Below the pieces are notes generated by a model, which saw nothing but the letters and a program-made list of their open reading frames with translations, searched no databases and was not told the DNA's origin. This document shows, piece after piece, positions 1-64,000 of a DNA stretch of 64,000 nt (its first letter is position 1; each line of letters begins with the position of its first letter). Position numbers and translations under genes: made by a program. This DNA comes from Ceratodon purpureus (Eukaryota; Streptophyta; Bryopsida; Pseudoditrichales; Ditrichaceae), in contig CM026428.1 in the NCBI GenBank assembly GCA_014871385.1, positions 6,179,471 through 6,243,470 of the forward strand, written 5' to 3'.

Positions 1-3000
1 AATTTGTTTTAGATTTTTCTGATTTATCAATTTGGAGAAAATGGGTTTGACATAAGTATCACTCTGAATTTTTTATTTTTTTAACACATTGGCACTTTTT
101 GGAAAATTCAAAAGGGATTCTGATAAATCCAAAACGGTGAAGCCATAAAAGAGTGGTCATACAAGCATTCCCAAAAAACAAAATGCTAAAAAAATAAAAT
201 CCACAAGGAGAGATCTTCATTTCAGTTTTCAATGTCTCAAAGTTTGGTTGAAAGACTGACACTGTAGAAACACTAACTTCACTGTAGAAACATAAGACCG
301 ACTCTGTGACTCATGTTCTTTCTTTTTTTTAAAATAAGGGTTTCATTTTTTCACCAAAATTTTAGCGTATTCTTGTTGCCAACTTGATACTAAAGAGGTT
401 AGGAACAAAAAACACTCAAATCCAACCCTTCTAGAGCATTTTACGGGGTTTTCAATTTCAGGCGCAACCCAAAAGTGGTTGCTTTGTCCTTTAGGGGTTA
501 ATCGGACGGATCTAATTTCTACAACAAATTGAGTTAAGAGAAAAAAAATGAGTATTAGACAATAATGTGAAATTTCGTCTCTTTCATAATTGTTTTTTAG
601 AATGTTGCACTTCCTTGCAACCTTTGAAATTAGACATACAAGTAAATAAAATCATTTATACCATAAAAATATAAAACCTCAAATTTATATAGTCCAAAAA
701 TTTGATACAATGAAAAGTCAGATTCTTCTAATCCCTTTTCGATAAGATAGAAAAACAATGTTTCTTACTTCAAATTCTATAACATTCTGATTCAATGTTT
801 GATCTTTTATTAGTCTTACCGAAATTCCTACAATTAAAGATGCAATTTTTTTTTTGTTTGATTCTTTCGATGGTTACTATAGAAATAGCATTTTTGGGAG
901 TGTTTTTGACAAGAAATGGTCAAGGAATTGTAGGGAATGAGATGTCTCTATAGTAGTAACATGAGTTGGCCTAAGATGCAGCAGTACAGTCGCTGTATTC
1001 TTATACAATATTATGGTAGTGACACAACTTTCATATGTTTTAAGACTATTTACAAAGTTAATAAATATGTATTGTAAAATTGATAGCACATTTGCATCCT
1101 AGTAAACATAACATTCTAGGACTAGTGAAAGGGCAGCGTATGGCTATCATGGCAAATCACTACAGAAAATTACTATCAATTTGCATCAAAATCCTCTTTG
1201 TCTAAGAATCCATGCTCATCCCCTTTGTAACACATGTTTTTTAGGTTCTCTTTGATGACCAATTGATTCACTTTAATAAGCCACTTCCAATTCAATTTAA
1301 GAAGTTCAAATATTGATTCCCTTCAAACACTGATTCTAGAATGCTATGAATCTTGGCAATGATAGATTACGGATACAGGCACTTCAATGCTGAGGTGAAA
1401 AAGTTGTACATTGTGAGCAACATCTCCAGGAAGAGTCACGACTCACAAGCACTCCTCCAGGGTGTAAAATTGATTCTCATGTGATGAATCACAGGTACAA
1501 CTATTTGCTCTATGCCAAATCGTCTGCAGCAGTACACCCATCGTGCTGGATTACAACATTTTATTTGTGCTTATTTTCTGGCCAAGGGAGAACACCTTGT
1601 AAGTTGGTTCATCAGAATACTCCCTGACTAAGGTAGAGACACCTAAAACCAACCAGTTAAGAGATTTTCCACTGATATTGGAGGTGTATAAGTTGAGGGA
1701 GATTTTTTCCTTGAAGGAGAAAAAGGTTTAAGGAGGAATGTAACTTAAAATTTCATGTTTACTTCAATATTTAATTTACTATGTATTTTTAAAGCCATTT
1801 TTGGTGTAATACATATAACCGATATGTAGACCCATCTAAAACCGACAACTATGACACCAAAACTTGATCACTTTACTATTACCAGAATATTTCCATATGA
1901 TTCCCTTTCTACCAATCATGCTTAATACTTTCTTCTAGATCTCCCAATATTTTAAATCTGAAAACTTGTTGGAATCGAAGAAGTCTACTAGTCGGTTATG
2001 GGGACCCGGTCAACTATGGCTGCCTCAACCTTAATGACATACCAATTTAGTGCTTCAATCTACTAGAAATTTTAACAATAGCTCGTGGGAAGCACAATAT
2101 AGTAGACTAAAAAAGTGCTGATCTAAATGTTAGTTTCAGTCCTTTTGCAAAAATTGCACAAAAGTGATGGAAAGATGTGATTTAGTTCTATTTGTTTTAG
2201 TAATGTAAATTTTCAACTTGTTTTTCTACAACTTAGAAAAGTTTCGTGCAAAGTAGACACTTTAAAAGTATTGTATGAAGGTTTTAAATGCAAGCAAAGT
2301 GAATGTGGTCATTTGAAAAAGAGGCTAGAAAAGAATCAAAACTATCTAAAAAATTACTTTTCATGGGGTGGTGCCCTCCATAAGTTTGAGAGGTATTCTA
2401 AAATGATCATTTCATATACTCGTTAATTGGTTTGGGGTTCCAAAAGTACTGCAAGGATGTTTCTGAACCCCTAAAGGGTCTGGAAATCCAAAATGGCTCT
2501 CGGCTGTTTCGGGCAGCCTAGATGAAGGGGTTAAAAGTAATATTTTTGCCTAAGAATTTTACTAGATGCTCCTTATACCACAAAGTGTATGTGGTAAAAT
2601 TTTCAAAGCCAAATTTCACTTTTAGAACCTTCATCTAGAAATTTTAGGTTTCAAGTCCAAAACGGGCAGTTTAAAATTAGGTTTTTTTAGATTTTTTTTT
2701 TGGAAATGTGTTCATAACCAATTCACTACTCAAAATCCAAAGTGGCCTAAGTCAAAAAGTTTACCAATTTTACAAGGGCAGCCTCCAAAAATTACAAAAA
2801 CAACCTTCAAAGTTTTTGGTATTTTTACAAATTTTTCTTTCAAAATTTGTCAAAATTTGAGATTTAGGAATTTTAAAAAAAAAATTTCCAATAATTTAAA
2901 AAACTCAAGGACTTAACTTTTAACCGTTCACTTTTTTAAAAAACCAAAAGCATTTCACGTCATTTAAGTTTTACCATATTGTAGTTTTTGTACCTTCTTC

Positions 3001-4700
3001 TAGAAAATAATTTGCATGAAAGCCAAAAAAGTGTAATGAGACTCTAAAATTTTGCATGGAGGTGCTCAACTTAGTTACCTACTTGGAAAAAAATATGAGC
3101 AAAATGTTTGAGGTAACAATAATCAAGTCTCCCTTGGCACCATTTTGAGTATGCCTTTTGCGCAAAGCAAAAAAAAAAACAAACAGTAAACTTTGAATGC
3201 TATAATCCCACAAAAGGTAAAGATCCAACCGTTGAAATTTGACATGCTATTAGTGCAGGTAGTTAGGTTTAAGATCTTACGGTTGGATGTATCAAAAAAA
3301 TTAAAAAATTAAGAATCATACTTCAACTTCTACAAGGTTGTCAAAAATCACAGTTTTTGGTCTTGGAGGTCCAAAAACGGCTTGAACCTTTAGGGATTAA
3401 GATGTCACTTCTGTAGTACTTTTCGTGAGTTTTTTTTCACCAATTTTTCTTTTAAAATTGGAAAAAACATCCTGTAAAGACAATAGAAGGCACCAAATGA
3501 AAAAATTAAGACTTTGAAAAAGTGCATTTTCATGATTTAGAACTAATGGTCAAATTAAGTTACAATCAAAGATGAGATAAATCATGACACCGTAAAAGTG
3601 ACTAAAATGCTCAAAAACTATACCAAAATGCTCAAAATCAGCTTTGATTTTTGAAAAACAGCACACTTCATATTCACTTCCTAAGTTCCTAATGATCACA
3701 TGTGTCACTTTGTGGTCCACTTTATTGCGCTTTCCCCGGCTTCCAATGTAAGTGAATGCCTCTCGTCTAATGTAAGTGAGTTTTAGTCATGCATTATTTG
3801 TTGAAATAGAATACTAAACTTCTTATATCTATTTGAGTAAGGTTAACCCCTAATGTCAAATGCCCTCAAAATTGTAAAAAACCCTCAAAACTGCCCTCTT
3901 TAAATGCAAGGTGCACATTTTTAATTTTTGATGCATTTTGAGTATGCAACCGTAAGATCTTGTACCTGACTTGTATATGCATATGTTTGTCAAATCTTAA
4001 ATTCAAATCCCTTACCAATTGTGAGATCGTAATGTTTAAAGATGGGAAAAAAGTTTTCTTTGCTTGTTGATAAAAGGGTAATTGGTTTTTTGAGGGCTGA
4101 AAAAATCATTTATGGTAGAACATTTGATATGAGGCTTTTCAAATTCTTATCTTTAGGTGAGTTAGGAACATGCCTTTGCAATTTTACCCTCATATGACCT
4201 ATAAAACCTAAAGAAATGCTTTATTATTCACATAGAGGTATGCTGAAATTCAACTACAAAGGCCAATCTTTGACAATACAAAAGGCATGTGAAAAATAAT
4301 TGGATTGAAAATCCAAATGGTGAGATCATGTCTTAAAACCTTATTTACTTGAAAAAAAACAAAACTTGAAAAAAAGCAAAATATCAATTTCGGGTGAATT
4401 TTTGAAGTCTCTACAGTTTAATTGATTTTGGGTAGATTTTGAGAATAAATGAGCAAATACCACAATTTGAGCAATTTTGGGCAAATTTCAAATAGTGTTT
4501 TCTAACTTTGGCTGGGAATATGAGGAATTTTGAAGCATGAGATGACTTTTCGGAAAGTATGAAAAACTCTACAATTTGCCAAAAGTGGCAACTCCGTTTG
4601 ATCTAAATTTAGTAACTGCGAGCCTAACCGGATTGGGTTGCTTTCGACATTAGGGGTTAATATAACCATTTCTAAATAATTACGAAAATCACTCTTGTAT
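1..4700. other. AT-rich non-coding region with decayed repeat DNA
   Basis: No convincing gene is present. The stretch is AT-rich with many short A/T runs, and all open frames are short and compositionally random. The phrase TTAGGGGTTAA or its complement recurs near 490, 3840 and 4650, and related CCCCTAAAG phrases occur near 2470. These suggest several degraded copies of one repeat family. The right part, about 3950-4660, is homologous in inverted orientation to 22085-22700. Confidence 0.6.
3950..4660 (-). repeat. Dispersed non-coding repeat, copy 1 (inverted relative to 22.1-22.7 kb)
   Basis: The reverse complement of this stretch aligns collinearly with 22085-22700. Shared blocks include CATGCTTCAAAATTCCT, ATCTGCCCAAAATTG-like, TATTCTCAAAAT, TTCAAAAATTCACC and ACATTACGATC. 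The copies are diverged by substitutions and small indels, so the family is old. No open frame is shared and no terminal repeats were identified. Confidence 0.55.
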
Positions 4701-4708
4701 TCTAGAAG
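4701..4708. repeat. Left 8-bp target site duplication of the hAT element
   Basis: The octamer TCTAGAAG lies directly before the CAGGG terminus at 4709. It is repeated exactly at 8498-8505, directly after the other terminus. Eight-bp duplications are the hallmark of hAT transposition. Confidence 0.85.
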
Positions 4709-5058
4709 CAGGGATTTTTTTAAGTTTCACAGAGGGAGGTGCGAGACGCTTCCTGTAACTCTGAGGTGTGGTAGAAGTGGCTCTACAGTGTAAAAATTCA
4801 GAGGAAAACATGGCGATATTTTAAATTTTGGAGATGTGGATTTGGCGATGACATTACTGTTTCGATGGCAGAACTGTACAGACTCCTGGCGACTAAGTAA
4901 TAAAAAAAATTGAAATATTGGCTACTTCTCATCTCAACAGTAAGCAAACTTGGCGAATTCAGAATTCCAAACAAAGCCACAGTGGCGAATTCAGATTTAT
5001 AAACATACATAAAACACATACATAAACCACATACACAATTCCAAGAAATTCCAAACAA

Positions 5059-5112
5059 GTGCTAGGGGGAATTGAACCCCGACTTTGCAGCCCTGCCCAT
5101 TGCAGCTAGCAC
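5059..5112 (-). other. tRNA-like 54-nt structure (SINE head or deleted tRNA)
   Basis: On the minus strand a 7-bp perfect acceptor-like stem (GTGCTAG with CTAGCAC) encloses an A-box-like TAGCTGCAATGGG. It also encloses a T-arm GGGG-TTCAATT-CCCC that contains a good B box (GGTTCAATTCC). The whole is about 20 nt shorter than a tRNA and has no recognisable anticodon arm. It is therefore probably a tRNA-derived pseudogene or the head of a SINE, not a functional tRNA. It lies inside the left part of the hAT element. Confidence 0.4.
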
Positions 5113-5294
5113 TCCCACCCACCCACCACAAGTTAGTAAAATTCTTTTAAAAATTCATGACTTGCAAAAGCTTGCCGTCATGATGGAAACAGAGGTTCTC
5201 GAAATCCTTACATGGTAGCACCCCTTCTTACTTTTCCATCCATCCAGTGACTGATTGCGGTCTGATAAGGGAACGTTTCCTGAGTGTAGAAATC

Positions 5295-7522
5295 CTAAGC
5301 ATACACTTTAACACAGGTATCAAGGTGCCCCCCTAATCGATTACGTAGCTTCGATTTCATAAAGGAGAGAGTACTAAAAGTTCTCTCGTCCTCCACACTT
5401 CCAAGTACTCTAGTAACTGCCAGTTCTGCCACTTTGATCCATTCCGAAAGCCGGGACAACATCAGACTGTTTTGTCCAACAGTCCGCCACAATTTGGTCA
5501 AAGGATTAAAATCCCGAGGCTCCTCCATGGCTGCTGAACAATTGCTCTTCATTGTCAGTTTGAAAAGCGAGGTCTAGACAAGCAATGTCCGAGCATCCAG
5601 CAGGGGATCAACCTGCCGAAACTTAGGCTCTTTTTTGGTGCCCAAATTTACTGATCTCGGCACACAGTATTGAGCCTTCAGAGTGGCCATATGGAGAGAA
5701 AAGAGCTCATCGGCATTAGGCTGGAGCCAAAACTGCGGGAAAACCACAGAAAGAGAATTCATTAGTTCACAATTCGGGAATCAAAGCTCTAAGTCCCCCC
5801 TAAGCTGCAGTGCAGCCTCACGGCACTGTCCCTTTATGGAGGCCACGATCCGCTCAAGGTCAGCCTCGGTAACCGGCAGCTTCTTCCCAGTTGCAGCACA
5901 CATGGTGTGTGCATAATATGTGTGGCCATCGATCTTGAATGCCAAGCACTGAGCTCCTGTATTCAGATCAGTGGTCCACTCCTGCGTGATGGCATAGGAC
6001 TTGTTGTCCAAAATATCTCTAAACATTTGAAAATCGGGTCTCTGAAAGGCAGTGTCAGGGTCATCATAGAGCCGGTACAACTCTCCAATGCAAATTTTCA
6101 CTGCAGCTACGTAATCAGAGACAAAAACATGGCGACTTTGTGCAATTTTCATAAGAGAATTTACTGATTCAAGCAGGGGCAAGAGACACGGCAAAGACAG
6201 CAAAGTACCAACATCACAGAGGGATTCGTAACACTGCCTGGCTGAATCTCGCGCAGCCATTTGCTTCTCAGTCATTGCTGGCTCTTTCACAGTTGCATCT
6301 TCTCCCATTTTCACAATGAGGGTTTTGTACTCGCCCATGAGCCTCCTAAGCGGATCTAGTAGAGAAATCCACCTAGTTTTTACATTTCGAAGTATTGCCA
6401 AACCCTCTGTTTCCACCACGTCAGCAAGTTTCTGGAACTCAAGATGTCGTTTGGAGCTATGGCTGAAATTCGAGTAAGTGACATGACACAAATCCTCCAA
6501 CTTTTTAACCAAAGGCAAATTCGACAGTGGCTCAATAGCCAGGTTCGTTCTATGAGCAAAGCAATGTATGACAAATAAAAAGGGCGCCACATGTTCCTTC
6601 AATTGCACTTCCACCCCTGTCTTACAGCCCTGAAAGACTGCGACACCATCTGCGCCGAAGCATATGAGCCTCTCGGCAACCTGCTCAGGGTTCAAGCCAG
6701 TGTGGTGCGAGACCATAGTCTCAACAGCCTCTCTCACTGCGTTTGCAGGATTCCCATCCACCAACCTCAACAAAGCCAACAGAATTGAAATACGACGAAA
6801 TCCAATGCAAATGTACAAGTGAATCAACACCCAAGACTGCCCGTCCACTGACGTTACCTCATCAGCCGAGAGGCTGAAGAATCTGGCTTTGCCTATCACC
6901 TCCTTGCTGTGATTTGCCAAGACATGGCCAATTGAGTCCGCCATCTCCCACCCGGCCATAGAGCTCCAGTGATTGCGGGGACAGTCCGGCACGTTCAGCT
7001 GCTCATAGAGCTCCCTACAGTTCTCGAAATCTGTCATTGGGCGCCCATGCCGCAAGAGCCAGAAAACTGATCGAAATTGCACAAGCTTTCTCCTCTGCTC
7101 CATAATGGCGTCACGAGACACCATCTGCACAATTGTGTCCCCAGACAGGCCCTACCGGGCAAAGTAAGATTTCTTGTTCTTCTCATGAGCGTTATTAGAT
7201 AAAAAAAAATACTCACGGGCACCTTAACTTTCCCGACGATAGCAGTTGCTTTCCTACGCCCTGCATGTTTCCAGAGAGAGTCAATCTTAGGAACCAACAA
7301 TTTCTCTCGTCCCTCGATTGTACTACAGATAGCGCAACGCACTTGCACCACCTTCCCCTCCGAATTGATAACGCTCTCAGCCCAAGGGAGGCGCGCAGCC
7401 CACGCATCTTGCCAGCGGCGGTTGGCTTCGTAGCCACGCCCGCACACCCGAGCCCTCTCATGCTCTTCGGAGCCTGAGACAGTTTCCAGAATTACGGTAT
7501 CAGCAGGCACCATTCGCTGCAT
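5295..7522 (-). pseudogene. hAT transposase, interrupted by two in-frame stop codons
   Basis: Exon 1 (7522-7218) encodes a BED-like zinc finger (RCAICSTIEG...LWKHAGRRK). A GTGAGT donor and a GGTAG acceptor join it in phase to exon 2 from 7151. Exon 2 has the RNase H-like hAT core: SADEVT with the first Asp, FGADGVAVFQG with the second, and the following HCFAHR. The C-terminal dimerisation region ends in ERTFSTLSFMKSKLRNRL near 5330-5390. The same frame runs to 5295 but is broken by TGA at 5781-5783 and TAG at 5574-5576, between core and dimerisation domain. There is no frameshift. It resembles the ZNF862/KIAA1586-like branch of hAT proteins. I infer a dead copy unless these segments are spliced out. 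It is the only transposase in the 4709-8497 element. Confidence 0.8.
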
Positions 7523-7577
7523 GGCAGCTTGTGTCCGGCAAGAGACACAAGACGAGGACCGTGGACGAATGCAGGCA

Positions 7578-7579
<2 letters not shown>

Positions 7580-7616
<37 letters not shown>
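7580..7616 (+). repeat. 37-nt poly-G tract
   Basis: An uninterrupted run of 37 G lies upstream of the hAT transposase, with shorter G runs at about 7651, 7711 and 7755. It could form G-quadruplexes. Its exact length is doubtful because homopolymers of this size are often mis-sequenced or used to bridge contigs. Confidence 0.9.
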
Positions 7617-8497
7617 CGGAATTAACGATTGGGGAGCACTGCTTCTGCGGAGGGGGGGGCGTCACTCCCGTGACAATGCAGTCACTCCCCTCACTGCCTT
7701 GCGGCAGGGGGGAATGCTGCACATCGTTTGAGCATTGCTCTGTGGCCGTCTCCGGAGGGGGGGGGACAAATCCCCCCGCTGAAGCTCTTCCTCGTCATGA
7801 TCAAACCGGGAACCATCCGCGTCGGGACTCCAAGAACCCGAGTCATTGCTCTCCTCCGACACCCTCCCTGCATACAAAAACTTCTCCATGCAACTCTGAC
7901 CCATTAAACCCACAAAAAACGATGCACAAATTTCCCAACACCGTAACACCAAAGAAAGGAACATGCACACAAATGAAATTGCAACACAAATTGCAGCACA
8001 AGGGGAGTCGAAGCAGTGCAATTGCAACTCAAATCGCAGCTCCAAAACAATTGTGCGAGACAGATGAGAAACTCCCCCATGGTGTCCCCCTCTTATCTCC
8101 CAAATCCCTGCTTCGCAACACCTCGATCTAAACCCAAGCCCACAACGGATCCTGAAATTGCGAATCCGGTAGTGCTAAAGCGGCAATGCTGGCTTAGAAA
8201 GAAGCTAAGTAAGGAAGCAATTGGCGATCTGCTCTAAGCAGGGAGGGCTTCGAATAGTATTTCTGTGGCGACCCCACTTGTTAAAGGAGGAAGAAGGTGG
8301 CTAATGGAGTGAGATTGAGACCTCGCTGGTGGGCGAAGTGACTTGTGACTTGGCGGCTGAGCAGGCGACGTGGGCCATGAGTGCCAGGGGTGGGAGGCGA
8401 CAGGTTGCAAATTATTTATTTTTTTAACGAAGGGTAATTCGCCAGGTAAAAAACAAGGTAAGATCCTGGCGACAATTCGCCATTATAAAATTCACTG

Positions 8498-8505
8498 TCT
8501 AGAAG
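8498..8505. repeat. Right 8-bp target site duplication of the hAT element
   Basis: TCTAGAAG directly follows the right terminus ...TTCACTG and is identical to 4701-4708. Confidence 0.85.
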
Positions 8506-10498
8506 CAAACATTTTCATGACTGGACGTCTACATGTATTTTCATGACTGGACATCTACATGTTATACATGGGTATGTACTGACAACAGTGGTAACCTTGC
8601 ACTCATTTACACAGGATTATACAATTTTCTTTCTCAAAGACAAAGGAATGGAGTGTCATCAAAATACAAGGCTTTCAGAATAGCACAGTGTTGAGTTACA
8701 GTAACTTACTTATAGCCCTTAAAGCTACCCACATCTGAAAAAGAGCTCCAAGGAAACAGACCCATCTACTCATTTATCATGTGATATAGCCTTCAGTACA
8801 GTACTGCAGTAGCACCCACTGATTCTCAATCAAATGGCTGCCTATTACATGAATGTTGCCATCAGAAAGAGAAACTTAATCATATGATATAGGTGACGAG
8901 TCTGTTGAGCTTGTCATCAATTAGTAACACCTTATTCATGGTGTTGCAATGTCACCAATGTGCCGAAAAATGAAAACACACCTGTTTTGGAGGTGCCATT
9001 ATTGAATGTATTTATCTGTATATAGTAACACGAACTTTTTTTCTTCTCAAAATGGTGAAAGAATGGGAAGTTCTGTATATGATGCTGTAAAATGAGGATA
9101 ATTCTTGTAAACCTTTGAAGTTAACTCCGAAGTCCACCCAAATACAAACGCAGATGAGGCCAGAATTATACCCTCATAACAGGAAAATTCGTAAATCTCT
9201 TTTCACAAGTGAACAGACTTCAATTTGTGCCACGAAAATGCAAAACTAGAACAGAAAGGGAAAAAGGGAGCAAACCTTTACAGACGGTCTTTACAGACAT
9301 CGATCCACGTCTGTCTTGCACACATGATTTAAATGATTTCAGGTGAATCATGATGACACTTGTACTTCGCATGCAAAATAACGCAAGAGGAGATACGGCC
9401 TATTGATTCTTTGCATTATTCCTGCCCATGTCAGGACGAAAACGTTAGCTTCAGAAGTTGCAGAGTTAATAACGAGATCGACAATCTCTAGCAGTTGACG
9501 GAACTTGGAAGCGACCAAGTGTAGAAACTGGCTACTAACTATCACAACCTCGCTGCACAAACAAGTAGTGTATGAATCAAATAAGTTTCCACCATAGATG
9601 TCACTGTCCACCGTCCAAGTACCATAACTCATCCGGGGTTGATTGGTCCAATATATGAAAATCTTCAAAGACGAGTCTAATTTCCAGCTCAAAATTTGAG
9701 CATCAAATGCATCCAAAGTTTGAAAATGACAGAACTACTTCACCTGGGTTCTATGCATGTGTAGATGAGGAGGAACACCGACAGGTGACCAGAGGCGACC
9801 ATCTTTACGACGACTCGATCGACGTCATGTTAAAATCAAACTCTACAAGTTGGCACTAGCTATAGCGCTTGGCAACCTTGTGATCACCGCCCCGAATCTA
9901 CTCTAAGATTTTTTTGTTACAATACTCCGCATTGAAGCAGCAGCAGGTTAACTGTTGCATACTCATTTCTCCCAATTATGGTTCCGTTCATGCCAAATCA
10001 GTCTCTTCATGTCGTTTGTCGGGCAGCTTCAGATCAATCAAGATCAACCCGATACGCAACGATAATCACCGATCAATTATGTCCGAATCAGTCAGCATTG
10101 CACTTGGGAGCTGCTCTCCGTCCTCTGTTTCTCAAAACTTCAACACTATATAGACAGCTCTTCGGCCCAAATGTAGATCCAAAATTGTTATAATGTGAGC
10201 CTAGTTTGTGCGAGACTTTCCAACCTACAATCCTAGAACAGAAAATGCCTGAACATGCGAGTCTACTTGCGTAAGTACGTACGTGGGTGTCATCATCCTC
10301 ATTCGCAATTTAACGGATCATCGGAGAAGATCATTCCCTTCAGTAGAAATTCTTTCGTTTATCATTCACGTGGTTGTTTAGTTATGTCATTTCTTATCGA
10401 AATATTATACCAATGTCGTAGCCATGTTGAGAAAATTTCTCAGCACGAAGTCACGAACGTGTAAAACGATTGCAGGATACAGCAACAGAGTGTGAAAT
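8506..10498. other. Intergenic region upstream of the first polyphenol oxidase gene
   Basis: I see no supported gene. A 122-codon minus-strand frame (9348-9716) stays open but shows no motif I recognise and no clear coding bias. The part nearest 10499 would hold the promoter and 5' leader of the oxidase gene. No unambiguous TATA box was fixed. Confidence 0.5.
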
Positions 10499-12166
10499 AT
10501 GCAGAAATTACAGGACATGCAAGGTGGCCAGTTCAAGGAGCTTACGATTTTAACGACGAGAGCTCCACGGCGAATGATCACATGTCTGATTCCAGCACTC
10601 CTGATCATTGCTTCCCAGATGGTGATAAACCCCGCCATGGCAGTGCCAGTCCCCGCTGCGCGCATCCCCGACAACTGCCTCAGCGAGGAGCATTGCTGTA
10701 TGCCAATCCCCTACACCGGCAAACCCGTCCGCCAGTTCACCTACGACTCCACACTCCCCGTACGCGTTCGACGCGCCATCCACTCCCTCGACGACGCCTA
10801 TACCGCCAAGCTCGAGCGAGGCTACGAGTTGCTCCGCGCGCTCCCCGATTCCGACCCCCGCTCCTTGTCAAACCAGGCGAAGCTCCACTGCCTGTACTGC
10901 GACAACGGCATCTACTACCCCGACATGAGCTGGCCGCTGGAGATTCACAACGGCTGGCTGTTCCTGCCATGGCACCGCATGTTCCTCTACTTCCACGAGC
11001 GCATCCTCGGGAAGCTTCTCGGAGACGACACATTCGCGATCCCGTACTGGAATTGGGACAACCAGGAGACGCCATATGCCAACACTCTGCCGAACATTTA
11101 CGCGGGCAACAAATCCTCTTCCCTGTGGAACCAAAATCGTAATGCGTGTGCGCAGCCGCCACATGTCGTAAACCTGAACTCCGTGGGTGGGTGCACTAAA
11201 AAGACATCGGACGAGCTCCGGACTGAGAACACGAGACTGATGTATTCGCAGATTGTGGCGGGCTCACCGACTCCGAGGTTGTTCTTCGGCCACCCGTATA
11301 GCTATGGCGACATCGGGGGCGAAGGACCGGGGACATTCGAAGACAGCCCCCACGGCACCGTGCATCTCTGGGTGGGCGATCCCAACGCGGCGACAGCCTA
11401 TGATGACATGGGCAACTTCGGGCGATCAGCAAGGGATCCCATCTTCTACGGACACCACGCCAACGTCGACAGGATTTGGACAATGTGGAAGGCGATACCC
11501 GGCGCGCAGCGCCGGGACCCCACCCACCCCGACTTCCGCGACGCTCAATTCACATTCTACGACGAGAACGCTGATCTCGTCATCGTGAACGTCTCCCAGA
11601 TTATCGACACGGATCAGCTCCGATACTCCTACGCATCCTCCCCTGCTGCGTGGCTCACCAACGGAATGAAACCCGGTGAGGAGAATAGCGTCACGCTCTG
11701 CAACCCCACGAATCCCTCCCAAACACGCGCCATGATCTTCGCCGCGCACGAGCTCACCGACACCGACGTTCTGGGCTCCACTCCGCTCACTTTCAAAGTG
11801 TCCCGCCCGGAACAGAGCACCCAGCCCACCACTCCCGCAGAGGAAGTCCTGGAAATCTCAGGCATCAAACTAGATAGCACTCTCCAGAGCCACTGGGAGG
11901 CCTACCTCTTCTTCCCATCTGCGGATTCCACCTCTACCGTCAGCTGCACTGAGTTCATCGGCACCTTCAACTTCATCCCTCACGTTGGCCAGGCCCAGCT
12001 CGCCCGCGACCGCCTGTGGCGAGTGGCGTTCACGACGAAGCTGGTGGCGCTTGGCAAAGAGAATAGTACTGAGATTGTGGTGACACTCGTGCAGTTCGGG
12101 CCGAATATTCAGAACCTGAAATTCTCGAAGGCGAGCATTCTTTGGGACACCAGCCCCAGCGATTGA
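10499..12166 (+). CDS. Polyphenol oxidase (catechol oxidase-like), intronless
   Basis: This 555-residue type-3 copper enzyme oxidises o-diphenols, and some family members also monophenols, to quinones with O2. A hydrophobic signal-like segment near residues 26-47 (MITCLIPALLIIAS...) ends at AMA-VPVP. It suggests secretion or vacuolar entry, not the plastid. The CuA site is seen as KLHCLYC (the Cys makes the thioether), FLPWHRMFLYFHER. The CuB site is SPHGTVHLW and FYGHHANVDRIW. The C-terminal part has AAWLTNGMKPGEE, matching the DWL region, and a KFDV-like shielding domain. One uninterrupted exon has GC-rich third positions, unlike the AT-rich flanks. The first ATG is used here; initiation at the second or third Met would leave the signal segment nearer the N-terminus. 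It converges with a second oxidase gene at 15806-17628. Confidence 0.93.
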   Translation: MQKLQDMQGGQFKELTILTTRAPRRMITCLIPALLIIASQMVINPAMAVPVPAARIPDNCLSEEHCCMPIPYTGKPVRQFTYDSTLPVRVRRAIHSLDDAYTAKLERGYELLRALPDSDPRSLSNQAKLHCLYCDNGIYYPDMSWPLEIHNGWLFLPWHRMFLYFHERILGKLLGDDTFAIPYWNWDNQETPYANTLPNIYAGNKSSSLWNQNRNACAQPPHVVNLNSVGGCTKKTSDELRTENTRLMYSQIVAGSPTPRLFFGHPYSYGDIGGEGPGTFEDSPHGTVHLWVGDPNAATAYDDMGNFGRSARDPIFYGHHANVDRIWTMWKAIPGAQRRDPTHPDFRDAQFTFYDENADLVIVNVSQIIDTDQLRYSYASSPAAWLTNGMKPGEENSVTLCNPTNPSQTRAMIFAAHELTDTDVLGSTPLTFKVSRPEQSTQPTTPAEEVLEISGIKLDSTLQSHWEAYLFFPSADSTSTVSCTEFIGTFNFIPHVGQAQLARDRLWRVAFTTKLVALGKENSTEIVVTLVQFGPNIQNLKFSKASILWDTSPSD

Positions 12167-12539
12167 TCCTCTCTCGATCGATGGGAACTCCTCCCCGGTG
12201 ATACATTTTTTCTCTAAACTCTTTCATGTTTATCTAGATCAGACTATTCCTTGTCGTTTGCAGCTGGTTGTCGATCATTTTGATACGATCATCTTGATCA
12301 TCTGTAGTACTGCTCAACAGATGATTATCCGTGAATAATGATCTTGTGATCCAGTGATCTGTGTAGGCTGAGCAGTCATTGCCGAACATTCAACGGCAAG
12401 CAGTGAATAATGGTTATGTTTTGAGAGGATAATTTAGTGGCCTGTGGATTTTGCCAATTGGTTCCATGAATTCTTGTGAGTTGTTGCGAGTTTGAGGATC
12501 TGTTAAGTGTTCTTTGTTCTAACTGAAGCTTTGGGATTC

Positions 12540-12545
12540 AATAAA
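12540..12545 (+). terminator. Polyadenylation signal AATAAA of the first oxidase gene
   Basis: A canonical AATAAA lies about 375 nt after the stop codon at 12166, in a T-rich context typical of plant 3' ends. Position and strand fit, but the cleavage site was not determined. Confidence 0.45.
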
Positions 12546-15500
12546 ATTGAGTGAATGTTTTGCATTCTGTGTCTTGGTATTTGGTTGTGTTGGTCACGTT
12601 TCCAGTGCCCAGTGACTGTAAATTTGCAGTTTTTGAATGACATGTTTTCGCGCTCATGTGTAGGAAAATTAGCAGAATTTCAATCTTGAGATAACCTCAT
12701 CTTCAACATGTCCTCACTTGTTTATACTTGTGCTTTTGTGATCGTGCTTCCATTTCAGAACTATAAGTTGGTAAGTCACAACAGTTAGTTAGTAAGTGTA
12801 GAGGAATTCCGATGTTGTTATAGTGGGTTATGGGAAATAATCCACCTTCTTCGAATCAAATTGTATTGGAACTGTGAAGAGTCTACAGAGTGCTAGATTA
12901 GAATTGTACAATAGAAGACCAATATACCTTGTTGTATCCTACTGTATTCCACCTTGCTGGTTGTAATACTGACGTGATCTGCCACCGGCCTACACTTGAT
13001 TGACTGAAATTCATAAGTAGGAAAGATTGTTGCTTTTGGTGTGAGCTCCCTGAGTGGACAGTTGTTTCCACTGCCCAATCTTGAGGTTGTAGTTGTACAT
13101 TGCAGTTCAAAGGGATGAGTTGATTAGGAAGCTGCCAATGAGTGCTTGTTTAACATCCTTTGTTTTTAGAACATTGTATTTTTTTTGACATAGCTGAAAC
13201 TTGGTGCTTTTAGGAATAATTTACAGAAACAAACTGCATATGTTTTTATCAAGGCAATACTTGCAGCAAATCCACATCAATCATAAGAATCCACAGCAAT
13301 CATAAGGAGTTCTTTCAAGATTCCCCTGTGAAAATTTCATGGAGCATTGCTACAAAATATTCCATAATTGCATCTACCCCAGGTGGTTTTTTGGTCCCAC
13401 TTCCCATTTGGAAATCATTCTGGACCAATGTTGAGAAATTGAGAGTGTAAGTCACAGTTGGGATTTGGAGCTGAATGGTGAAAAGCAGATGTACCTGAAG
13501 CACATTTTAGCACACAAGTACAACTGCCACTGTACTATTCCATGAAATCCACGCCAAAGGAAAACTGTCATTCATCATTTTTGTCCTTCTGAGGCTAGCA
13601 AGTAGCAACTGAACTTGCCACCTGAAAAACAGACAGACAATTGACTGAATGGAGATTGACATCCTCTGCACAACAACAAAGTGCAAATTTGGTTCTTGCA
13701 TTGTAGATATCAATGACAATATTTTTCATATTATCCCATAACAGCAAATACCATTTGTTCGCATCTGCCTGATCTTTTACACGAAAAGACAAATTAATTG
13801 ACTCCTTTCATGACATTCGTTAGCTTTTGCTTAAGGTTTTCAATATTCAAGGCAATCTAAGTCAGTATGTGCAAACACCAAGGCAGTACTTGCTAACGGT
13901 GTGGATACATTAGATTCAAATGCTTTCAGAGGTTGTATCTGCTATCTGAATTAGATCAAATATTAGAATCTGAAGTATTGTGTATAAGAACTATGCTATT
14001 TGTAATAATAGGAGCTATTTTTTTAAAACCACTATATGTATAATTCCATTTACAATAATTGCCTTTTCATAGAGGATCCTGTAACTATCTTGTGCAAGTG
14101 TGGTACAAGCTGCTTTATGTACAATAATTGACTAACAACAAGCTCTACCACCTATTCAAAAGTTCCTAGTTCCAACAATCTGACACTTATTCACAAACAG
14201 CCATGATCGACATTGAGATCCACACTGCATGTTCATAAGAATCTGAAATCAGCAATTTTGAAATCTGGTCCCACAGGCACTACTTTTGCTTGACAAATTA
14301 GGTGTTAAAGGTTTTCTGGGGAGGAGAATGTTTTTCAGAAACCACCTGGTTTGATAATTAAGTTAAGAGTGAGCTATTGGTAATTTGACATTGGCCATTG
14401 CTGTCAAATTTAAGTTCCCATTCTGCATCTCCAACTCAGATGCAACAAACTCAAATGATGCAAGCCTCCTAGCAACTTTTGCGCTTCAGTCTGGAATCCA
14501 ACCTGGGCCAAACTGACTCATGAGATATTTGCAAATGAACTCATTTGGCAAGTAACATACTTCTTTTGTGTCCTTGATTCAGACTGTACAGCAAGTATCT
14601 CATGTAAATCAAACATTTCTTTGTATGTGTTCATCCAGTGTTAAGTTTTCATAACACCTGGATATTCTGAAATGTAAGGAGTTTCCTGATGAAAACCATG
14701 AATCAGTCAGATTTGATGATCTTAAACAATGAAATTCACAATGTATGTGCAACTCGCAGTCAAACAGTCTCCTTGTCATCACTAGGTAACCCCTCGTCAT
14801 CACAGCTCTGACAAGCCCTCTTCCTTCCATCCATATGGTTATTTTGACACAAATTAATGAAGATCTCCCATTGCCAAGAGAGAAAAATTCAACGACTCTG
14901 CCATGTTGATGAGAAAAAGAGCCAGCAGCCTGACACAAGACTGACCGAACAAGACTAACCGGACCAGTGAGATGCCGAGGTTTCTCTCGGAGCATCTGAG
15001 CCGAAATATCGTGCTGACACCAGTGGCAAAGGGCCGGCCAACAAACTCAGTACTCCCCCTCCCATGTTGCACTGTCATCCTATCCCATTCTCTTGTACAG
15101 TTACTCGTTTGCGTACCGTAATCAATAAAATCAAGCCCAGGTGAACTTTGGTGAGCGGTTAGTAAACTCCTTTGCAAGCAGGGTCAAACCGATTCCTTCC
15201 ACAGCACCTACATTATTGTGCCGCCTCCGGATCAATACATATGCATCTCTGTTCTCAAATCTGATGGAACAAGTGACTCTGGCTCAGTGACTGCCTCGAG
15301 AAAACCTACTACTCCGGTAACGTCACACCGAATTGTAAAACATCGATCCACTTATGAGGTGCACTAATTACCAACAGGCCCGGTTGATTTCTGACATAAT
15401 CCACGATGAAACTCTGTTTGCACAACACTTACTGAACTGTCCTCTTTATTCAACACAAACTGTTACGAAAGCCAAAAGTTACATTCAGGCTTCATAGTCA

Positions 15501-15679
15501 AGGGATGACTATGCTCCTTCCACACTTTCATGTTCTAACTATGTTTTAGTGAGTACATGAACTTCACGAAGAAATCTGTGATTGTCACCCGTGGCATGAG
15601 CCTACACAAGCCACGGCAATGATCTAATTCTACACGAAACTTGCTAATTGATCTACAGTCTAGACTCTTCTAGCACACT
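12546..15679. other. Intergenic region between the two convergent oxidase genes
   Basis: About 3.1 kb of AT-rich sequence without a supported gene. The open frames on both strands are short, overlap each other and lack recognisable motifs. No terminal inverted repeats or long tandem repeats were seen. Confidence 0.5.
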
Positions 15680-15685
15680 TTTATT
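15680..15685 (-). terminator. Polyadenylation signal AATAAA of the second oxidase gene
   Basis: The minus strand reads AATAAA about 120 nt beyond the stop codon at 15806. This is a usual distance for a plant 3' UTR. Confidence 0.45.
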
Positions 15686-15805
15686 GCTCCAAATTATGAT
15701 GCATCGAACCTCTGAATAACAACCTACGTCGGAAAATGGAAAGAATCCCTCAAGAATGAATATCAACGTCCTCGATATCATAGGTATCTTGACGGCCAGA
15801 ATCAA

Positions 15806-17628
15806 CTAGAGAGTCACACGAGGGCTCAAATCGTAGAAGATTCTGGCCTTGTCGAAGGTGATGTTTTGACCCGGGGGCGCCGTGGTTTGCACCACGGTGA
15901 CCACAATGCTCTTCACGTAGTCCTTGCCAATTTGCTTCAGCTTCGGCCCAACCGCCACTCGCCACAATCGCTTGGGATTGTAGTCAGCCTGGCCTATGTG
16001 GGGGATGAAGTCCCAAGCGCCGACATACTCCGGGCACCATGCGGTACTATTCGACAGCGCTTGGGGGTAGAACAAGTACACTTTCAAGTCTACATTAGCT
16101 GTGGCGTTCGGGATACTGATGCCAGAAAACTCCAGAACCTCGGTCCCTTTCCTGCTCTTCGCGGGCCGCCCGACCTTGAAAGTGTAAGGTATGGTAACAT
16201 TAATTTGGTCCTTGCTGCCATGTTTGGGTGTCTTGCTAATCAAGCTGTTGACCGCTGATGCCGAAATTGGGTTGCAGAGAGCTACCGTATTCTCCTTCCC
16301 TGCCTTCACTCCGTTGGTGATCCACGGAGCAGGAAAATCCTCAAATTTGTACCTGAAAAGGGCATCAATGATTTTCAGAAACTAATTTGATGAACCAAAG
16401 GTGACAAAGTGAAATGAACGATGGAGTTTCTAAGTTAATGCACATTGAACAGGCAAATCACATCCAGAGCATTGAAAATTGAACATATATCTCGGTACCT
16501 GAGGAGATCGCTGTCGAGGACGTGGGACACATTCATCTTCACCAGATTCGCATTCTCGTCGTAGAACGTGAACTGTGACTGATTAAACGCCTTCGACATC
16601 GGGTGTGTCCTCACTCCACCCGGGATATTCAACCATAGGTTCCAGATACGATCAACATTCGAATGGTGTGCATAGAAGACGGGATCGTAAGCAGACCGTT
16701 GGAAGTTGCCCATGTCGTCGAGAACTTCATACGGCGGTTGGGCATAAGGATCCCCCACCCACGCGTGCACTGCACCGTGGGGCGAATCCTCGAACGTCCC
16801 CGGACCTTTTCCACCAAAATCTCCGAAATAGTACGGCTGCCCGTAAAACAACGCAGGTGTGGGCGAACCTACGACGAGCTGGGTATACATCAGCCGATCA
16901 TTCTGGACGCGCATGTAATCGGCTGTCTTATTAGTGCATATCCCGCCCCTGGTGTCGAAGTCGACATACGGATTCACGAGCGAGCAGTTGTTGCGGATGG
17001 GGTCGTAGAGGGACGAGTTCGGATTGGTGTACTGAGGAGGGATGACGTTCGAAGGAGGGTTGGTGTCCTGCTGGTTGTCCCACGCCCAGAACGGCAGCGC
17101 GAAAGTGGAGTCGTTCAGCACTTTGGCGATGATGCGCTCGTGCCAGTACAAGAACATGCGGTGCCATGGCAGGAAGTACCATCCGTTGTGAATCTCGAGC
17201 GGGTATTTCTGGCCTGGGTAGTAGAGCGCGTTGTTACAGTATAGGCAATGCAGATTCTTCTGGTTGAGTAGCGAGCGCGGGTCTGAATCTGGAAGCGCCC
17301 GCAGAAGGTCGTACGCTCTCTCCAACCTATCGAGTTCAAATTGAGAAAGCAGGTGCGCGGGGCGTCGGGTGCGCCATGGCTGGTTCGGTTCGAACTCGAA
17401 AAGGCGGATGCCGGCCGTGCCTGTGTAGGGCGAAGGCATGCAGCAATTCTGAATGCTGTTGCACTGCTCTGGAATGTTGGGCGCTGGAATGGGCAGCGTT
17501 GCTTCGGCCACGAACACCAGACTTGTCATGGACACAACCAACAAGACCCAGAAAAAGCAGTTCATGACTGAATTCTGAGGTGAGCCTCTCCCGAGATGTC
17601 CGCTGACTTCGCTCATGACTCTGGACAT
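15806..17628 (-). CDS. Polyphenol oxidase with one intron
   Basis: The coding sequence is 17628-16499 joined to 16352-15806, giving 558 residues. The intron of 146 nt has donor CTCAG|GTACCG and acceptor TTTTCAG|GTACAA. It interrupts LLRY-KFEDFPAPW in phase 2, just before the DWL-like region. A signal peptide is visible (MNCFFWVLLVVSMTSLVFVAEA). CuA residues are in NLHCLYC and FLPWHRMFLYWHERI. CuB residues are in SPHGAVHAW and FYAHHSNVDRIW. A shielding C-terminal domain is present with GRPAKSRKG and EYVGAWDFIPH. The order and spacing equal those of the oxidase at 10499-12166, so they are paralogues in tail-to-tail orientation. The sister gene has no intron at the corresponding site. The product is probably secreted or vacuolar. 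Confidence 0.93.
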
Positions 17629-20135
17629 CCGATAGTCTCACTGTGGTTGTCCCTTAGTTCCAGAGAGAGTGGTAGACTCGACTCGTAGGTATAACTCGAA
17701 GGTCAGTGAGCTTCTGCAATAATGGACGTCATGAAGGCACTGCAAGACAATTAGGATCATGTAAGCTGGAGACATGAGATTCTAGGCAGACTCGACTGGC
17801 AGAGGACAGTCAGGACTCAGCATGGCAAAACAACACAATCTGGGCACTTAAATCTTGAAAGATATCGACGCCGAATGGCTGTACTAAAACCTATGGTGTC
17901 GGTAATAATGCGCTTAGTGGGTGCACAGATTCTCCTCAGTGTGTAGTTGGCGCGCAGGTTAGCATATGTTTTCTATCAATTTCCAGAAACTTCACACACA
18001 CTCCAATGCAACTAGATTGAATAGGATATATTGCATGATTATACCTACTTTATGCCAGACTCGACAAGGCTTTGAGTGCACGTCCTGACCTGGAAAGGAT
18101 CTACTACATAAAAATCTAAGTTGTGCTAAGCATCACTGTTGTGAATTTCTAAGTATTGCGCTCAGAAGTCCACCGCAAGCTTGCATTAATGCCACGGGCT
18201 AAACGGCAAGCATGTCGATGTGCTGACGACTCATAAATGAACTTACATTTGCTTCAGTGATCGAGCAAAGTTAGTTAAGCTCTGCGCTCCACCGCCCGCT
18301 GCACCACGTTGACATCAACATTCGTACAACACCTTACTAATGAGAGCATTACGGTTTCAGATAGATCGCTCATGAGCCACTACTACGTCAACATAACCTC
18401 AGCAGCCAGTGTGCTCCAGAACCTAAAACAGGGGACCCATGCCTTGTTTGACTACCATCGACCCAGAAGGCTTCAGGCAATATGGAGGCTCAGAAAACTT
18501 TACGATGTCTGCAATGGGCCTGTCAAAGTGCTGCATATATACGGTCTCCTGGCGTCCATTATTGCGTGTAGATGCTTCCAAAATTTCAATTTTCTGTAAT
18601 AGATTGCCATTCTCCATTGCATTATTCAGCGACTCAGCAGTAGCGAAGGGTCGCCCATGTTTTTGGAAGAGGAAAAATATAGAAAACGTCACATTGATTA
18701 TTGTATGATATATGCAATTAAGTAGAGAGATTGATGGGGTAGCACGCTCTCTCCTAATTTGTCTCATTCTTCGCTAGGTACACCTTTACAGTACGCATGG
18801 GAGAACAATACCTTTTAAGCTAGAATTGTGCTTTAAGGAGTTCAAAAGATGTTCACCGGAGTCTTTCAGGAATGTAACGTTTGTTGAAACGTTGATAACT
18901 GAGTCTACAAGTTGGTGCCGTGATTTTACTTTGAATTATTTTCCCTACAGCTAATGAAATGTGAAAAGTCTCTGTTACTACATTATAATTAATATTGACT
19001 TTATGATCAACATAATGAAACCATCAAAGTTGCGACACTGGAAATTTACGGAAATTTGTGCAAGAATAAACAACGTCTGCAATAATTTTCATGTCTCATA
19101 TTTTTAAGAAACAATACAGTATAACTGCATAATGACTGATCGCTCTACGCAATATGGTACACGCCTCAGCACACAATTTTGCAGTTAACCTTTTTCTGCT
19201 CAAATGAAAGCTTCATTGCACGAGTCACAGTTTCCTCTTCTTTTTACCCCACAAATGAAAGATTCATTGCAAGAGTCACTGACATCTAGGTCGCCGTACA
19301 CGTACTGCACAGCAAACGTAACTATCTGATACATGAGTATCAACGTCGACCAGATCAACGTCAACTCGAGCTGATAGATGCCCCTTGACTGTCATTCACG
19401 CGCTCTCCTCAAATCTTTTCTTAGCTTTTTTCTCTTTCCAGGTGCCTTTCTCTGTATCAAAGTGAGTCCGTAACATGGCACAGAAGTCCATCCGTCCCTT
19501 CCAATTCACGGACCAAATCATATAAAATTCAAGCTTGGTTAGATCACTAAGCTCGCAAGTGGCTTATTATCGCCAGGCTGATTCATGATCAGCCACGTAC
19601 CGTCCTCCCAGCCCCAATAATCTCGCTGATTTACATCTGACCCAGGCCATCATCGTCAAACACAGATGACTCACAGTGACTCTTGCCTTTTGAAATCCGT
19701 GAACGGACATGATACGTGTTGACAAGGGAGAACACAAACCCAGATGGCAGAGTCTCACATCGACGTCTTTTGGCTGGATCGCTGATTTATGTCAATATTA
19801 TAACCTCTTCAAAGTCGGGCTGAGTACCCGATGGAAGCACTGAGTTATATAGTATTTGATCTTTGACACTGGAGTTGAATGTTGCCCATGATTGTTCTGT
19901 GGCCATCACCCCATGCGATCCACTCTGTTTCCGGAGTTTGCAGCTTCGGGGAGAATGAATGTTTCTCGAGGCTAGTCTTCAGATCACAGCTTTCGAAGCA
20001 GGAGTTTCTGGATCGAAGCATGAGGATCTGGCATAAATTTCATGAGAGAGGATAACTTACTTAAATTCACATTTCTTTTGCGACAATTCCAGAGGTTCAC
20101 ATTGCAGATAATCAATAAGATCTGAACAATGTGCT
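17629..20135. other. Intergenic region
   Basis: It holds the upstream region of the second oxidase gene and a further 2 kb without a supported gene. Overlapping short frames at 18309-18767 on both strands lack motifs. No structured repeat was found. Confidence 0.5.
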
Positions 20136-20750
20136 CTAAGAACATAGCAAATGTAGAGACAAGATTATTGGTTGAGAACATGCATGAGAGCACCAATCGT
20201 CATACCAAAGAAACGCCGACTGTTCTTGAACCAAGCCATAGAGAGAGAATCGCCATAGACACAGGAGCAGCCCCACAGCCAACAACACAGCGTAAGCTCC
20301 AACCACAAACACCCCCGTGACCCAAACGAACCGCGGCACCTTGGTCGCAAGCTCCTGCACTTTGAACCCTAACCCATCATACAGCCCTGTTGTGGCCTCT
20401 TCCGCAGTTACACGAATGGCACGGCGAGCTTCCTCAGTGATCATAAAGCGAGACGCAGCATGGGCCAGCAGGGTGATGATTTCTGCCATGGCAGCCTCGC
20501 CTTCCGGCCGTTTTAGGTATTGCAAAGTCTCCTTGGTGAGGGAGAAGACGATGGTGTTCACCAGTGACTCAATTTTGGGATGCCCTTTCTTCCCATTGCC
20601 ATGTCCTCCAGTAATTGGGTGGATCATCACTTTGGCTATGGAGTGTGCCAATCCTCTCTTATGTTGCTGTGGCGGATTTTCTGATCTCTGATCGTTGTCA
20701 TGTAAGCCATTCTCGGAGTCATTTGGAATATCATGAGTCGGATACTCCAT
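20136..20750 (-). CDS. Small plant membrane protein of unknown function
   Basis: From ATG 20750 this encodes 204 residues. The first ~55 residues are polar and His/Asn-rich (likely disordered). A helical region follows with SLVNTIVFSLTKETLQYLKR and two amphipathic stretches (AAMAEIITLLAHAASRFM, AEEATTGLYDGLGFKV). A strong membrane segment then follows (VWVTGVFVVGAYAVLLAVGL). The C-terminal ~35 residues are less conserved-looking and may differ if a 3' intron exists. I recognise the general form of a conserved plant protein but cannot name it. A TTG codon 15 nt upstream is in frame, but ATG is preferred. Confidence 0.6.
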   Translation of the reverse strand: MEYPTHDIPNDSENGLHDNDQRSENPPQQHKRGLAHSIAKVMIHPITGGHGNGKKGHPKIESLVNTIVFSLTKETLQYLKRPEGEAAMAEIITLLAHAASRFMITEEARRAIRVTAEEATTGLYDGLGFKVQELATKVPRFVWVTGVFVVGAYAVLLAVGLLLCLWRFSLYGLVQEQSAFLWYDDWCSHACSQPIILSLHLLCS

Positions 20751-22084
20751 AACAAGTGTTTGCAACTCTCATATGAATTTCCAAATTTACAGAAGGTTCA
20801 CAGGTTAAGTCCCAAGCATCTGGAAATCGATCAAGCAGCTCGGATCGAAGCAGGAACCTGGAATAGTGACATCCCTCAAAGTAAAAACCCTAATTAGGTT
20901 CTGGAAGTGAAACCTGTTAGTCTCCACAAAATTCGAAAGAGAATCGTAATGCCAACAATTATTACACATTGACCGTTAAAAAAAAAGTATCATAATCCTA
21001 TGAAAACACTGCACTTTTCAGCAGATAACACCTACATTTGTGAAGGAATGTTGCCTCTTACCTGCTTTGATCAGTTTTAACTTACTCTGCATCTCATTCG
21101 CATATGCCTCAAACGTTATTCTCCACTTCAACGTTATCTGCACCGACGATGCTATTCTTGAGCCAATGGACAGTTGAGCATAATATTCCGGTACTTGGCA
21201 TGTATATTATATGTGAGCTCCACCTTCAGTAGTTCTCCTGATCATGCAAACCTATCACCACAAAGAATAACCTCATTAAACAAACAAAAAAACCTTCTTA
21301 TAATCAACAGAATCAGAAGGGTAATCTAACACACATCCTCTGCAGAGTCAAAAGGATGCGACAATCACAGAATGCAAACACCAAGACAGCAACAAAATAT
21401 CTGAGATCTAAACGGTTTCAACTTTTTTTTTCTGAACCTGATCAAATCATGACGCCAGTTGCAACTTGAAAAAGTGTAGAAAACTCCACCCCACTGTTAC
21501 AATAACTTATCTTCCAGCTCTGCAAAATGAATGCTGTTTGCATATATATGATATATAAATCTGAGGGATGTTGAAACTTGGGACATATTCTGGGCCTACT
21601 TCACAGGTTTCAACAGTAGAGTCAACGAGTTGCCATGACAAGAGCTCAGTATGAAGACACACAGACTGTGATCAGGTCAGTGCTTCGAAGTTAGCAGCTA
21701 CTTTGTGACGCTTTCATAACTGTTATGCTCATGTGTATCTTGTGCAAAACTTAAACAATTTTGGGTAATCCCACTTGACTTGGCACTAGGGCCTGAAGGT
21801 TGTCCAGATTTCAGCCTAAGTTGACATCAAGTTGACATAACTCTGTAGGTCCTTGAAGATGAATATTATCAAGATGTGATCCTGCACTGAGAGCATCGGC
21901 AGAAGGATTGTTGCATTAACAACAGTTTATTATAAAGGTATCCATTATACAATACACCTCGGTTTGTCTCACTTGACTATTCTGAACTGGAATCTGCTGA
22001 GGAGGCAAACCAAGCTGCGGTCACTGTGCTCAATGGCACGGGTCTCATTAGTAATAAAATAATAGATAATACTTCAAGAGTTAG
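20751..22084. other. Intergenic region
   Basis: AT-rich, probably containing the promoter and 5' leader of the minus-strand gene ending at 20136. No other gene, RNA or transposon end was recognised. Confidence 0.45.
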
Positions 22085-22700
22085 CAATTGACCCCTAAAA
22101 CATCATCTCAACTAAAAAGGGTTGATTTAGGATTTGGTCATGCTCCCAGTAAACCAATTTTTACACAATGAAGCTATAATTTTGGCACAATATAGATAAT
22201 TATCATATTTTTCTCACAAGACCATTCATGCTTCAAAATTCCTGGTAATTTAGGAGGTATTCACTCTCAAAGTTTGAAAACAGCATAAGGGCATGCTGAA
22301 ATCTGCCCAAAATTGTAGTATATGCTCATCTATCCTCAAAATGTGCCCAAAATTAATAAGATCAAAGAAATTTCAAAAATTCACCAAAATTTGAGATTTT
22401 ACTTTTTTTTCAAATTTGTTTTTTTTGTACATATAAAATAGGTACCAAGGTATGTTATCATTGTTTAGATTTTCAATAATTTTTTTTGAAGAGTCTCCAT
22501 TCATATCTACTTGAAAAAATGGTTTTTTTTGGCCTCCAAAACATTGATGTCTCCTTTTACTACTAAGGAAAAACAAAAAAAATCCAACTTCGAACATTAC
22601 GATCCCACAAACAGTGTGGAATTTCTTATCTAAAATTTGGTGTACATGTATATGCCATATGGTACTAAATCCTCCTGTTACACTTTTTAAATGCGTTTTC
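22085..22700 (+). repeat. Dispersed non-coding repeat, copy 2
   Basis: It starts near GACCCCTAAAACATC and is collinear with the reverse complement of 3950-4660. The matching blocks CATGCTTCAAAATTCCT, CTGCCCAAAATTG, TTCAAAAATTCACC and ACATTACGATC occur in the same order. It immediately precedes the decayed ORF at 22746, so both may be parts of one old element that ends near the CCCCTAAAGGATG phrase at about 24460. Confidence 0.5.
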
Positions 22701-22745
22701 CTTGCAATAAAATAAGGCAGTTTTAAGAGGAAATTGCAAAATTTG

Positions 22746-23282
22746 ATGCCAAAAACTTTAGGGTTTGATTATTTCATGTGGATAGAGGGTCTGATTAAAG
22801 AATTGAATTTGTGAAGGTACCTATGGTCTAATCAAGTTCTATACAATCCATCAAATTATGAAATTCACTCTATTTTAATAGGGGATGAAAATAATATCGA
22901 TGAAATTATTTATAAAATGTTTTTCAACTTTTATACTCTAAATCATGGTATATGGAGATCACCTCAAGTCAGGCAATTTATTTGGGAGTCTATGCTTGAC
23001 TATAGAAGGATTGATTGGAGACGCACCCTGAAAGCAATTTCTAGAGCTAACTCAGATGCACATACAAAGAATACACTTGGAGCCTTTGATTCCAAATGGC
23101 TTAATAGATATATATTTGGTCACAGAGTAGGTTCTACAGTTAGATGGAAACTAATCCCTCCAGGTGGCATCATTCCTAACTGGTTGCAATTTTCCTTTGT
23201 TACTTGGTTTAGAAGTCAGAAGTCTGTCAATTGCCATGGACTTTGGTCTGATGAGGGTTGTACTTTAATACTCTTGCAATGA
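22746..23282 (+). pseudogene. Decayed ORF of unknown family with one in-frame stop
   Basis: A single frame runs from ATG 22746 for 179 codons with one TGA near 22794-22796. The part after the stop reads RYLWSNQVLYNPSNYEIHSI and continues to GLWSDEGCTLILLQ. The second half is rich in Trp, Arg and aromatic residues (RIDWRRTLKAISRAN, FGHRVGSTVRWKLIPPGG), which looks like real coding sequence, not chance. I do not recognise the family. Its place inside repeat DNA suggests a transposon-derived or captured gene remnant. Confidence 0.45.
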
Positions 23283-23997
23283 AATTTGTTCATTTGCTCC
23301 AAAAATAAATAAATAAATAGTATGAGAGAAAGATGGTATACTTTATAATAGTGTCCTATAGACAGTGGTGTTTTTGAAAGATTGAACATATGGCAACTCC
23401 ACGATCTTAAAAAACCCTCATAGAATGATAGAAGGAAACACAGTGCAAAAGCCAAGGATTTTGTTACACAATTTGTATTTAAGGTAGGAGCATGCAAAAT
23501 TGCCACCATTCTAAAATCACTTAAATGTACAATAGCAACTCATTTTAGGATGGAAATGCAAGTATTTTGTACATTGCTTATTTTTTTAGGTCTCAATAGA
23601 TAAGGGATGTACCAGTCACCGACATTTCCACCCTGAAATGAGCTACCGTTAAACATTTGAGCGATTTTAGAACAGTGGCAATTTTACAGCATCCCACCTT
23701 GTGTGGATTTCTCAATGCTCATCAGTTTCATGCTCAGTCAATTTGGCATGGTTGTGTTGTGAATTTAATTGCACACCATATGAAGTATGCACAGAGGTGT
23801 TGTCTCAAGGGTTCAACTTGGAAACTCTCCATTAATTTGCCAAAAAAACAATTTTCACAAGTTGGACACACAGTTGGAACTCTGGAGGATCCGGAAGCAC
23901 ATCCACACTCATGCCGCATTTCAAGAAATAAAAATCATCAGCATTGTTGCTTCATCAGGCCACAGCTTTAAGGTTGACACACCCATAGTCGACAGAT

Positions 23998-24074
23998 GAC
24001 CAATAGCCGATATCTTCTAATTCCTAGATTATGAAAGAACAGATGTACCTCATTTGTGTATATCGGCTATTGGT
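23998..24074. repeat. Short inverted repeat (15-bp stem)
   Basis: ACCAATAGCCGATAT and its exact complement ATATCGGCTATTGGT are separated by about 45 bp. They could form a hairpin or mark the ends of a tiny element. No function is assigned. Confidence 0.6.
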
Positions 24075-24419
24075 TCGGAAGTACTTTTCACTTTGAAAAA
24101 TTGTACAAATTTCAATATTGGGAGATAATTCATGAAAAAATGCTCATTCTTCATGAACCTTATTTTCCTATGAACCAAAAATATCTCCTTGTCGATAACC
24201 CAAGCTTTGATATGCTAAACTGCTTTAAGTTGTCGGTTATAGGTGTTTTTACCTTAGCATATGTGAATAATCTGGCACTACAGTCCCTCCATATGTGTAG
24301 GAGTCCCACGTACATGAAAATCTTAGACATTCATAAACTCCAAGTTAACTTTAAAATTTCAATGGATAATCCCAATTTTAGTGTGATACTAACGCTAAAT
24401 TCACACTTTCAGTAACCAC

Positions 24420-26315
24420 TGGTTTTCTCCAAAAACTGACTGGGATCTAAAGGGTTAACCCCTAAAGGATGTTTGGTTTTGAGGGCAGAAACTGTACATG
24501 TTGTATTTTTTGGCAAAGTTTGCATACAACAGTGATTTTGAGCATTTTCGTTTCTGAGTTTTGAAATGAATTTTTTTTAAGACATAGAGGGTGAAGTCTG
24601 GAAGAGAAATATCAAATTTATTTATGAATCTAATATGTAGATAATTTTACAGAAAATCACAAGTAAGAGGGGTTCTAGTATGTGTAGAGGAGGAGGAGTA
24701 TTGGACGGATGGTCAGAGTACACCTCTAGGCCTGACCTCGAGATTGAGCGTCAGGGTTACTTTTTATAACCAATTTTGGAGGGCAGTTGGTGACCCGTAG
24801 AACCGGTCACTGCCAGTGTGGTAGGTGACTGGAAAAATCCAGACCCAATGACTACGTGCCACGCTGTAGAGGGGGTGAGGTGTGGGATGTCACAAGACAA
24901 TGGCCACCAACTACCTCTGCCTGTGACTGCGGCATGGAGTGCAGGGACACAAAACGGTTACATGTAGACAAACAGGTAGGGTGAGAAATGCAAAGTGTGG
25001 GAAGACTCTCTCAGAGCAACATGGACCATGCTCCACAGAACATCGTGGGCATTGAACAACAATGTGCACCAAGACTCCAACAACAACGAAGTAGACCTAA
25101 ATCTAAGGCAAATTTCATGTAATGACAGCAACAAACCACCAAACTCAAAAACGACAAGAGGAGAAGACCTACAGCACGCAGAAGAATCCACCGAGAATAC
25201 TATGTGGAACAAAACCAGCTGATCAACCGAAGCAAGGACAAAAGCCAAGCAAGATTACAAAACATGACAAATTCATGAAGCCGCTAACAAAAAAAGAACA
25301 TTGCAAGAGTTTGCATACAACTGCAAAATGGGCCTTGGGTCCTGTCCATGTCCACGCAGAAAGGGGATGAAGTCAAGTGCCGAACCTCCTCAGCAGGGAA
25401 ACAGCACCTGGGCAAAATCATAACCCGTCCAAAAAAACCTAACACCTCCTTCTCCACAATGCCATTCATTCCCTCAATCCAACTTCCAACAGCAAAACGC
25501 TTACAGAACGACGCTACCGATCCCAAAAACACGACCAAAACGCCTCTTGTATTCTCGACCAAACCGTCCCATTCGAGACGAAAAGAGCACAATGCGAGCT
25601 GCTTCCCAGAAACGCCGCCACCCGCACACACTTCCGTCACATACACAACCAACACTCCACCAACAATAACCCAACGACCGAGTCCTCCCTCCTTTCCCTC
25701 GCTCCTCACCTGCATGCAAAACCCTAATATCGTCAGAGCACGTCCAACACTTTGTGCCAAAACTCCAACCCTCACCCACACTACCTTTCCACATGAGAAT
25801 CACAGCTGCAGTACTCACAGCAAAAGAGACATCCCATCCGCGAGAGATACAAAACAGCTCAAACCAACCATAGCACCACTTCAACTCCTCCCCACACCCT
25901 TCCCCTTCTGGAGAAAATAAAAAAGAAACTAAGTATTCCAGGAGAAAGTATCCTAAGACCTCAACTTCTGCACATCCACTCTCCACACATGAGCCGCAAG
26001 AAAAGCTCACAACTGAGCTTCAAACACAACCAAAACAGCCAAAAAAAAGTCGCACTACTACATCACTCTAGAAACAGGGAAAAAAACAGAGTATTCAGCT
26101 CTTTCACTCTCTCAACTCTCCGACCCGTCTACGCTGAGCTTCAACAAAAGAGCAGCTCCAGGATTGCCGAAACCCTATTGATTGGGATTTAATCATCCTA
26201 CATTCTCAACTCATGCATCTTCTCCTACCAGTATGCTTCAAGCAACTCGCGGACGGAGAGGGCCCAGCAATTGGGTGCAAGGCACGAGGGGTTGTGGTGT
26301 TAAGCGTTGGGTTGC
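24420..26315. other. Non-coding, strand-skewed region
   Basis: From about 25000 to 26100 the plus strand is strikingly poor in G and rich in A and C, which keeps open frames long on both strands. None has a domain or consistent codon pattern. Telo-box motifs (AAACCCTA) occur at 25719, 26170, 26600 and 26631, as in plant promoters and 5' leaders, so a transcription start region is possible. Confidence 0.4.
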
Positions 26316-26320
26316 CGGGG

Positions 26321-26397
26321 CTTGGTGTTGCGATGAGCGGGAGCCGAGACTTGGTATTGCGAAGAGCGGCAGCCGAGACTTGGTGTTGCAAAGAGCG
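26321..26397 (+). repeat. 29-bp tandem repeat, 2.7 copies
   Basis: Units begin CTTGGTGTTGCGATGAGCGG, with two full units at 26321-26349 and 26350-26378 and a partial third to 26397. It is a GC-rich minisatellite in an AT-rich neighbourhood. Confidence 0.8.
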
Positions 26398-26408
26398 TTG
26401 GTAGGGGG

Positions 26409-27167
26409 TTGATGCCAAAGCAGGGAATTTCTGCAACAGGGTTCGTCACTTGTTTCTCACCGCTTCAGCAGAGTTTCCGCCCTCAAGCTCCAGCCGCTGC
26501 TCCGACAAATTTCCACGCGCGTCCCAGCAGGTACGTTGGAAAATTCCCTTTGCTTCAGCCTAAATCTCTTGTTCCACCTATCCAACTGCAAAAAACGAGA
26601 AACCCTAGTAAAACCATGAGAGGAAGTGCGAAACCCTATCCAGCAGCATTCACTCCACAAGCAAAACCAAAACCGAAAACCAGAAGTAGAAAGACTCCAA
26701 CTCCACTAATAAAACTCCGAGCGAATCTAGAGCTTCTTCGTCCTAAGCTGAACCGCCAGGAACCAAGGCTGAAACACTATATCCCCCTCCTGAAGCTAAA
26801 AAGGCAGAAAAGGCAGAGAAACAAATTGCGAAACAAAAGAGGTCAAGTCCATTCACTCCACCTCCTCACAGGACAAAATCTGCAGCCGCCGTCAATCGTT
26901 GAACCCGCAAGCAATGAATTGAAACATGAGTTCACGCCACGCGAGTCCCTCTCTCCTTCTCCAAAAACAGAAGTGACTGTTGGATCCAATGCTCCAACCC
27001 CCTTTCCACGCAGTAGAGTAGGGCAAATAATTTATGACCTGCTCACCCGGTCACCGCACCCTCGCTGGCATACTGATGTCAGGTACCGAGGCTACTGTAC
27101 ATTGAGCTGTCCACAGGCAACCTCCACGGTATTGTACAGAGAATACACTGTTACGGGGTCTCCATAG
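26409..27167 (+). pseudogene. Basic proline/lysine-rich ORF, probably a remnant
   Basis: A 252-codon frame is open here. The more protein-like text between about 26740 and 26910 lies in another frame (PPPEAKKAEKAEKQIAKQKR, then SSPFTPPPHRTKSAAAVNR and a stop), with a stop upstream in that frame. This pattern suggests a frame-disrupted remnant of a Lys/Pro-rich protein, not an intact gene. The family is not recognised. Confidence 0.25.
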
Positions 27168-27169
27168 GA

Positions 27170-30100
27170 CGGAATTTAATTATTTTTAAATTTTTAAAAA
27201 TATGTTAACTAAGTATAGACCTTCGCCTACATTTTCTTTTCCACGTATTTTGGCAAATACAATAAGCATCATGGCGAAATCAGTTGAATACGCTAAGCGT
27301 AGACCATAATCTGGATGCAACATCCTATGGGGGTTAAAGAGAAGAATGTGTAACAGTGAAACTTAGTTGCATCAATTTCATCAATGGGTCATGGACAAAC
27401 ATGAGAGGTTCACTATTCTCACATGCTGCACGAATCAAGGTTAATGAGCTTGAACTTGCATGGAAATTTGAAACTAAATTTGTTTTTTCTTCGATTTCTA
27501 GGGCAGGCAAGCTTCTCATGATCCATGACAACTGTGATAACACCAGCTCATAATTCAAAAAAAAGGATATTAACCGCTTTCACTTCCATGTGCAGGGTTT
27601 TCATAGAACTGGGCCCCTACTTGTCTGATTGATGAACATTGGTTCTCAGAGAACTGTGTCACCCACTTGACTGATTGATGAGCCCTTCATGTAACTAGAT
27701 TTGGTTTAGTTGTAAAATTGTAAATCATTACTCAAGTGATGGATTTCTAATCCTTTTCAATAATGATTTTATTCTAAAACGATAATTTGCTAGTCAAAAC
27801 AAACCAAACACATTTTTCTTGCACATCTTTAATTAATTGAATTCATCTTATCATTCTACTTTGCTCACTGAAGTTGAGGCAAACTTGGAAAGAGTTCCCT
27901 TTACAGCTTACCTGAAGCAGTGCCAACCTGATCCCAAGTGACATTGACACTGATGGAACATTAGAACTGTATTGGTCTAGAGGGGCAACTTGGCAAGCTT
28001 TCTGAAACCCCATTTGGATGTTTTCAAAATTAAAAAAATCCAAGTAAGAACTATTTGCAAAAGAACCCTCAGCTGGGTTATTCATGATTCTACCACAACA
28101 TTTGTGCAGTCAACCAAAAGACCTCAAGCTAGGCCACATGTAAATCACATTTTCAACTGTGTTAATGTAGTTCGTTGAAGATAGTACTGAACAAGGGACT
28201 TTAGTTTTGTATTTCTGTCTTTAAATTTTGTTACAACATAGTTTTTTTTTGCACAAATTAAGCACTGTTTATTTACAAAGAGGTTTCAAATGCAAGAAAT
28301 TCAGCACATTTGTGGAGTGAATATTTTTGATTTGAAGTAATTTTCCAGAACACTCTGTAAACATGATATAAATACTTAAAGTAAATGGAAATAGAATGAT
28401 AATGTGAACAATTTAGATTAATGGATGCTTAAAGGGAGATATTAAGGACTTAGATTTGAACAGTCAAGGATAACTTGTGAAATCGAGAATCCAGTAGGTG
28501 CACTTTTTCATTTACAGGACTATAAGGGAGCTAAAGACAAAGATAAAAAACACTACACTATGCTATGTCTAGTTGAATCAATCAGAGTGTTAGTCCTGGT
28601 AGTGTATACAGTTGAGCGTCTTTCAGCAAATTTGTTTCCTTAGTTGTTTTTTGTCAATTTGATCATGTCAGATTGTAGTCTAATTGACTAGAGCACTTTG
28701 ATTATTGGCTGGCTATGAATGGCTGCAGAGAATTGCAGTCAAATGGAGTCGTCACTGTATTCAATGGTTTGGGTGTTGTGAATTGTACTTTATTAGTTTT
28801 GCATTGCTAATTCATTTTATTCCTTGAGGTTGGTACATCTGAATATTTCATTTTGAAATTGCCATTGCACTGCATAAAATACCATTACCGGAGTGATACT
28901 AGAATTGCATGCACTATCTAATTGACTACATTCTGTAGAGTTGTAATTACACATTGGGTGTATAGTGCTCAGAGAACAGTCTAATTGACAAAGCGAAGGA
29001 ATGACGTCATATTGACTATACTATTCACTACCAAGAAGGATGGATAGAATCTTTGTGGAGAGTTAGAATAGAAAGAGGTCTAGTTGACATGAGAGAATTC
29101 CAAGAATGTCACTCGGGGAGTGATTGTGGATTATGAGTTAACTTGTAGAAACTATAAGTGTATAACTATAAATTATCAGTGGAAACCAGATTGAGTGAAT
29201 AGGTTTGGAGTGGTTATCGAAGTCCACTCGACTGAAGTAGCTATTTAGTTGAGTAATTAAATAGACTGACTCAGAGATATTTCTAAATAATATGTTAGTA
29301 CTAAAGTTCAACTATGTTGTATTCTGAGAGGATTGATCATCCTTAGAGGACTTTACAGGAAATTATAGAACACTAAGAAGAAGTGTTCAGGAATCATTTT
29401 AATACTTGGGAGTAAAGAATAGTAAGTCCATAACTACTGAAGAACTAGGATTCATCAATATTGAATAGAGAAGAATACATATCATAGTTGGACTATGAGT
29501 ATGCTAGGACCATATATGAATTATGGAGTAATGGAAATAATATTATGATGATGCGGGAGTTTGCTTGAGCTAAGTACATGAACTCATTACTTTTTGTTTT
29601 ACATGATAAACACAATCTAATTAATTACTAATTAGACTTGAATTAATACTCAAGAACATGCAGTCATTTTGCATGTTGCTAAGTCAACTTGACCTTGCAT
29701 ATAAGACTCAATGAGAACTGGATACTAGCTGCTGTCTAATTGACTGGATACTTGATTGTGGATACTGTCAACTCGACTTAAGAGTGATGTTGCATGCATA
29801 AATGGGAATAAATGTTAAGAGAGTACCTAGTGAACAATACCTATAATCTGTAGCCCAATTACTCAAACATGGAACCTTTCTTATTTACATCTGACCTTAG
29901 CCATTACCAAACGCTAAACAAAAATACCTTTCCCCGAACTAGATATTAACAAGAGTGACTTGGATTAGTATTGCATTACTTTTCCAATTTACAACATTTA
30001 ATCCCTACATGCCGTTGAAGCTAAAATATTGTTTAGACTACCAATTTTGAGTAGTTCATTGTAACCTCATATTTTCTTCTAAAATGTTGAGTTTTTTTGT

Positions 30101-30468
30101 ACAAAATGCTCTTCAAAATAAAAATCTGGAATAATTTGTGCAAATATGTGGTTAGAAAAGAAAAAACTATGGACTCAAACATTGCAAAAATCTCAATTAG
30201 GGCAAGCACGGATCACTAAGGCGACTTGCCCCTTCTAAATTTTTTGGTGGCCTGCAAAGGTGGAGCATGACTCAGGACAAGATTTTCTACTCCCCGAAAA
30301 GGAAATTCCATTGCAAATGATGGGAAGATTTCATCACTTATTTTTCATTGGTTGATTAAGCAATTGCAATGCAAAGTTCCATAGACCATAGACAACCTCA
30401 ACAACAAGATTGTAACTACCAACAAATTACAATATAGTTATTTGTAAAAGCATCCGGTATTTGACTTT
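27170..30468. other. AT-rich region without supported genes
   Basis: Open frames are short and random. Between 28680 and 29790 the phrase CTAATTGACT, or close variants such as CTAGTTGACA and CAACTCGACT, recurs about eight times at irregular distances. This suggests an old degenerate repeat. No transposon ends were found. Confidence 0.4.
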
Positions 30469-30755
30469 GATACTATGAATTTTGCTTTAATGATTATTTT
30501 TTTTAACTTCAAATAATTAGGAGACATGGAAGAACTTGGTGGTCTTACTGTAGTCAGTGTGTAAGAGCTTGGTGGTCTCTAAACTCAAAGAAAACTAGTT
30601 TTCAAGGATGGAATGACAGCAAAACTAGTTTTCCTTGAGTTTAGAAACCACCAAGCTCTTATACACCAAATATAGTAAAACTACCAAGTTTTTCCATGTC
30701 TCCCAACTATTTGAAGTAAAAAGGAATAATACAATAAAGCAAAACTCATGGTATC
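30469..30755. repeat. Long imperfect hairpin (foldback) with ~135-bp arms
   Basis: The left arm 30469-30602 and right arm 30621-30755 are reverse complements at roughly 85-90%, with an 18-bp loop. The arms contain AAGAGCTTGGTGGTCTCTAA and its complement, and end at the loop in AAAACTAGTTTT. The transcript would fold into one long stem, so it is either a foldback MITE or a young hairpin small-RNA precursor. Confidence 0.85.
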
Positions 30756-30764
30756 TTTTTAAAA

Positions 30765-30831
30765 CACAAGGTGACTTTAAAGATAACGCTAATGAGTCAC
30801 AAGATGACTTTAAGGATAAGTCTAATGAGTC
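30765..30831 (+). repeat. 33-bp tandem duplication
   Basis: Two units begin CACAAGGTGACTTTAAAGAT and CACAAGATGACTTTAAGGAT, with a period of 33 bp. They directly follow the hairpin. Confidence 0.8.
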
Positions 30832-30894
30832 TTAGAAATTCTAAAGGATCATTAATTGAATGAGACAAACAACTGCAACTAAATAAAGCACATA

Positions 30895-31289
30895 TTAGGG
30901 GAAATATGGGATCTGCAATGGGCCCTGTAATACAGCCCGAAGGTAGGTGAACTGCTGCTCGCTGACACCTCTCTAAGAAATCTCATTGGTGGATATCCTG
31001 CCCGCTTACAACAAAATTTGCCCCGCTGACAACAGAATCCGCTACTGTCCAATGGGGTGACAGCAGTGGGCACACGCTCGTTGACAGTGTCATTACTGCT
31101 CGTATTGTCCAATGGGGTGACAGCAGTGGGCACACGCCTTTGCTGCAAGCGATCGGCTAGACCCCCCAAACGTCGATTTGGCGACCTGTTGGCACCATTG
31201 GTGCCAACAGGTAAAGTGCATGGGCATGGCCAAATTTTGAGGCACGAGTTCCGACCAAAGGCCCATTGCAGACCCCATATTTCCCCTAA
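30895..31289. mobile_element. 395-bp MITE with TA target duplication
   Basis: The ends are inverted repeats of about 29 bp starting TTAGGGGAAATATGGG, with one early mismatch and then TCTGCAATGGGCC. Both sides are flanked by TA. Inside are a 31-bp direct repeat (31047-31077 and 31107-31137, period 60) and a 27-bp palindrome at 31185-31211 (CCTGTTGGCACC and its complement). There is no coding capacity. The TA duplication points to a Tc1/mariner- or Stowaway-type non-autonomous element. Confidence 0.75.
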
Positions 31290-31398
31290 TAAATAACCTA
31301 CTTAGAAACATGATTCATGGCTGAAGGTCATAAAAAAAGAGGTGTGAATGCATGATGGTTATAAGACTTCATTTAGATCACAAAATGGTGGCTGAAAA

Positions 31399-31581
31399 AG
31401 TAATTGCATTTAACTAGAAAATCTTTGTTTGATATTTATAGTAGGCTTTTCATCAACAAAAAAAATTCTATGCTAAATTGGCTGCACCAAAGTAATTGCA
31501 TTCAACTAGAAAATGTTTTTTTGATATGCAGTGTGGGCTTTTTATAAACTAAAAAATTCCGTTGCTAAATTGGTTGCACTA
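31399..31581 (+). repeat. 92-bp tandem duplication
   Basis: Two adjacent diverged copies start AGTAATTGCATTTAACTAGA (31399) and AGTAATTGCATTCAACTAGA (31491). Both run to GGCTGCAC/GGTTGCAC. Confidence 0.8.
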
Positions 31582-32863
31582 GAGGCACCTAATAATTCCT
31601 CCATAGTATGCTCCTAAAACCACTCCCTTCAAACTAGCATGATGCAATTAGTGATGGCTTTAGAACTAAAAGGAAAGAATTAGAGAAATGTCAAGGGAGA
31701 AAGCCAAAATTTAGACACTTGCAAGGAAGAGGTAGATCAGAAACACTACCAAGGACAAAGATTGGGCAAGGAAATTTTTGTTGATGCAATCTACATTCAT
31801 GGGAGCATGAGATGAAGGAGGGATGAAGGAGTTGTATCGCCCATGAGGAAGGGTTGAGGCATTTAGGCGTCAATGGGGAGAAGGCAAACATTTGTAGCGC
31901 AAGGTGTAGCAACGGACTTGGATATTGCAACAACTCCCAAAGACAATACCAATGGGCACTTACATAGATGCACCAAATGCATCCGTAGCAACGGGCTCAT
32001 GCCTTGCAATGTCTACTTTGTCGACACCAAAGAGTAAAGACACTTGTACTAGGATTGTAGTCCCCTGTATTGATGATATTCTTCCTTTACATTAAATTCC
32101 ATGTAATTTTAATACAATGGTGCTTCTAATGCCCTTCTTCAATGCTTCTATGCGGCTTTTTTAGTATCTAAATGCATTTGCATAGCAACCATTGCAAACT
32201 AATGGGTCAAAAAGCTTTGTATCAAAAGTATTTTTTCTTTGTTGTAAGAATTTGTGAAGTTTTTAAATACCATAAAGCTCCATATTTGTTGGACCCTAAA
32301 GTACTTAAACATTTCATTAATACTCCAAAGTCTACATGCACCTAATTTCCATGGAGATCCTCTTGAACAAGCATACAATGCCAAATCTATAACCACTCCT
32401 AGAAGACCCACTAAATTTTTAGATTAAAAGAATTTAATCTTGAATAGACCTTTTGGCTTTAGAATGCATTTTGATGTTTTTCATATTCTTCATCGAGAAA
32501 TGGGTGGCAATCCATAGATTGCATTGATACTACATGTACTTTGTGTAGATAATGCACCTTTTTGAGGAATGATAGAATTAAAATTGTTATTCAATTGCTT
32601 GTTCTGAGATACTTGTGTTTCATTGTGTGCTCTTAAAATTATATGGTATGGCTTTCCTCGTCGAAAGAGAACCGATGAATTATTCATTTCATTGATGTGG
32701 CACTCAATGAGCATTTGCTAATCACATGCACTCCTAAGTTCTTTGACCATTGCACATTCTATCCAATGCAATTTTCTATAATCTTATCATTTTTGTCTTC
32801 ATAACTAACAGTAGACTTCTAAAATGCATAAGGCAAATTAATAAGGAGATAGAACAAGTCCAC
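31582..32863. other. Non-coding region left of the pogo element
   Basis: No supported gene. Minus-strand frames at 32199-32411 and 32490-32714 can be read as a decayed coding stretch, but I recognise no family. Confidence 0.4.
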
Positions 32864-33178
32864 ATACCGTAGTTTCCTAGCAGGTTCGGCACCTCACTGC
32901 CGAATAATTAATTAAAGTGGGAAAATGAGGTTCGGCGCTCATTTATTTAATAAAAAAAAATTCGGCAGTTACTAAAATATATTTAACGGAAATTCGGCAT
33001 TCATCCAAGAAACCGTTAGAGAACTAACGTTTGTTTATTTTTCATTTATGGTGGTGGCTGCCTTTACTCTCAATTCTTGCCCTAATTGTTTGGCTTTGCC
33101 ATTTGCCTTGCGTGGCTTTCATATTGCTTTGCATGTGTTTGATCAAATCTGCCTTGTGTTGCTTTGATGTTGTTTTAA

Positions 33179-33244
33179 GCTTTGATACTCCTTCTAAGTT
33201 GCTTTGATACTGCTTCTAAGTTGCTTTGATACTCCTTCTAAGTT
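33179..33244 (+). repeat. 22-bp tandem repeat, three copies
   Basis: GCTTTGATACTCCTTCTAAG plus TT is repeated three times with one substitution, just upstream of the transposase start codon. It is probably in the 5' leader. Confidence 0.85.
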
Positions 33245-33297
33245 GCTTTAAGTTTGTGTTTACAATTTGCCTTGGGTTTTACTGTGCAACTCTGAAA

Positions 33298-35148
33298 ATG
33301 GCAAAGCAAAAGACTTTGAGCAGTATGTTTACATCCATTAACAAAGAAGAGATGCAATTGTTGGTGGAGCGTGATTTTGATGTATTGGGCACAAAGTTGG
33401 ACTTGGAGAAGGCTATGGGGACTGAAGTTGTGAAGCGTTCGGTTGGAAGACCTAAAAAAGACGTTGAGGCTGTTTTGCTCACACCAAGGGAAGAAGTCAT
33501 TCCAAAAGCATCCTCAAAGACAGTCAAGGTAAGAGGTAGCTACACCAATTGGTTCTTACCTTCTCTTTGGGGTCCTATCCATGCTGCTATGAAACAACAC
33601 AAAAATTATACTTCTACTTTGCATTATTTAAAACTGAAGCACAAAGAACCCGGTAAAAGTTGTAGTGTCTATGACTCTCTTAGTAGAGGCACTCTATGGG
33701 TCTGGTTTACTCCTCAAGGAGAATTAAGAGAAGGGATTAAGAAAAAAATTGACAATGAAACTGCATTCTCTGAGAGTCCTCAGCATCGTTATGTTCTTGC
33801 AAATCATCCCCTTCTTCAAGAAGAAATTATTGAGATGTTGCAAGCTCATCGCAATGCTGGGCAACCATTGTTTGCATCTACCATTCGCAATAGCATTAGA
33901 TGTCTCATTCGTAGAAAAGAACCTACCTTGCTTGAAGGAGATGGTAAAACTGCTTTCAAAGTTGGATTAACATGGACTCGTGATTTTGTAAGATGCAATT
34001 TAAATTGGAGTTACAGAGCAGCTACTTGGGCAGCGAAAAAATTACCAACTGATTGGGAAGAGCAAGGGTTGCAGATGGCCCAACGAGTTGCTTACCTAGT
34101 GAAAGCCCATTCTCTTCCTCCTCAACTTGTTGTGAATACTGACCAGACAGGGATACATCTAGTTCCTACCGGAGGGGCGCATACATGGGCACAAAAAGGA
34201 TCAAAACATGTTTTAGTACATGGGCTTGAAGATAAAAGACAAATTACCGTTTCTGTCTCTTCCTCGGCTGCTGGTGATTTACTTCCCTTTCAACTTGTCT
34301 TCACTGGTTTAACTCAAAGGAGTTTACCACCTCGTAACAACGGCCGAATTGCATGCGAGGAGGCAGGTTGGCATCTTACTTGTACTAACAATCATTGGTC
34401 GAATTTGAGTACTTGTCAAGAATTTGTGGAAAAGATTTTACAGCCATATAGAGAGAAACAAGTTGACATGCTGAAACTTGCAAAGGACTCTAAGCTAATT
34501 TGGCTTATTGACTGCTGGAGCGTTCACAAGTCTAAAGAGTTCATTTCGTGGGTGAAAATTTCTCACCCTCAAATTCTTCTCATTTTCATTCCTGCAAATT
34601 GTACTAGCATTTTTCAACCTGCAGATGTTATTCTCCAGCGTCCGTTTAAGCATGCTTTCAGACAAGAGTTTGATATGTACACTTCTAATGACATTGACCA
34701 ACAACTTGAAGAAAACGACGCAAAAGATGTGAAGATTGACATGAAGATGTCTACACTAAAACCCTTACTGTGTGGTTGGTTATTCAAAGCGTGGGCACAT
34801 GTTAACAAAGCTGACATGATTAAAGTGGGATGGACCCAATGTGGACTTCTACAAGCATTTGATCCTACATTTCAAGTACAAGCAATGGACCAAAACATGA
34901 AGATTCCTCTATTTGCAATAGAATCAAGTGTTGAACAAGAGCATTGCATTGACAAGGAAGACGACATAGATACTGACATCAGCATTGACAAGGTCATGGA
35001 GGAGTCCTTGGCAAGAGTTGCTGAAATTGCAGCATCAAACAAAAACTCAAGCATGTCTACTCTTAGGAGTAAAGCTCGCACAAGGTACTTTCCTGCAAAA
35101 AAAACATTCAATTTGCTTAGAAACATTGCATATGATTGTGAATTTTGA
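33298..35148 (+). CDS. pogo-like transposase (CENP-B-type, DDE_1)
   Basis: From ATG 33298 the protein has 616 residues. The frame is open 72 nt further upstream but only from a TTG. Seen in order: an AT-hook-like GRPKK near residue 52; a region with a CENP-B/Tc5-type DNA-binding helix-turn-helix (YVLANHPLLQEEIIEMLQAH); and a DDE_1 catalytic core. The core has first Asp in VVNTDQTGIH, second in IWLIDCWSVHK and third in PANCTSIFQPADV, so the triad is DDD. The acidic C-terminus (EDDIDTDISIDK) is probably regulatory. No stop or frameshift breaks it. It should act in the nucleus on the 26-bp ends of the surrounding element and insert at TA. It is coherent with the termini and is probably functional or recently so. 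Confidence 0.9.
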   Translation: MAKQKTLSSMFTSINKEEMQLLVERDFDVLGTKLDLEKAMGTEVVKRSVGRPKKDVEAVLLTPREEVIPKASSKTVKVRGSYTNWFLPSLWGPIHAAMKQHKNYTSTLHYLKLKHKEPGKSCSVYDSLSRGTLWVWFTPQGELREGIKKKIDNETAFSESPQHRYVLANHPLLQEEIIEMLQAHRNAGQPLFASTIRNSIRCLIRRKEPTLLEGDGKTAFKVGLTWTRDFVRCNLNWSYRAATWAAKKLPTDWEEQGLQMAQRVAYLVKAHSLPPQLVVNTDQTGIHLVPTGGAHTWAQKGSKHVLVHGLEDKRQITVSVSSSAAGDLLPFQLVFTGLTQRSLPPRNNGRIACEEAGWHLTCTNNHWSNLSTCQEFVEKILQPYREKQVDMLKLAKDSKLIWLIDCWSVHKSKEFISWVKISHPQILLIFIPANCTSIFQPADVILQRPFKHAFRQEFDMYTSNDIDQQLEENDAKDVKIDMKMSTLKPLLCGWLFKAWAHVNKADMIKVGWTQCGLLQAFDPTFQVQAMDQNMKIPLFAIESSVEQEHCIDKEDDIDTDISIDKVMEESLARVAEIAASNKNSSMSTLRSKARTRYFPAKKTFNLLRNIAYDCEF

Positions 35149-35461
35149 AGTAGTTACATATTAAATTAGGGTTTTGAGGTTTTAACGTTAATTTATTTAC
35201 CTGTTTATCAGACAAACGCCAAGTGTGGAAAAGTCTTCAAAGAGATTGAGACTTTGAAGTGGTGCCCAGTCTTGATCGAGGTACTTATCTATCTGCAAAT
35301 ACATGAATTAGGTTAGATCTGAACTTCACATGCAGATTTAAAATAATCAGTGCAACACTTAATCAGTATGCAGCTTACAAGGTATCATTGAAAGCAAGAA
35401 AATCATTGCATACAAATGTAAACATGCACAACAGAGTCATACCTTGTAACTGAACTGCTTG

Positions 35462-36139
35462 CTACTTTCGCAGATGCACATCTCCGAGAACATCGGAAGC
35501 TAACCCTAAACATGGGACGTATCCGAAGCTGGAGTACGCGCTGATCGCCAACACATCACTGAAGCTTAACAACCACATCTCCACAAACGCCGTCTCTCCT
35601 TGGTGCACCGAACTGTCCTGACTCCCCTGCAAATGAAACGAAGTTACACAATTGATGAAGTTACATGAAAAGGATTTCGGTTTTCGAAAACTTTCGACAT
35701 GACTAAACATGCATGGATCAGTTTGGGGAAGAGAAGATGGGGTTTAGGATCTACATACCAAGTGGGAGTCCATGTGGAAGCGGATCGCAGTTTTGTTGAC
35801 GTTGGGTTTCCCTGCGTAGAGGTCTTTTAGCTCGTCGTAGTATTTCAGTTGGAGTGAAGTGACGAGAACCGATATTTCGGTGGAGCTTTCCCATCCGTTG
35901 CGGGCGAAGGACATCACGTCCGAGACGTCGTCTACCGTTGTGAGCTTCGGTAACACCTGTCATGGAGAAGTAGACAAGAGAATTAGAGAAGATATGAGGT
36001 GAAAAAATTTAATGCAAATACTACAAATATAGTCGAGAATTGTGTGGGAGTGAGACAGTACGTCGCGGCTTTGGAGGCAATCGACGATGTGATCGAAGAC
36101 GACAGGATCTCCAATCGATGCGAACCACCAGCAGCAGCT
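35462..36139 (-). pseudogene. Captured fragment of a xyloglucan fucosyltransferase gene (GT37)
   Basis: Three minus-strand exons join in frame: 36139-36062, 35956-35759 and 35626-35462. Splice sites are CGAC|GTACTG to GACAG|GTGTTA and CTTG|GTATGT to TTGCAG|GGGAGT. The joined protein reads DHIVDCLQSRD-VLPKL, then SSTEISVLVTSLQLKYYDEL, then FVEMWLLSFSDVLAISAYSS-FGYV. These match the C-terminal half of plant alpha-1,2-fucosyltransferases (..CTxxxxLLPxV.., VTSL.., EMYLLS.TDVLVTSAWSTFGYV). About 146 residues remain and the end after FGYV departs from the family. The catalytic N-terminal half is absent. It lies wholly inside the pogo element, antisense to the transposase, so I infer gene capture with introns retained. 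It is not expected to be an active enzyme. Confidence 0.72.
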
Positions 36140-36995
36140 CTGCATGTGGCAAAACGAAGGGAATGAGCGAACCAGCAGCAACAGCGCAACTGTATCAAAG
36201 TGAGCGGAATGAAAGAGAGAGAAACAGCGACTCACCCAGAAAGACGAGGACCTAGATATCGCCACTCAGAGATGCGAAATTCTGATTTGTGCGTGGCGTG
36301 CATGGAGAAAATGAGAAACAGCACTGATAAACACGAGCGGGACGTTGCCGAGGGTTACGAGGGCGTCGACTTTGAACCAGGAAGCTGTTCCTGGAACCCA
36401 ACCGAATTGCACGAGGCTTCCAGGCATCAACACATCGTCAACTGGGTCGCCTGTGTTGCAACAGGATTCGCAGCTGCGGTTCTGTCAACGGAGCTCACTG
36501 CAACAACGCCGAATCTCACTCTCACAGAAAAAATCTAGAACAGGTGAGAAGTGCCGAGACAAGGAGGACTGCCGCCTAAAGCTTCGAAGGGTCGACTAAA
36601 CTTATCCGGAGAGAGTGAACGCGAGCGCACTGGAATGAGGGTTTGGGAAGAGACGACTTGCTTCTTATCCTCACCACCAGTCTCCCGTTTCTGCAGGAAA
36701 CCGCCAAGCTCCCGAACGTCCGGTTGTATTTTTGGTTGCCAGCGGAGCGCACTCCAAGTTGCAGAATTGCCAGCTTTTGGCAGCTCATGGAATCAATCAA
36801 GTTTTCTAAGTTTGTCATGTGAACTGGCAGTTACTGCCTCGTGTCACTTTACATTCCACTCTTTTAATTGATTTCGGCTCTTCAGCTCCAAATATTTGGA
36901 GATTTCAGCATTTTCATTTTTATGTTTCCCTTTATTTCGGCATGTAGGGCCAGTAATTATCAAAAAAATTAGGCAGACTTTTTTTTAATTAATTT
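36140..36995. other. Right part of the pogo element, undetermined content
   Basis: This 0.85-kb stretch is less AT-rich than the flanks of the element and has open frames on both strands (for example 36200-36538 plus). A minus-strand frame around 36290-36480 reads PGSLVQFGWVPGTASWFKVD and looks coding. It may be further captured exons, but I cannot assign a family. Confidence 0.35.
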
Positions 36996-37023
36996 GTGCC
37001 GAACCTGCTAGGAAACTACGGTA

Positions 37024-37609
37024 ATCATCGTTAATTTTCCATACATTTTCTTTCTACAATTGCTTTTGCTATGACCAATCCAATTATATATTTTAAGTGT
37101 AATTCAAGATTTGTTGAAATACTATTGAATGTATTCAATGTAGATACCAAAGGCATGACATTATGACCATTTTCTTGAGAAGTTAACACCAAAAATCTGT
37201 CTTCCTAGAATTAATTGTCTACGAGGGTGAACAATTTTATCACGTATACATTTTATATACATCACAAACGTTAAAGTAAGATCTCAAACACAACAAAATC
37301 AACATATTCTTTGATTTGAATAGATTTAGGTAATTCAAAGAATGAGTATTCTTGTATTTTATTCATAGTTGGTTTGATAGTTGCACAACTTCAAATTGAA
37401 AATTTATTTTTCTAAAAGATGAATGCTATAATTCTCCGACTTTGAACATTAAGATCCAAAATCCAATTCTTTACAACTTTTCTATTATTTGCATTTTAAA
37501 GCTTGGTTCAGAAATGATTTAAGGTGGCATGTTTAAATTTAGAATTTATTTTTTATTTTTTTAAAATCATTCTAAAATTTCACAATTTCTTTTTGATAAA
37601 TTTATATAT

Positions 37610-37648
<39 letters not shown>

Positions 37649-38501
37649 TTTTTTTAATATTTTAATATTTTTAAAGACTAAAAATAAGTTATGAGTATCA
37701 AATTTTGCATTGACCTCTGGTGGATCCTATGTGAAATGAACAACTAGTGATTAACAACAATAATATTGCATTTGGGATTTCAAATTTTGCATTGGAATTT
37801 TGCAAATTTGTTTAAAATATATAATATTGCTTTTATTGATTAATTTTGATTAAAATTTTAATCCATATTTGACTATATTATTATGCGTTATTATCTTTGA
37901 AAAGATATTGATATGATTTGATGATATGAACAAACATTTAATAGTTAGTTTTGAAGGTAACTTCACAAGTTACAAGACTATGTAATCATTTATAACTATT
38001 AATGTATCTTGTTTAATGATCATGACACATTGGTGACGCTTGAAGAGTTAGATACAAAATATTTTATTATTTGTAGGACTTCTTGAGTGCATGTTTATGT
38101 TTGGCTATGAAGACGTATATTGCTAAGTTTTCACCAATTGTGTGAGTCTATGGTAAGGATGTTGTTTCTAGAGGAATTTGTTTTTGGAATTTGGAAACAC
38201 ATTACAGAAAATAAACCTTACAACCAAATGATTGGTTATGGAAAAACACATTTGAAAAGGCATATGCCTGAATTGAAGGAATTTTAAAATGTCTATATCA
38301 TGCATCAAAGGAGGTTGAGTACACATGGCCAACTTGGAATATTCATACTGCAAGTAATGGACTAATAGTGGAGAGGTAGTGAGCGTGAAGATAATCTATG
38401 GACTTCTTATGATTATAAGAAAACTCTTGATATACTTGAAGTATAGATGTATGGATATTCTCAATAGAATGCTGTAAATCATTCACCTCTACTATATTAT
38501 A

Positions 38502-38564
<63 letters not shown>

Positions 38565-40239
38565 CACAAATTTTGTGGTTATACTTCAAGGTACAAGGCA
38601 ATGAAAAAAGAATCAAAATGAAAAATGTTAGAGTAGGTATGTCATTTCACCAATTCATATTTGCCTAAAAATTGGACGTTGGTCTTCATAGAATTGGTCT
38701 AACTTACTTAGACATACTTAATCCCTAAGGTTCCTTTGAATTGGATATGGATTTTGGAGTTATAGACAACTTTGATGAAGTAGTAAGAAGTAATATCTTA
38801 ACAAGAAAGAAGATTTTATTGAAAAGAAATTGTGTGATTTGTTTAGTGTATTTGTGATTTTTTCAAAAAGAATTATTGACAAACTCATCTTCTCTTTAAA
38901 TTTGGATAGCAAATTTTTATTTATTTTAAAGAGTTATTCTTTGATTTCTTTTATTGTAATGTATTCTTAACCAAAACTTTACTCAGATTAGGGACTTATT
39001 TAAGTTGGAGTATATATGAGTTTTACAACTAGGCTAATGTACGCCACCGAATTAGGTGCCTCTATCTTAGAGCATGCACACATGGCCAATATCAAAGAAG
39101 AACTCCAAGCATGTTTTGAAGCTAGCGTGGAAAGAATGTTTGTTTGACGGTCATGCCGTCCAAAAACAATTTTTAATAATTTTTTGGTAATTTTACTAAA
39201 TAATTTTAGTTTTGGTAAAAATTGGCTTTTTTTTTTACTGTTTTTTGCGTATAAAACAAAATTTGAGAAACTCAGCTTTTGAGAGGCAAACCTGATTTTT
39301 CAAAAATAAATAAATTTTTGTTCACCAAATGGCAAACTTGCTATGGTGATACACTACTAGATTTTATTTTAAAATGAGAGTTGTAATATTTATATGTTCT
39401 GTGGTGTAAAGAGTCCCTAGATAATATTTGAGTGTAGCTCAATCAATAATTCACAAATCGATTTTTCAAAAACAAACCAAAACTGGGATAGTAACCCGAA
39501 TAAACAATAGTTTATAATTATTATTTGGGACAATCAAAATGCACCCCCAAAATCATCTTCAAATCTAAAGTGCAAAAAAAGTTAAGATTTCTCTTGTTTT
39601 CTGGTGCCATTTTCTAAACATTTTTTATAATGTTTTCAAGTGAGTATGATTGCAAAGACTAATGAGGGTGATGCTGTACATCTGACATTTAGTATCGATA
39701 ATTAGTATTCATGACACTGCGAGGGAGGCTATGACATGAGCAGTGAGCAATGAGCTGTAAGCCATGAGCGTACTTTTTACGCTCACGGCTCATGAAATTT
39801 ATTTAATTATAGTAAGTACGACCTAATGAAAATTTGCATCACTGATGACTGAAAACTTGCGCCGAATGATTTTCATCCAATATTTCAAGGGCCAGGTTTC
39901 CAAGTGTACACATAAAAGGTAGTAGGTATGAATTTACAGGACATAAAATAAGATTCATAGATTATAGAAGGCTTACAAAGATGAAGAAGATACATAGATT
40001 ATAAGAGGCTAACAGTAAATAAGGAGATATATAGATAATATAAGGCTTACAAGAAACATTGAAGGATGCTTATTTAATTGGCATAAATCCAATCAAATCC
40101 ATACTAATTGCCAATGAATACTAGAATGGAAAATGAAACATATCCATCATTTTCTAAGACATTCTAACACTACACTTATAGCACTAAGGCATCCTTAGGG
40201 TACTCTCAAGTTAAAAGATTCTGTGAACAAAATAAAGAA
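37024..40239. other. AT-rich intergenic region with two (TA)n microsatellites
   Basis: There is no supported gene. TA dinucleotide runs lie at about 37602-37645 and 38510-38563. A small palindrome (CATGAGCGTA...TACGCTCACGGCTCATG) occurs at about 39764-39795. The rest is simple AT-rich sequence. Confidence 0.55.
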
Positions 40240-43200
40240 TTAGATCTCCCAATTCCATCTGTCTAAAAGCATGCCAACTTCATTGAATGTCCAAGCTGGC
40301 CGGTGAATGAACTTATCGTCCACCGTACATCCCATGTATCGTTGAAGAAGACAATAAAGGTGCTTGCAGAGGATCCACTTCTTCTGACCACGACCAAGGG
40401 CTGTGGTCTTCATAGTAATAAAATCAAGGCATGTACAGGCAGGAAAATCTCCAATTGTAACCTCGTACAATTGATTCTTGGCAATGGAGCCAGGAGTGTG
40501 GATAGTGTAAACAACTCCATAGCCTGGGTATGGAACCTTCACATATTTTACCACAGAGCAGTCGGTGGTAATTGATTTGACAAACTTGGCAACATGCTCA
40601 GGTGAAGGTTCAGACACATTCTTGAATTTCTTACCATCTCTCATGGTGGGACGGTAATCTCCAGATGACTTAGGAGGTCTTGGACCATCAACAGGCTCAG
40701 ATGGAGCGTAGATAGGATTGCTCCAATGAAAGGCATCAGAGGACTTTTCTTTAGGCGGATGGACATCCTCCTTGTCACCTTCAATCCCCTTAGATGGAAG
40801 AAGGTGATCCTCCTCCAACATGAAACCTGCAGATTCCAATCCGTCGACCTCTACTTGTGATAAATTAGTCCCCTCCTTAATAGGCCAAACATTAGGAACA
40901 ATAGGATAATGCATAACAGACTTGGATCGACTCCCCATCACGCACGTAGCCAGTTTGGATGGACAAAACCAGAACTGCTTCTGCTCCGTATCTTGAGATT
41001 TGAATTTCCTTTGAAGGCCAGTAAATGTTGGTGCAGCTATAGCCCTTCGATACTTCGCCATCACCGCATTGCATCTCTTGCCTTCAGTGTTATAGCCTCT
41101 GCATTGGTCCTTGGATTGAGGTGAAATCCGTTCAATTCGCCACTCCATCGGATTGTAACAAGGAGTCTCACGGATTGGAAGGCCGTTGCGAGTAACCACA
41201 TGTCCTTCTACACAGCCTTCAGTCACTGAAGGATTGCTTGTGGTGGAATTCTGATTCAACGAGCGGCTCTGTCTTGGCGTCATATTTTTCCCTAGCTTGG
41301 GAATAGTGAAATTCACTCGGTCATGACGATGTGAATCATCATCATCTCCAGGAGCCAAATCTAACTTCCTCTTCGCTGAACCAAAAACGTTCTCACCTTC
41401 AAGATGAGGCAACCTTGAATTCAAACCCGCCTCACCTGAAATTTCACCAACTATTTCAGCCACTTTTACAGGATTACCCTTACGAGTAGCCAAACGAAGC
41501 GCCAACACATTCCGAGATGGACCTTGTCCACCAAGACGACCCTTGAGATAGTTGTGATATTGTGTTGACTGCAATGCGGCTCTGCAGTAGTCATCAAGTG
41601 TGGCGTTGTAAAGATCCACCATATCATTCCCAGATGCTTGTAGCCACTTGTTGTGCACTGTCTCAGACAAATTGCATGTTGGCATAGAAGCCTCTTCTTC
41701 AAAGGATAGAAACTGCAAAAAAGATACAATAATTGATGTTATTATCACGTTATGCTATAGAGAGTGGAAATTATATCATGGTCAAAAGTGACGAGAAAAT
41801 GTAAAAGTCAAAGTTCATTAACAAGTATTTAAACCTTGGAAGCATTTTTCAAAAAAGTATATGTAAAACAATGTAAACAATGTCAACATACAGTGTAGGA
41901 AACAATACTGAATCAACCCCGAAAGTGAATTAAACATATTAAATGCAGAGGAAGATGGTGTTCTGTGCAGAACACCATTGAGTGACAATTTTATGGAGCT
42001 TATGGAATACAGAGAATAGCGTGTTCTGTAAAGAACACCCTCTTCTCTCCCATTGTGGGGGTCCAAGTTTTGGGAACGTAGAGAGTGTTCTGTACAGAAC
42101 ACCCTCTACGTTCCCAAAACTTTGACCCCCCACAATGGACGAGAAGAGGGTGTTCTGTACAGAACACCCTATTCTCTAAAATCAACATTGACGTCCAAAA
42201 TGGACGAGAAGAGGGTGTTCTGTACAGAACACCCTTAAACCACTCATAACATGGACCTAAAAAATGGACCATAAAAGGGTGTTCTGTACAGAACACCCTT
42301 GTTGATCCAAGATTACTTCACAATTGTACTATGCAAACTGACCACTTCTACTTAGTTAGATAACCAGATCTCAATATAAAATAAAAATTAGGGTTTTACA
42401 TTCATACCTCAGAGATGTGTGAGCCCCATTGATGGTAGCGAAAGTGCCAGAAATTTATCCAGTCGTGAAGCTCTTTTAAAGAGCTCTCAGCAACTGCACC
42501 GGATGAAAACCACCATGCCTTGATGGCTGCCAAAGCGGTATCAGCATCGGATTTTGAACGAGATTTCCGATAGTCTTGGCAGAGCTTCAAATGGACTTGT
42601 TGGAGCTCTGGCTTGATGAGTTGCTTTGTGTGACGATCTAACGCCATCGTCCAGTGGAATTGGCATGTACGCTCCTTTCCTTCCATCGGCTCTTTTGGGT
42701 TCCCTGATCCAAATAAGGATCTGACGGCATTGAAGTTTGCTTGAGCTGAATCCGCCATGAAGCCTTTGAAGTTCACATTTGTGATCCCATGCTTTTCCAA
42801 AACATTCAGCATCGACAACCACATTCGTTCCTGCGCTTCTGTTGTCTCGGACTGCATGTCACAAACCGCAATCGTCATGACCTTGCAATAATCAGGGTCA
42901 TACACATGAATCCCGAGGGTGCTCCACTCCTTCACTCGCTTCACGTGGTCAAACATGACCCACTCGTTCTCAAGGTCTCCACCAGGTTGCATCCTTCTTA
43001 CAAGACCAACACCGCTCCCGACGCCACAAGTAGACATCTTGAATAAGTATACCAAATCGCTCCCTTGACCAGGGAATACACTATCATGTACGTAGTCATA
43101 AGTTGATGCTTTCTTCAACTTCAGAATGTTATCAATGTATCCGCCCTCGCCACAGAAGCGCCTAGCCTCTGCAATCATGTTGCGGATACTAGGAGTACTA

Positions 43201-44690
43201 AGCTTCGCCCATTTGTCAAACACCTGGGACATCTCAGCCTCAGTGAGTTTCCGTCCCTCGCCAGTGACATCCACAAGGCCTTTAAGAAGCAGCTCCCGCC
43301 CGACTGCCATTCCTATCGCACTGGCCTTAGCATTCGGAGTACGAGCCACTTGGGTCAGGACCTCCTCACGGATAAGATCCAATGCCTCTCTACATTCTCC
43401 ATTAGCAACTGGATGATCATGCGTGCCTATGTGAACCGCAGCCCTCGACATGCACGGGTTCTTGGAAACAATATAGAACATCTTACACGTGCATAATTTC
43501 AAACAAGCAGGGGCAACTCGACAAAATCGACAAAGAAGTGAACACCTCTTAGGTAAAAGTGGAGTAGGTCCTGGTGTCATTATCTCTGGTGTTGAGCCTT
43601 CCCAATACATGTCGTTGTAGTCGCCATTCCGAATTATGTGAGGACACGTAGGATTCAAGCATCGGAGATGTCCCAGACACTTCACGTACTTAAACGAAAG
43701 CTCTGAATTTGGATCGGAGATGTTTGTTGTAGCAGTCTCGGTCCAAGCGTGGCCATCACTTCTTCTATCCATACCATCAAGCATGCCTGCACCTCCTCCC
43801 TTCACGCACGGTAAGGGTGGCAATTCAAAAATAACATTCCCGTTGTACTCCACTGGCAGGTATTTGACCTTGTGATGTGAAAACGATGCCAAATCTGCAG
43901 ATTTCAAAACACTCTTTGATGCCTTCTGGTTTCCAAGCGAAATGATGAAGTCGTAAATACTGACAATAGATGTCTCTGTGGTATCTGCCACAGACACTAC
44001 TGAAGGCCCCTTCTCCGTCTTAGCTGTTACATCTGTGGATACTGGCTTCTCTTGTATTAAGGTCTGCGAGCCTATAGAACAACTGACTTCACGTTGAAAA
44101 GATACTGAACATGGTGTGTCATAGGACATGGACTCTGAAACCACATCTCTGGATGGCGTTTCAGAGACCACAAAAGAGTCATCATCAACAACATGTGAAG
44201 CCTGACGAAAACTATCCTTTCCATCACTACATCCATCTGCGCTAAAATGAAACGCATGCATTGCAATTTCATCATCCTCATCATCGGAGCTCAACAATGT
44301 GATTGTATTGTCCGGGGATTCCTTCACAGTTGGTAACAACCTAGTAAGACGACTATGACCACGACGCTCAAATGATGCTAGTGATCGAGGGGTGAGAGTA
44401 GACGACTGAGACATGTCAAAAGTAGCAAGCCCTCCTATGATGGTATAGCTGCCTGCCTGAAGCTTGTAAATCGTTCTCCCATCTATCAGTTCAGGTTTCT
44501 GATAAATAGTCTTCACAACAGCTCCATCAGCTCCAAACTCCTCCTTCTCTACTATCAAAGATGACTCATGTAACTGAAACTTAAGACACAACAATCTCTC
44601 ATCGACGGTCACGTATCCCTCGTCATCAACTAGAAGGATGAAAGGGACTGAAGAGGTGAGAAGTCGAAAAGAGACTACTTGGTTAGCCAT
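40240..44690 (-). CDS. MULE-like transposase-derived protein with WRKY-GCM1-type zinc finger and SWIM domain
   Basis: Two exons, 44690-42408 and 41712-40240, join in phase 0 (CTGAG|GTATGA donor, TTTTGCAG|TTTCTA acceptor). They give 1,251 residues with no stops. A variable Ser/Asp-rich N-terminal third comes first. A zinc-binding region follows near residue 350-440 (CLNPTCPHI, CRFCRVAPACLKLCTCKMFY, HIGTHDHPV), of the WRKY-GCM1 kind seen in Mutator transposases. Next is an RNase H-like core (VYDPDYCKVMTIAVCDMQSE, GFMADSAQANF, RTCQFHW). The C-terminus has a SWIM finger (CTCLDF...LCKHLYCLLQR). It is either an active MULE transposase or a domesticated gene. No terminal inverted repeats or target duplication were identified. 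The 695-nt intron holds a six-copy palindrome array. Confidence 0.82.
41960..42294. repeat. Six palindromic sites at 63-65 bp period, inside the MULE-gene intron
   Basis: The 14-mers start at 41960, 42023, 42087, 42152, 42217 and 42281, with spacings 63, 64, 65, 65 and 64. Four are the perfect palindrome GTTCTGTACAGAAC, extended to GGGTGTTCTGTACAGAACAC in the later copies. The spacers of about 40-50 bp are different but share fragments such as TGGACGAGAAG. The two spacers around 42087 are themselves inverted copies of each other (about 42050-42138 is a near-perfect 88-bp palindrome). Confidence 0.95.
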
Positions 44691-44741
44691 TGCCAGAGAT
44701 TGCTGGAGGTAGAAGGGTGGAATACAAAAAATGGAGATGGA

Positions 44742-44748
44742 TTATATA
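44742..44748 (-). promoter_or_regulatory. Probable TATA box of the MULE-like gene
   Basis: TATATAA on the minus strand lies about 52 nt before the ATG at 44690. This would place the start of transcription some 20-25 nt before the coding region. The palindrome array at 44934-45074 lies about 190 nt further upstream. Confidence 0.45.
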
Positions 44749-44933
44749 CTAAGTGCAGATCCTAAAAAGAATAAGGGAACGACTGTTCGAGTGAGAATGG
44801 GGACAATAGGGAGCCAATGTGGTCACTACAAAATACTTGCAATTGGCCTCGAATTAGAGTCACTAAATTAAATCAGCACAGAATGACTGACAGCGACAGC
44901 TAGTGCAACTCTAAAAACTGCGTGCAAATGGTT

Positions 44934-45074
44934 GTTCGGCACAGAACGGGGGGAAAAAGATAACCAGTGAGTGATGTTGGAGCGATATGATTCTGGTGTT
45001 CTGTACAGAACGGGGGGAAAAGGAAATCAGTGTGTGATGTTGAAGCGCTGGGATTGTAGTGTTCTGTACAGAAC
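44934..45074. repeat. Three palindromic sites at 63-64 bp period upstream of the MULE-like gene
   Basis: Sites start at 44934 (GTTCGGCACAGAAC), 44998 and 45061 (both GTTCTGTACAGAAC). The first two are followed by GGGGGGAAAA and a similar spacer (AGTGAGTGATGTTGGAGCG versus TGTGTGATGTTGAAGCG), so this part is a tandem repeat of about 64 bp. Confidence 0.9.
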
Positions 45075-45248
45075 GAACCTTTCCATTGAACATAAATCAT
45101 ATTAAATTTATTTTCAGAGTAACAGATTTATTACATCTTCACTATGGTAGACAAATTAAAAACACTATGATGTGGAACACAAATTATTATTAAATAGTAA
45201 GTGACCAAAAAAAAGAAATTAATATAAATATGAATTTGAAAGTCATAG

Positions 45249-45284
45249 AGAGGATCGACAAAATTAGAGGATCGACAAAATTAG
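45249..45284 (+). repeat. 17-bp tandem duplication
   Basis: AGGATCGACAAAATTAG is repeated twice in tandem. It is a short minisatellite between the arrays. Confidence 0.7.
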
Positions 45285-45811
45285 GAGTTAGTTGATAAAT
45301 AACGACAGTATATGTACTAAACACTAATAGATTCCAAAGTGTGCGCAGATAATTCTTTATAAAAAATAGTGGTAAATTGCAAATATTTGCTGGCTAAATT
45401 ATTCTCTGACCTGAGCCGAAAGTGCCATGCAGATAATAGAGTGCAAGCAAGGAGCATACTATTCATAAATTCATTTGCAGAGCCGTGTATATTGTGGCTG
45501 CTACTTATTTATTGAAGTTTGTACAAAATTTCTAATATGGTCCAGTAGCCGACCTAACCAATATTTATAAACTGAAGATACTATAGCATGAGCTACCAAT
45601 CGAATCACTTTGCAAAATAGTATAATTGTCAAATATATGATTGACTCAGATTTACAGTAGTGACAATTTTAAATCATATCTTTGATCAATGGTGTAGGAT
45701 GCAACAAATCTGACGGCTCTAAGTTCCACCCTTGAAAGTATAAATATGATGGTTTGAACCACTTCTCAGTATCATTTGTGTGTAGTAGTTTTCATTATGT
45801 GCTTCTGAGAT

Positions 45812-45988
45812 ATGGTCGAGACGAGAGCTGTGAGAAGAGCGAAGGCATTGCTGGAGATTGTAGAGATAGGTTTGAGTAGCGAGAAGAAATCGGCCACCGC
45901 GGAGGCTGACGGACGTGACTTCTATAGGAAGACCTACAGAAGACGAATACCAAGCACTTTTACAAATAAACATCAAGAGGTACTCTAG
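45812..45988 (+). CDS. Possible small basic protein (58 residues)
   Basis: ATG 45812 opens a 58-codon frame rich in Arg and Lys (MVETRAVRRAKALLEIVEIG ... FYRKTYRRRIPSTF). CAAGAG|GTACTC near its end is a good donor. The acceptor TTCCAG|AGCCGC at 46091 continues it in phase for 19 more codons. It stands between the two divergent large genes and may be part of the 5' region of the plus-strand one. The family is unknown and coding status uncertain. Confidence 0.3.
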   Translation: MVETRAVRRAKALLEIVEIGLSSEKKSATAEADGRDFYRKTYRRRIPSTFTNKHQEVL

Positions 45989-46097
45989 AACCTTAGATAT
46001 GATGGCATCTATGTATGCTTCTTTCATTCAAATGTTAGTCATTATTTCTTTTTTGGTCTTGACATGTGGAAAATAATGTGATTGTTCCAGAGCCGCG

Positions 46098-46433
46098 ATG
46101 AAGCCAAGTTCAGCTTTCAGTTTGATCATTGTTGTAGAGGTGTCCTTTGAAGCTCTTGTCATTCTAGCGATTGGGACTATTTGTGTTACATATCTAATAG
46201 TTTGGAATCGAGATGACGCTAAGAGGGGGCCAAAGAGAGACATTAATGCTTCGGTAGCCCCCCCCTCAGATAGCTCTTCAGTAGTTTCTAGTAGCACAGA
46301 CCAAGAAGAGGATCACTTCAGTGAAGCATCTTGTGATTTGTGGACTCCAGAAAGAACGTTCAATATGTACTGTGAGTTCTACGAAGGGCTAGGTGAAGAG
46401 GAGCTGCACAACTTAGAAAATCAAATGGAATAG
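46098..46433 (+). CDS. Possible small single-pass membrane protein with acidic tail
   Basis: The frame encodes 111 residues. One clear membrane segment (residues 6-34, FSLIIVVEVSFEALVILAIG followed by TICVTYLIVW) precedes a positive RDDAKRGPKR stretch. A Ser-rich and strongly acidic tail follows (SSSTDQEEDHFSEASCDLW, EEELHNLENQME). The membrane-positive-acidic order is unlikely by chance but I know no family. It lies 1.5 kb upstream of the ParB-methyltransferase gene on the same strand. Confidence 0.4.
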   Translation: MKPSSAFSLIIVVEVSFEALVILAIGTICVTYLIVWNRDDAKRGPKRDINASVAPPSDSSSVVSSSTDQEEDHFSEASCDLWTPERTFNMYCEFYEGLGEEELHNLENQME

Positions 46434-46618
46434 TAATTACTAAATCTTTTGCGAATTATTTATTAGGCAAATATAGAGAATGTTGCCTCTGATTATATTC
46501 TCTTTAATGTAGAGTATATTTACATTAATCAATTAAAGTTATTACGATCTTTTTCGCTGAATTCCGAAACATCAACCTGTAGTGTAACTCAATCTCAAGT
46601 ATTTATACGTATTATACA

Positions 46619-46795
46619 ATGTCGAGCAAATTGATGGACCTCTACTGCGTAACAGATGTAGATTATTGGATGAATCCTTCCCTTAGGTTAGAAGCGGCGG
46701 GTGCCCTTATATGCCCTATGTTCTTGATCTTATTTCTTTCCTCCCTGTGTGACTACATGCGGTACAAGCTCTCTGAGTACGATATGGTCTGCTAA
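46619..46795 (+). CDS. Possible 58-residue membrane protein
   Basis: ATG 46619 to TAA 46795. A polar start (MSSKLMDLYCVTDVDYWMNP) is followed by a hydrophobic stretch (AAGALICPMFLILFLSSLCD) and a YMRYKLSEYD tail. With the neighbouring frame at 46098 it makes two small membrane-type ORFs in a row upstream of the ParB-methyltransferase gene. No homologue is known to me. Confidence 0.3.
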   Translation: MSSKLMDLYCVTDVDYWMNPSLRLEAAGALICPMFLILFLSSLCDYMRYKLSEYDMVC

Positions 46796-47027
46796 GGCCG
46801 TTTGAATCAACAAGTGAGTCACTGAGTTCTAGAAGTTGAATGTTTTGTATGGATAGTTTGCATGCACAGCAGTGAGTCAGTACAGCAGTTAGAGATGGGA
46901 AACTGTGAGCTTTTATTTGTAATCAGATCTGATATGGTAGATGTGGGTGTGCTTCTAATTCAGATAGATAACGCGAGGGTTCATACGTACTCACCGTGGC
47001 TCCACGGGGATATAAGTCTAGAAGTAC

Positions 47028-47949
47028 GTTCTGTGCCGAACAGGCTAAAAGGCTCTTCGGGCACATTAGTGGATTGGCTCAGTCTGCTCAGTTCTGTGCC
47101 GAACACACATATATGAGAGGTCTACAATGTGGGTTTGATCCCGGACATGTCTGTTAAGCTATAGTAACCACATCTCTGAAAGTTCTTTCCCTAGCATGTT
47201 CTATACCGAACTAGCTTTTGTTTGATGTTGATGATCTGCGTTCGGTGCCGAGCAGGTTCAAAGGTTGCTCAAACAAGACCTTTGAAATCGGTTTCTCTAA
47301 TGTGTTCTGTGCCGAACAGGCATTTCTAATAAGTCTATGATTTGCGTTTGATATAGAACAGGTTCAATAATTGCTTAGATCATATTACTGAAATGATGGC
47401 TTCTTATATGTTCTGTGCCGAACAGGCTTTTGCTAGGAGGCTAATGATCTATATTAGGTGCCGTGTCGGTTGAATGGTAGTCAAGTTCTCTGACTATGAA
47501 AGGGTGTTCTGTAACGAACAACCTATCTCGGCTCACTTGAAATGTTCACGTCAGGACTCTGTTTGACCTGTTCTGTGCCGAACACCTTGTCAAGGGGCAA
47601 AGTCCTACCAGTTTGTTTTGACTAATGGACTGGGCCTGTAACAAACAAGCATTTAAGCCGACTAGATCGTATGCTCCATTGCTATTTGTTTGAATCATAT
47701 TGACAGTGGCAGTATTGGAATTTTCGTAGTCTGAAATTTATTTGGCTTCATACGTGTGATAAATTGGACATGGTAGTATTGTTCTGCACCGAACAGCATA
47801 TTATGATTCAACTAAATCACTATTTTTAGTCAATATTTGAAATAATACGATGAAATTGGATTTAATGATAAATATAGTGCTAAATATAGTACTGTCCATT
47901 TGACAAGGTTGATATCGTATCATTTCAATATTGTTGTTCTGTGCCGAAC
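47028..47949. repeat. Array of about 13 palindromic sites upstream of the ParB-methyltransferase gene
   Basis: Site starts, including degenerate ones, are 47028, 47091, 47198, 47240, 47304, 47346, 47410, 47452, 47506, 47570, 47633, 47781 and 47936. Spacings alternate 64 and 42 in the middle (106-bp supra-period), with 63-64 elsewhere. The strong sites are mostly GTTCTGTGCCGAAC. The weak ones (for example 47346 and 47452) keep the phase although their sequence has drifted. The last site ends 24 nt before the first ATG of the gene. Confidence 0.9.
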
Positions 47950-47972
47950 GACTAATATGTCCATCTTTGACT

Positions 47973-50900
47973 ATGAAGAATTCGGTAAGAGGCTGCATCG
48001 AAGAGGAGGGTGGCAGCAAGATGGCGGACAAAACAAGTGTTGTCATCGGAGAAACAGGTAACATCAAGTTCCTTCAGACAATACATGCAATACCTAGACC
48101 CCGAAATTTGGTAATTTATTAGATGTATTCTGTAACAAACAGCATAAATTGGTAATCTAAAATGATGTATTTATTATGATGTATTTTTCTGAGTGCCCTG
48201 TTAGACGTGCTTGAGGATGGACACGACAACGCAGGCCAAGTGCCACCAACGCAAGGAAGTGCAGGTAACAAGTTCGTACTCATTCGTTTCGATCCATGAG
48301 CTTGTCTTGTAGGTTGAAAATATTGAATATGGTTTTTTACAAAAGTTGGTATTCATGCAGTTCATAGAAATGATGACGAAGGAACAGAAGACAGCAACAA
48401 GGACAACAAACAAGTGGTAGCTAATGCGGGTATCTCACTAAACCTATGATTTCATTTGAACTAATCTGAAATGAACTCCATAATATAAGGAACTCAAGGT
48501 ACCCAATTTGTTTAAACTAGATTCCTTATAATACATTTGATGTTTATAACTAAGCGCACGATGAGGCTCAAGTTCAACGTTCTGTGCCGAATGGGTAACT
48601 TGACTGATATGAAACCCGGACATATCCTAATCTGACGAGATTTGTTACGGAGTTTGTTATTTAATTACATGTGTTCTGTAACGAACAATATAATTGGATA
48701 GTCTGAAATAGTGATAGAATTATGATGCATGCTTCTGAGAGTCCCCTACTCTGAACTTAACTCGATAAATGGTTAGACTGAAATACCGTGATGGTATAAT
48801 GATGTTTTTTATTTCAGAGGTACTCACTGTTGAGGACGGGCATGAAACTGCAAGCCCTATTCAGCTAACACAAGGAATTCAAGGTACACAACCTGTTTAA
48901 ACTAGTTTCCTTGGTTTCATTTGTTTTGTTTTCGGAGATGGATCTAACGTGAGGCGTGATCATCTATAAGCAGTTGGGAGGAATGAGGCAGAAGGATCAG
49001 AAAATAAAGTCGAGGACAGGAATCTTGAAGATGTCAATATGGGTACCATACTAATTCTAGTACCACATCACAATTCGGTTATGAGCATGTTCAGATGGAA
49101 AAATTAGTGCCTTTGCTTGATCTCAATATCCTCGTTCTGTGCCGAACATCCTATATGGCTAAAACTGATGCTGCTCAATCGTTGTTGTCACGAGGCAGAC
49201 GATGATAATAATTCGGGAATGGACGGAGATGATGGTAATGACGATGATGGTAATGACGATGACAGCAGTGAAGATGATGCACCCGATCGAGTGGAATTCC
49301 TTGCTCAAGATGACGATATTGATGAGGATGAAGCTCTTGAGTTTGGACTAGAAATGACTGATGCGAATTTGGATGCTAGGGAAGAGTACGACTTGATCGT
49401 CGCTCACAGAAAGACAAGGATCAATTCAATTGAAATTCTGAAGCGCTTAGAGATGTTCGAGGGGGGGAAATCTCATATTGACATTCCGCTTTGTAGAATG
49501 CGTAAGCTCCAAGTGGTACGTCCAGCGCTTGAAAATGATATAATAAAAATGCAGGCGGATTTTGTCCATGGCTATCGACAGGGGGCTGCAGCTTTCTATG
49601 TTTCCACCACTAATTTTGAAGGCCATGAGAAGATGGTCACCCAAGAAGAGAGAGAGAAGTGGTCACCGTGTTGGCAGAAAAGAGATTTGGAATTCGAACA
49701 ATTCCTCAAAAGCGACAACGAACTTTCGGAGCTGTCCAACAAGTTCTTTTATGTGTGGGACGGCAACCATCGATTGGTCGCCTGGTATGATTTTATTAAA
49801 AAATCTCATCGTAAGGAGTACGATTGGCATTTCAGGGTGAGATCGATTGTCTTAAAAGTCAAGTATGATGTCACAGATGTTCTCAATGCTATGCACGACG
49901 TCAACAAATCCAACGAGAACTCACATGTCAAGCAGAATACAGTTCATACGCTTCACCGAATTCAGAAACTTGGATCCTTGCCTGTTGAGCAGTTTCGGGA
50001 ACTTTTGGCCCCAGATGAGTATTCCGCGGCTGTGAAGGCATTGGAGGTTCCTGCTGATAAAAAGCCGTGGTATCCAGTTCCCAGAGCGAAATTCTTGGAA
50101 TTAATCCATTCTGTAAGCATGCCTTACTATTCAAATTAAACTTCATGCTCGGTTTTTATTATTGGGACGTGTATATTTCATGAGTCTCACTATTTCAATA
50201 CTATTCTGCAGCATGAAATCTCTGAGGCAGGAGATGAAGGCCAGCGAAAATACGAGGATGAGACACCGAGGCGAAGGCGCACTGCAAATGGTTTGCTGAA
50301 GGCAATTAACGGGGCGATGGACGCCAAGAGGAAGGCATTGTCTGCTGCGTTCACGAAATACCTAACAATTTCAAACCCAGCAAATGGGAAACACTTCCTA
50401 ACCGAGGTATGGTTGAATCAAATTTTTGTTTGTTGTGTGTCATAGCTACCAGGAAGTGTGAGGATTATGAATCTGATGGAATGCAGCCCCCAATATGTTG
50501 TTCGGCACAGAACGGGTAGGAGTAGTGGAGCGAAACCAGATTTCCTTGAAAGTTCAAATGCTAGGATTGTAGTTACTGAAGTTAGTTTATGGTTTAATTA
50601 TGCATAATCAGCTGCTACTGTTCTGGAACAATATATGATTGGGTAATTTGTTAGTGGTCTCGGTTTATATATTCATGTTCGTTAAGTGAGGTTATTAAGT
50701 TGGCAGGTCCTGTACGGAATGTGGTCACTTGGAGTCAAGGCTATTCGGTACCGAACAGGGTAGTTCTCAGGCAAGAGAAATAGTGTTTGGTACCGAACGG
50801 GTTAGTTCAGGCTCGTGAAATAGTCTTGGCTACCATGTGGGTTAGGTTTGTTTTTGCATGGTTGGTGTGAAGTCAAGTCCTCACAATCTAGCGCAGCAGT

Positions 50901-53900
50901 AGAATAGTTAATATATCATCACTACTATTTGGGTCTTCACTTGTGAATAAACTAATCACTATTTACTTACACTAAGTCATCATTTTCTGTACTGTGCAGA
51001 TTGCCAAGCATTGGTCCGCCAATTTGACACCAGAGATGACTACGGAGAAACTACAGAATTTGGCATCTTCTAGCATTCCATCTACAGAGAAGGAGGCCAT
51101 TTTGAAAATCTGGAACTCGTCGAAGTCTGACAGGAAGATCAAAAAATTCCCTCTTGCTCCTTTCAATGACAATGTGTTCAACACCTACCTTCATAAGTAT
51201 GTGTTCTGGTACCAGTTGAAGGTGAATTCTTTGGAATTCTACGATACAATCATCTATGAGTATCTGCCACTAGAGAAGAATCCAAGTCAACCTTTCCAGA
51301 AGTACATTGAGACCAATCGGATCAGACAATGGGATTATGCATATAATTTACCTATTCTAAAGAAGGAGATAAGCAAGTCACACGAGTGGGGGTCTTCTAA
51401 GCAACCTCACGGTGAACCTGCCATGAACCGCCTTGTCTACAGGTGTGTACTTTCCAAGCATTCTTTTTGTTTTTTGACATGTTTTAAAATGCTTAGTTTA
51501 TCGTAGTATAAGAATGATGTTATAAGGCTGACATTGTATTAATTTTCCTTGAAGATACTGGACCAATATCCTTCAAGTGGAAGAAATTGTTCCAGAGGCC
51601 CATCCGATTTTTGCGTCATGGCTTGATCTCCAAAATGACGAGTGCATGTTCACCAAGGACCAAGCAAATGACTGGGATGAGAATCATCTGATGGCATGTC
51701 ACTGGTATATCGAGATTGATCCCCTCGAGACGCCTTTTCATGAGATTGAAAATCGGCGTCTGGTGGAGCCATTGTTCCAGCGCGCAATTCCTCTTGAACC
51801 TGCGAATGTGGGACGTTCAACCGGAGTTGCTATTGTTTCTGGAAGAGCCGGTAAATCCAAGTCGAAGGGTCCGATTCAGAAAGGTACTGCTCCAAATGTA
51901 GTTGCACCACCAAAAGAGCTCCTTCCCAAGGCAGGCAAGCGTACGGCCGAAGATGCACCTGGAGAATCATCAAAACGAGGCAAACGGGATGAGCCGAACG
52001 AAGATCGAGAGGCCCAGGATGACGCTGCTCAATCAAAGTACAGCTCCTCTAAATCCTTGTCGCAGATTACGAGGGGTTTTGGAGGTGCATACATTCCGAC
52101 TCTGAGAAGGTCTTTGGTTCAGAGTGCCCCACGAGGTACAAAATACCTTGAGCGCATAATCAACAACTCGCTTGAAGATTTCTTGGCGAGTGAAGACACA
52201 GAGTTCGAGGAATTTGCATACGAGGTACATTTCAGATTATTTTTATTTTTATCTTGCCCAACTACTGATATCTTTGAGCTAAACCATGTTCGGCACCGAA
52301 CAGTATGTCTATGTCAAGTAGTTCAGTGAGCATATTTTGTTTTTTTCAATAACTTAACATTCAAGCATCCACTTTGTAATTTTCAGAAATAGTATTTTGA
52401 TCTAGGCTCAGATTTCTCTTCAGTAACCATCACTTCGTAGTTTCACAAGTAGTATGAGTTTAAGATTCTGTGCTAGATAGTTTGCATCAGCATATCCCCT
52501 TGCTTGTATCAAGTTCATGCACTTCCCATTTGCCACACTATTGTTCTCACGGAATTTTGGTAATCATTATGATCTGGAATCTAAAGGTTGATATATTGTA
52601 ATAGGCAAGAGGAAGCGATCAGACTTATCTTTGAGGCAAGGAAGACGTTCACCCAGTAGCAGATCTGGTCATCATTGACCAGCCATTTGAGACAGTGGTG
52701 GCTGGTTTTGGTGATGCCATTCCCAAATGGAATTCGATCGACAGTACCAAGAGGGAATGGTATCAGTCGAGGTTTGAGTTTATAGATGACTACCTGCAGG
52801 ACGATGGCGCCATCTTGATTCTTATGCCGATGGGTTTGAGCCACGAGCTTATGCACTGGGTGATCAAGTATAAACTGAAGACGAAATGTGAGTGGCAAGT
52901 TCATCAATCTGAGCCTCTAACACATCCAGCTTATGAGAACATGATGGTAAGTTTTTCCTTTTCTCATTACTGTGTAGTATGAACTTGTACAAACTTTCCC
53001 ATTCAATACCGAAGAAGACTAAGTCTGGAGTCGCGAATTTTACATAGGTTTTGAGCCATGTCTTTGCTGTTTTGTTTTATAATTTAGATGTCGAGTTCGA
53101 CTTGTGATTAATGTTTGATACTGTGACTTTTCAGACGTTCAGCTTCTCTGCGGTCCTCCTGGTTAAAACCGGCCGTGTTAGGGATAAGGTCTGGGACCGG
53201 CTTCCGAAGCCATTCAAGCTCAATTCAGACCCCTTGACAGCCAATACACCTGAGGATCCGATCCGGTATCTCGCACTTAACAACTATGTGGAGAAACCAG
53301 CCCTCGATGACAGCGGTAACCTCTGGCGTGGGCCACATGAGAAATCAGATATCCTTTTTCAAATTCTCATTGATATGTGTACAAAGCCAGGGGATATTGT
53401 CGTCGATCTGAGTGCATCCACAGGTGCCTCTCTTCGAGCATGTCGGGCTTCAGGTCGCCATTTCTTCGGCCTCGAAGAAGACACCAACATATATATGGGT
53501 GTCTTGAAGCCTCTTCTGAAGCCAATGACGAAGACACACGAGCGAAAGAGGGGGAAAGCGAAGATCCGTTCCGGTATGGATGGTTCACACAGTCCTTGAC
53601 CTAGCTCGGTATGATGTCTTCTGATAATTTCGAACCAAGTGATCCCATGGCTTGCAGATAAATCATATTAGTGGTGTCCATTCGGTGGTCTATCTTCGTA
53701 TTTTTTCAAGTATGTTCATTTCAAGCTCCATGCACTGTTCAAAATGAACCATGATGGTAGCAAGTTCGAAATATTAAGAGTTTTACTTTATGTTTACATA
53801 TTTCTTATGCGCCCTTCCAGTTTCGCTCCCCTTTGCAAATTGAGTCTCTTCTGCTAACTCAATGAGGTTACACTTACATTGCATTCACAATTTGCAAAAA

Positions 53901-54302
53901 GCCTTCACATTGTTATTAGTTATCGAATGTAGTGTAGACAGGTTGCTGTCTGTGGTATATTTGGGCTGCAGATGGATCTGGCAATCAGGTCTTGCACTTA
54001 ATCATGTTACTCTGTAATCTCCATCTTTGACAGGTATCCATCGCCAAAATATTCCTTTTTTTGCCGATCCCCAATTCATGCGAAGTCCATCACCGACGTT
54101 CTCTCTTCCTCCTGAAGCTGCTGCTATTGCTTCATTTCTTGCTCTTCAAGTCTCACCAAAGGTCCAATCAAAAGAAATTGAGCGCTTCCCAAAATCATGC
54201 ATATTTGTGGATTCTGAAGCAGTCGAATCAGCCTCTGAAACTAGTGAAACCAAAGATATTTTGAACGACGAGTCATCTGGTGATAGTTCAGTATTTTCAT
54301 AG
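47973..54302 (+). CDS. ParB-like domain plus beta-class DNA amino-methyltransferase-like protein, 12 exons
   Basis: I join 47973-48057, 48205-48264, 48361-48429, 48818-48883, 48974-49042, 49199-50112, 50212-50406, 51000-51442, 51555-52224, 52641-52946, 53135-53573 and 54034-54302. All are GT-AG with matching phases, giving 1,194 residues. Residues 117-150 are Asp-rich (DDGND repeats). A ParB/Srx-like domain lies near 209-330 with the signature WDGNHRLVAW (303-312) in place of the ParB G-E-R-R box. After a Lys-rich middle, ADLVIIDQPF (motif IV, 870-873) precedes GPHEKSD and DLSASTGAS (motif I, 1050-1058), then SGRHFFGLEED. The order IV, then X and I, is that of beta-class N4/N6 methyltransferases. 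Motif IV lacks the usual DPPY/W second Pro and motif I is atypical, so activity is doubtful. ParB-methyltransferase fusions are known in bacteria and phages. The acceptor at 52641 and the first exon are the least certain. Confidence 0.7.
50743..50840 (+). repeat. ~42-bp tandem repeat with palindromic sites, in an intron of the ParB-methyltransferase gene
   Basis: Units start ATTCGGTACCGAACAGGGTA (50743), GTTTGGTACCGAACGGGTTA (50785) and a degenerate CTTGGCTACCATG (50825). Further sites lie at 50500 (GTTCGGCACAGAAC) and 50707 (degenerate). All are in the intron between 50407 and 50999. Confidence 0.85.
52288..52301. promoter_or_regulatory. Single palindromic site in an intron
   Basis: GTTCGGCACCGAAC stands 64 nt after the end of the exon at 52224. 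Other isolated intronic sites are at 48127 (degenerate), 48579, 48673 and 49134. None of the exact sites falls within a predicted exon of this gene. Confidence 0.6.
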
Positions 54303-57110
54303 AGAAATCCTTATAATTTGACTGTCATGGAAAGACATGTCCATCACCTTATTTACTTGTTTTTGAAAATTGAATATTTAATGTAACTTTCTATTATAAG
54401 AATTACTATTAAGGGACATACTATTATAAGTATTGTTTTCCTATTATTAGCTTTCTAGCTCATTAATATTGAATATTTTGTTTACTATAAATTACTATTA
54501 CCACAAACGTCATCTGTATCTAATATAGAGAATTGGCGATTATAATATTCACACATTCCAAAAATAGTTTGTGTTATATGTTATAGAAGAAATCTTATAG
54601 ATATAATGTATTTTTGTTCGTTTAGTACTCTGAACCGGATACATATTAAAGCATTATGTACTTATATCTACATTAAGTTCAATATCTAGAAAAATCTTTT
54701 CAATTTAAATCCTGATACCAATCCTTAGCATAGTTGGAAACCACAAATAGTATAGATGGACTACGGAATCAACATACATCTCAAATATTTTATCTTCATA
54801 CATTGTAAACCAATATATTTATATATAGTTGTATTTTAATATTAAGTATTCTATATTATTATCTATAACAGTGTATATAAATCTATATGTATATGAATAA
54901 TAATTTGTATGAAGAAAACATCCTTAGATGATTTCATATGTATATAAAACAAAATATGAATACATATACATTTAGAAAGCTATCCAAATACCTAATTATT
55001 TGAGTTTATAAAATAATAAATTATATGTATGAAGTATTTAAGGATGTATGTTAGTAACAAAATATTTAGATAAATATATAAAACAGTGAGTCATAATATT
55101 ACCATCTTGTTATAAAAATACATGCTTAAATACCTTAAGGTATAATAATATATCACCAACCCATATATCCTTTATTGTTTAATTAATATTATTGTTTATT
55201 GTATGCAATGACATATTCAATAATATTTTATGACTATCATGTTCTAGCCAATTAAAGTTTTATTGTCATTTCCAAAAAAAATATAAATATTTATGTATAT
55301 GTCATAAAAACAAATCTAACAAACTCACACAGATCTGGTAAAATTAGAATAATTTATGGCAATTATAAATTTGTAATAAAATAATTTTGTATCTAATTAG
55401 AGTTTAATAGCGAGTCTTTAAAAAAAAAATTAAATAGCCTATGATTGATATGATGATTGGATGAATTAAATAAATATTACATATAATTTATCCTTTTCTA
55501 CTATAAATACGTCATATACTAAAGATATATGTAAGTTTGTATATATAACTTAAGAATAAAACTTATATCATCTATATTAATGTTTAATTATAATTATATA
55601 TATGAATATATCTCTATGTATTCATAAAAACATGTATATAATACCTTTGTGTAGACATATAGTTATTCTACTTATATAAGAATGTCTAAATATCTTTACA
55701 GAAGTAAAATATATCCATCCCTATATGCATATTGAATACCACGTGTATATACATGCCTATCCACGTGTATATACATGCCTATATATATATCAAATACTAG
55801 TACATGCACATAAAAGACATGCATATGAATATATAATATTTATACATATGTTATATATTTATACTAATATATTATATTATAACAATCCATATAAGCTATC
55901 CAATACATTACATTTATACTAATATATTAGATGACAATATATTTTTAGATAGTTATATTTTCATATTATTTACTTTATATTATTGTATATCTTAAAATAT
56001 ATCAATCTATATGTATATCAATATATTATATATATACATATACACATGTATACATATATCACATGCATAGATATTTTAATATTCACATATATGTTTGATA
56101 ATTCATACACTCCATTTAATTTTATACGTCCCGATGATTCCTCTGGATATGAAAAAAAATTATATTCTCATATATATTTCAAATCATTTTTTGTAAATTT
56201 GAAACACATTTATATTTAAGTACTCTCTATAGTGTATAAGTATACTTCTAAACTACTGTATCTGGAGATTATTTACTATTTATAAAATGGTATTACTTGA
56301 AATTTATATTTATAAGAAAATTCAATTTGACTTTGATATTCTATAGGACTGATGTATATTAAACAATATACATCATTGTAAATATTCATAACATAAATTT
56401 ACATGGCTTTATTATGATATACTTATTTAGAATTTAAAATAAAACATACCAATATGTTTATATGTGTATAAAAACATATTTTATATTAATTCTATATGAA
56501 ATTTTATGTAAGGAGTTATGGATTCAAAATGGGTTAGATATGTCTATCTTTGACGGTTAAATATATATATTGGACCTACATGTTACAAAAAAATACAATT
56601 TAATATATGTGTATACAAATACATAGAAGTTATAATACCCATGCTTAAATAATACCTTGCCAAGCTACATGAAATAACTTATTAGAGGTTCGTTCACAAA
56701 TTTGATAAATAATTGATTAATCATAAGAGTAATAGATAGACAAGTCAAAAGTATTTTTCAACTATATGTATATATAGATAAATGATGAAAACAAATGTAA
56801 TAAATATAATATACATAGAAATAAATATAAATATAATTATAAATATAAATAAATATAATTATAAATATAAATAAATATACCTTATATACATATATTTATA
56901 CAAATATTTATATTTATATTTATATTTATATTTATAAAAATAATTCTCTCTCTCTCTCCATATATATATGAATATATGTATATAATATATATATATATGT
57001 ATATATATGTATATATATATATAATATATATATATATATGTATATATATATAATATATATATATATGTATATATATATTCATATATATATATATATATTA
57101 ATATCTATGA
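54303..57110. other. Very AT-rich region, no genes
   Basis: About 2.8 kb of extreme AT content with many ATATAT runs, a 22-bp tandem (CCACGTGTATATACATGCCT plus AT) at about 55739-55782, ATAAAT repeats near 56820-56935 and a CT run at 56941-56958. Frames seen here are low-complexity Ile/Tyr strings and not genes. Confidence 0.7.
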
Positions 57111-57190
57111 ATATATGGATAAATATATATGAATATATATATATATGTGTATATATATATATATATATTCATATATATTTATCCATATAT
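57111..57190. repeat. 80-bp AT palindrome at the edge of the duplicated segment
   Basis: ATATATGGATAAATATATAT and the following GAATAT are mirrored exactly as the complement ending at 57190. Such AT palindromes extrude cruciforms and are known breakage hot spots. The duplicated segment begins at 57183 inside its right arm. Confidence 0.85.
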
Positions 57191-57786
57191 CCATATATGT
57201 AAATATCTATAATTCCATATACATGTATGTATGTATATCATAAGTATATGTATAAGGGTTCACATATATTTTCATATGTAATGAATCAAACAATTTATGA
57301 TCTTGTTTAACAATTGAACACGTACTATACATCTATTATAAGAAACATAATTGGCTCATAAGAAGGCGTTCTGCACGAACAGGGTGTAGTCAGCCTAAAT
57401 AAAATTTAGATTAAATACGTCAATTTCAAATGTTCTATTTACTAGGACGCGACCGGATTTGGTGTTCTGTACCGAACGAGGTAGTGTTCTGTACAGAACA
57501 AGGATTTTTGTGTGACCCAAGTACCTCGTTCGGCACCGAACAGCACGGTAGTCAGGGTAATGAAGTCAATATGGAAAAACCTAGGTCCGTTATAAAAATA
57601 TTTTTTTTTTACAGAACATTGTTTTTATACCAACCTAAATACTGTGTTCGGCACCGAACGCCCTTCTTTTTCAAGGGTGAGTCTTTTAGTTAGTTTTTTA
57701 ACATTGGTGAATGCTTGCATTGAACCATACATAATTAGCACCAACATAGGGTGTTCGGCACCGAACAGGTCATGTAGAGTTACGTG
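57183..57786 (+). repeat. Duplicated 0.6-kb segment, copy 1 (with phased palindromes)
   Basis: Nearly identical to 62107-62707 in the same orientation. The few differences are an AT-run length change near 57595 and single substitutions. Palindromic sites lie at 57368 (one base short), 57464, 57486, 57528, 57646 and 57753. Spacings 22, 42 and 107 are close to 2, 4 and 10 helical turns. Confidence 0.95.
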
Positions 57787-59229
57787 TGGTTGATGGATGC
57801 AGGGTGTATTTAGGAAAAATATAATCAAATAATCATTATTGGAATTTGTATGTTTGGGGATTGATATTAGCACATGCCTCTTTGAGTGTTCACCAAATAT
57901 TTGTTTCTATGGTTAGATATTTTGTTTTCTTGATGAGAATTAGAATCTTAAACTTTATTCATTAAAGATATTTCTCTCATTGTAGCCAACATTTAGAACA
58001 TCATTAATTGTGAAATCTCCACGTAGCTCTCAAAGTGTGTATTTTTGGGGTTCTATATTATTGTTGTTTCTACCATATTATATAAGTTGAAGGAAATTGC
58101 TTTGAAAATGGTGGGTCACTGCCAATGACCTCATGAGAATTTCTACCTTTCACCAACAAATCATTCATATCCCTCCACCTCTCATACACACAAAACAAGG
58201 CTAAACTCATTATCATCACACAACTACAAAAATCCTCAAAATCCCGGAGCATTTGTATCAAACTCAAACTCAAACTCAAACTCACACCCTGGAAAGATCA
58301 GGCTCTACGTACTACTACACATGAACAATAATTTAATCCTTCAACCGAAAATATTCATACCCAACCAATCGTTAAGATCATCACTTTACATATCGATTCC
58401 TCAATAAATGAATCAACAAAAATACACATAATATTTCTAAAACAAACTAAAACAATCAGTCAACATGTTTGTTTTTCAACGTTTTTAATTTAATTAAATT
58501 TTTTTATCCACGTTTCGGATCCTTCTCCAGAAGTTCCAACATGTGAGCAAGTGGTACAAAGGGCAGCTCATGGTGGCAGCTCAGATGGACTTCAGAGATT
58601 GGGCTATAACGGGTATGAGAGTAATAAGACAGGTCGCCTTTTGGTGGTTGAGGGTGGTAATGAAGGCCGTCAACAACCTTCTACCGTAATCAAATTATCT
58701 AAACCTCCGCGGAGAGTGCACTAATGACGCCGCAGCCACTAATGCCGCACTCTGCAGATCATCGATTATCGATCATCGATCATCAGCTCGATTGCAATTC
58801 AAACTAACCAGTCCGGTAAGTTAAGCGAGCTGCTAGCTATCTAGCTTTGTACATATGCTTGACGTGCCGGTGTCGTTTTTATTGGCGTTGAGTTCGGTCG
58901 ATTGAGGAGGCGTGAGGTTAACGGACTGGAGCTCATGGGGGAGGACAGAGCCAGGTATCATGCAGCAGCTGGGATTAAGCGTCTGGGTTATTATTGTAAA
59001 CTGCAATGTGGTTTCATGGTGATGTATAGTATCGTCGGGTTTTGCGAAGCGGGGTTTTTCGGAGAGGATTGGTAGTGAAAGTCATTGGCTGCGCCTTGAT
59101 GAGTAGAGTCTTGATGTCTTAGAGTCTTGATGAATAGAGTCTTAGGTGTCAAGGTTTAGAGTTGGATAGGTGACCCAGAGCTTTCTCAATTGTTCCGTCG
59201 AGAGCGAAATCAGCCGGCTTAGTTGAGAT
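57787..59229. other. Intergenic region
   Basis: No supported gene. It contains a CAAACT hexamer microsatellite at about 58257-58285, an ATCGATCATCGATT cluster at 58755-58790 and a small tandem of TAGAGTCTTGATG at about 59103-59150. Confidence 0.5.
59170..59191 (+). repeat. 22-bp direct repeat, left copy
   Basis: The 22-mer ends in CCCAGAGCTTTCTCAATT and recurs exactly at 59843-59864. The two copies bracket the start and most of the lipase-like ORF. Confidence 0.85.
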
Positions 59230-59904
59230 ATGATCAGTTGTCTGAGAATGAAGAAGGTTCCGATGGCTGTGCTGTATGTGTGCGTGCTGTTAGCGGTGCT
59301 GGTCAATGGCGCGAGTGCTTCAAAATTTTGCGAGGTGGTCGTGGAGCCGCTCGGCTATGGCTGCGCAGAATTTACCGTGCAGACGGCTGACGGCTTCGTG
59401 CTCGCGTTGCACCGGTTGAGCAGGATCAACTCATTCGTAGGGAGAGGTGAACACGCGAGTGCTCCAGTAGTTAGCAGGTCCCCCGCATTTGCTCCAGCGC
59501 CTTTGGAGAGCGATCCGATTGTTTTTCAGTATCCCGAGGGCCGTGGAGCGCCATCCCCGACGATGACTTTGAGCGGTAGCAGTAACCTTGCGAGCATCGA
59601 TGAATCAGCAATGCGTGCATTTTCCTCAACTGCAGTGGCTCCTTCGCCAAGGCAACCACCGGTGGATTTCAGAAACGGGAGCACCGGTGCTCATCATCAT
59701 TCCAATTCGGCTGATTGTACGCACACAAGAAAGCGACCGCATCATCACTCACAGGGATCATTTCCAGGCGCGCCAGAAGCTGAACTGGTGCCTTCAAACA
59801 GGACGGCAGGCGTTACTTCACCGACGCGGCCTGAAGTTGCGTGTGACCCAGAGCTTTCTCAATTTAGATGGAGGGATATGGCGAGATGGTTTGATGGTAT
59901 TTAG
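59230..59904 (+). pseudogene. N-terminal fragment of a plant acid lipase gene
   Basis: The 224-residue frame starts with a signal peptide (MKKVPMAVLYVCVLLAVLVNG). It continues with CEVVVEPLGYGCAEFTVQTA-DGFVLALHR, the entry region of lysosomal/plant acid lipases (usual form: CxxxxxxxGYPCxEHxVxTxDGYxLxxxRI). The alpha/beta hydrolase core with the GxSxG nucleophile elbow, normally within the next 150 residues, is missing. The remaining text is Ser/Pro/His-rich and unlike the family. It is therefore a broken or exon-only copy, or a first exon whose partners lie elsewhere. GC-rich composition contrasts with the flanks. It is bracketed by a 22-bp direct repeat. Confidence 0.5.
59843..59864 (+). repeat. 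22-bp direct repeat, right copy
   Basis: Identical to 59170-59191. Here it lies inside the open frame, near the end. Confidence 0.85.
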
Positions 59905-60833
59905 AGTTTAGGGTTCAAGCGCGGCCAAGGTCGACGAGAGTGTAGAAGATCGAGCGAGTCGACATGTTCGTGGCTGCTGAGGTCTAGGGTTTTTGTTGTT
60001 AGTTTGTCGCAGGTGATGCACAGCGAGAAGTTGAAAGAGCGACGATCGAGAGTCGTTTGGTAAGTGAAGCTCAGTGAAGATCGGGAAGGGTTCGGGAGAG
60101 GTGACAACGATCTCCGCACACAGCAAAGGCACACGAAACGAAGAAGACGAAGTTAGCTGGACAAGGAGGAGAAGAGACGCCGTTCCGAGACGTCATCCTT
60201 CACTTTCCGCTCTAGATCCTGAAGCGGTTTGTTTGCGCCATCAGCGAGGCAAGGGAGGGCGTGACGATAGAGGTGAGCTGCTAGTCATGTGGTAGTGGTT
60301 TGCTATTTATGGTGCATTTATTTGCTATAGGGAGTTCGGTCGATTGAGGTTCTACGAAGGGACTCTTCAGAATTGCATATTTCAGTGCTGAATTTCCCTT
60401 CCTTTTCTGCAGGTGGAGCTCTCATCGTTTATTCAGCACCTGTCATAGTTTTCTCCATTTTCGAGAGTGAGGTTGCAGGGACTCACGGAGCTGCGTTTGG
60501 GTGCTTGCTGTGGGTGGTGGCATTCTCTGGGTCTACTGCTGGGTGTTGTTCCACGTGTGTTGTGGCTACGCGGGTTTGGTGTTAAGCGTAGAAGGTGTGT
60601 GCAGCAGTGATATGGTCCTTTTGTTCTCAAGCATTTTTTTAATTCTTAGTTGCCCGCTTGGACAACTGGGCAACTGTTTTCAAGGATCTCTATTTTTTGG
60701 AGTAGCGTTTCAGCAGCGCAGGAACAAGCTTGCATGTGAATTGTTGAAAATTATAACATTAATGGATTGGTGAAAATTGTTCTTATATCATCCTTGTTCA
60801 TGTTTAATTGTAATGCTTACAATTAAAGAAAAA
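59905..60833. other. Non-coding region downstream of the lipase fragment
   Basis: Several short frames, some Gly/Cys-rich (60373-60585 plus), but no recognisable domain. It may be decayed gene sequence, as it is less AT-rich than its neighbours. Confidence 0.4.
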
Positions 60834-61002
60834 ACACTAGGTGGCAATTCCTTGTAAAATCCCTTTTTCTCTTCTTTGTTAGAACCAAGGCAGGCGGGAC
60901 ACAGGTTGACCACATGGTCCCTGATGGGACGCTTTTATGCTGGAAGTTCTTCCTCTGTTCAACTTCTTTATGTATTCACTCTTCTAGTTTTGCCACCTAG
61001 TG
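60834..61002. repeat. Small inverted-repeat element (possible MITE)
   Basis: CACTAGGTGGCAA at 60834-60846 is mirrored by TTGCCACCTAGTG at 60990-61002. Outside these, AATTGTAAT and ATTACAATT are also inverted, giving imperfect longer arms (about 60806-61035). There is no coding capacity. The target duplication was not resolved. Confidence 0.55.
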
Positions 61003-61215
61003 TCTTTTATATCTACATATACTAATTACAATTAATACCATAGTACCATGAAAATAAAAAATTAAAGGAATGTATAATTCATTATGAAGAGCAGTTGTAA
61101 ATCATGTACCAAAGTCCGGCTACCAGCCAAAGCATAGTGCAATCTAACTTACTCTACCACTAGAGACACATGTGTGAAGTTGCCTCTTCTCCGTCTTGAA
61201 ATGACTCAATTTGAT

Positions 61216-62118
61216 CTAATTGCCCATCAGGTCGTTGCTGACAAGATATCTGACGTAGAGTGGCTCAGGTATAGGTCCGTCTGACTCCACTCTTTCTGTC
61301 ACGACGCAGTAGAGGACGTTGCTGCACACAGCTCCATTTTGAGGGTTGAAGAACACACCCAGGCTGTGGAGAGGCATGCTGCTGTCTGTCGACCAGGCAT
61401 TTGTGATGGAACTGTAACCTTCGAGGTATGGGCGCATTCTATGGTCGTATAGTCCAACAGCCAAAGCATATGTGCCAGTTGACCTATTGACGATCAGCTG
61501 AGTAAATATCCATACGTAACCGAGTGCCGGCTCTGCATTGAATATTAACATGTCTGGAAGTTGTCGACATTCTTGTGTGATAGGATTGCACACAAAGAGG
61601 CCAGCTGCTCCAGTTTCGTTCCTGTCTCGAAAACATAGTAGTCCTCCGTCGCCTGAGCGCACATTGTGTGACCTGCAAGCAAGAATTACTTATTCCTTTC
61701 ACAGAGAATACAAGGCTCTCATTAAGATAATTGGTGATTCTCAATAGGCTGTCATGTATCTAGAGTGATTTTATGAGCACAATCATTGAGAAAAGGAAGT
61801 CGGTTTACTTGATACGACGTCTTTAGCTTGAGGAGGAAGGCATGAAATAGCTGGCATGCTAACCCATCGGCCAAGATCTGGACAGTAGGCTGTGCAGGTG
61901 AGATTGTTGCCAATAGATAGGAAAAGAAGAAGGTGGGATACTTGGGGAGATAGGTCTGCCCATGAAAGCCCACTTGCACGAATCTCTTGAAACTTCGGGG
62001 AGAATATAAACGTGGCCCAATTCTTGCAAACAGCTCGAATACGAAACAAGACCGGGAATGGCAGGGAAGCTATCACTTTCTCGATTAAGTCCAGTGACAG
62101 CTGCTCCCATATATCCAT
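61216..62118 (-). CDS. F-box protein, probably truncated at both ends
   Basis: I join 62118-61809 and 61652-61216 (TATCAA|GTAAAC donor, GCTCAG|GCGACG acceptor). This gives 248 residues reading AKDVVSSDGGLLCFRDRN over the junction. The F-box is LSLDLIEKVIASLPFPVLFR followed by IRAVCKNW. After it come kelch/F-box-associated type phrases (LFVCNPITQECRQLP). The protein would act as substrate receptor of an SCF ubiquitin ligase. Relatives are usually near 400 residues, so the C-terminus looks short. The start codon and the first codons (MDI) lie in the 62107-62707 duplicate, so the original 5' end was replaced there. An alternative acceptor at TTGCAG|GTCACA gives a different frame and is less likely. 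Confidence 0.65.
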
Positions 62119-62707
62119 ATATGTAAATATCTATAATTCCATATACATGTATGTATGTATATCATAAGTATATGTATAAGGGTTCACATATATTTTCATA
62201 TGTAATGAATCAAACAATTTATGATCTTGTTTAACAATTGAACACGTACTATACATCTATTATAAGAAACATAATTGGCTCATAAGAAGGCGTTCTGCAC
62301 GAACAGGGTGTAGTCAGCCTAAATAAAATTTAGATTAAATACGTCAATTTCAAATGTTCTATTTACTAGGACGCGACCGGATTTGGTGTTCTGTACCGAA
62401 CGAGGTAGTGTTCTGTACAGAACAAGGATTTTTGTGTGACCCAAGTACCTCGTTCGGCACCGAACAGCACGGTAGTCAGGGTAATGAAGTCAATATGGAA
62501 AAACCTAGGTCCGTTTCAAAAATATTTTTTTACAGAACATTGTTTTTATACCAACCTAAATACTGTGTTCGGCACCGAACGCCCTTCTTTTTCAAGGGTG
62601 AGTCTTTTAGTTAGTTTTTTAACATTGGTGAATGCTTGCATTGAACCATACATAATTAGCACCAACATAGGGTGTTCGGCACCGAACAGGTCATGTAGAG
62701 TAACGTG
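62107..62707 (+). repeat. Duplicated 0.6-kb segment, copy 2
   Basis: It matches 57183-57786 at an offset of about 4.92 kb, beginning with CCATATATCCATATATG. Its palindromic sites are at 62292, 62388, 62410, 62452, 62567 and 62674. Its left edge is the 5' end of the F-box coding region. The last ~50 bp are repeated once more, diverged, at 62826-62882 (site GTTCGGCACAGAAC at 62840). Confidence 0.95.
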
Positions 62708-63084
62708 AGCATAGTTACAAGATTTTTAGTTAATTGTTTCTAGATTTCAGCAGATATGATCCAGCAGAAAGAAAGAAAGTCTTATGTACATCAATAGTAG
62801 GAACGTCTACACTCTGGAATATTTGCACCGAGATAGGGTGTTCGGCACAGAACATGTCATATAGAATTATGTGAGCATGATAGAGATTGTCCAAAGCTGA
62901 CGACATATAGTCCAAAAGAAAAGTCTCAAAAAGTCCAATCCAGTAATCTGCACAAACATTGCAAGCATGTTAAATGATTAGAATATGTATTTGCCGCTAT
63001 AGATCAGAGTAGAAAGTATACTCATTTACATTAGATAGTTCAAAGCATGGACAGTGCAGAATTTTTACCTTTCATTCCGATCCT

Positions 63085-63986
63085 TTACGGTTCTTGTCTT
63101 TGCTTGCGGCTGTAACTCGTGCCCCCTAAGTCGCTGTTTAGGAATCTTCTCTTCCTCTTCGGATCCGAACATTCACCAACCGTATAAACCTTTGTGATAT
63201 CTGTACATTTAACTTTATAATGAGTTGCTTGAATGACAATGAGCAGATTAAACGTTGAACTGAATTGATTTGTGCTAACATACCTGGCAATTCGACAATG
63301 CCTATACTCCTCTTCCAGTTTTCGGTGAAGGCTGACCCACATTCCTTCAAGGCGCACCGATCTTCTACCCATGACTGCATCACTACACAATAAGGATGAT
63401 AAGTGCATTTGCAGGGTGCCACAATGATGTCCATGTGTGGGAACTTACCATTGCAAAATGCACATGAATTTATTGTGATCAAATCTGAGTCATGGCTTGA
63501 TATTCCTTCTTGTAGATGCTGACTTGGTCGCAGGCACATGGGTAATTGAACATGTTCTTCCATCTTCTTGAGGACGCCTTTCAGTCGATCCATATGTCCT
63601 TCAAGATCCGCCATTACAGTCTGCAATCGATCCAGCTCATTCACAGCTTCAATAATCTCACCCTTTGAGTCTACTAAGGCTATCTCCTTCTGTTTGATTT
63701 TGTATTTCAACTTGATGATGCGCCTCTCTTGCTTCACCATCCTCTTACCAATCTTCTCGGAAATCTTCTCACTGCTGCTACCAATCGCTGATTTGTCCTT
63801 GCACTTCTGTAGGACCTCCTCTGCCCCCTGCAACTGAATCTTCAATAACGACAGTTGCTCCAGAAGGCTATCTCTCTCAGCCCCCTCAGTAGGATGCTTG
63901 GGTGATGTCAGCCTTGAAGTGATGAACACCTGTGTGTTACTGTAATCTGCATCAGCCTTGTCGGAACACGGAAACGCAACTAACAT
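63085..63986 (-). CDS. Coiled-coil protein with RING-like zinc finger (5' end outside window)
   Basis: Exons (64000)-63284 and 63200-63085 join in phase 1 (GCCAG|GTATGT, TACAG|ATATCA). From ATG 63986 this gives about 272 residues, but the frame is open to the window edge, so the true start may lie beyond. A long Lys/Glu coiled coil (about residues 38-140, e.g. KRMVKQERRIIKLKYKIKQK) is followed by a zinc-finger. Its pattern is CAFCNGKFPHMD, PCKCTYHPYC and ALKECGSAF, a RING-like arrangement. The tail has a basic PKRKRRF signal. It may be a ubiquitin ligase or a nuclear protein-interaction factor. The family is not named. Nearby palindromic sites place it at the edge of the same site-rich domain. 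Confidence 0.6.
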
Positions 63987-64000
63987 CCGGATAGTGCTCT

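Follow-up and report, generated by a model that had tools for sequence, protein, structure and literature searches.

The 64-kb stretch of DNA that we analyzed, hereafter the window, contains the left part of a ~27-kb Mutator-like (MULE) DNA transposon of the moss Ceratodon (39721–64000, unstranded), whose ends are common to all four copies compared: the window copy (W) and copies A, B and C. Copies of this element occupy several places on two contigs. The right end of W, at C8:6259270 (79,800 in extended coordinates), falls past the edge of the window, and the whole element was therefore not visible to the first-pass annotation; because of later insertions, W spans 40,080 bases. The target duplication is ATGACACTGC in W and GCTCATACAG, TGGAATGGCC and GTGTTGCCC in the other three copies, with lengths of 10, 10, 10 and 9 bp that fit the 8–11 bp given for MULEs in the available portion of PMC6446971. 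The left terminal inverted repeat region (39721–39800, forward strand) reads GAGGGAGGCTATGACATGAGC... and carries tandem (C)ATGAGC-like repeats. Left and right ends match over 51 bp at 88% in A and 43 bp at 86% in B; for the ends of W and C, the matches reported are with the opposite termini in A or B. Terminal inverted repeats are absent from some MULEs.

The transposase gene lies on the reverse strand. Its main open reading frame (ORF, 42402–44741) is predicted by a low-confidence model to encode a ubiquitin-like N-terminus whose matches include PB1 and DIX domains, followed by a WRKY-like zinc domain and a region resembling IS256-family transposase. A further ORF (40240–41754), intact in A, B and C, is probably exon 2 of the same gene and includes a SWIM-like CxC...CKH segment recognized by eye, for which the Pfam SWIM match in copy A reaches an E-value of only 0.54. 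At the right, a reverse-strand gene, seen in part (63141–63998), has a coiled coil and a RING-like cysteine/histidine segment, again recognized by eye. It is interrupted by ~13 kb of inserted DNA that starts near 63,960 and extends past the window.

Between them, a ~1,100-aa gene on the forward strand (45812–53598) joins a DGNHR motif, ParB/Srx-like by eye, to a divergent N6/N4 DNA methylase domain. Its mapped exons lie at about 45812–45961, 49195–50112, 50212–50406, 51000–51442, 51555–52224, 52605–52946 and 53135–53598; in the 5′ part, ~85 residues remain unmapped, and the 52605–52946 exon of W has an in-frame TGA. Over its full length (100%), the spliced model aligns with the Ceratodon protein P0080 at 58%. 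The PF01555 profile exceeds its curated cut-off of 26.7 bits in the window exon (28.1), P0080 (30.4) and P0081 (35.0). The catalytic motif [DNS]PP[YFW] was not found, the corresponding residues being DQPF in all four element copies, DTPF in P0080 and DQPY in P0081. The protein has a predicted, divergent N6/N4 amino-methyltransferase domain. A bacterial-type domain is likewise found in a eukaryote in N4CMT of bdelloid rotifers and in further eukaryotic amino-methyltransferases (PMC8885841, in the portion available). The moss protein differs in that its motif IV reads D[QT]P[FY] instead of SPPY or DPPY and in being encoded by a transposon.

The element carries many copies of a palindromic site. 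From 129 sites, we defined the half-site as YGTTCKGY, two of which stand head to head in a 16-bp palindrome. The window contains 29 exact and eight one-mismatch copies of GTTCKGYRCMGAAC, all within 41,960–62,853, where two-mismatch copies number zero; one two-mismatch copy lies in the first 40 kb, at 32,884. Ten Markov-1 sequences gave means of 0, 0 and 0.1 sites at 0, 1 and 2 mismatches. The first-pass annotation had estimated 35–40 copies over 41.96–62.85 kb and none in the first 40 kb apart from a related pogo terminus; these counts hold, with no exact or one-mismatch copy in that first part. It had also called for a genome-wide scan, which returned 984 exact sites compared to 11 for a backward-pattern control. 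Among the matches listed, all 50 fall in copies A, B and C (47) or in a remnant without mapped ends (3). Adding the window and the remainder of C brings the exact sites placed to 83 of the 984, all in element copies or the remnant, and the sequence flanking the four copies (~82 kb) has none.

The sites form four clusters whose positions match across all four copies. The first (41755–42401; sites at 41960, 42023, 42087, 42152, 42217 and 42281) lies between the two transposase ORFs, in a probable intron, and the second (44934–45074; 44934, 44998 and 45061) lies upstream of the main transposase ORF. The third (47028–52301) occupies introns of the DGNHR/methylase-like gene, with sites at 47028, 47091, 47198, 47240, 47304, 47410, 47506, 47570, 47781, 47936, 48579, 48673, 49134, 50500, 50743, 50785 and 52288, of which those before 49195 are possibly in unmapped short 5′ exons. 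The fourth (57464–57766; 57464, 57486, 57528, 57646 and 57753) follows an AT-rich stretch and recurs at 62388–62853 (62388, 62410, 62452, 62567 and 62674, plus 62840). Since 57.46–57.79 and 62.39–62.71 kb are a single duplicated stretch, 98–100% identical, these two clusters are not to be counted twice. We rejected a satellite or centromere as the identity of the array, and the silencer or centromere-like region suggested earlier is not supported: the array is internal non-coding DNA of a multi-locus ~27-kb MULE.

The sites are conserved and lie outside mapped exons. Between A and B they are 91–97% identical, compared to 77% for their flanks. None of the 129 sites in the four copies falls in a mapped exon; in W alone the count is 0 of 37, although 8,476 of 24,239 bases are exonic (P = 1.2 × 10⁻⁷). 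As an indirect footprint of methylation, in 500-bp windows with a G+C content of at least 30%, the median CpG observed/expected ratio is 0.74 in the element, with 0 of 179 windows below 0.2, and 0.58 in the flanks and insert, with 16% of 172 below 0.2. This CpG retention favors the binding-site reading given below, but it also fits a gene-like or a recently mobile element. Transitions between A and B occur at 0.172 for CG versus 0.124 for GC (1.39-fold), but the CG value is close to those for GG (0.164) and GT (0.158); the control for transitions comprised only six alignments (1,726 bp).

We found that the helical phasing of the palindromes is real and mainly short-range. The spacings of 22, 42, 63–65 and 106–107 bp reported earlier are present. 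Taking one spacing per spacer cluster, the phase is significant across 30 clusters (V = 0.53, P = 2 × 10⁻⁵) and, without the window copy, across 25 (V = 0.49, P = 2.4 × 10⁻⁴). All 11 neighboring pairs that are 36–48 bp apart are separated by exactly 42 bp; they come from five spacer clusters, and 46 of 55 comparisons between their spacers do not exceed the 95% level of random 28-mers. Degenerate copies hold the phase, as the first-pass annotation had said: in five copies, strong-to-weak distances of 15–150 bp (n = 50, partly non-independent) have a period of 10.5 (R = 0.49, nR² = 11.8). Some measurements weigh the other way. Weaker sites near 42 bp also lie 36, 36, 39, 43 and 43 bp from strong ones, distinct spacings per copy outside W give a modest phase (P = 0.037 for C, 0.020 for A and 0.027 for B), and orthologous spacings below 270 bp that differ by more than 1 bp between A and B changed by about whole turns in only two of six cases.

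The 63–65 and ~106 bp spacing is partly ordinary tandem duplication: W has tandem units of 65, 63 and ~106 bp, and the 14 spacings of 63–65 bp derive from only two spacer clusters. Of the earlier proposal of a same-face array under selection, beyond tandem drift, three parts are supported: selection on the sites, more than tandem drift, and same-face phase at short range.

The placed sites are part of the transposon, stay clear of its mapped exons and have been conserved while the surrounding sequence diverged; at short range they recur at whole helical turns, often exactly 42 bp apart with unrelated spacer sequences. We consider the palindromes to be, probably, binding sites of a DNA-binding protein that acts as a dimer and is most likely a product of the MULE, with a putative role in anti-silencing or self-activation as for VANC; we infer this protein as well as any methylation loss. 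Adjacent dimers on one helix face would contact each other and load cooperatively, and such loading could let a dense array label the element as self. Once bound, the protein would maintain an open, transcribed state in the non-coding DNA of the element, like VANC in Arabidopsis VANDAL.

The closest comparison is VANDAL21, also of the MULE superfamily, whose short VANC21 motif is dense in the non-coding DNA of the element (introns, intergenic and terminal parts), partly tandem, and rare elsewhere (PMC5735166 and PMC10398659, in the portions available). The moss element shares a dense short motif in its own non-coding DNA, but the VANC21 motif is 9 bp in a single orientation rather than a 16-bp palindrome, and the words palindrom-, interval and periodic are absent from the available part of PMC5735166. 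The moss element also differs in its ~27-kb size and accessory genes, and VANC (DUF1985) had no Pfam match among the ORFs and proteins scanned, a set that leaves out unmapped short exons. In maize Spm/En, the element-encoded TnpA binds many copies of a 12-bp subterminal motif and is linked with methylation loss. Many short motifs and a proposed element-encoded binder are common to both systems; Spm/En belongs to the CACTA superfamily with subterminal motifs, whereas the moss palindromes are internal to a MULE.

Alternatively, the transposase itself could bind the internal sites and condense the 27-kb element, or be titrated or autoregulated by them as internal enhancer or repressor sites. Clusters lie within and upstream of its gene, and its modeled WRKY-like domain would be accompanied by a ubiquitin-like N-terminus that matches, among others, PB1 and DIX domains, which can polymerise. 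We nevertheless judge this unlikely: the densest arrays are in another gene, the first palindrome is ~2.1–2.2 kb inside the left end, and the termini are occupied by another repeat, (C)ATGAGC. For the latter two reasons, the transposase binding at element ends that had been suggested is also unlikely.

More speculatively still, the element may have evolved a centromere-like or insulator-like address, in which phased palindromes and an element-encoded protein, perhaps the ParB/methylase-like one in the role of a DNA-binding pseudo-enzyme, form a one-face array exempting the 27-kb element from host silencing. Slightly less probable is that the DGNHR/methylase-like protein nucleates on the palindromes as ParB does on parS and spreads, its complex protecting or segregating the element. 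The DGNHR motif resembles ParB box II by eye, in a gene that also has the methylase domain, and the 16-bp palindrome TGTTCTGTACAGAACA is like parS, itself a 16-bp palindrome, in size and arms. Both systems have arms of 7–8 bp in a regular array, and the plasmid centromere F sopC has 43-bp repeats. However, the moss sites form several clusters in a eukaryotic transposon; ParB had no Pfam match in 29 aligned members, P0080 or P0081, and none among PDB sequences, and the fold model was of unusably poor quality.

That a host transcription factor recognizes the sites, the element having copied host promoter sites for its expression, is very improbable: some clusters are upstream of, or early within, element genes, but all 83 placed exact sites are within element copies or the remnant (901 of 984 are unplaced). 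Least probable of all is a history of tandem duplication alone, since the phase persists when each spacer cluster supplies a single spacing and when W is left out, and the 42-bp spacers mostly resemble one another no more than random sequences do.

If the palindromes do recruit an element-encoded anti-silencing or self-activating protein, sequence-specific self-recognition by MULEs would have arisen outside flowering plants, using other proteins and sites of another design. The 42- or 63-bp separation of dimer sites would then provide a direct rule, open to testing, for the way a transposon distinguishes its own DNA from that of its host, and the element's methylase-like and RING-like genes would be anti-silencing candidates in moss.

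The palindrome GTTCKGYRCMGAAC is matched exactly at 29 places in the window and with one mismatch at 8 more, and all 37 sites lie within 41,960-62,853. A scan of the window found no two-mismatch sites in this interval, so that site quality is bimodal, as if decayed sites were lost or renewed fast. The first 40 kb contains a single two-mismatch site at 32,884, near an open pogo-like transposase ORF of 642 codons (33,220-35,148; DDE_1, E = 6e-11). As comparisons, ten Markov-1 sequences with the window's composition contained on average 0, 0 and 0.1 sites with 0, 1 and 2 mismatches, respectively, while the whole genome (362.5 Mb) holds 984 exact sites compared to 11 for the pattern read backward. 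Because the controls are nearly empty and the genomic excess is so large, the palindrome set described in the first-pass annotation is real and far from chance. Farther upstream, two polyphenol-oxidase-like genes, recognized by eye, lie in inverted orientation (10,496-12,166 and 15,806-17,637; 74% alike over 255 bp).

We found that the palindromes mark a transposon for the 83 of the genome's 984 exact sites that were placed, every one of them in a copy of a MULE-like element or in its remnant. Contig C1 carries all of the first 50 exact sites listed of the 984, which group there into four clusters (13, 3, 15 and 19 sites). Three of these clusters belong to element copies (A, B and C; 26.8, 27.2 and 28.3 kb) that are collinear with the window copy, W, which starts at 39,721 and is longer (40.1 kb) because of later insertions. 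The four copies have a common left end, GAGGGAGGCTATGACATGAGC, and right end, GCATTCCCC, with TSDs of 9, 10, 10 and 10 bp; MULEs are described as having TSDs of 8-11 bp and, in most families, terminal inverted repeats (PMC6446971). A length of 27 kb is large for a MULE when compared to the Pack-MULEs of at most 7 kb named in a giant-transposon review (PMC6431247). The remaining three listed sites are in D, a degraded, inverted remnant (C1:15533001-15553000), where no exact end motifs were found and the sites are flanked by stretches matching the element. All exact sites of W (29/29), C (23/23), A (13/13) and B (15/15) are inside the element, and none occurs in the approximately 82 kb flanking these copies.

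The window copy has several further features. One element stretch is duplicated (57,183-57,786 and 62,107-62,707; 98-100% identical) around approximately 4.3 kb for which blastn gave no match in copies A, B and C, as if host DNA had been captured; within it are a weak lipase-like fragment (59.2-59.9 kb, slightly under the Pfam cut-off) and a weak kelch/F-box-like ORF (61.2-62.1 kb, F-box by eye). The adjoining 2.9 kb (54,303-57,183) has 19.5% G+C, and the corresponding part of A, B and C also has long AT-rich stretches. In window numbering continued past 64,000, a 13-kb insert (approximate length) cuts the right-hand gene of W and contains two 808-bp direct repeats (65,745-66,552 and 74,289-75,096, or L019:1745-2552 and L020:289-1096; 99.9% identical) that, by sequence, resemble the LTRs of a young retrotransposon.

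Site design was characterized using 129 sites from the four copies, having at most one mismatch, or two with the GTTC/GAAC arms intact. Two half-sites, YGTTCKGY, abut with no gap (16 bp). Each compared copy has four site clusters: one separating the two transposase ORFs, one upstream of the transposase, one inside the methylase-like gene and one close to the right-hand gene. None of the 129 sites lies in a mapped exon (W 0/37, C 0/27, A 0/35 and B 0/30), though sites at 47.0-49.1 kb may touch unmapped short exons; in W, where 8,476 of 24,239 bases are exonic, the avoidance has P = 1.2e-7. Directly past exon 1 of the methylase-like gene is a conserved ORF (46,089-46,430; identity 45% in C and 28% in A) that probably encodes a membrane helix, judged by eye, and that is absent from P0080, the Ceratodon protein aligning to this gene model; it is possibly an alternative product with exon 1 in common. 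When A and B are aligned, arm identity is 91.5% at A sites and 96.8% at B sites (31/35 and 27/30 usable, respectively) and core identity is 91-92%, compared to 76.6% in the flanks.

The first-pass annotation had proposed that the sites keep helical phase over 21 kb, and that simple tandem drift does not explain it. Across W, C, A and B, the 76 raw adjacent spacings of at most 250 bp fall per tenth of a 10.5-bp turn as 34, 16, 7, 3, 1, 0, 1, 3, 6 and 5, and distinct spacings alone are phased in each copy, though modestly outside W (P = 1e-4 in W, 0.037 in C, 0.020 in A and 0.027 in B). To remove duplication, the spacers of 80 pairs (D included) were joined by single linkage, with the 99% level from shuffled spacers as the threshold; one spacing was then drawn per cluster and compared to a null that shifted every spacing by between -10 and +10 bp, across five copies of which A and B are closely related. 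Phase persists over all 30 spacer clusters (V = 0.53, P = 2e-5), in the 19 clusters with spacings of at most 130 bp (P = 1.8e-4) and in the 11 with spacings of 131-250 bp (P = 6.9e-3). When the window copy is left out, it is still present over 25 clusters (P = 2.4e-4) and over the 16 with spacings of at most 130 bp (P = 3.1e-3). The data supports more than tandem duplication.

All 11 neighbours 36-48 bp apart are at exactly 42 bp, from 5 spacer clusters, and 46 of the 55 comparisons among their spacers do not exceed the 95% level for random 28-mers (0.43; mean 0.30). All 14 spacings of 58-69 bp are 63-65 bp, but come from only 2 spacer clusters. Degenerate copies keep the phase, as had been claimed (50 weak-to-strong distances, nR2 = 11.8), and weak sites near 42 bp from a strong one lie at 36, 36, 39, 42 (six sites), 43 and 43 bp. 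Among 14 neighbour spacings in A below 270 bp with a B orthologue, eight differ by at most 1 bp; the other six changed by -5, +22, -27, +18, -11 and +57 bp. Because only two of these six (+22 and -11) moved by near-whole turns, the phasing is mainly short-range, and the claim is supported at that scale.

CpG content was calculated in 500-bp windows with at least 30% G+C. The element has a median CpG o/e of 0.74, with 0 of 179 windows below 0.2, and its site-bearing non-coding DNA has 0.73 (56 windows of 400 bp); the flanks and insert have 0.58, with 16% of 172 windows below 0.2. Six alignments of other nearby repeats (1,726 bp; three from one tandem array) have 0.00-0.06. Single transitions between A and B occur at 0.172 in CG, 0.124 in GC and 0.120-0.164 in the other six dinucleotides tested, and at 0.118 in CWG and 0.108 in GWC. 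The CpG pattern fits an element little methylated for much of its history, while falling short of proof.

In Arabidopsis, VANC21 is described as causing DNA methylation loss and binding a 9-bp motif that is dense in VANDAL21 introns, intergenic and terminal non-coding regions, with a single orientation in arrays (PMC5735166, PMC10398659). The moss element's motif layout is similar, whereas its site differs, being a palindrome with phased spacing. Among the ORFs and proteins scanned against Pfam, none matched VANC. Because the layout is similar, the site different and a VANC protein not found, we take the moss system to work, by analogy, like VANC-VANDAL without being a member of it. The placed sites are confined to the element, non-coding, conserved and phased; such sites could be occupied cooperatively by a dimeric binder, a candidate protein that the element itself would encode. 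Remnant D, in which nothing matches the methylase-like gene, still keeps palindromes, a pattern to be expected of a trans-acting binder. For the element, the binding would serve anti-silencing.
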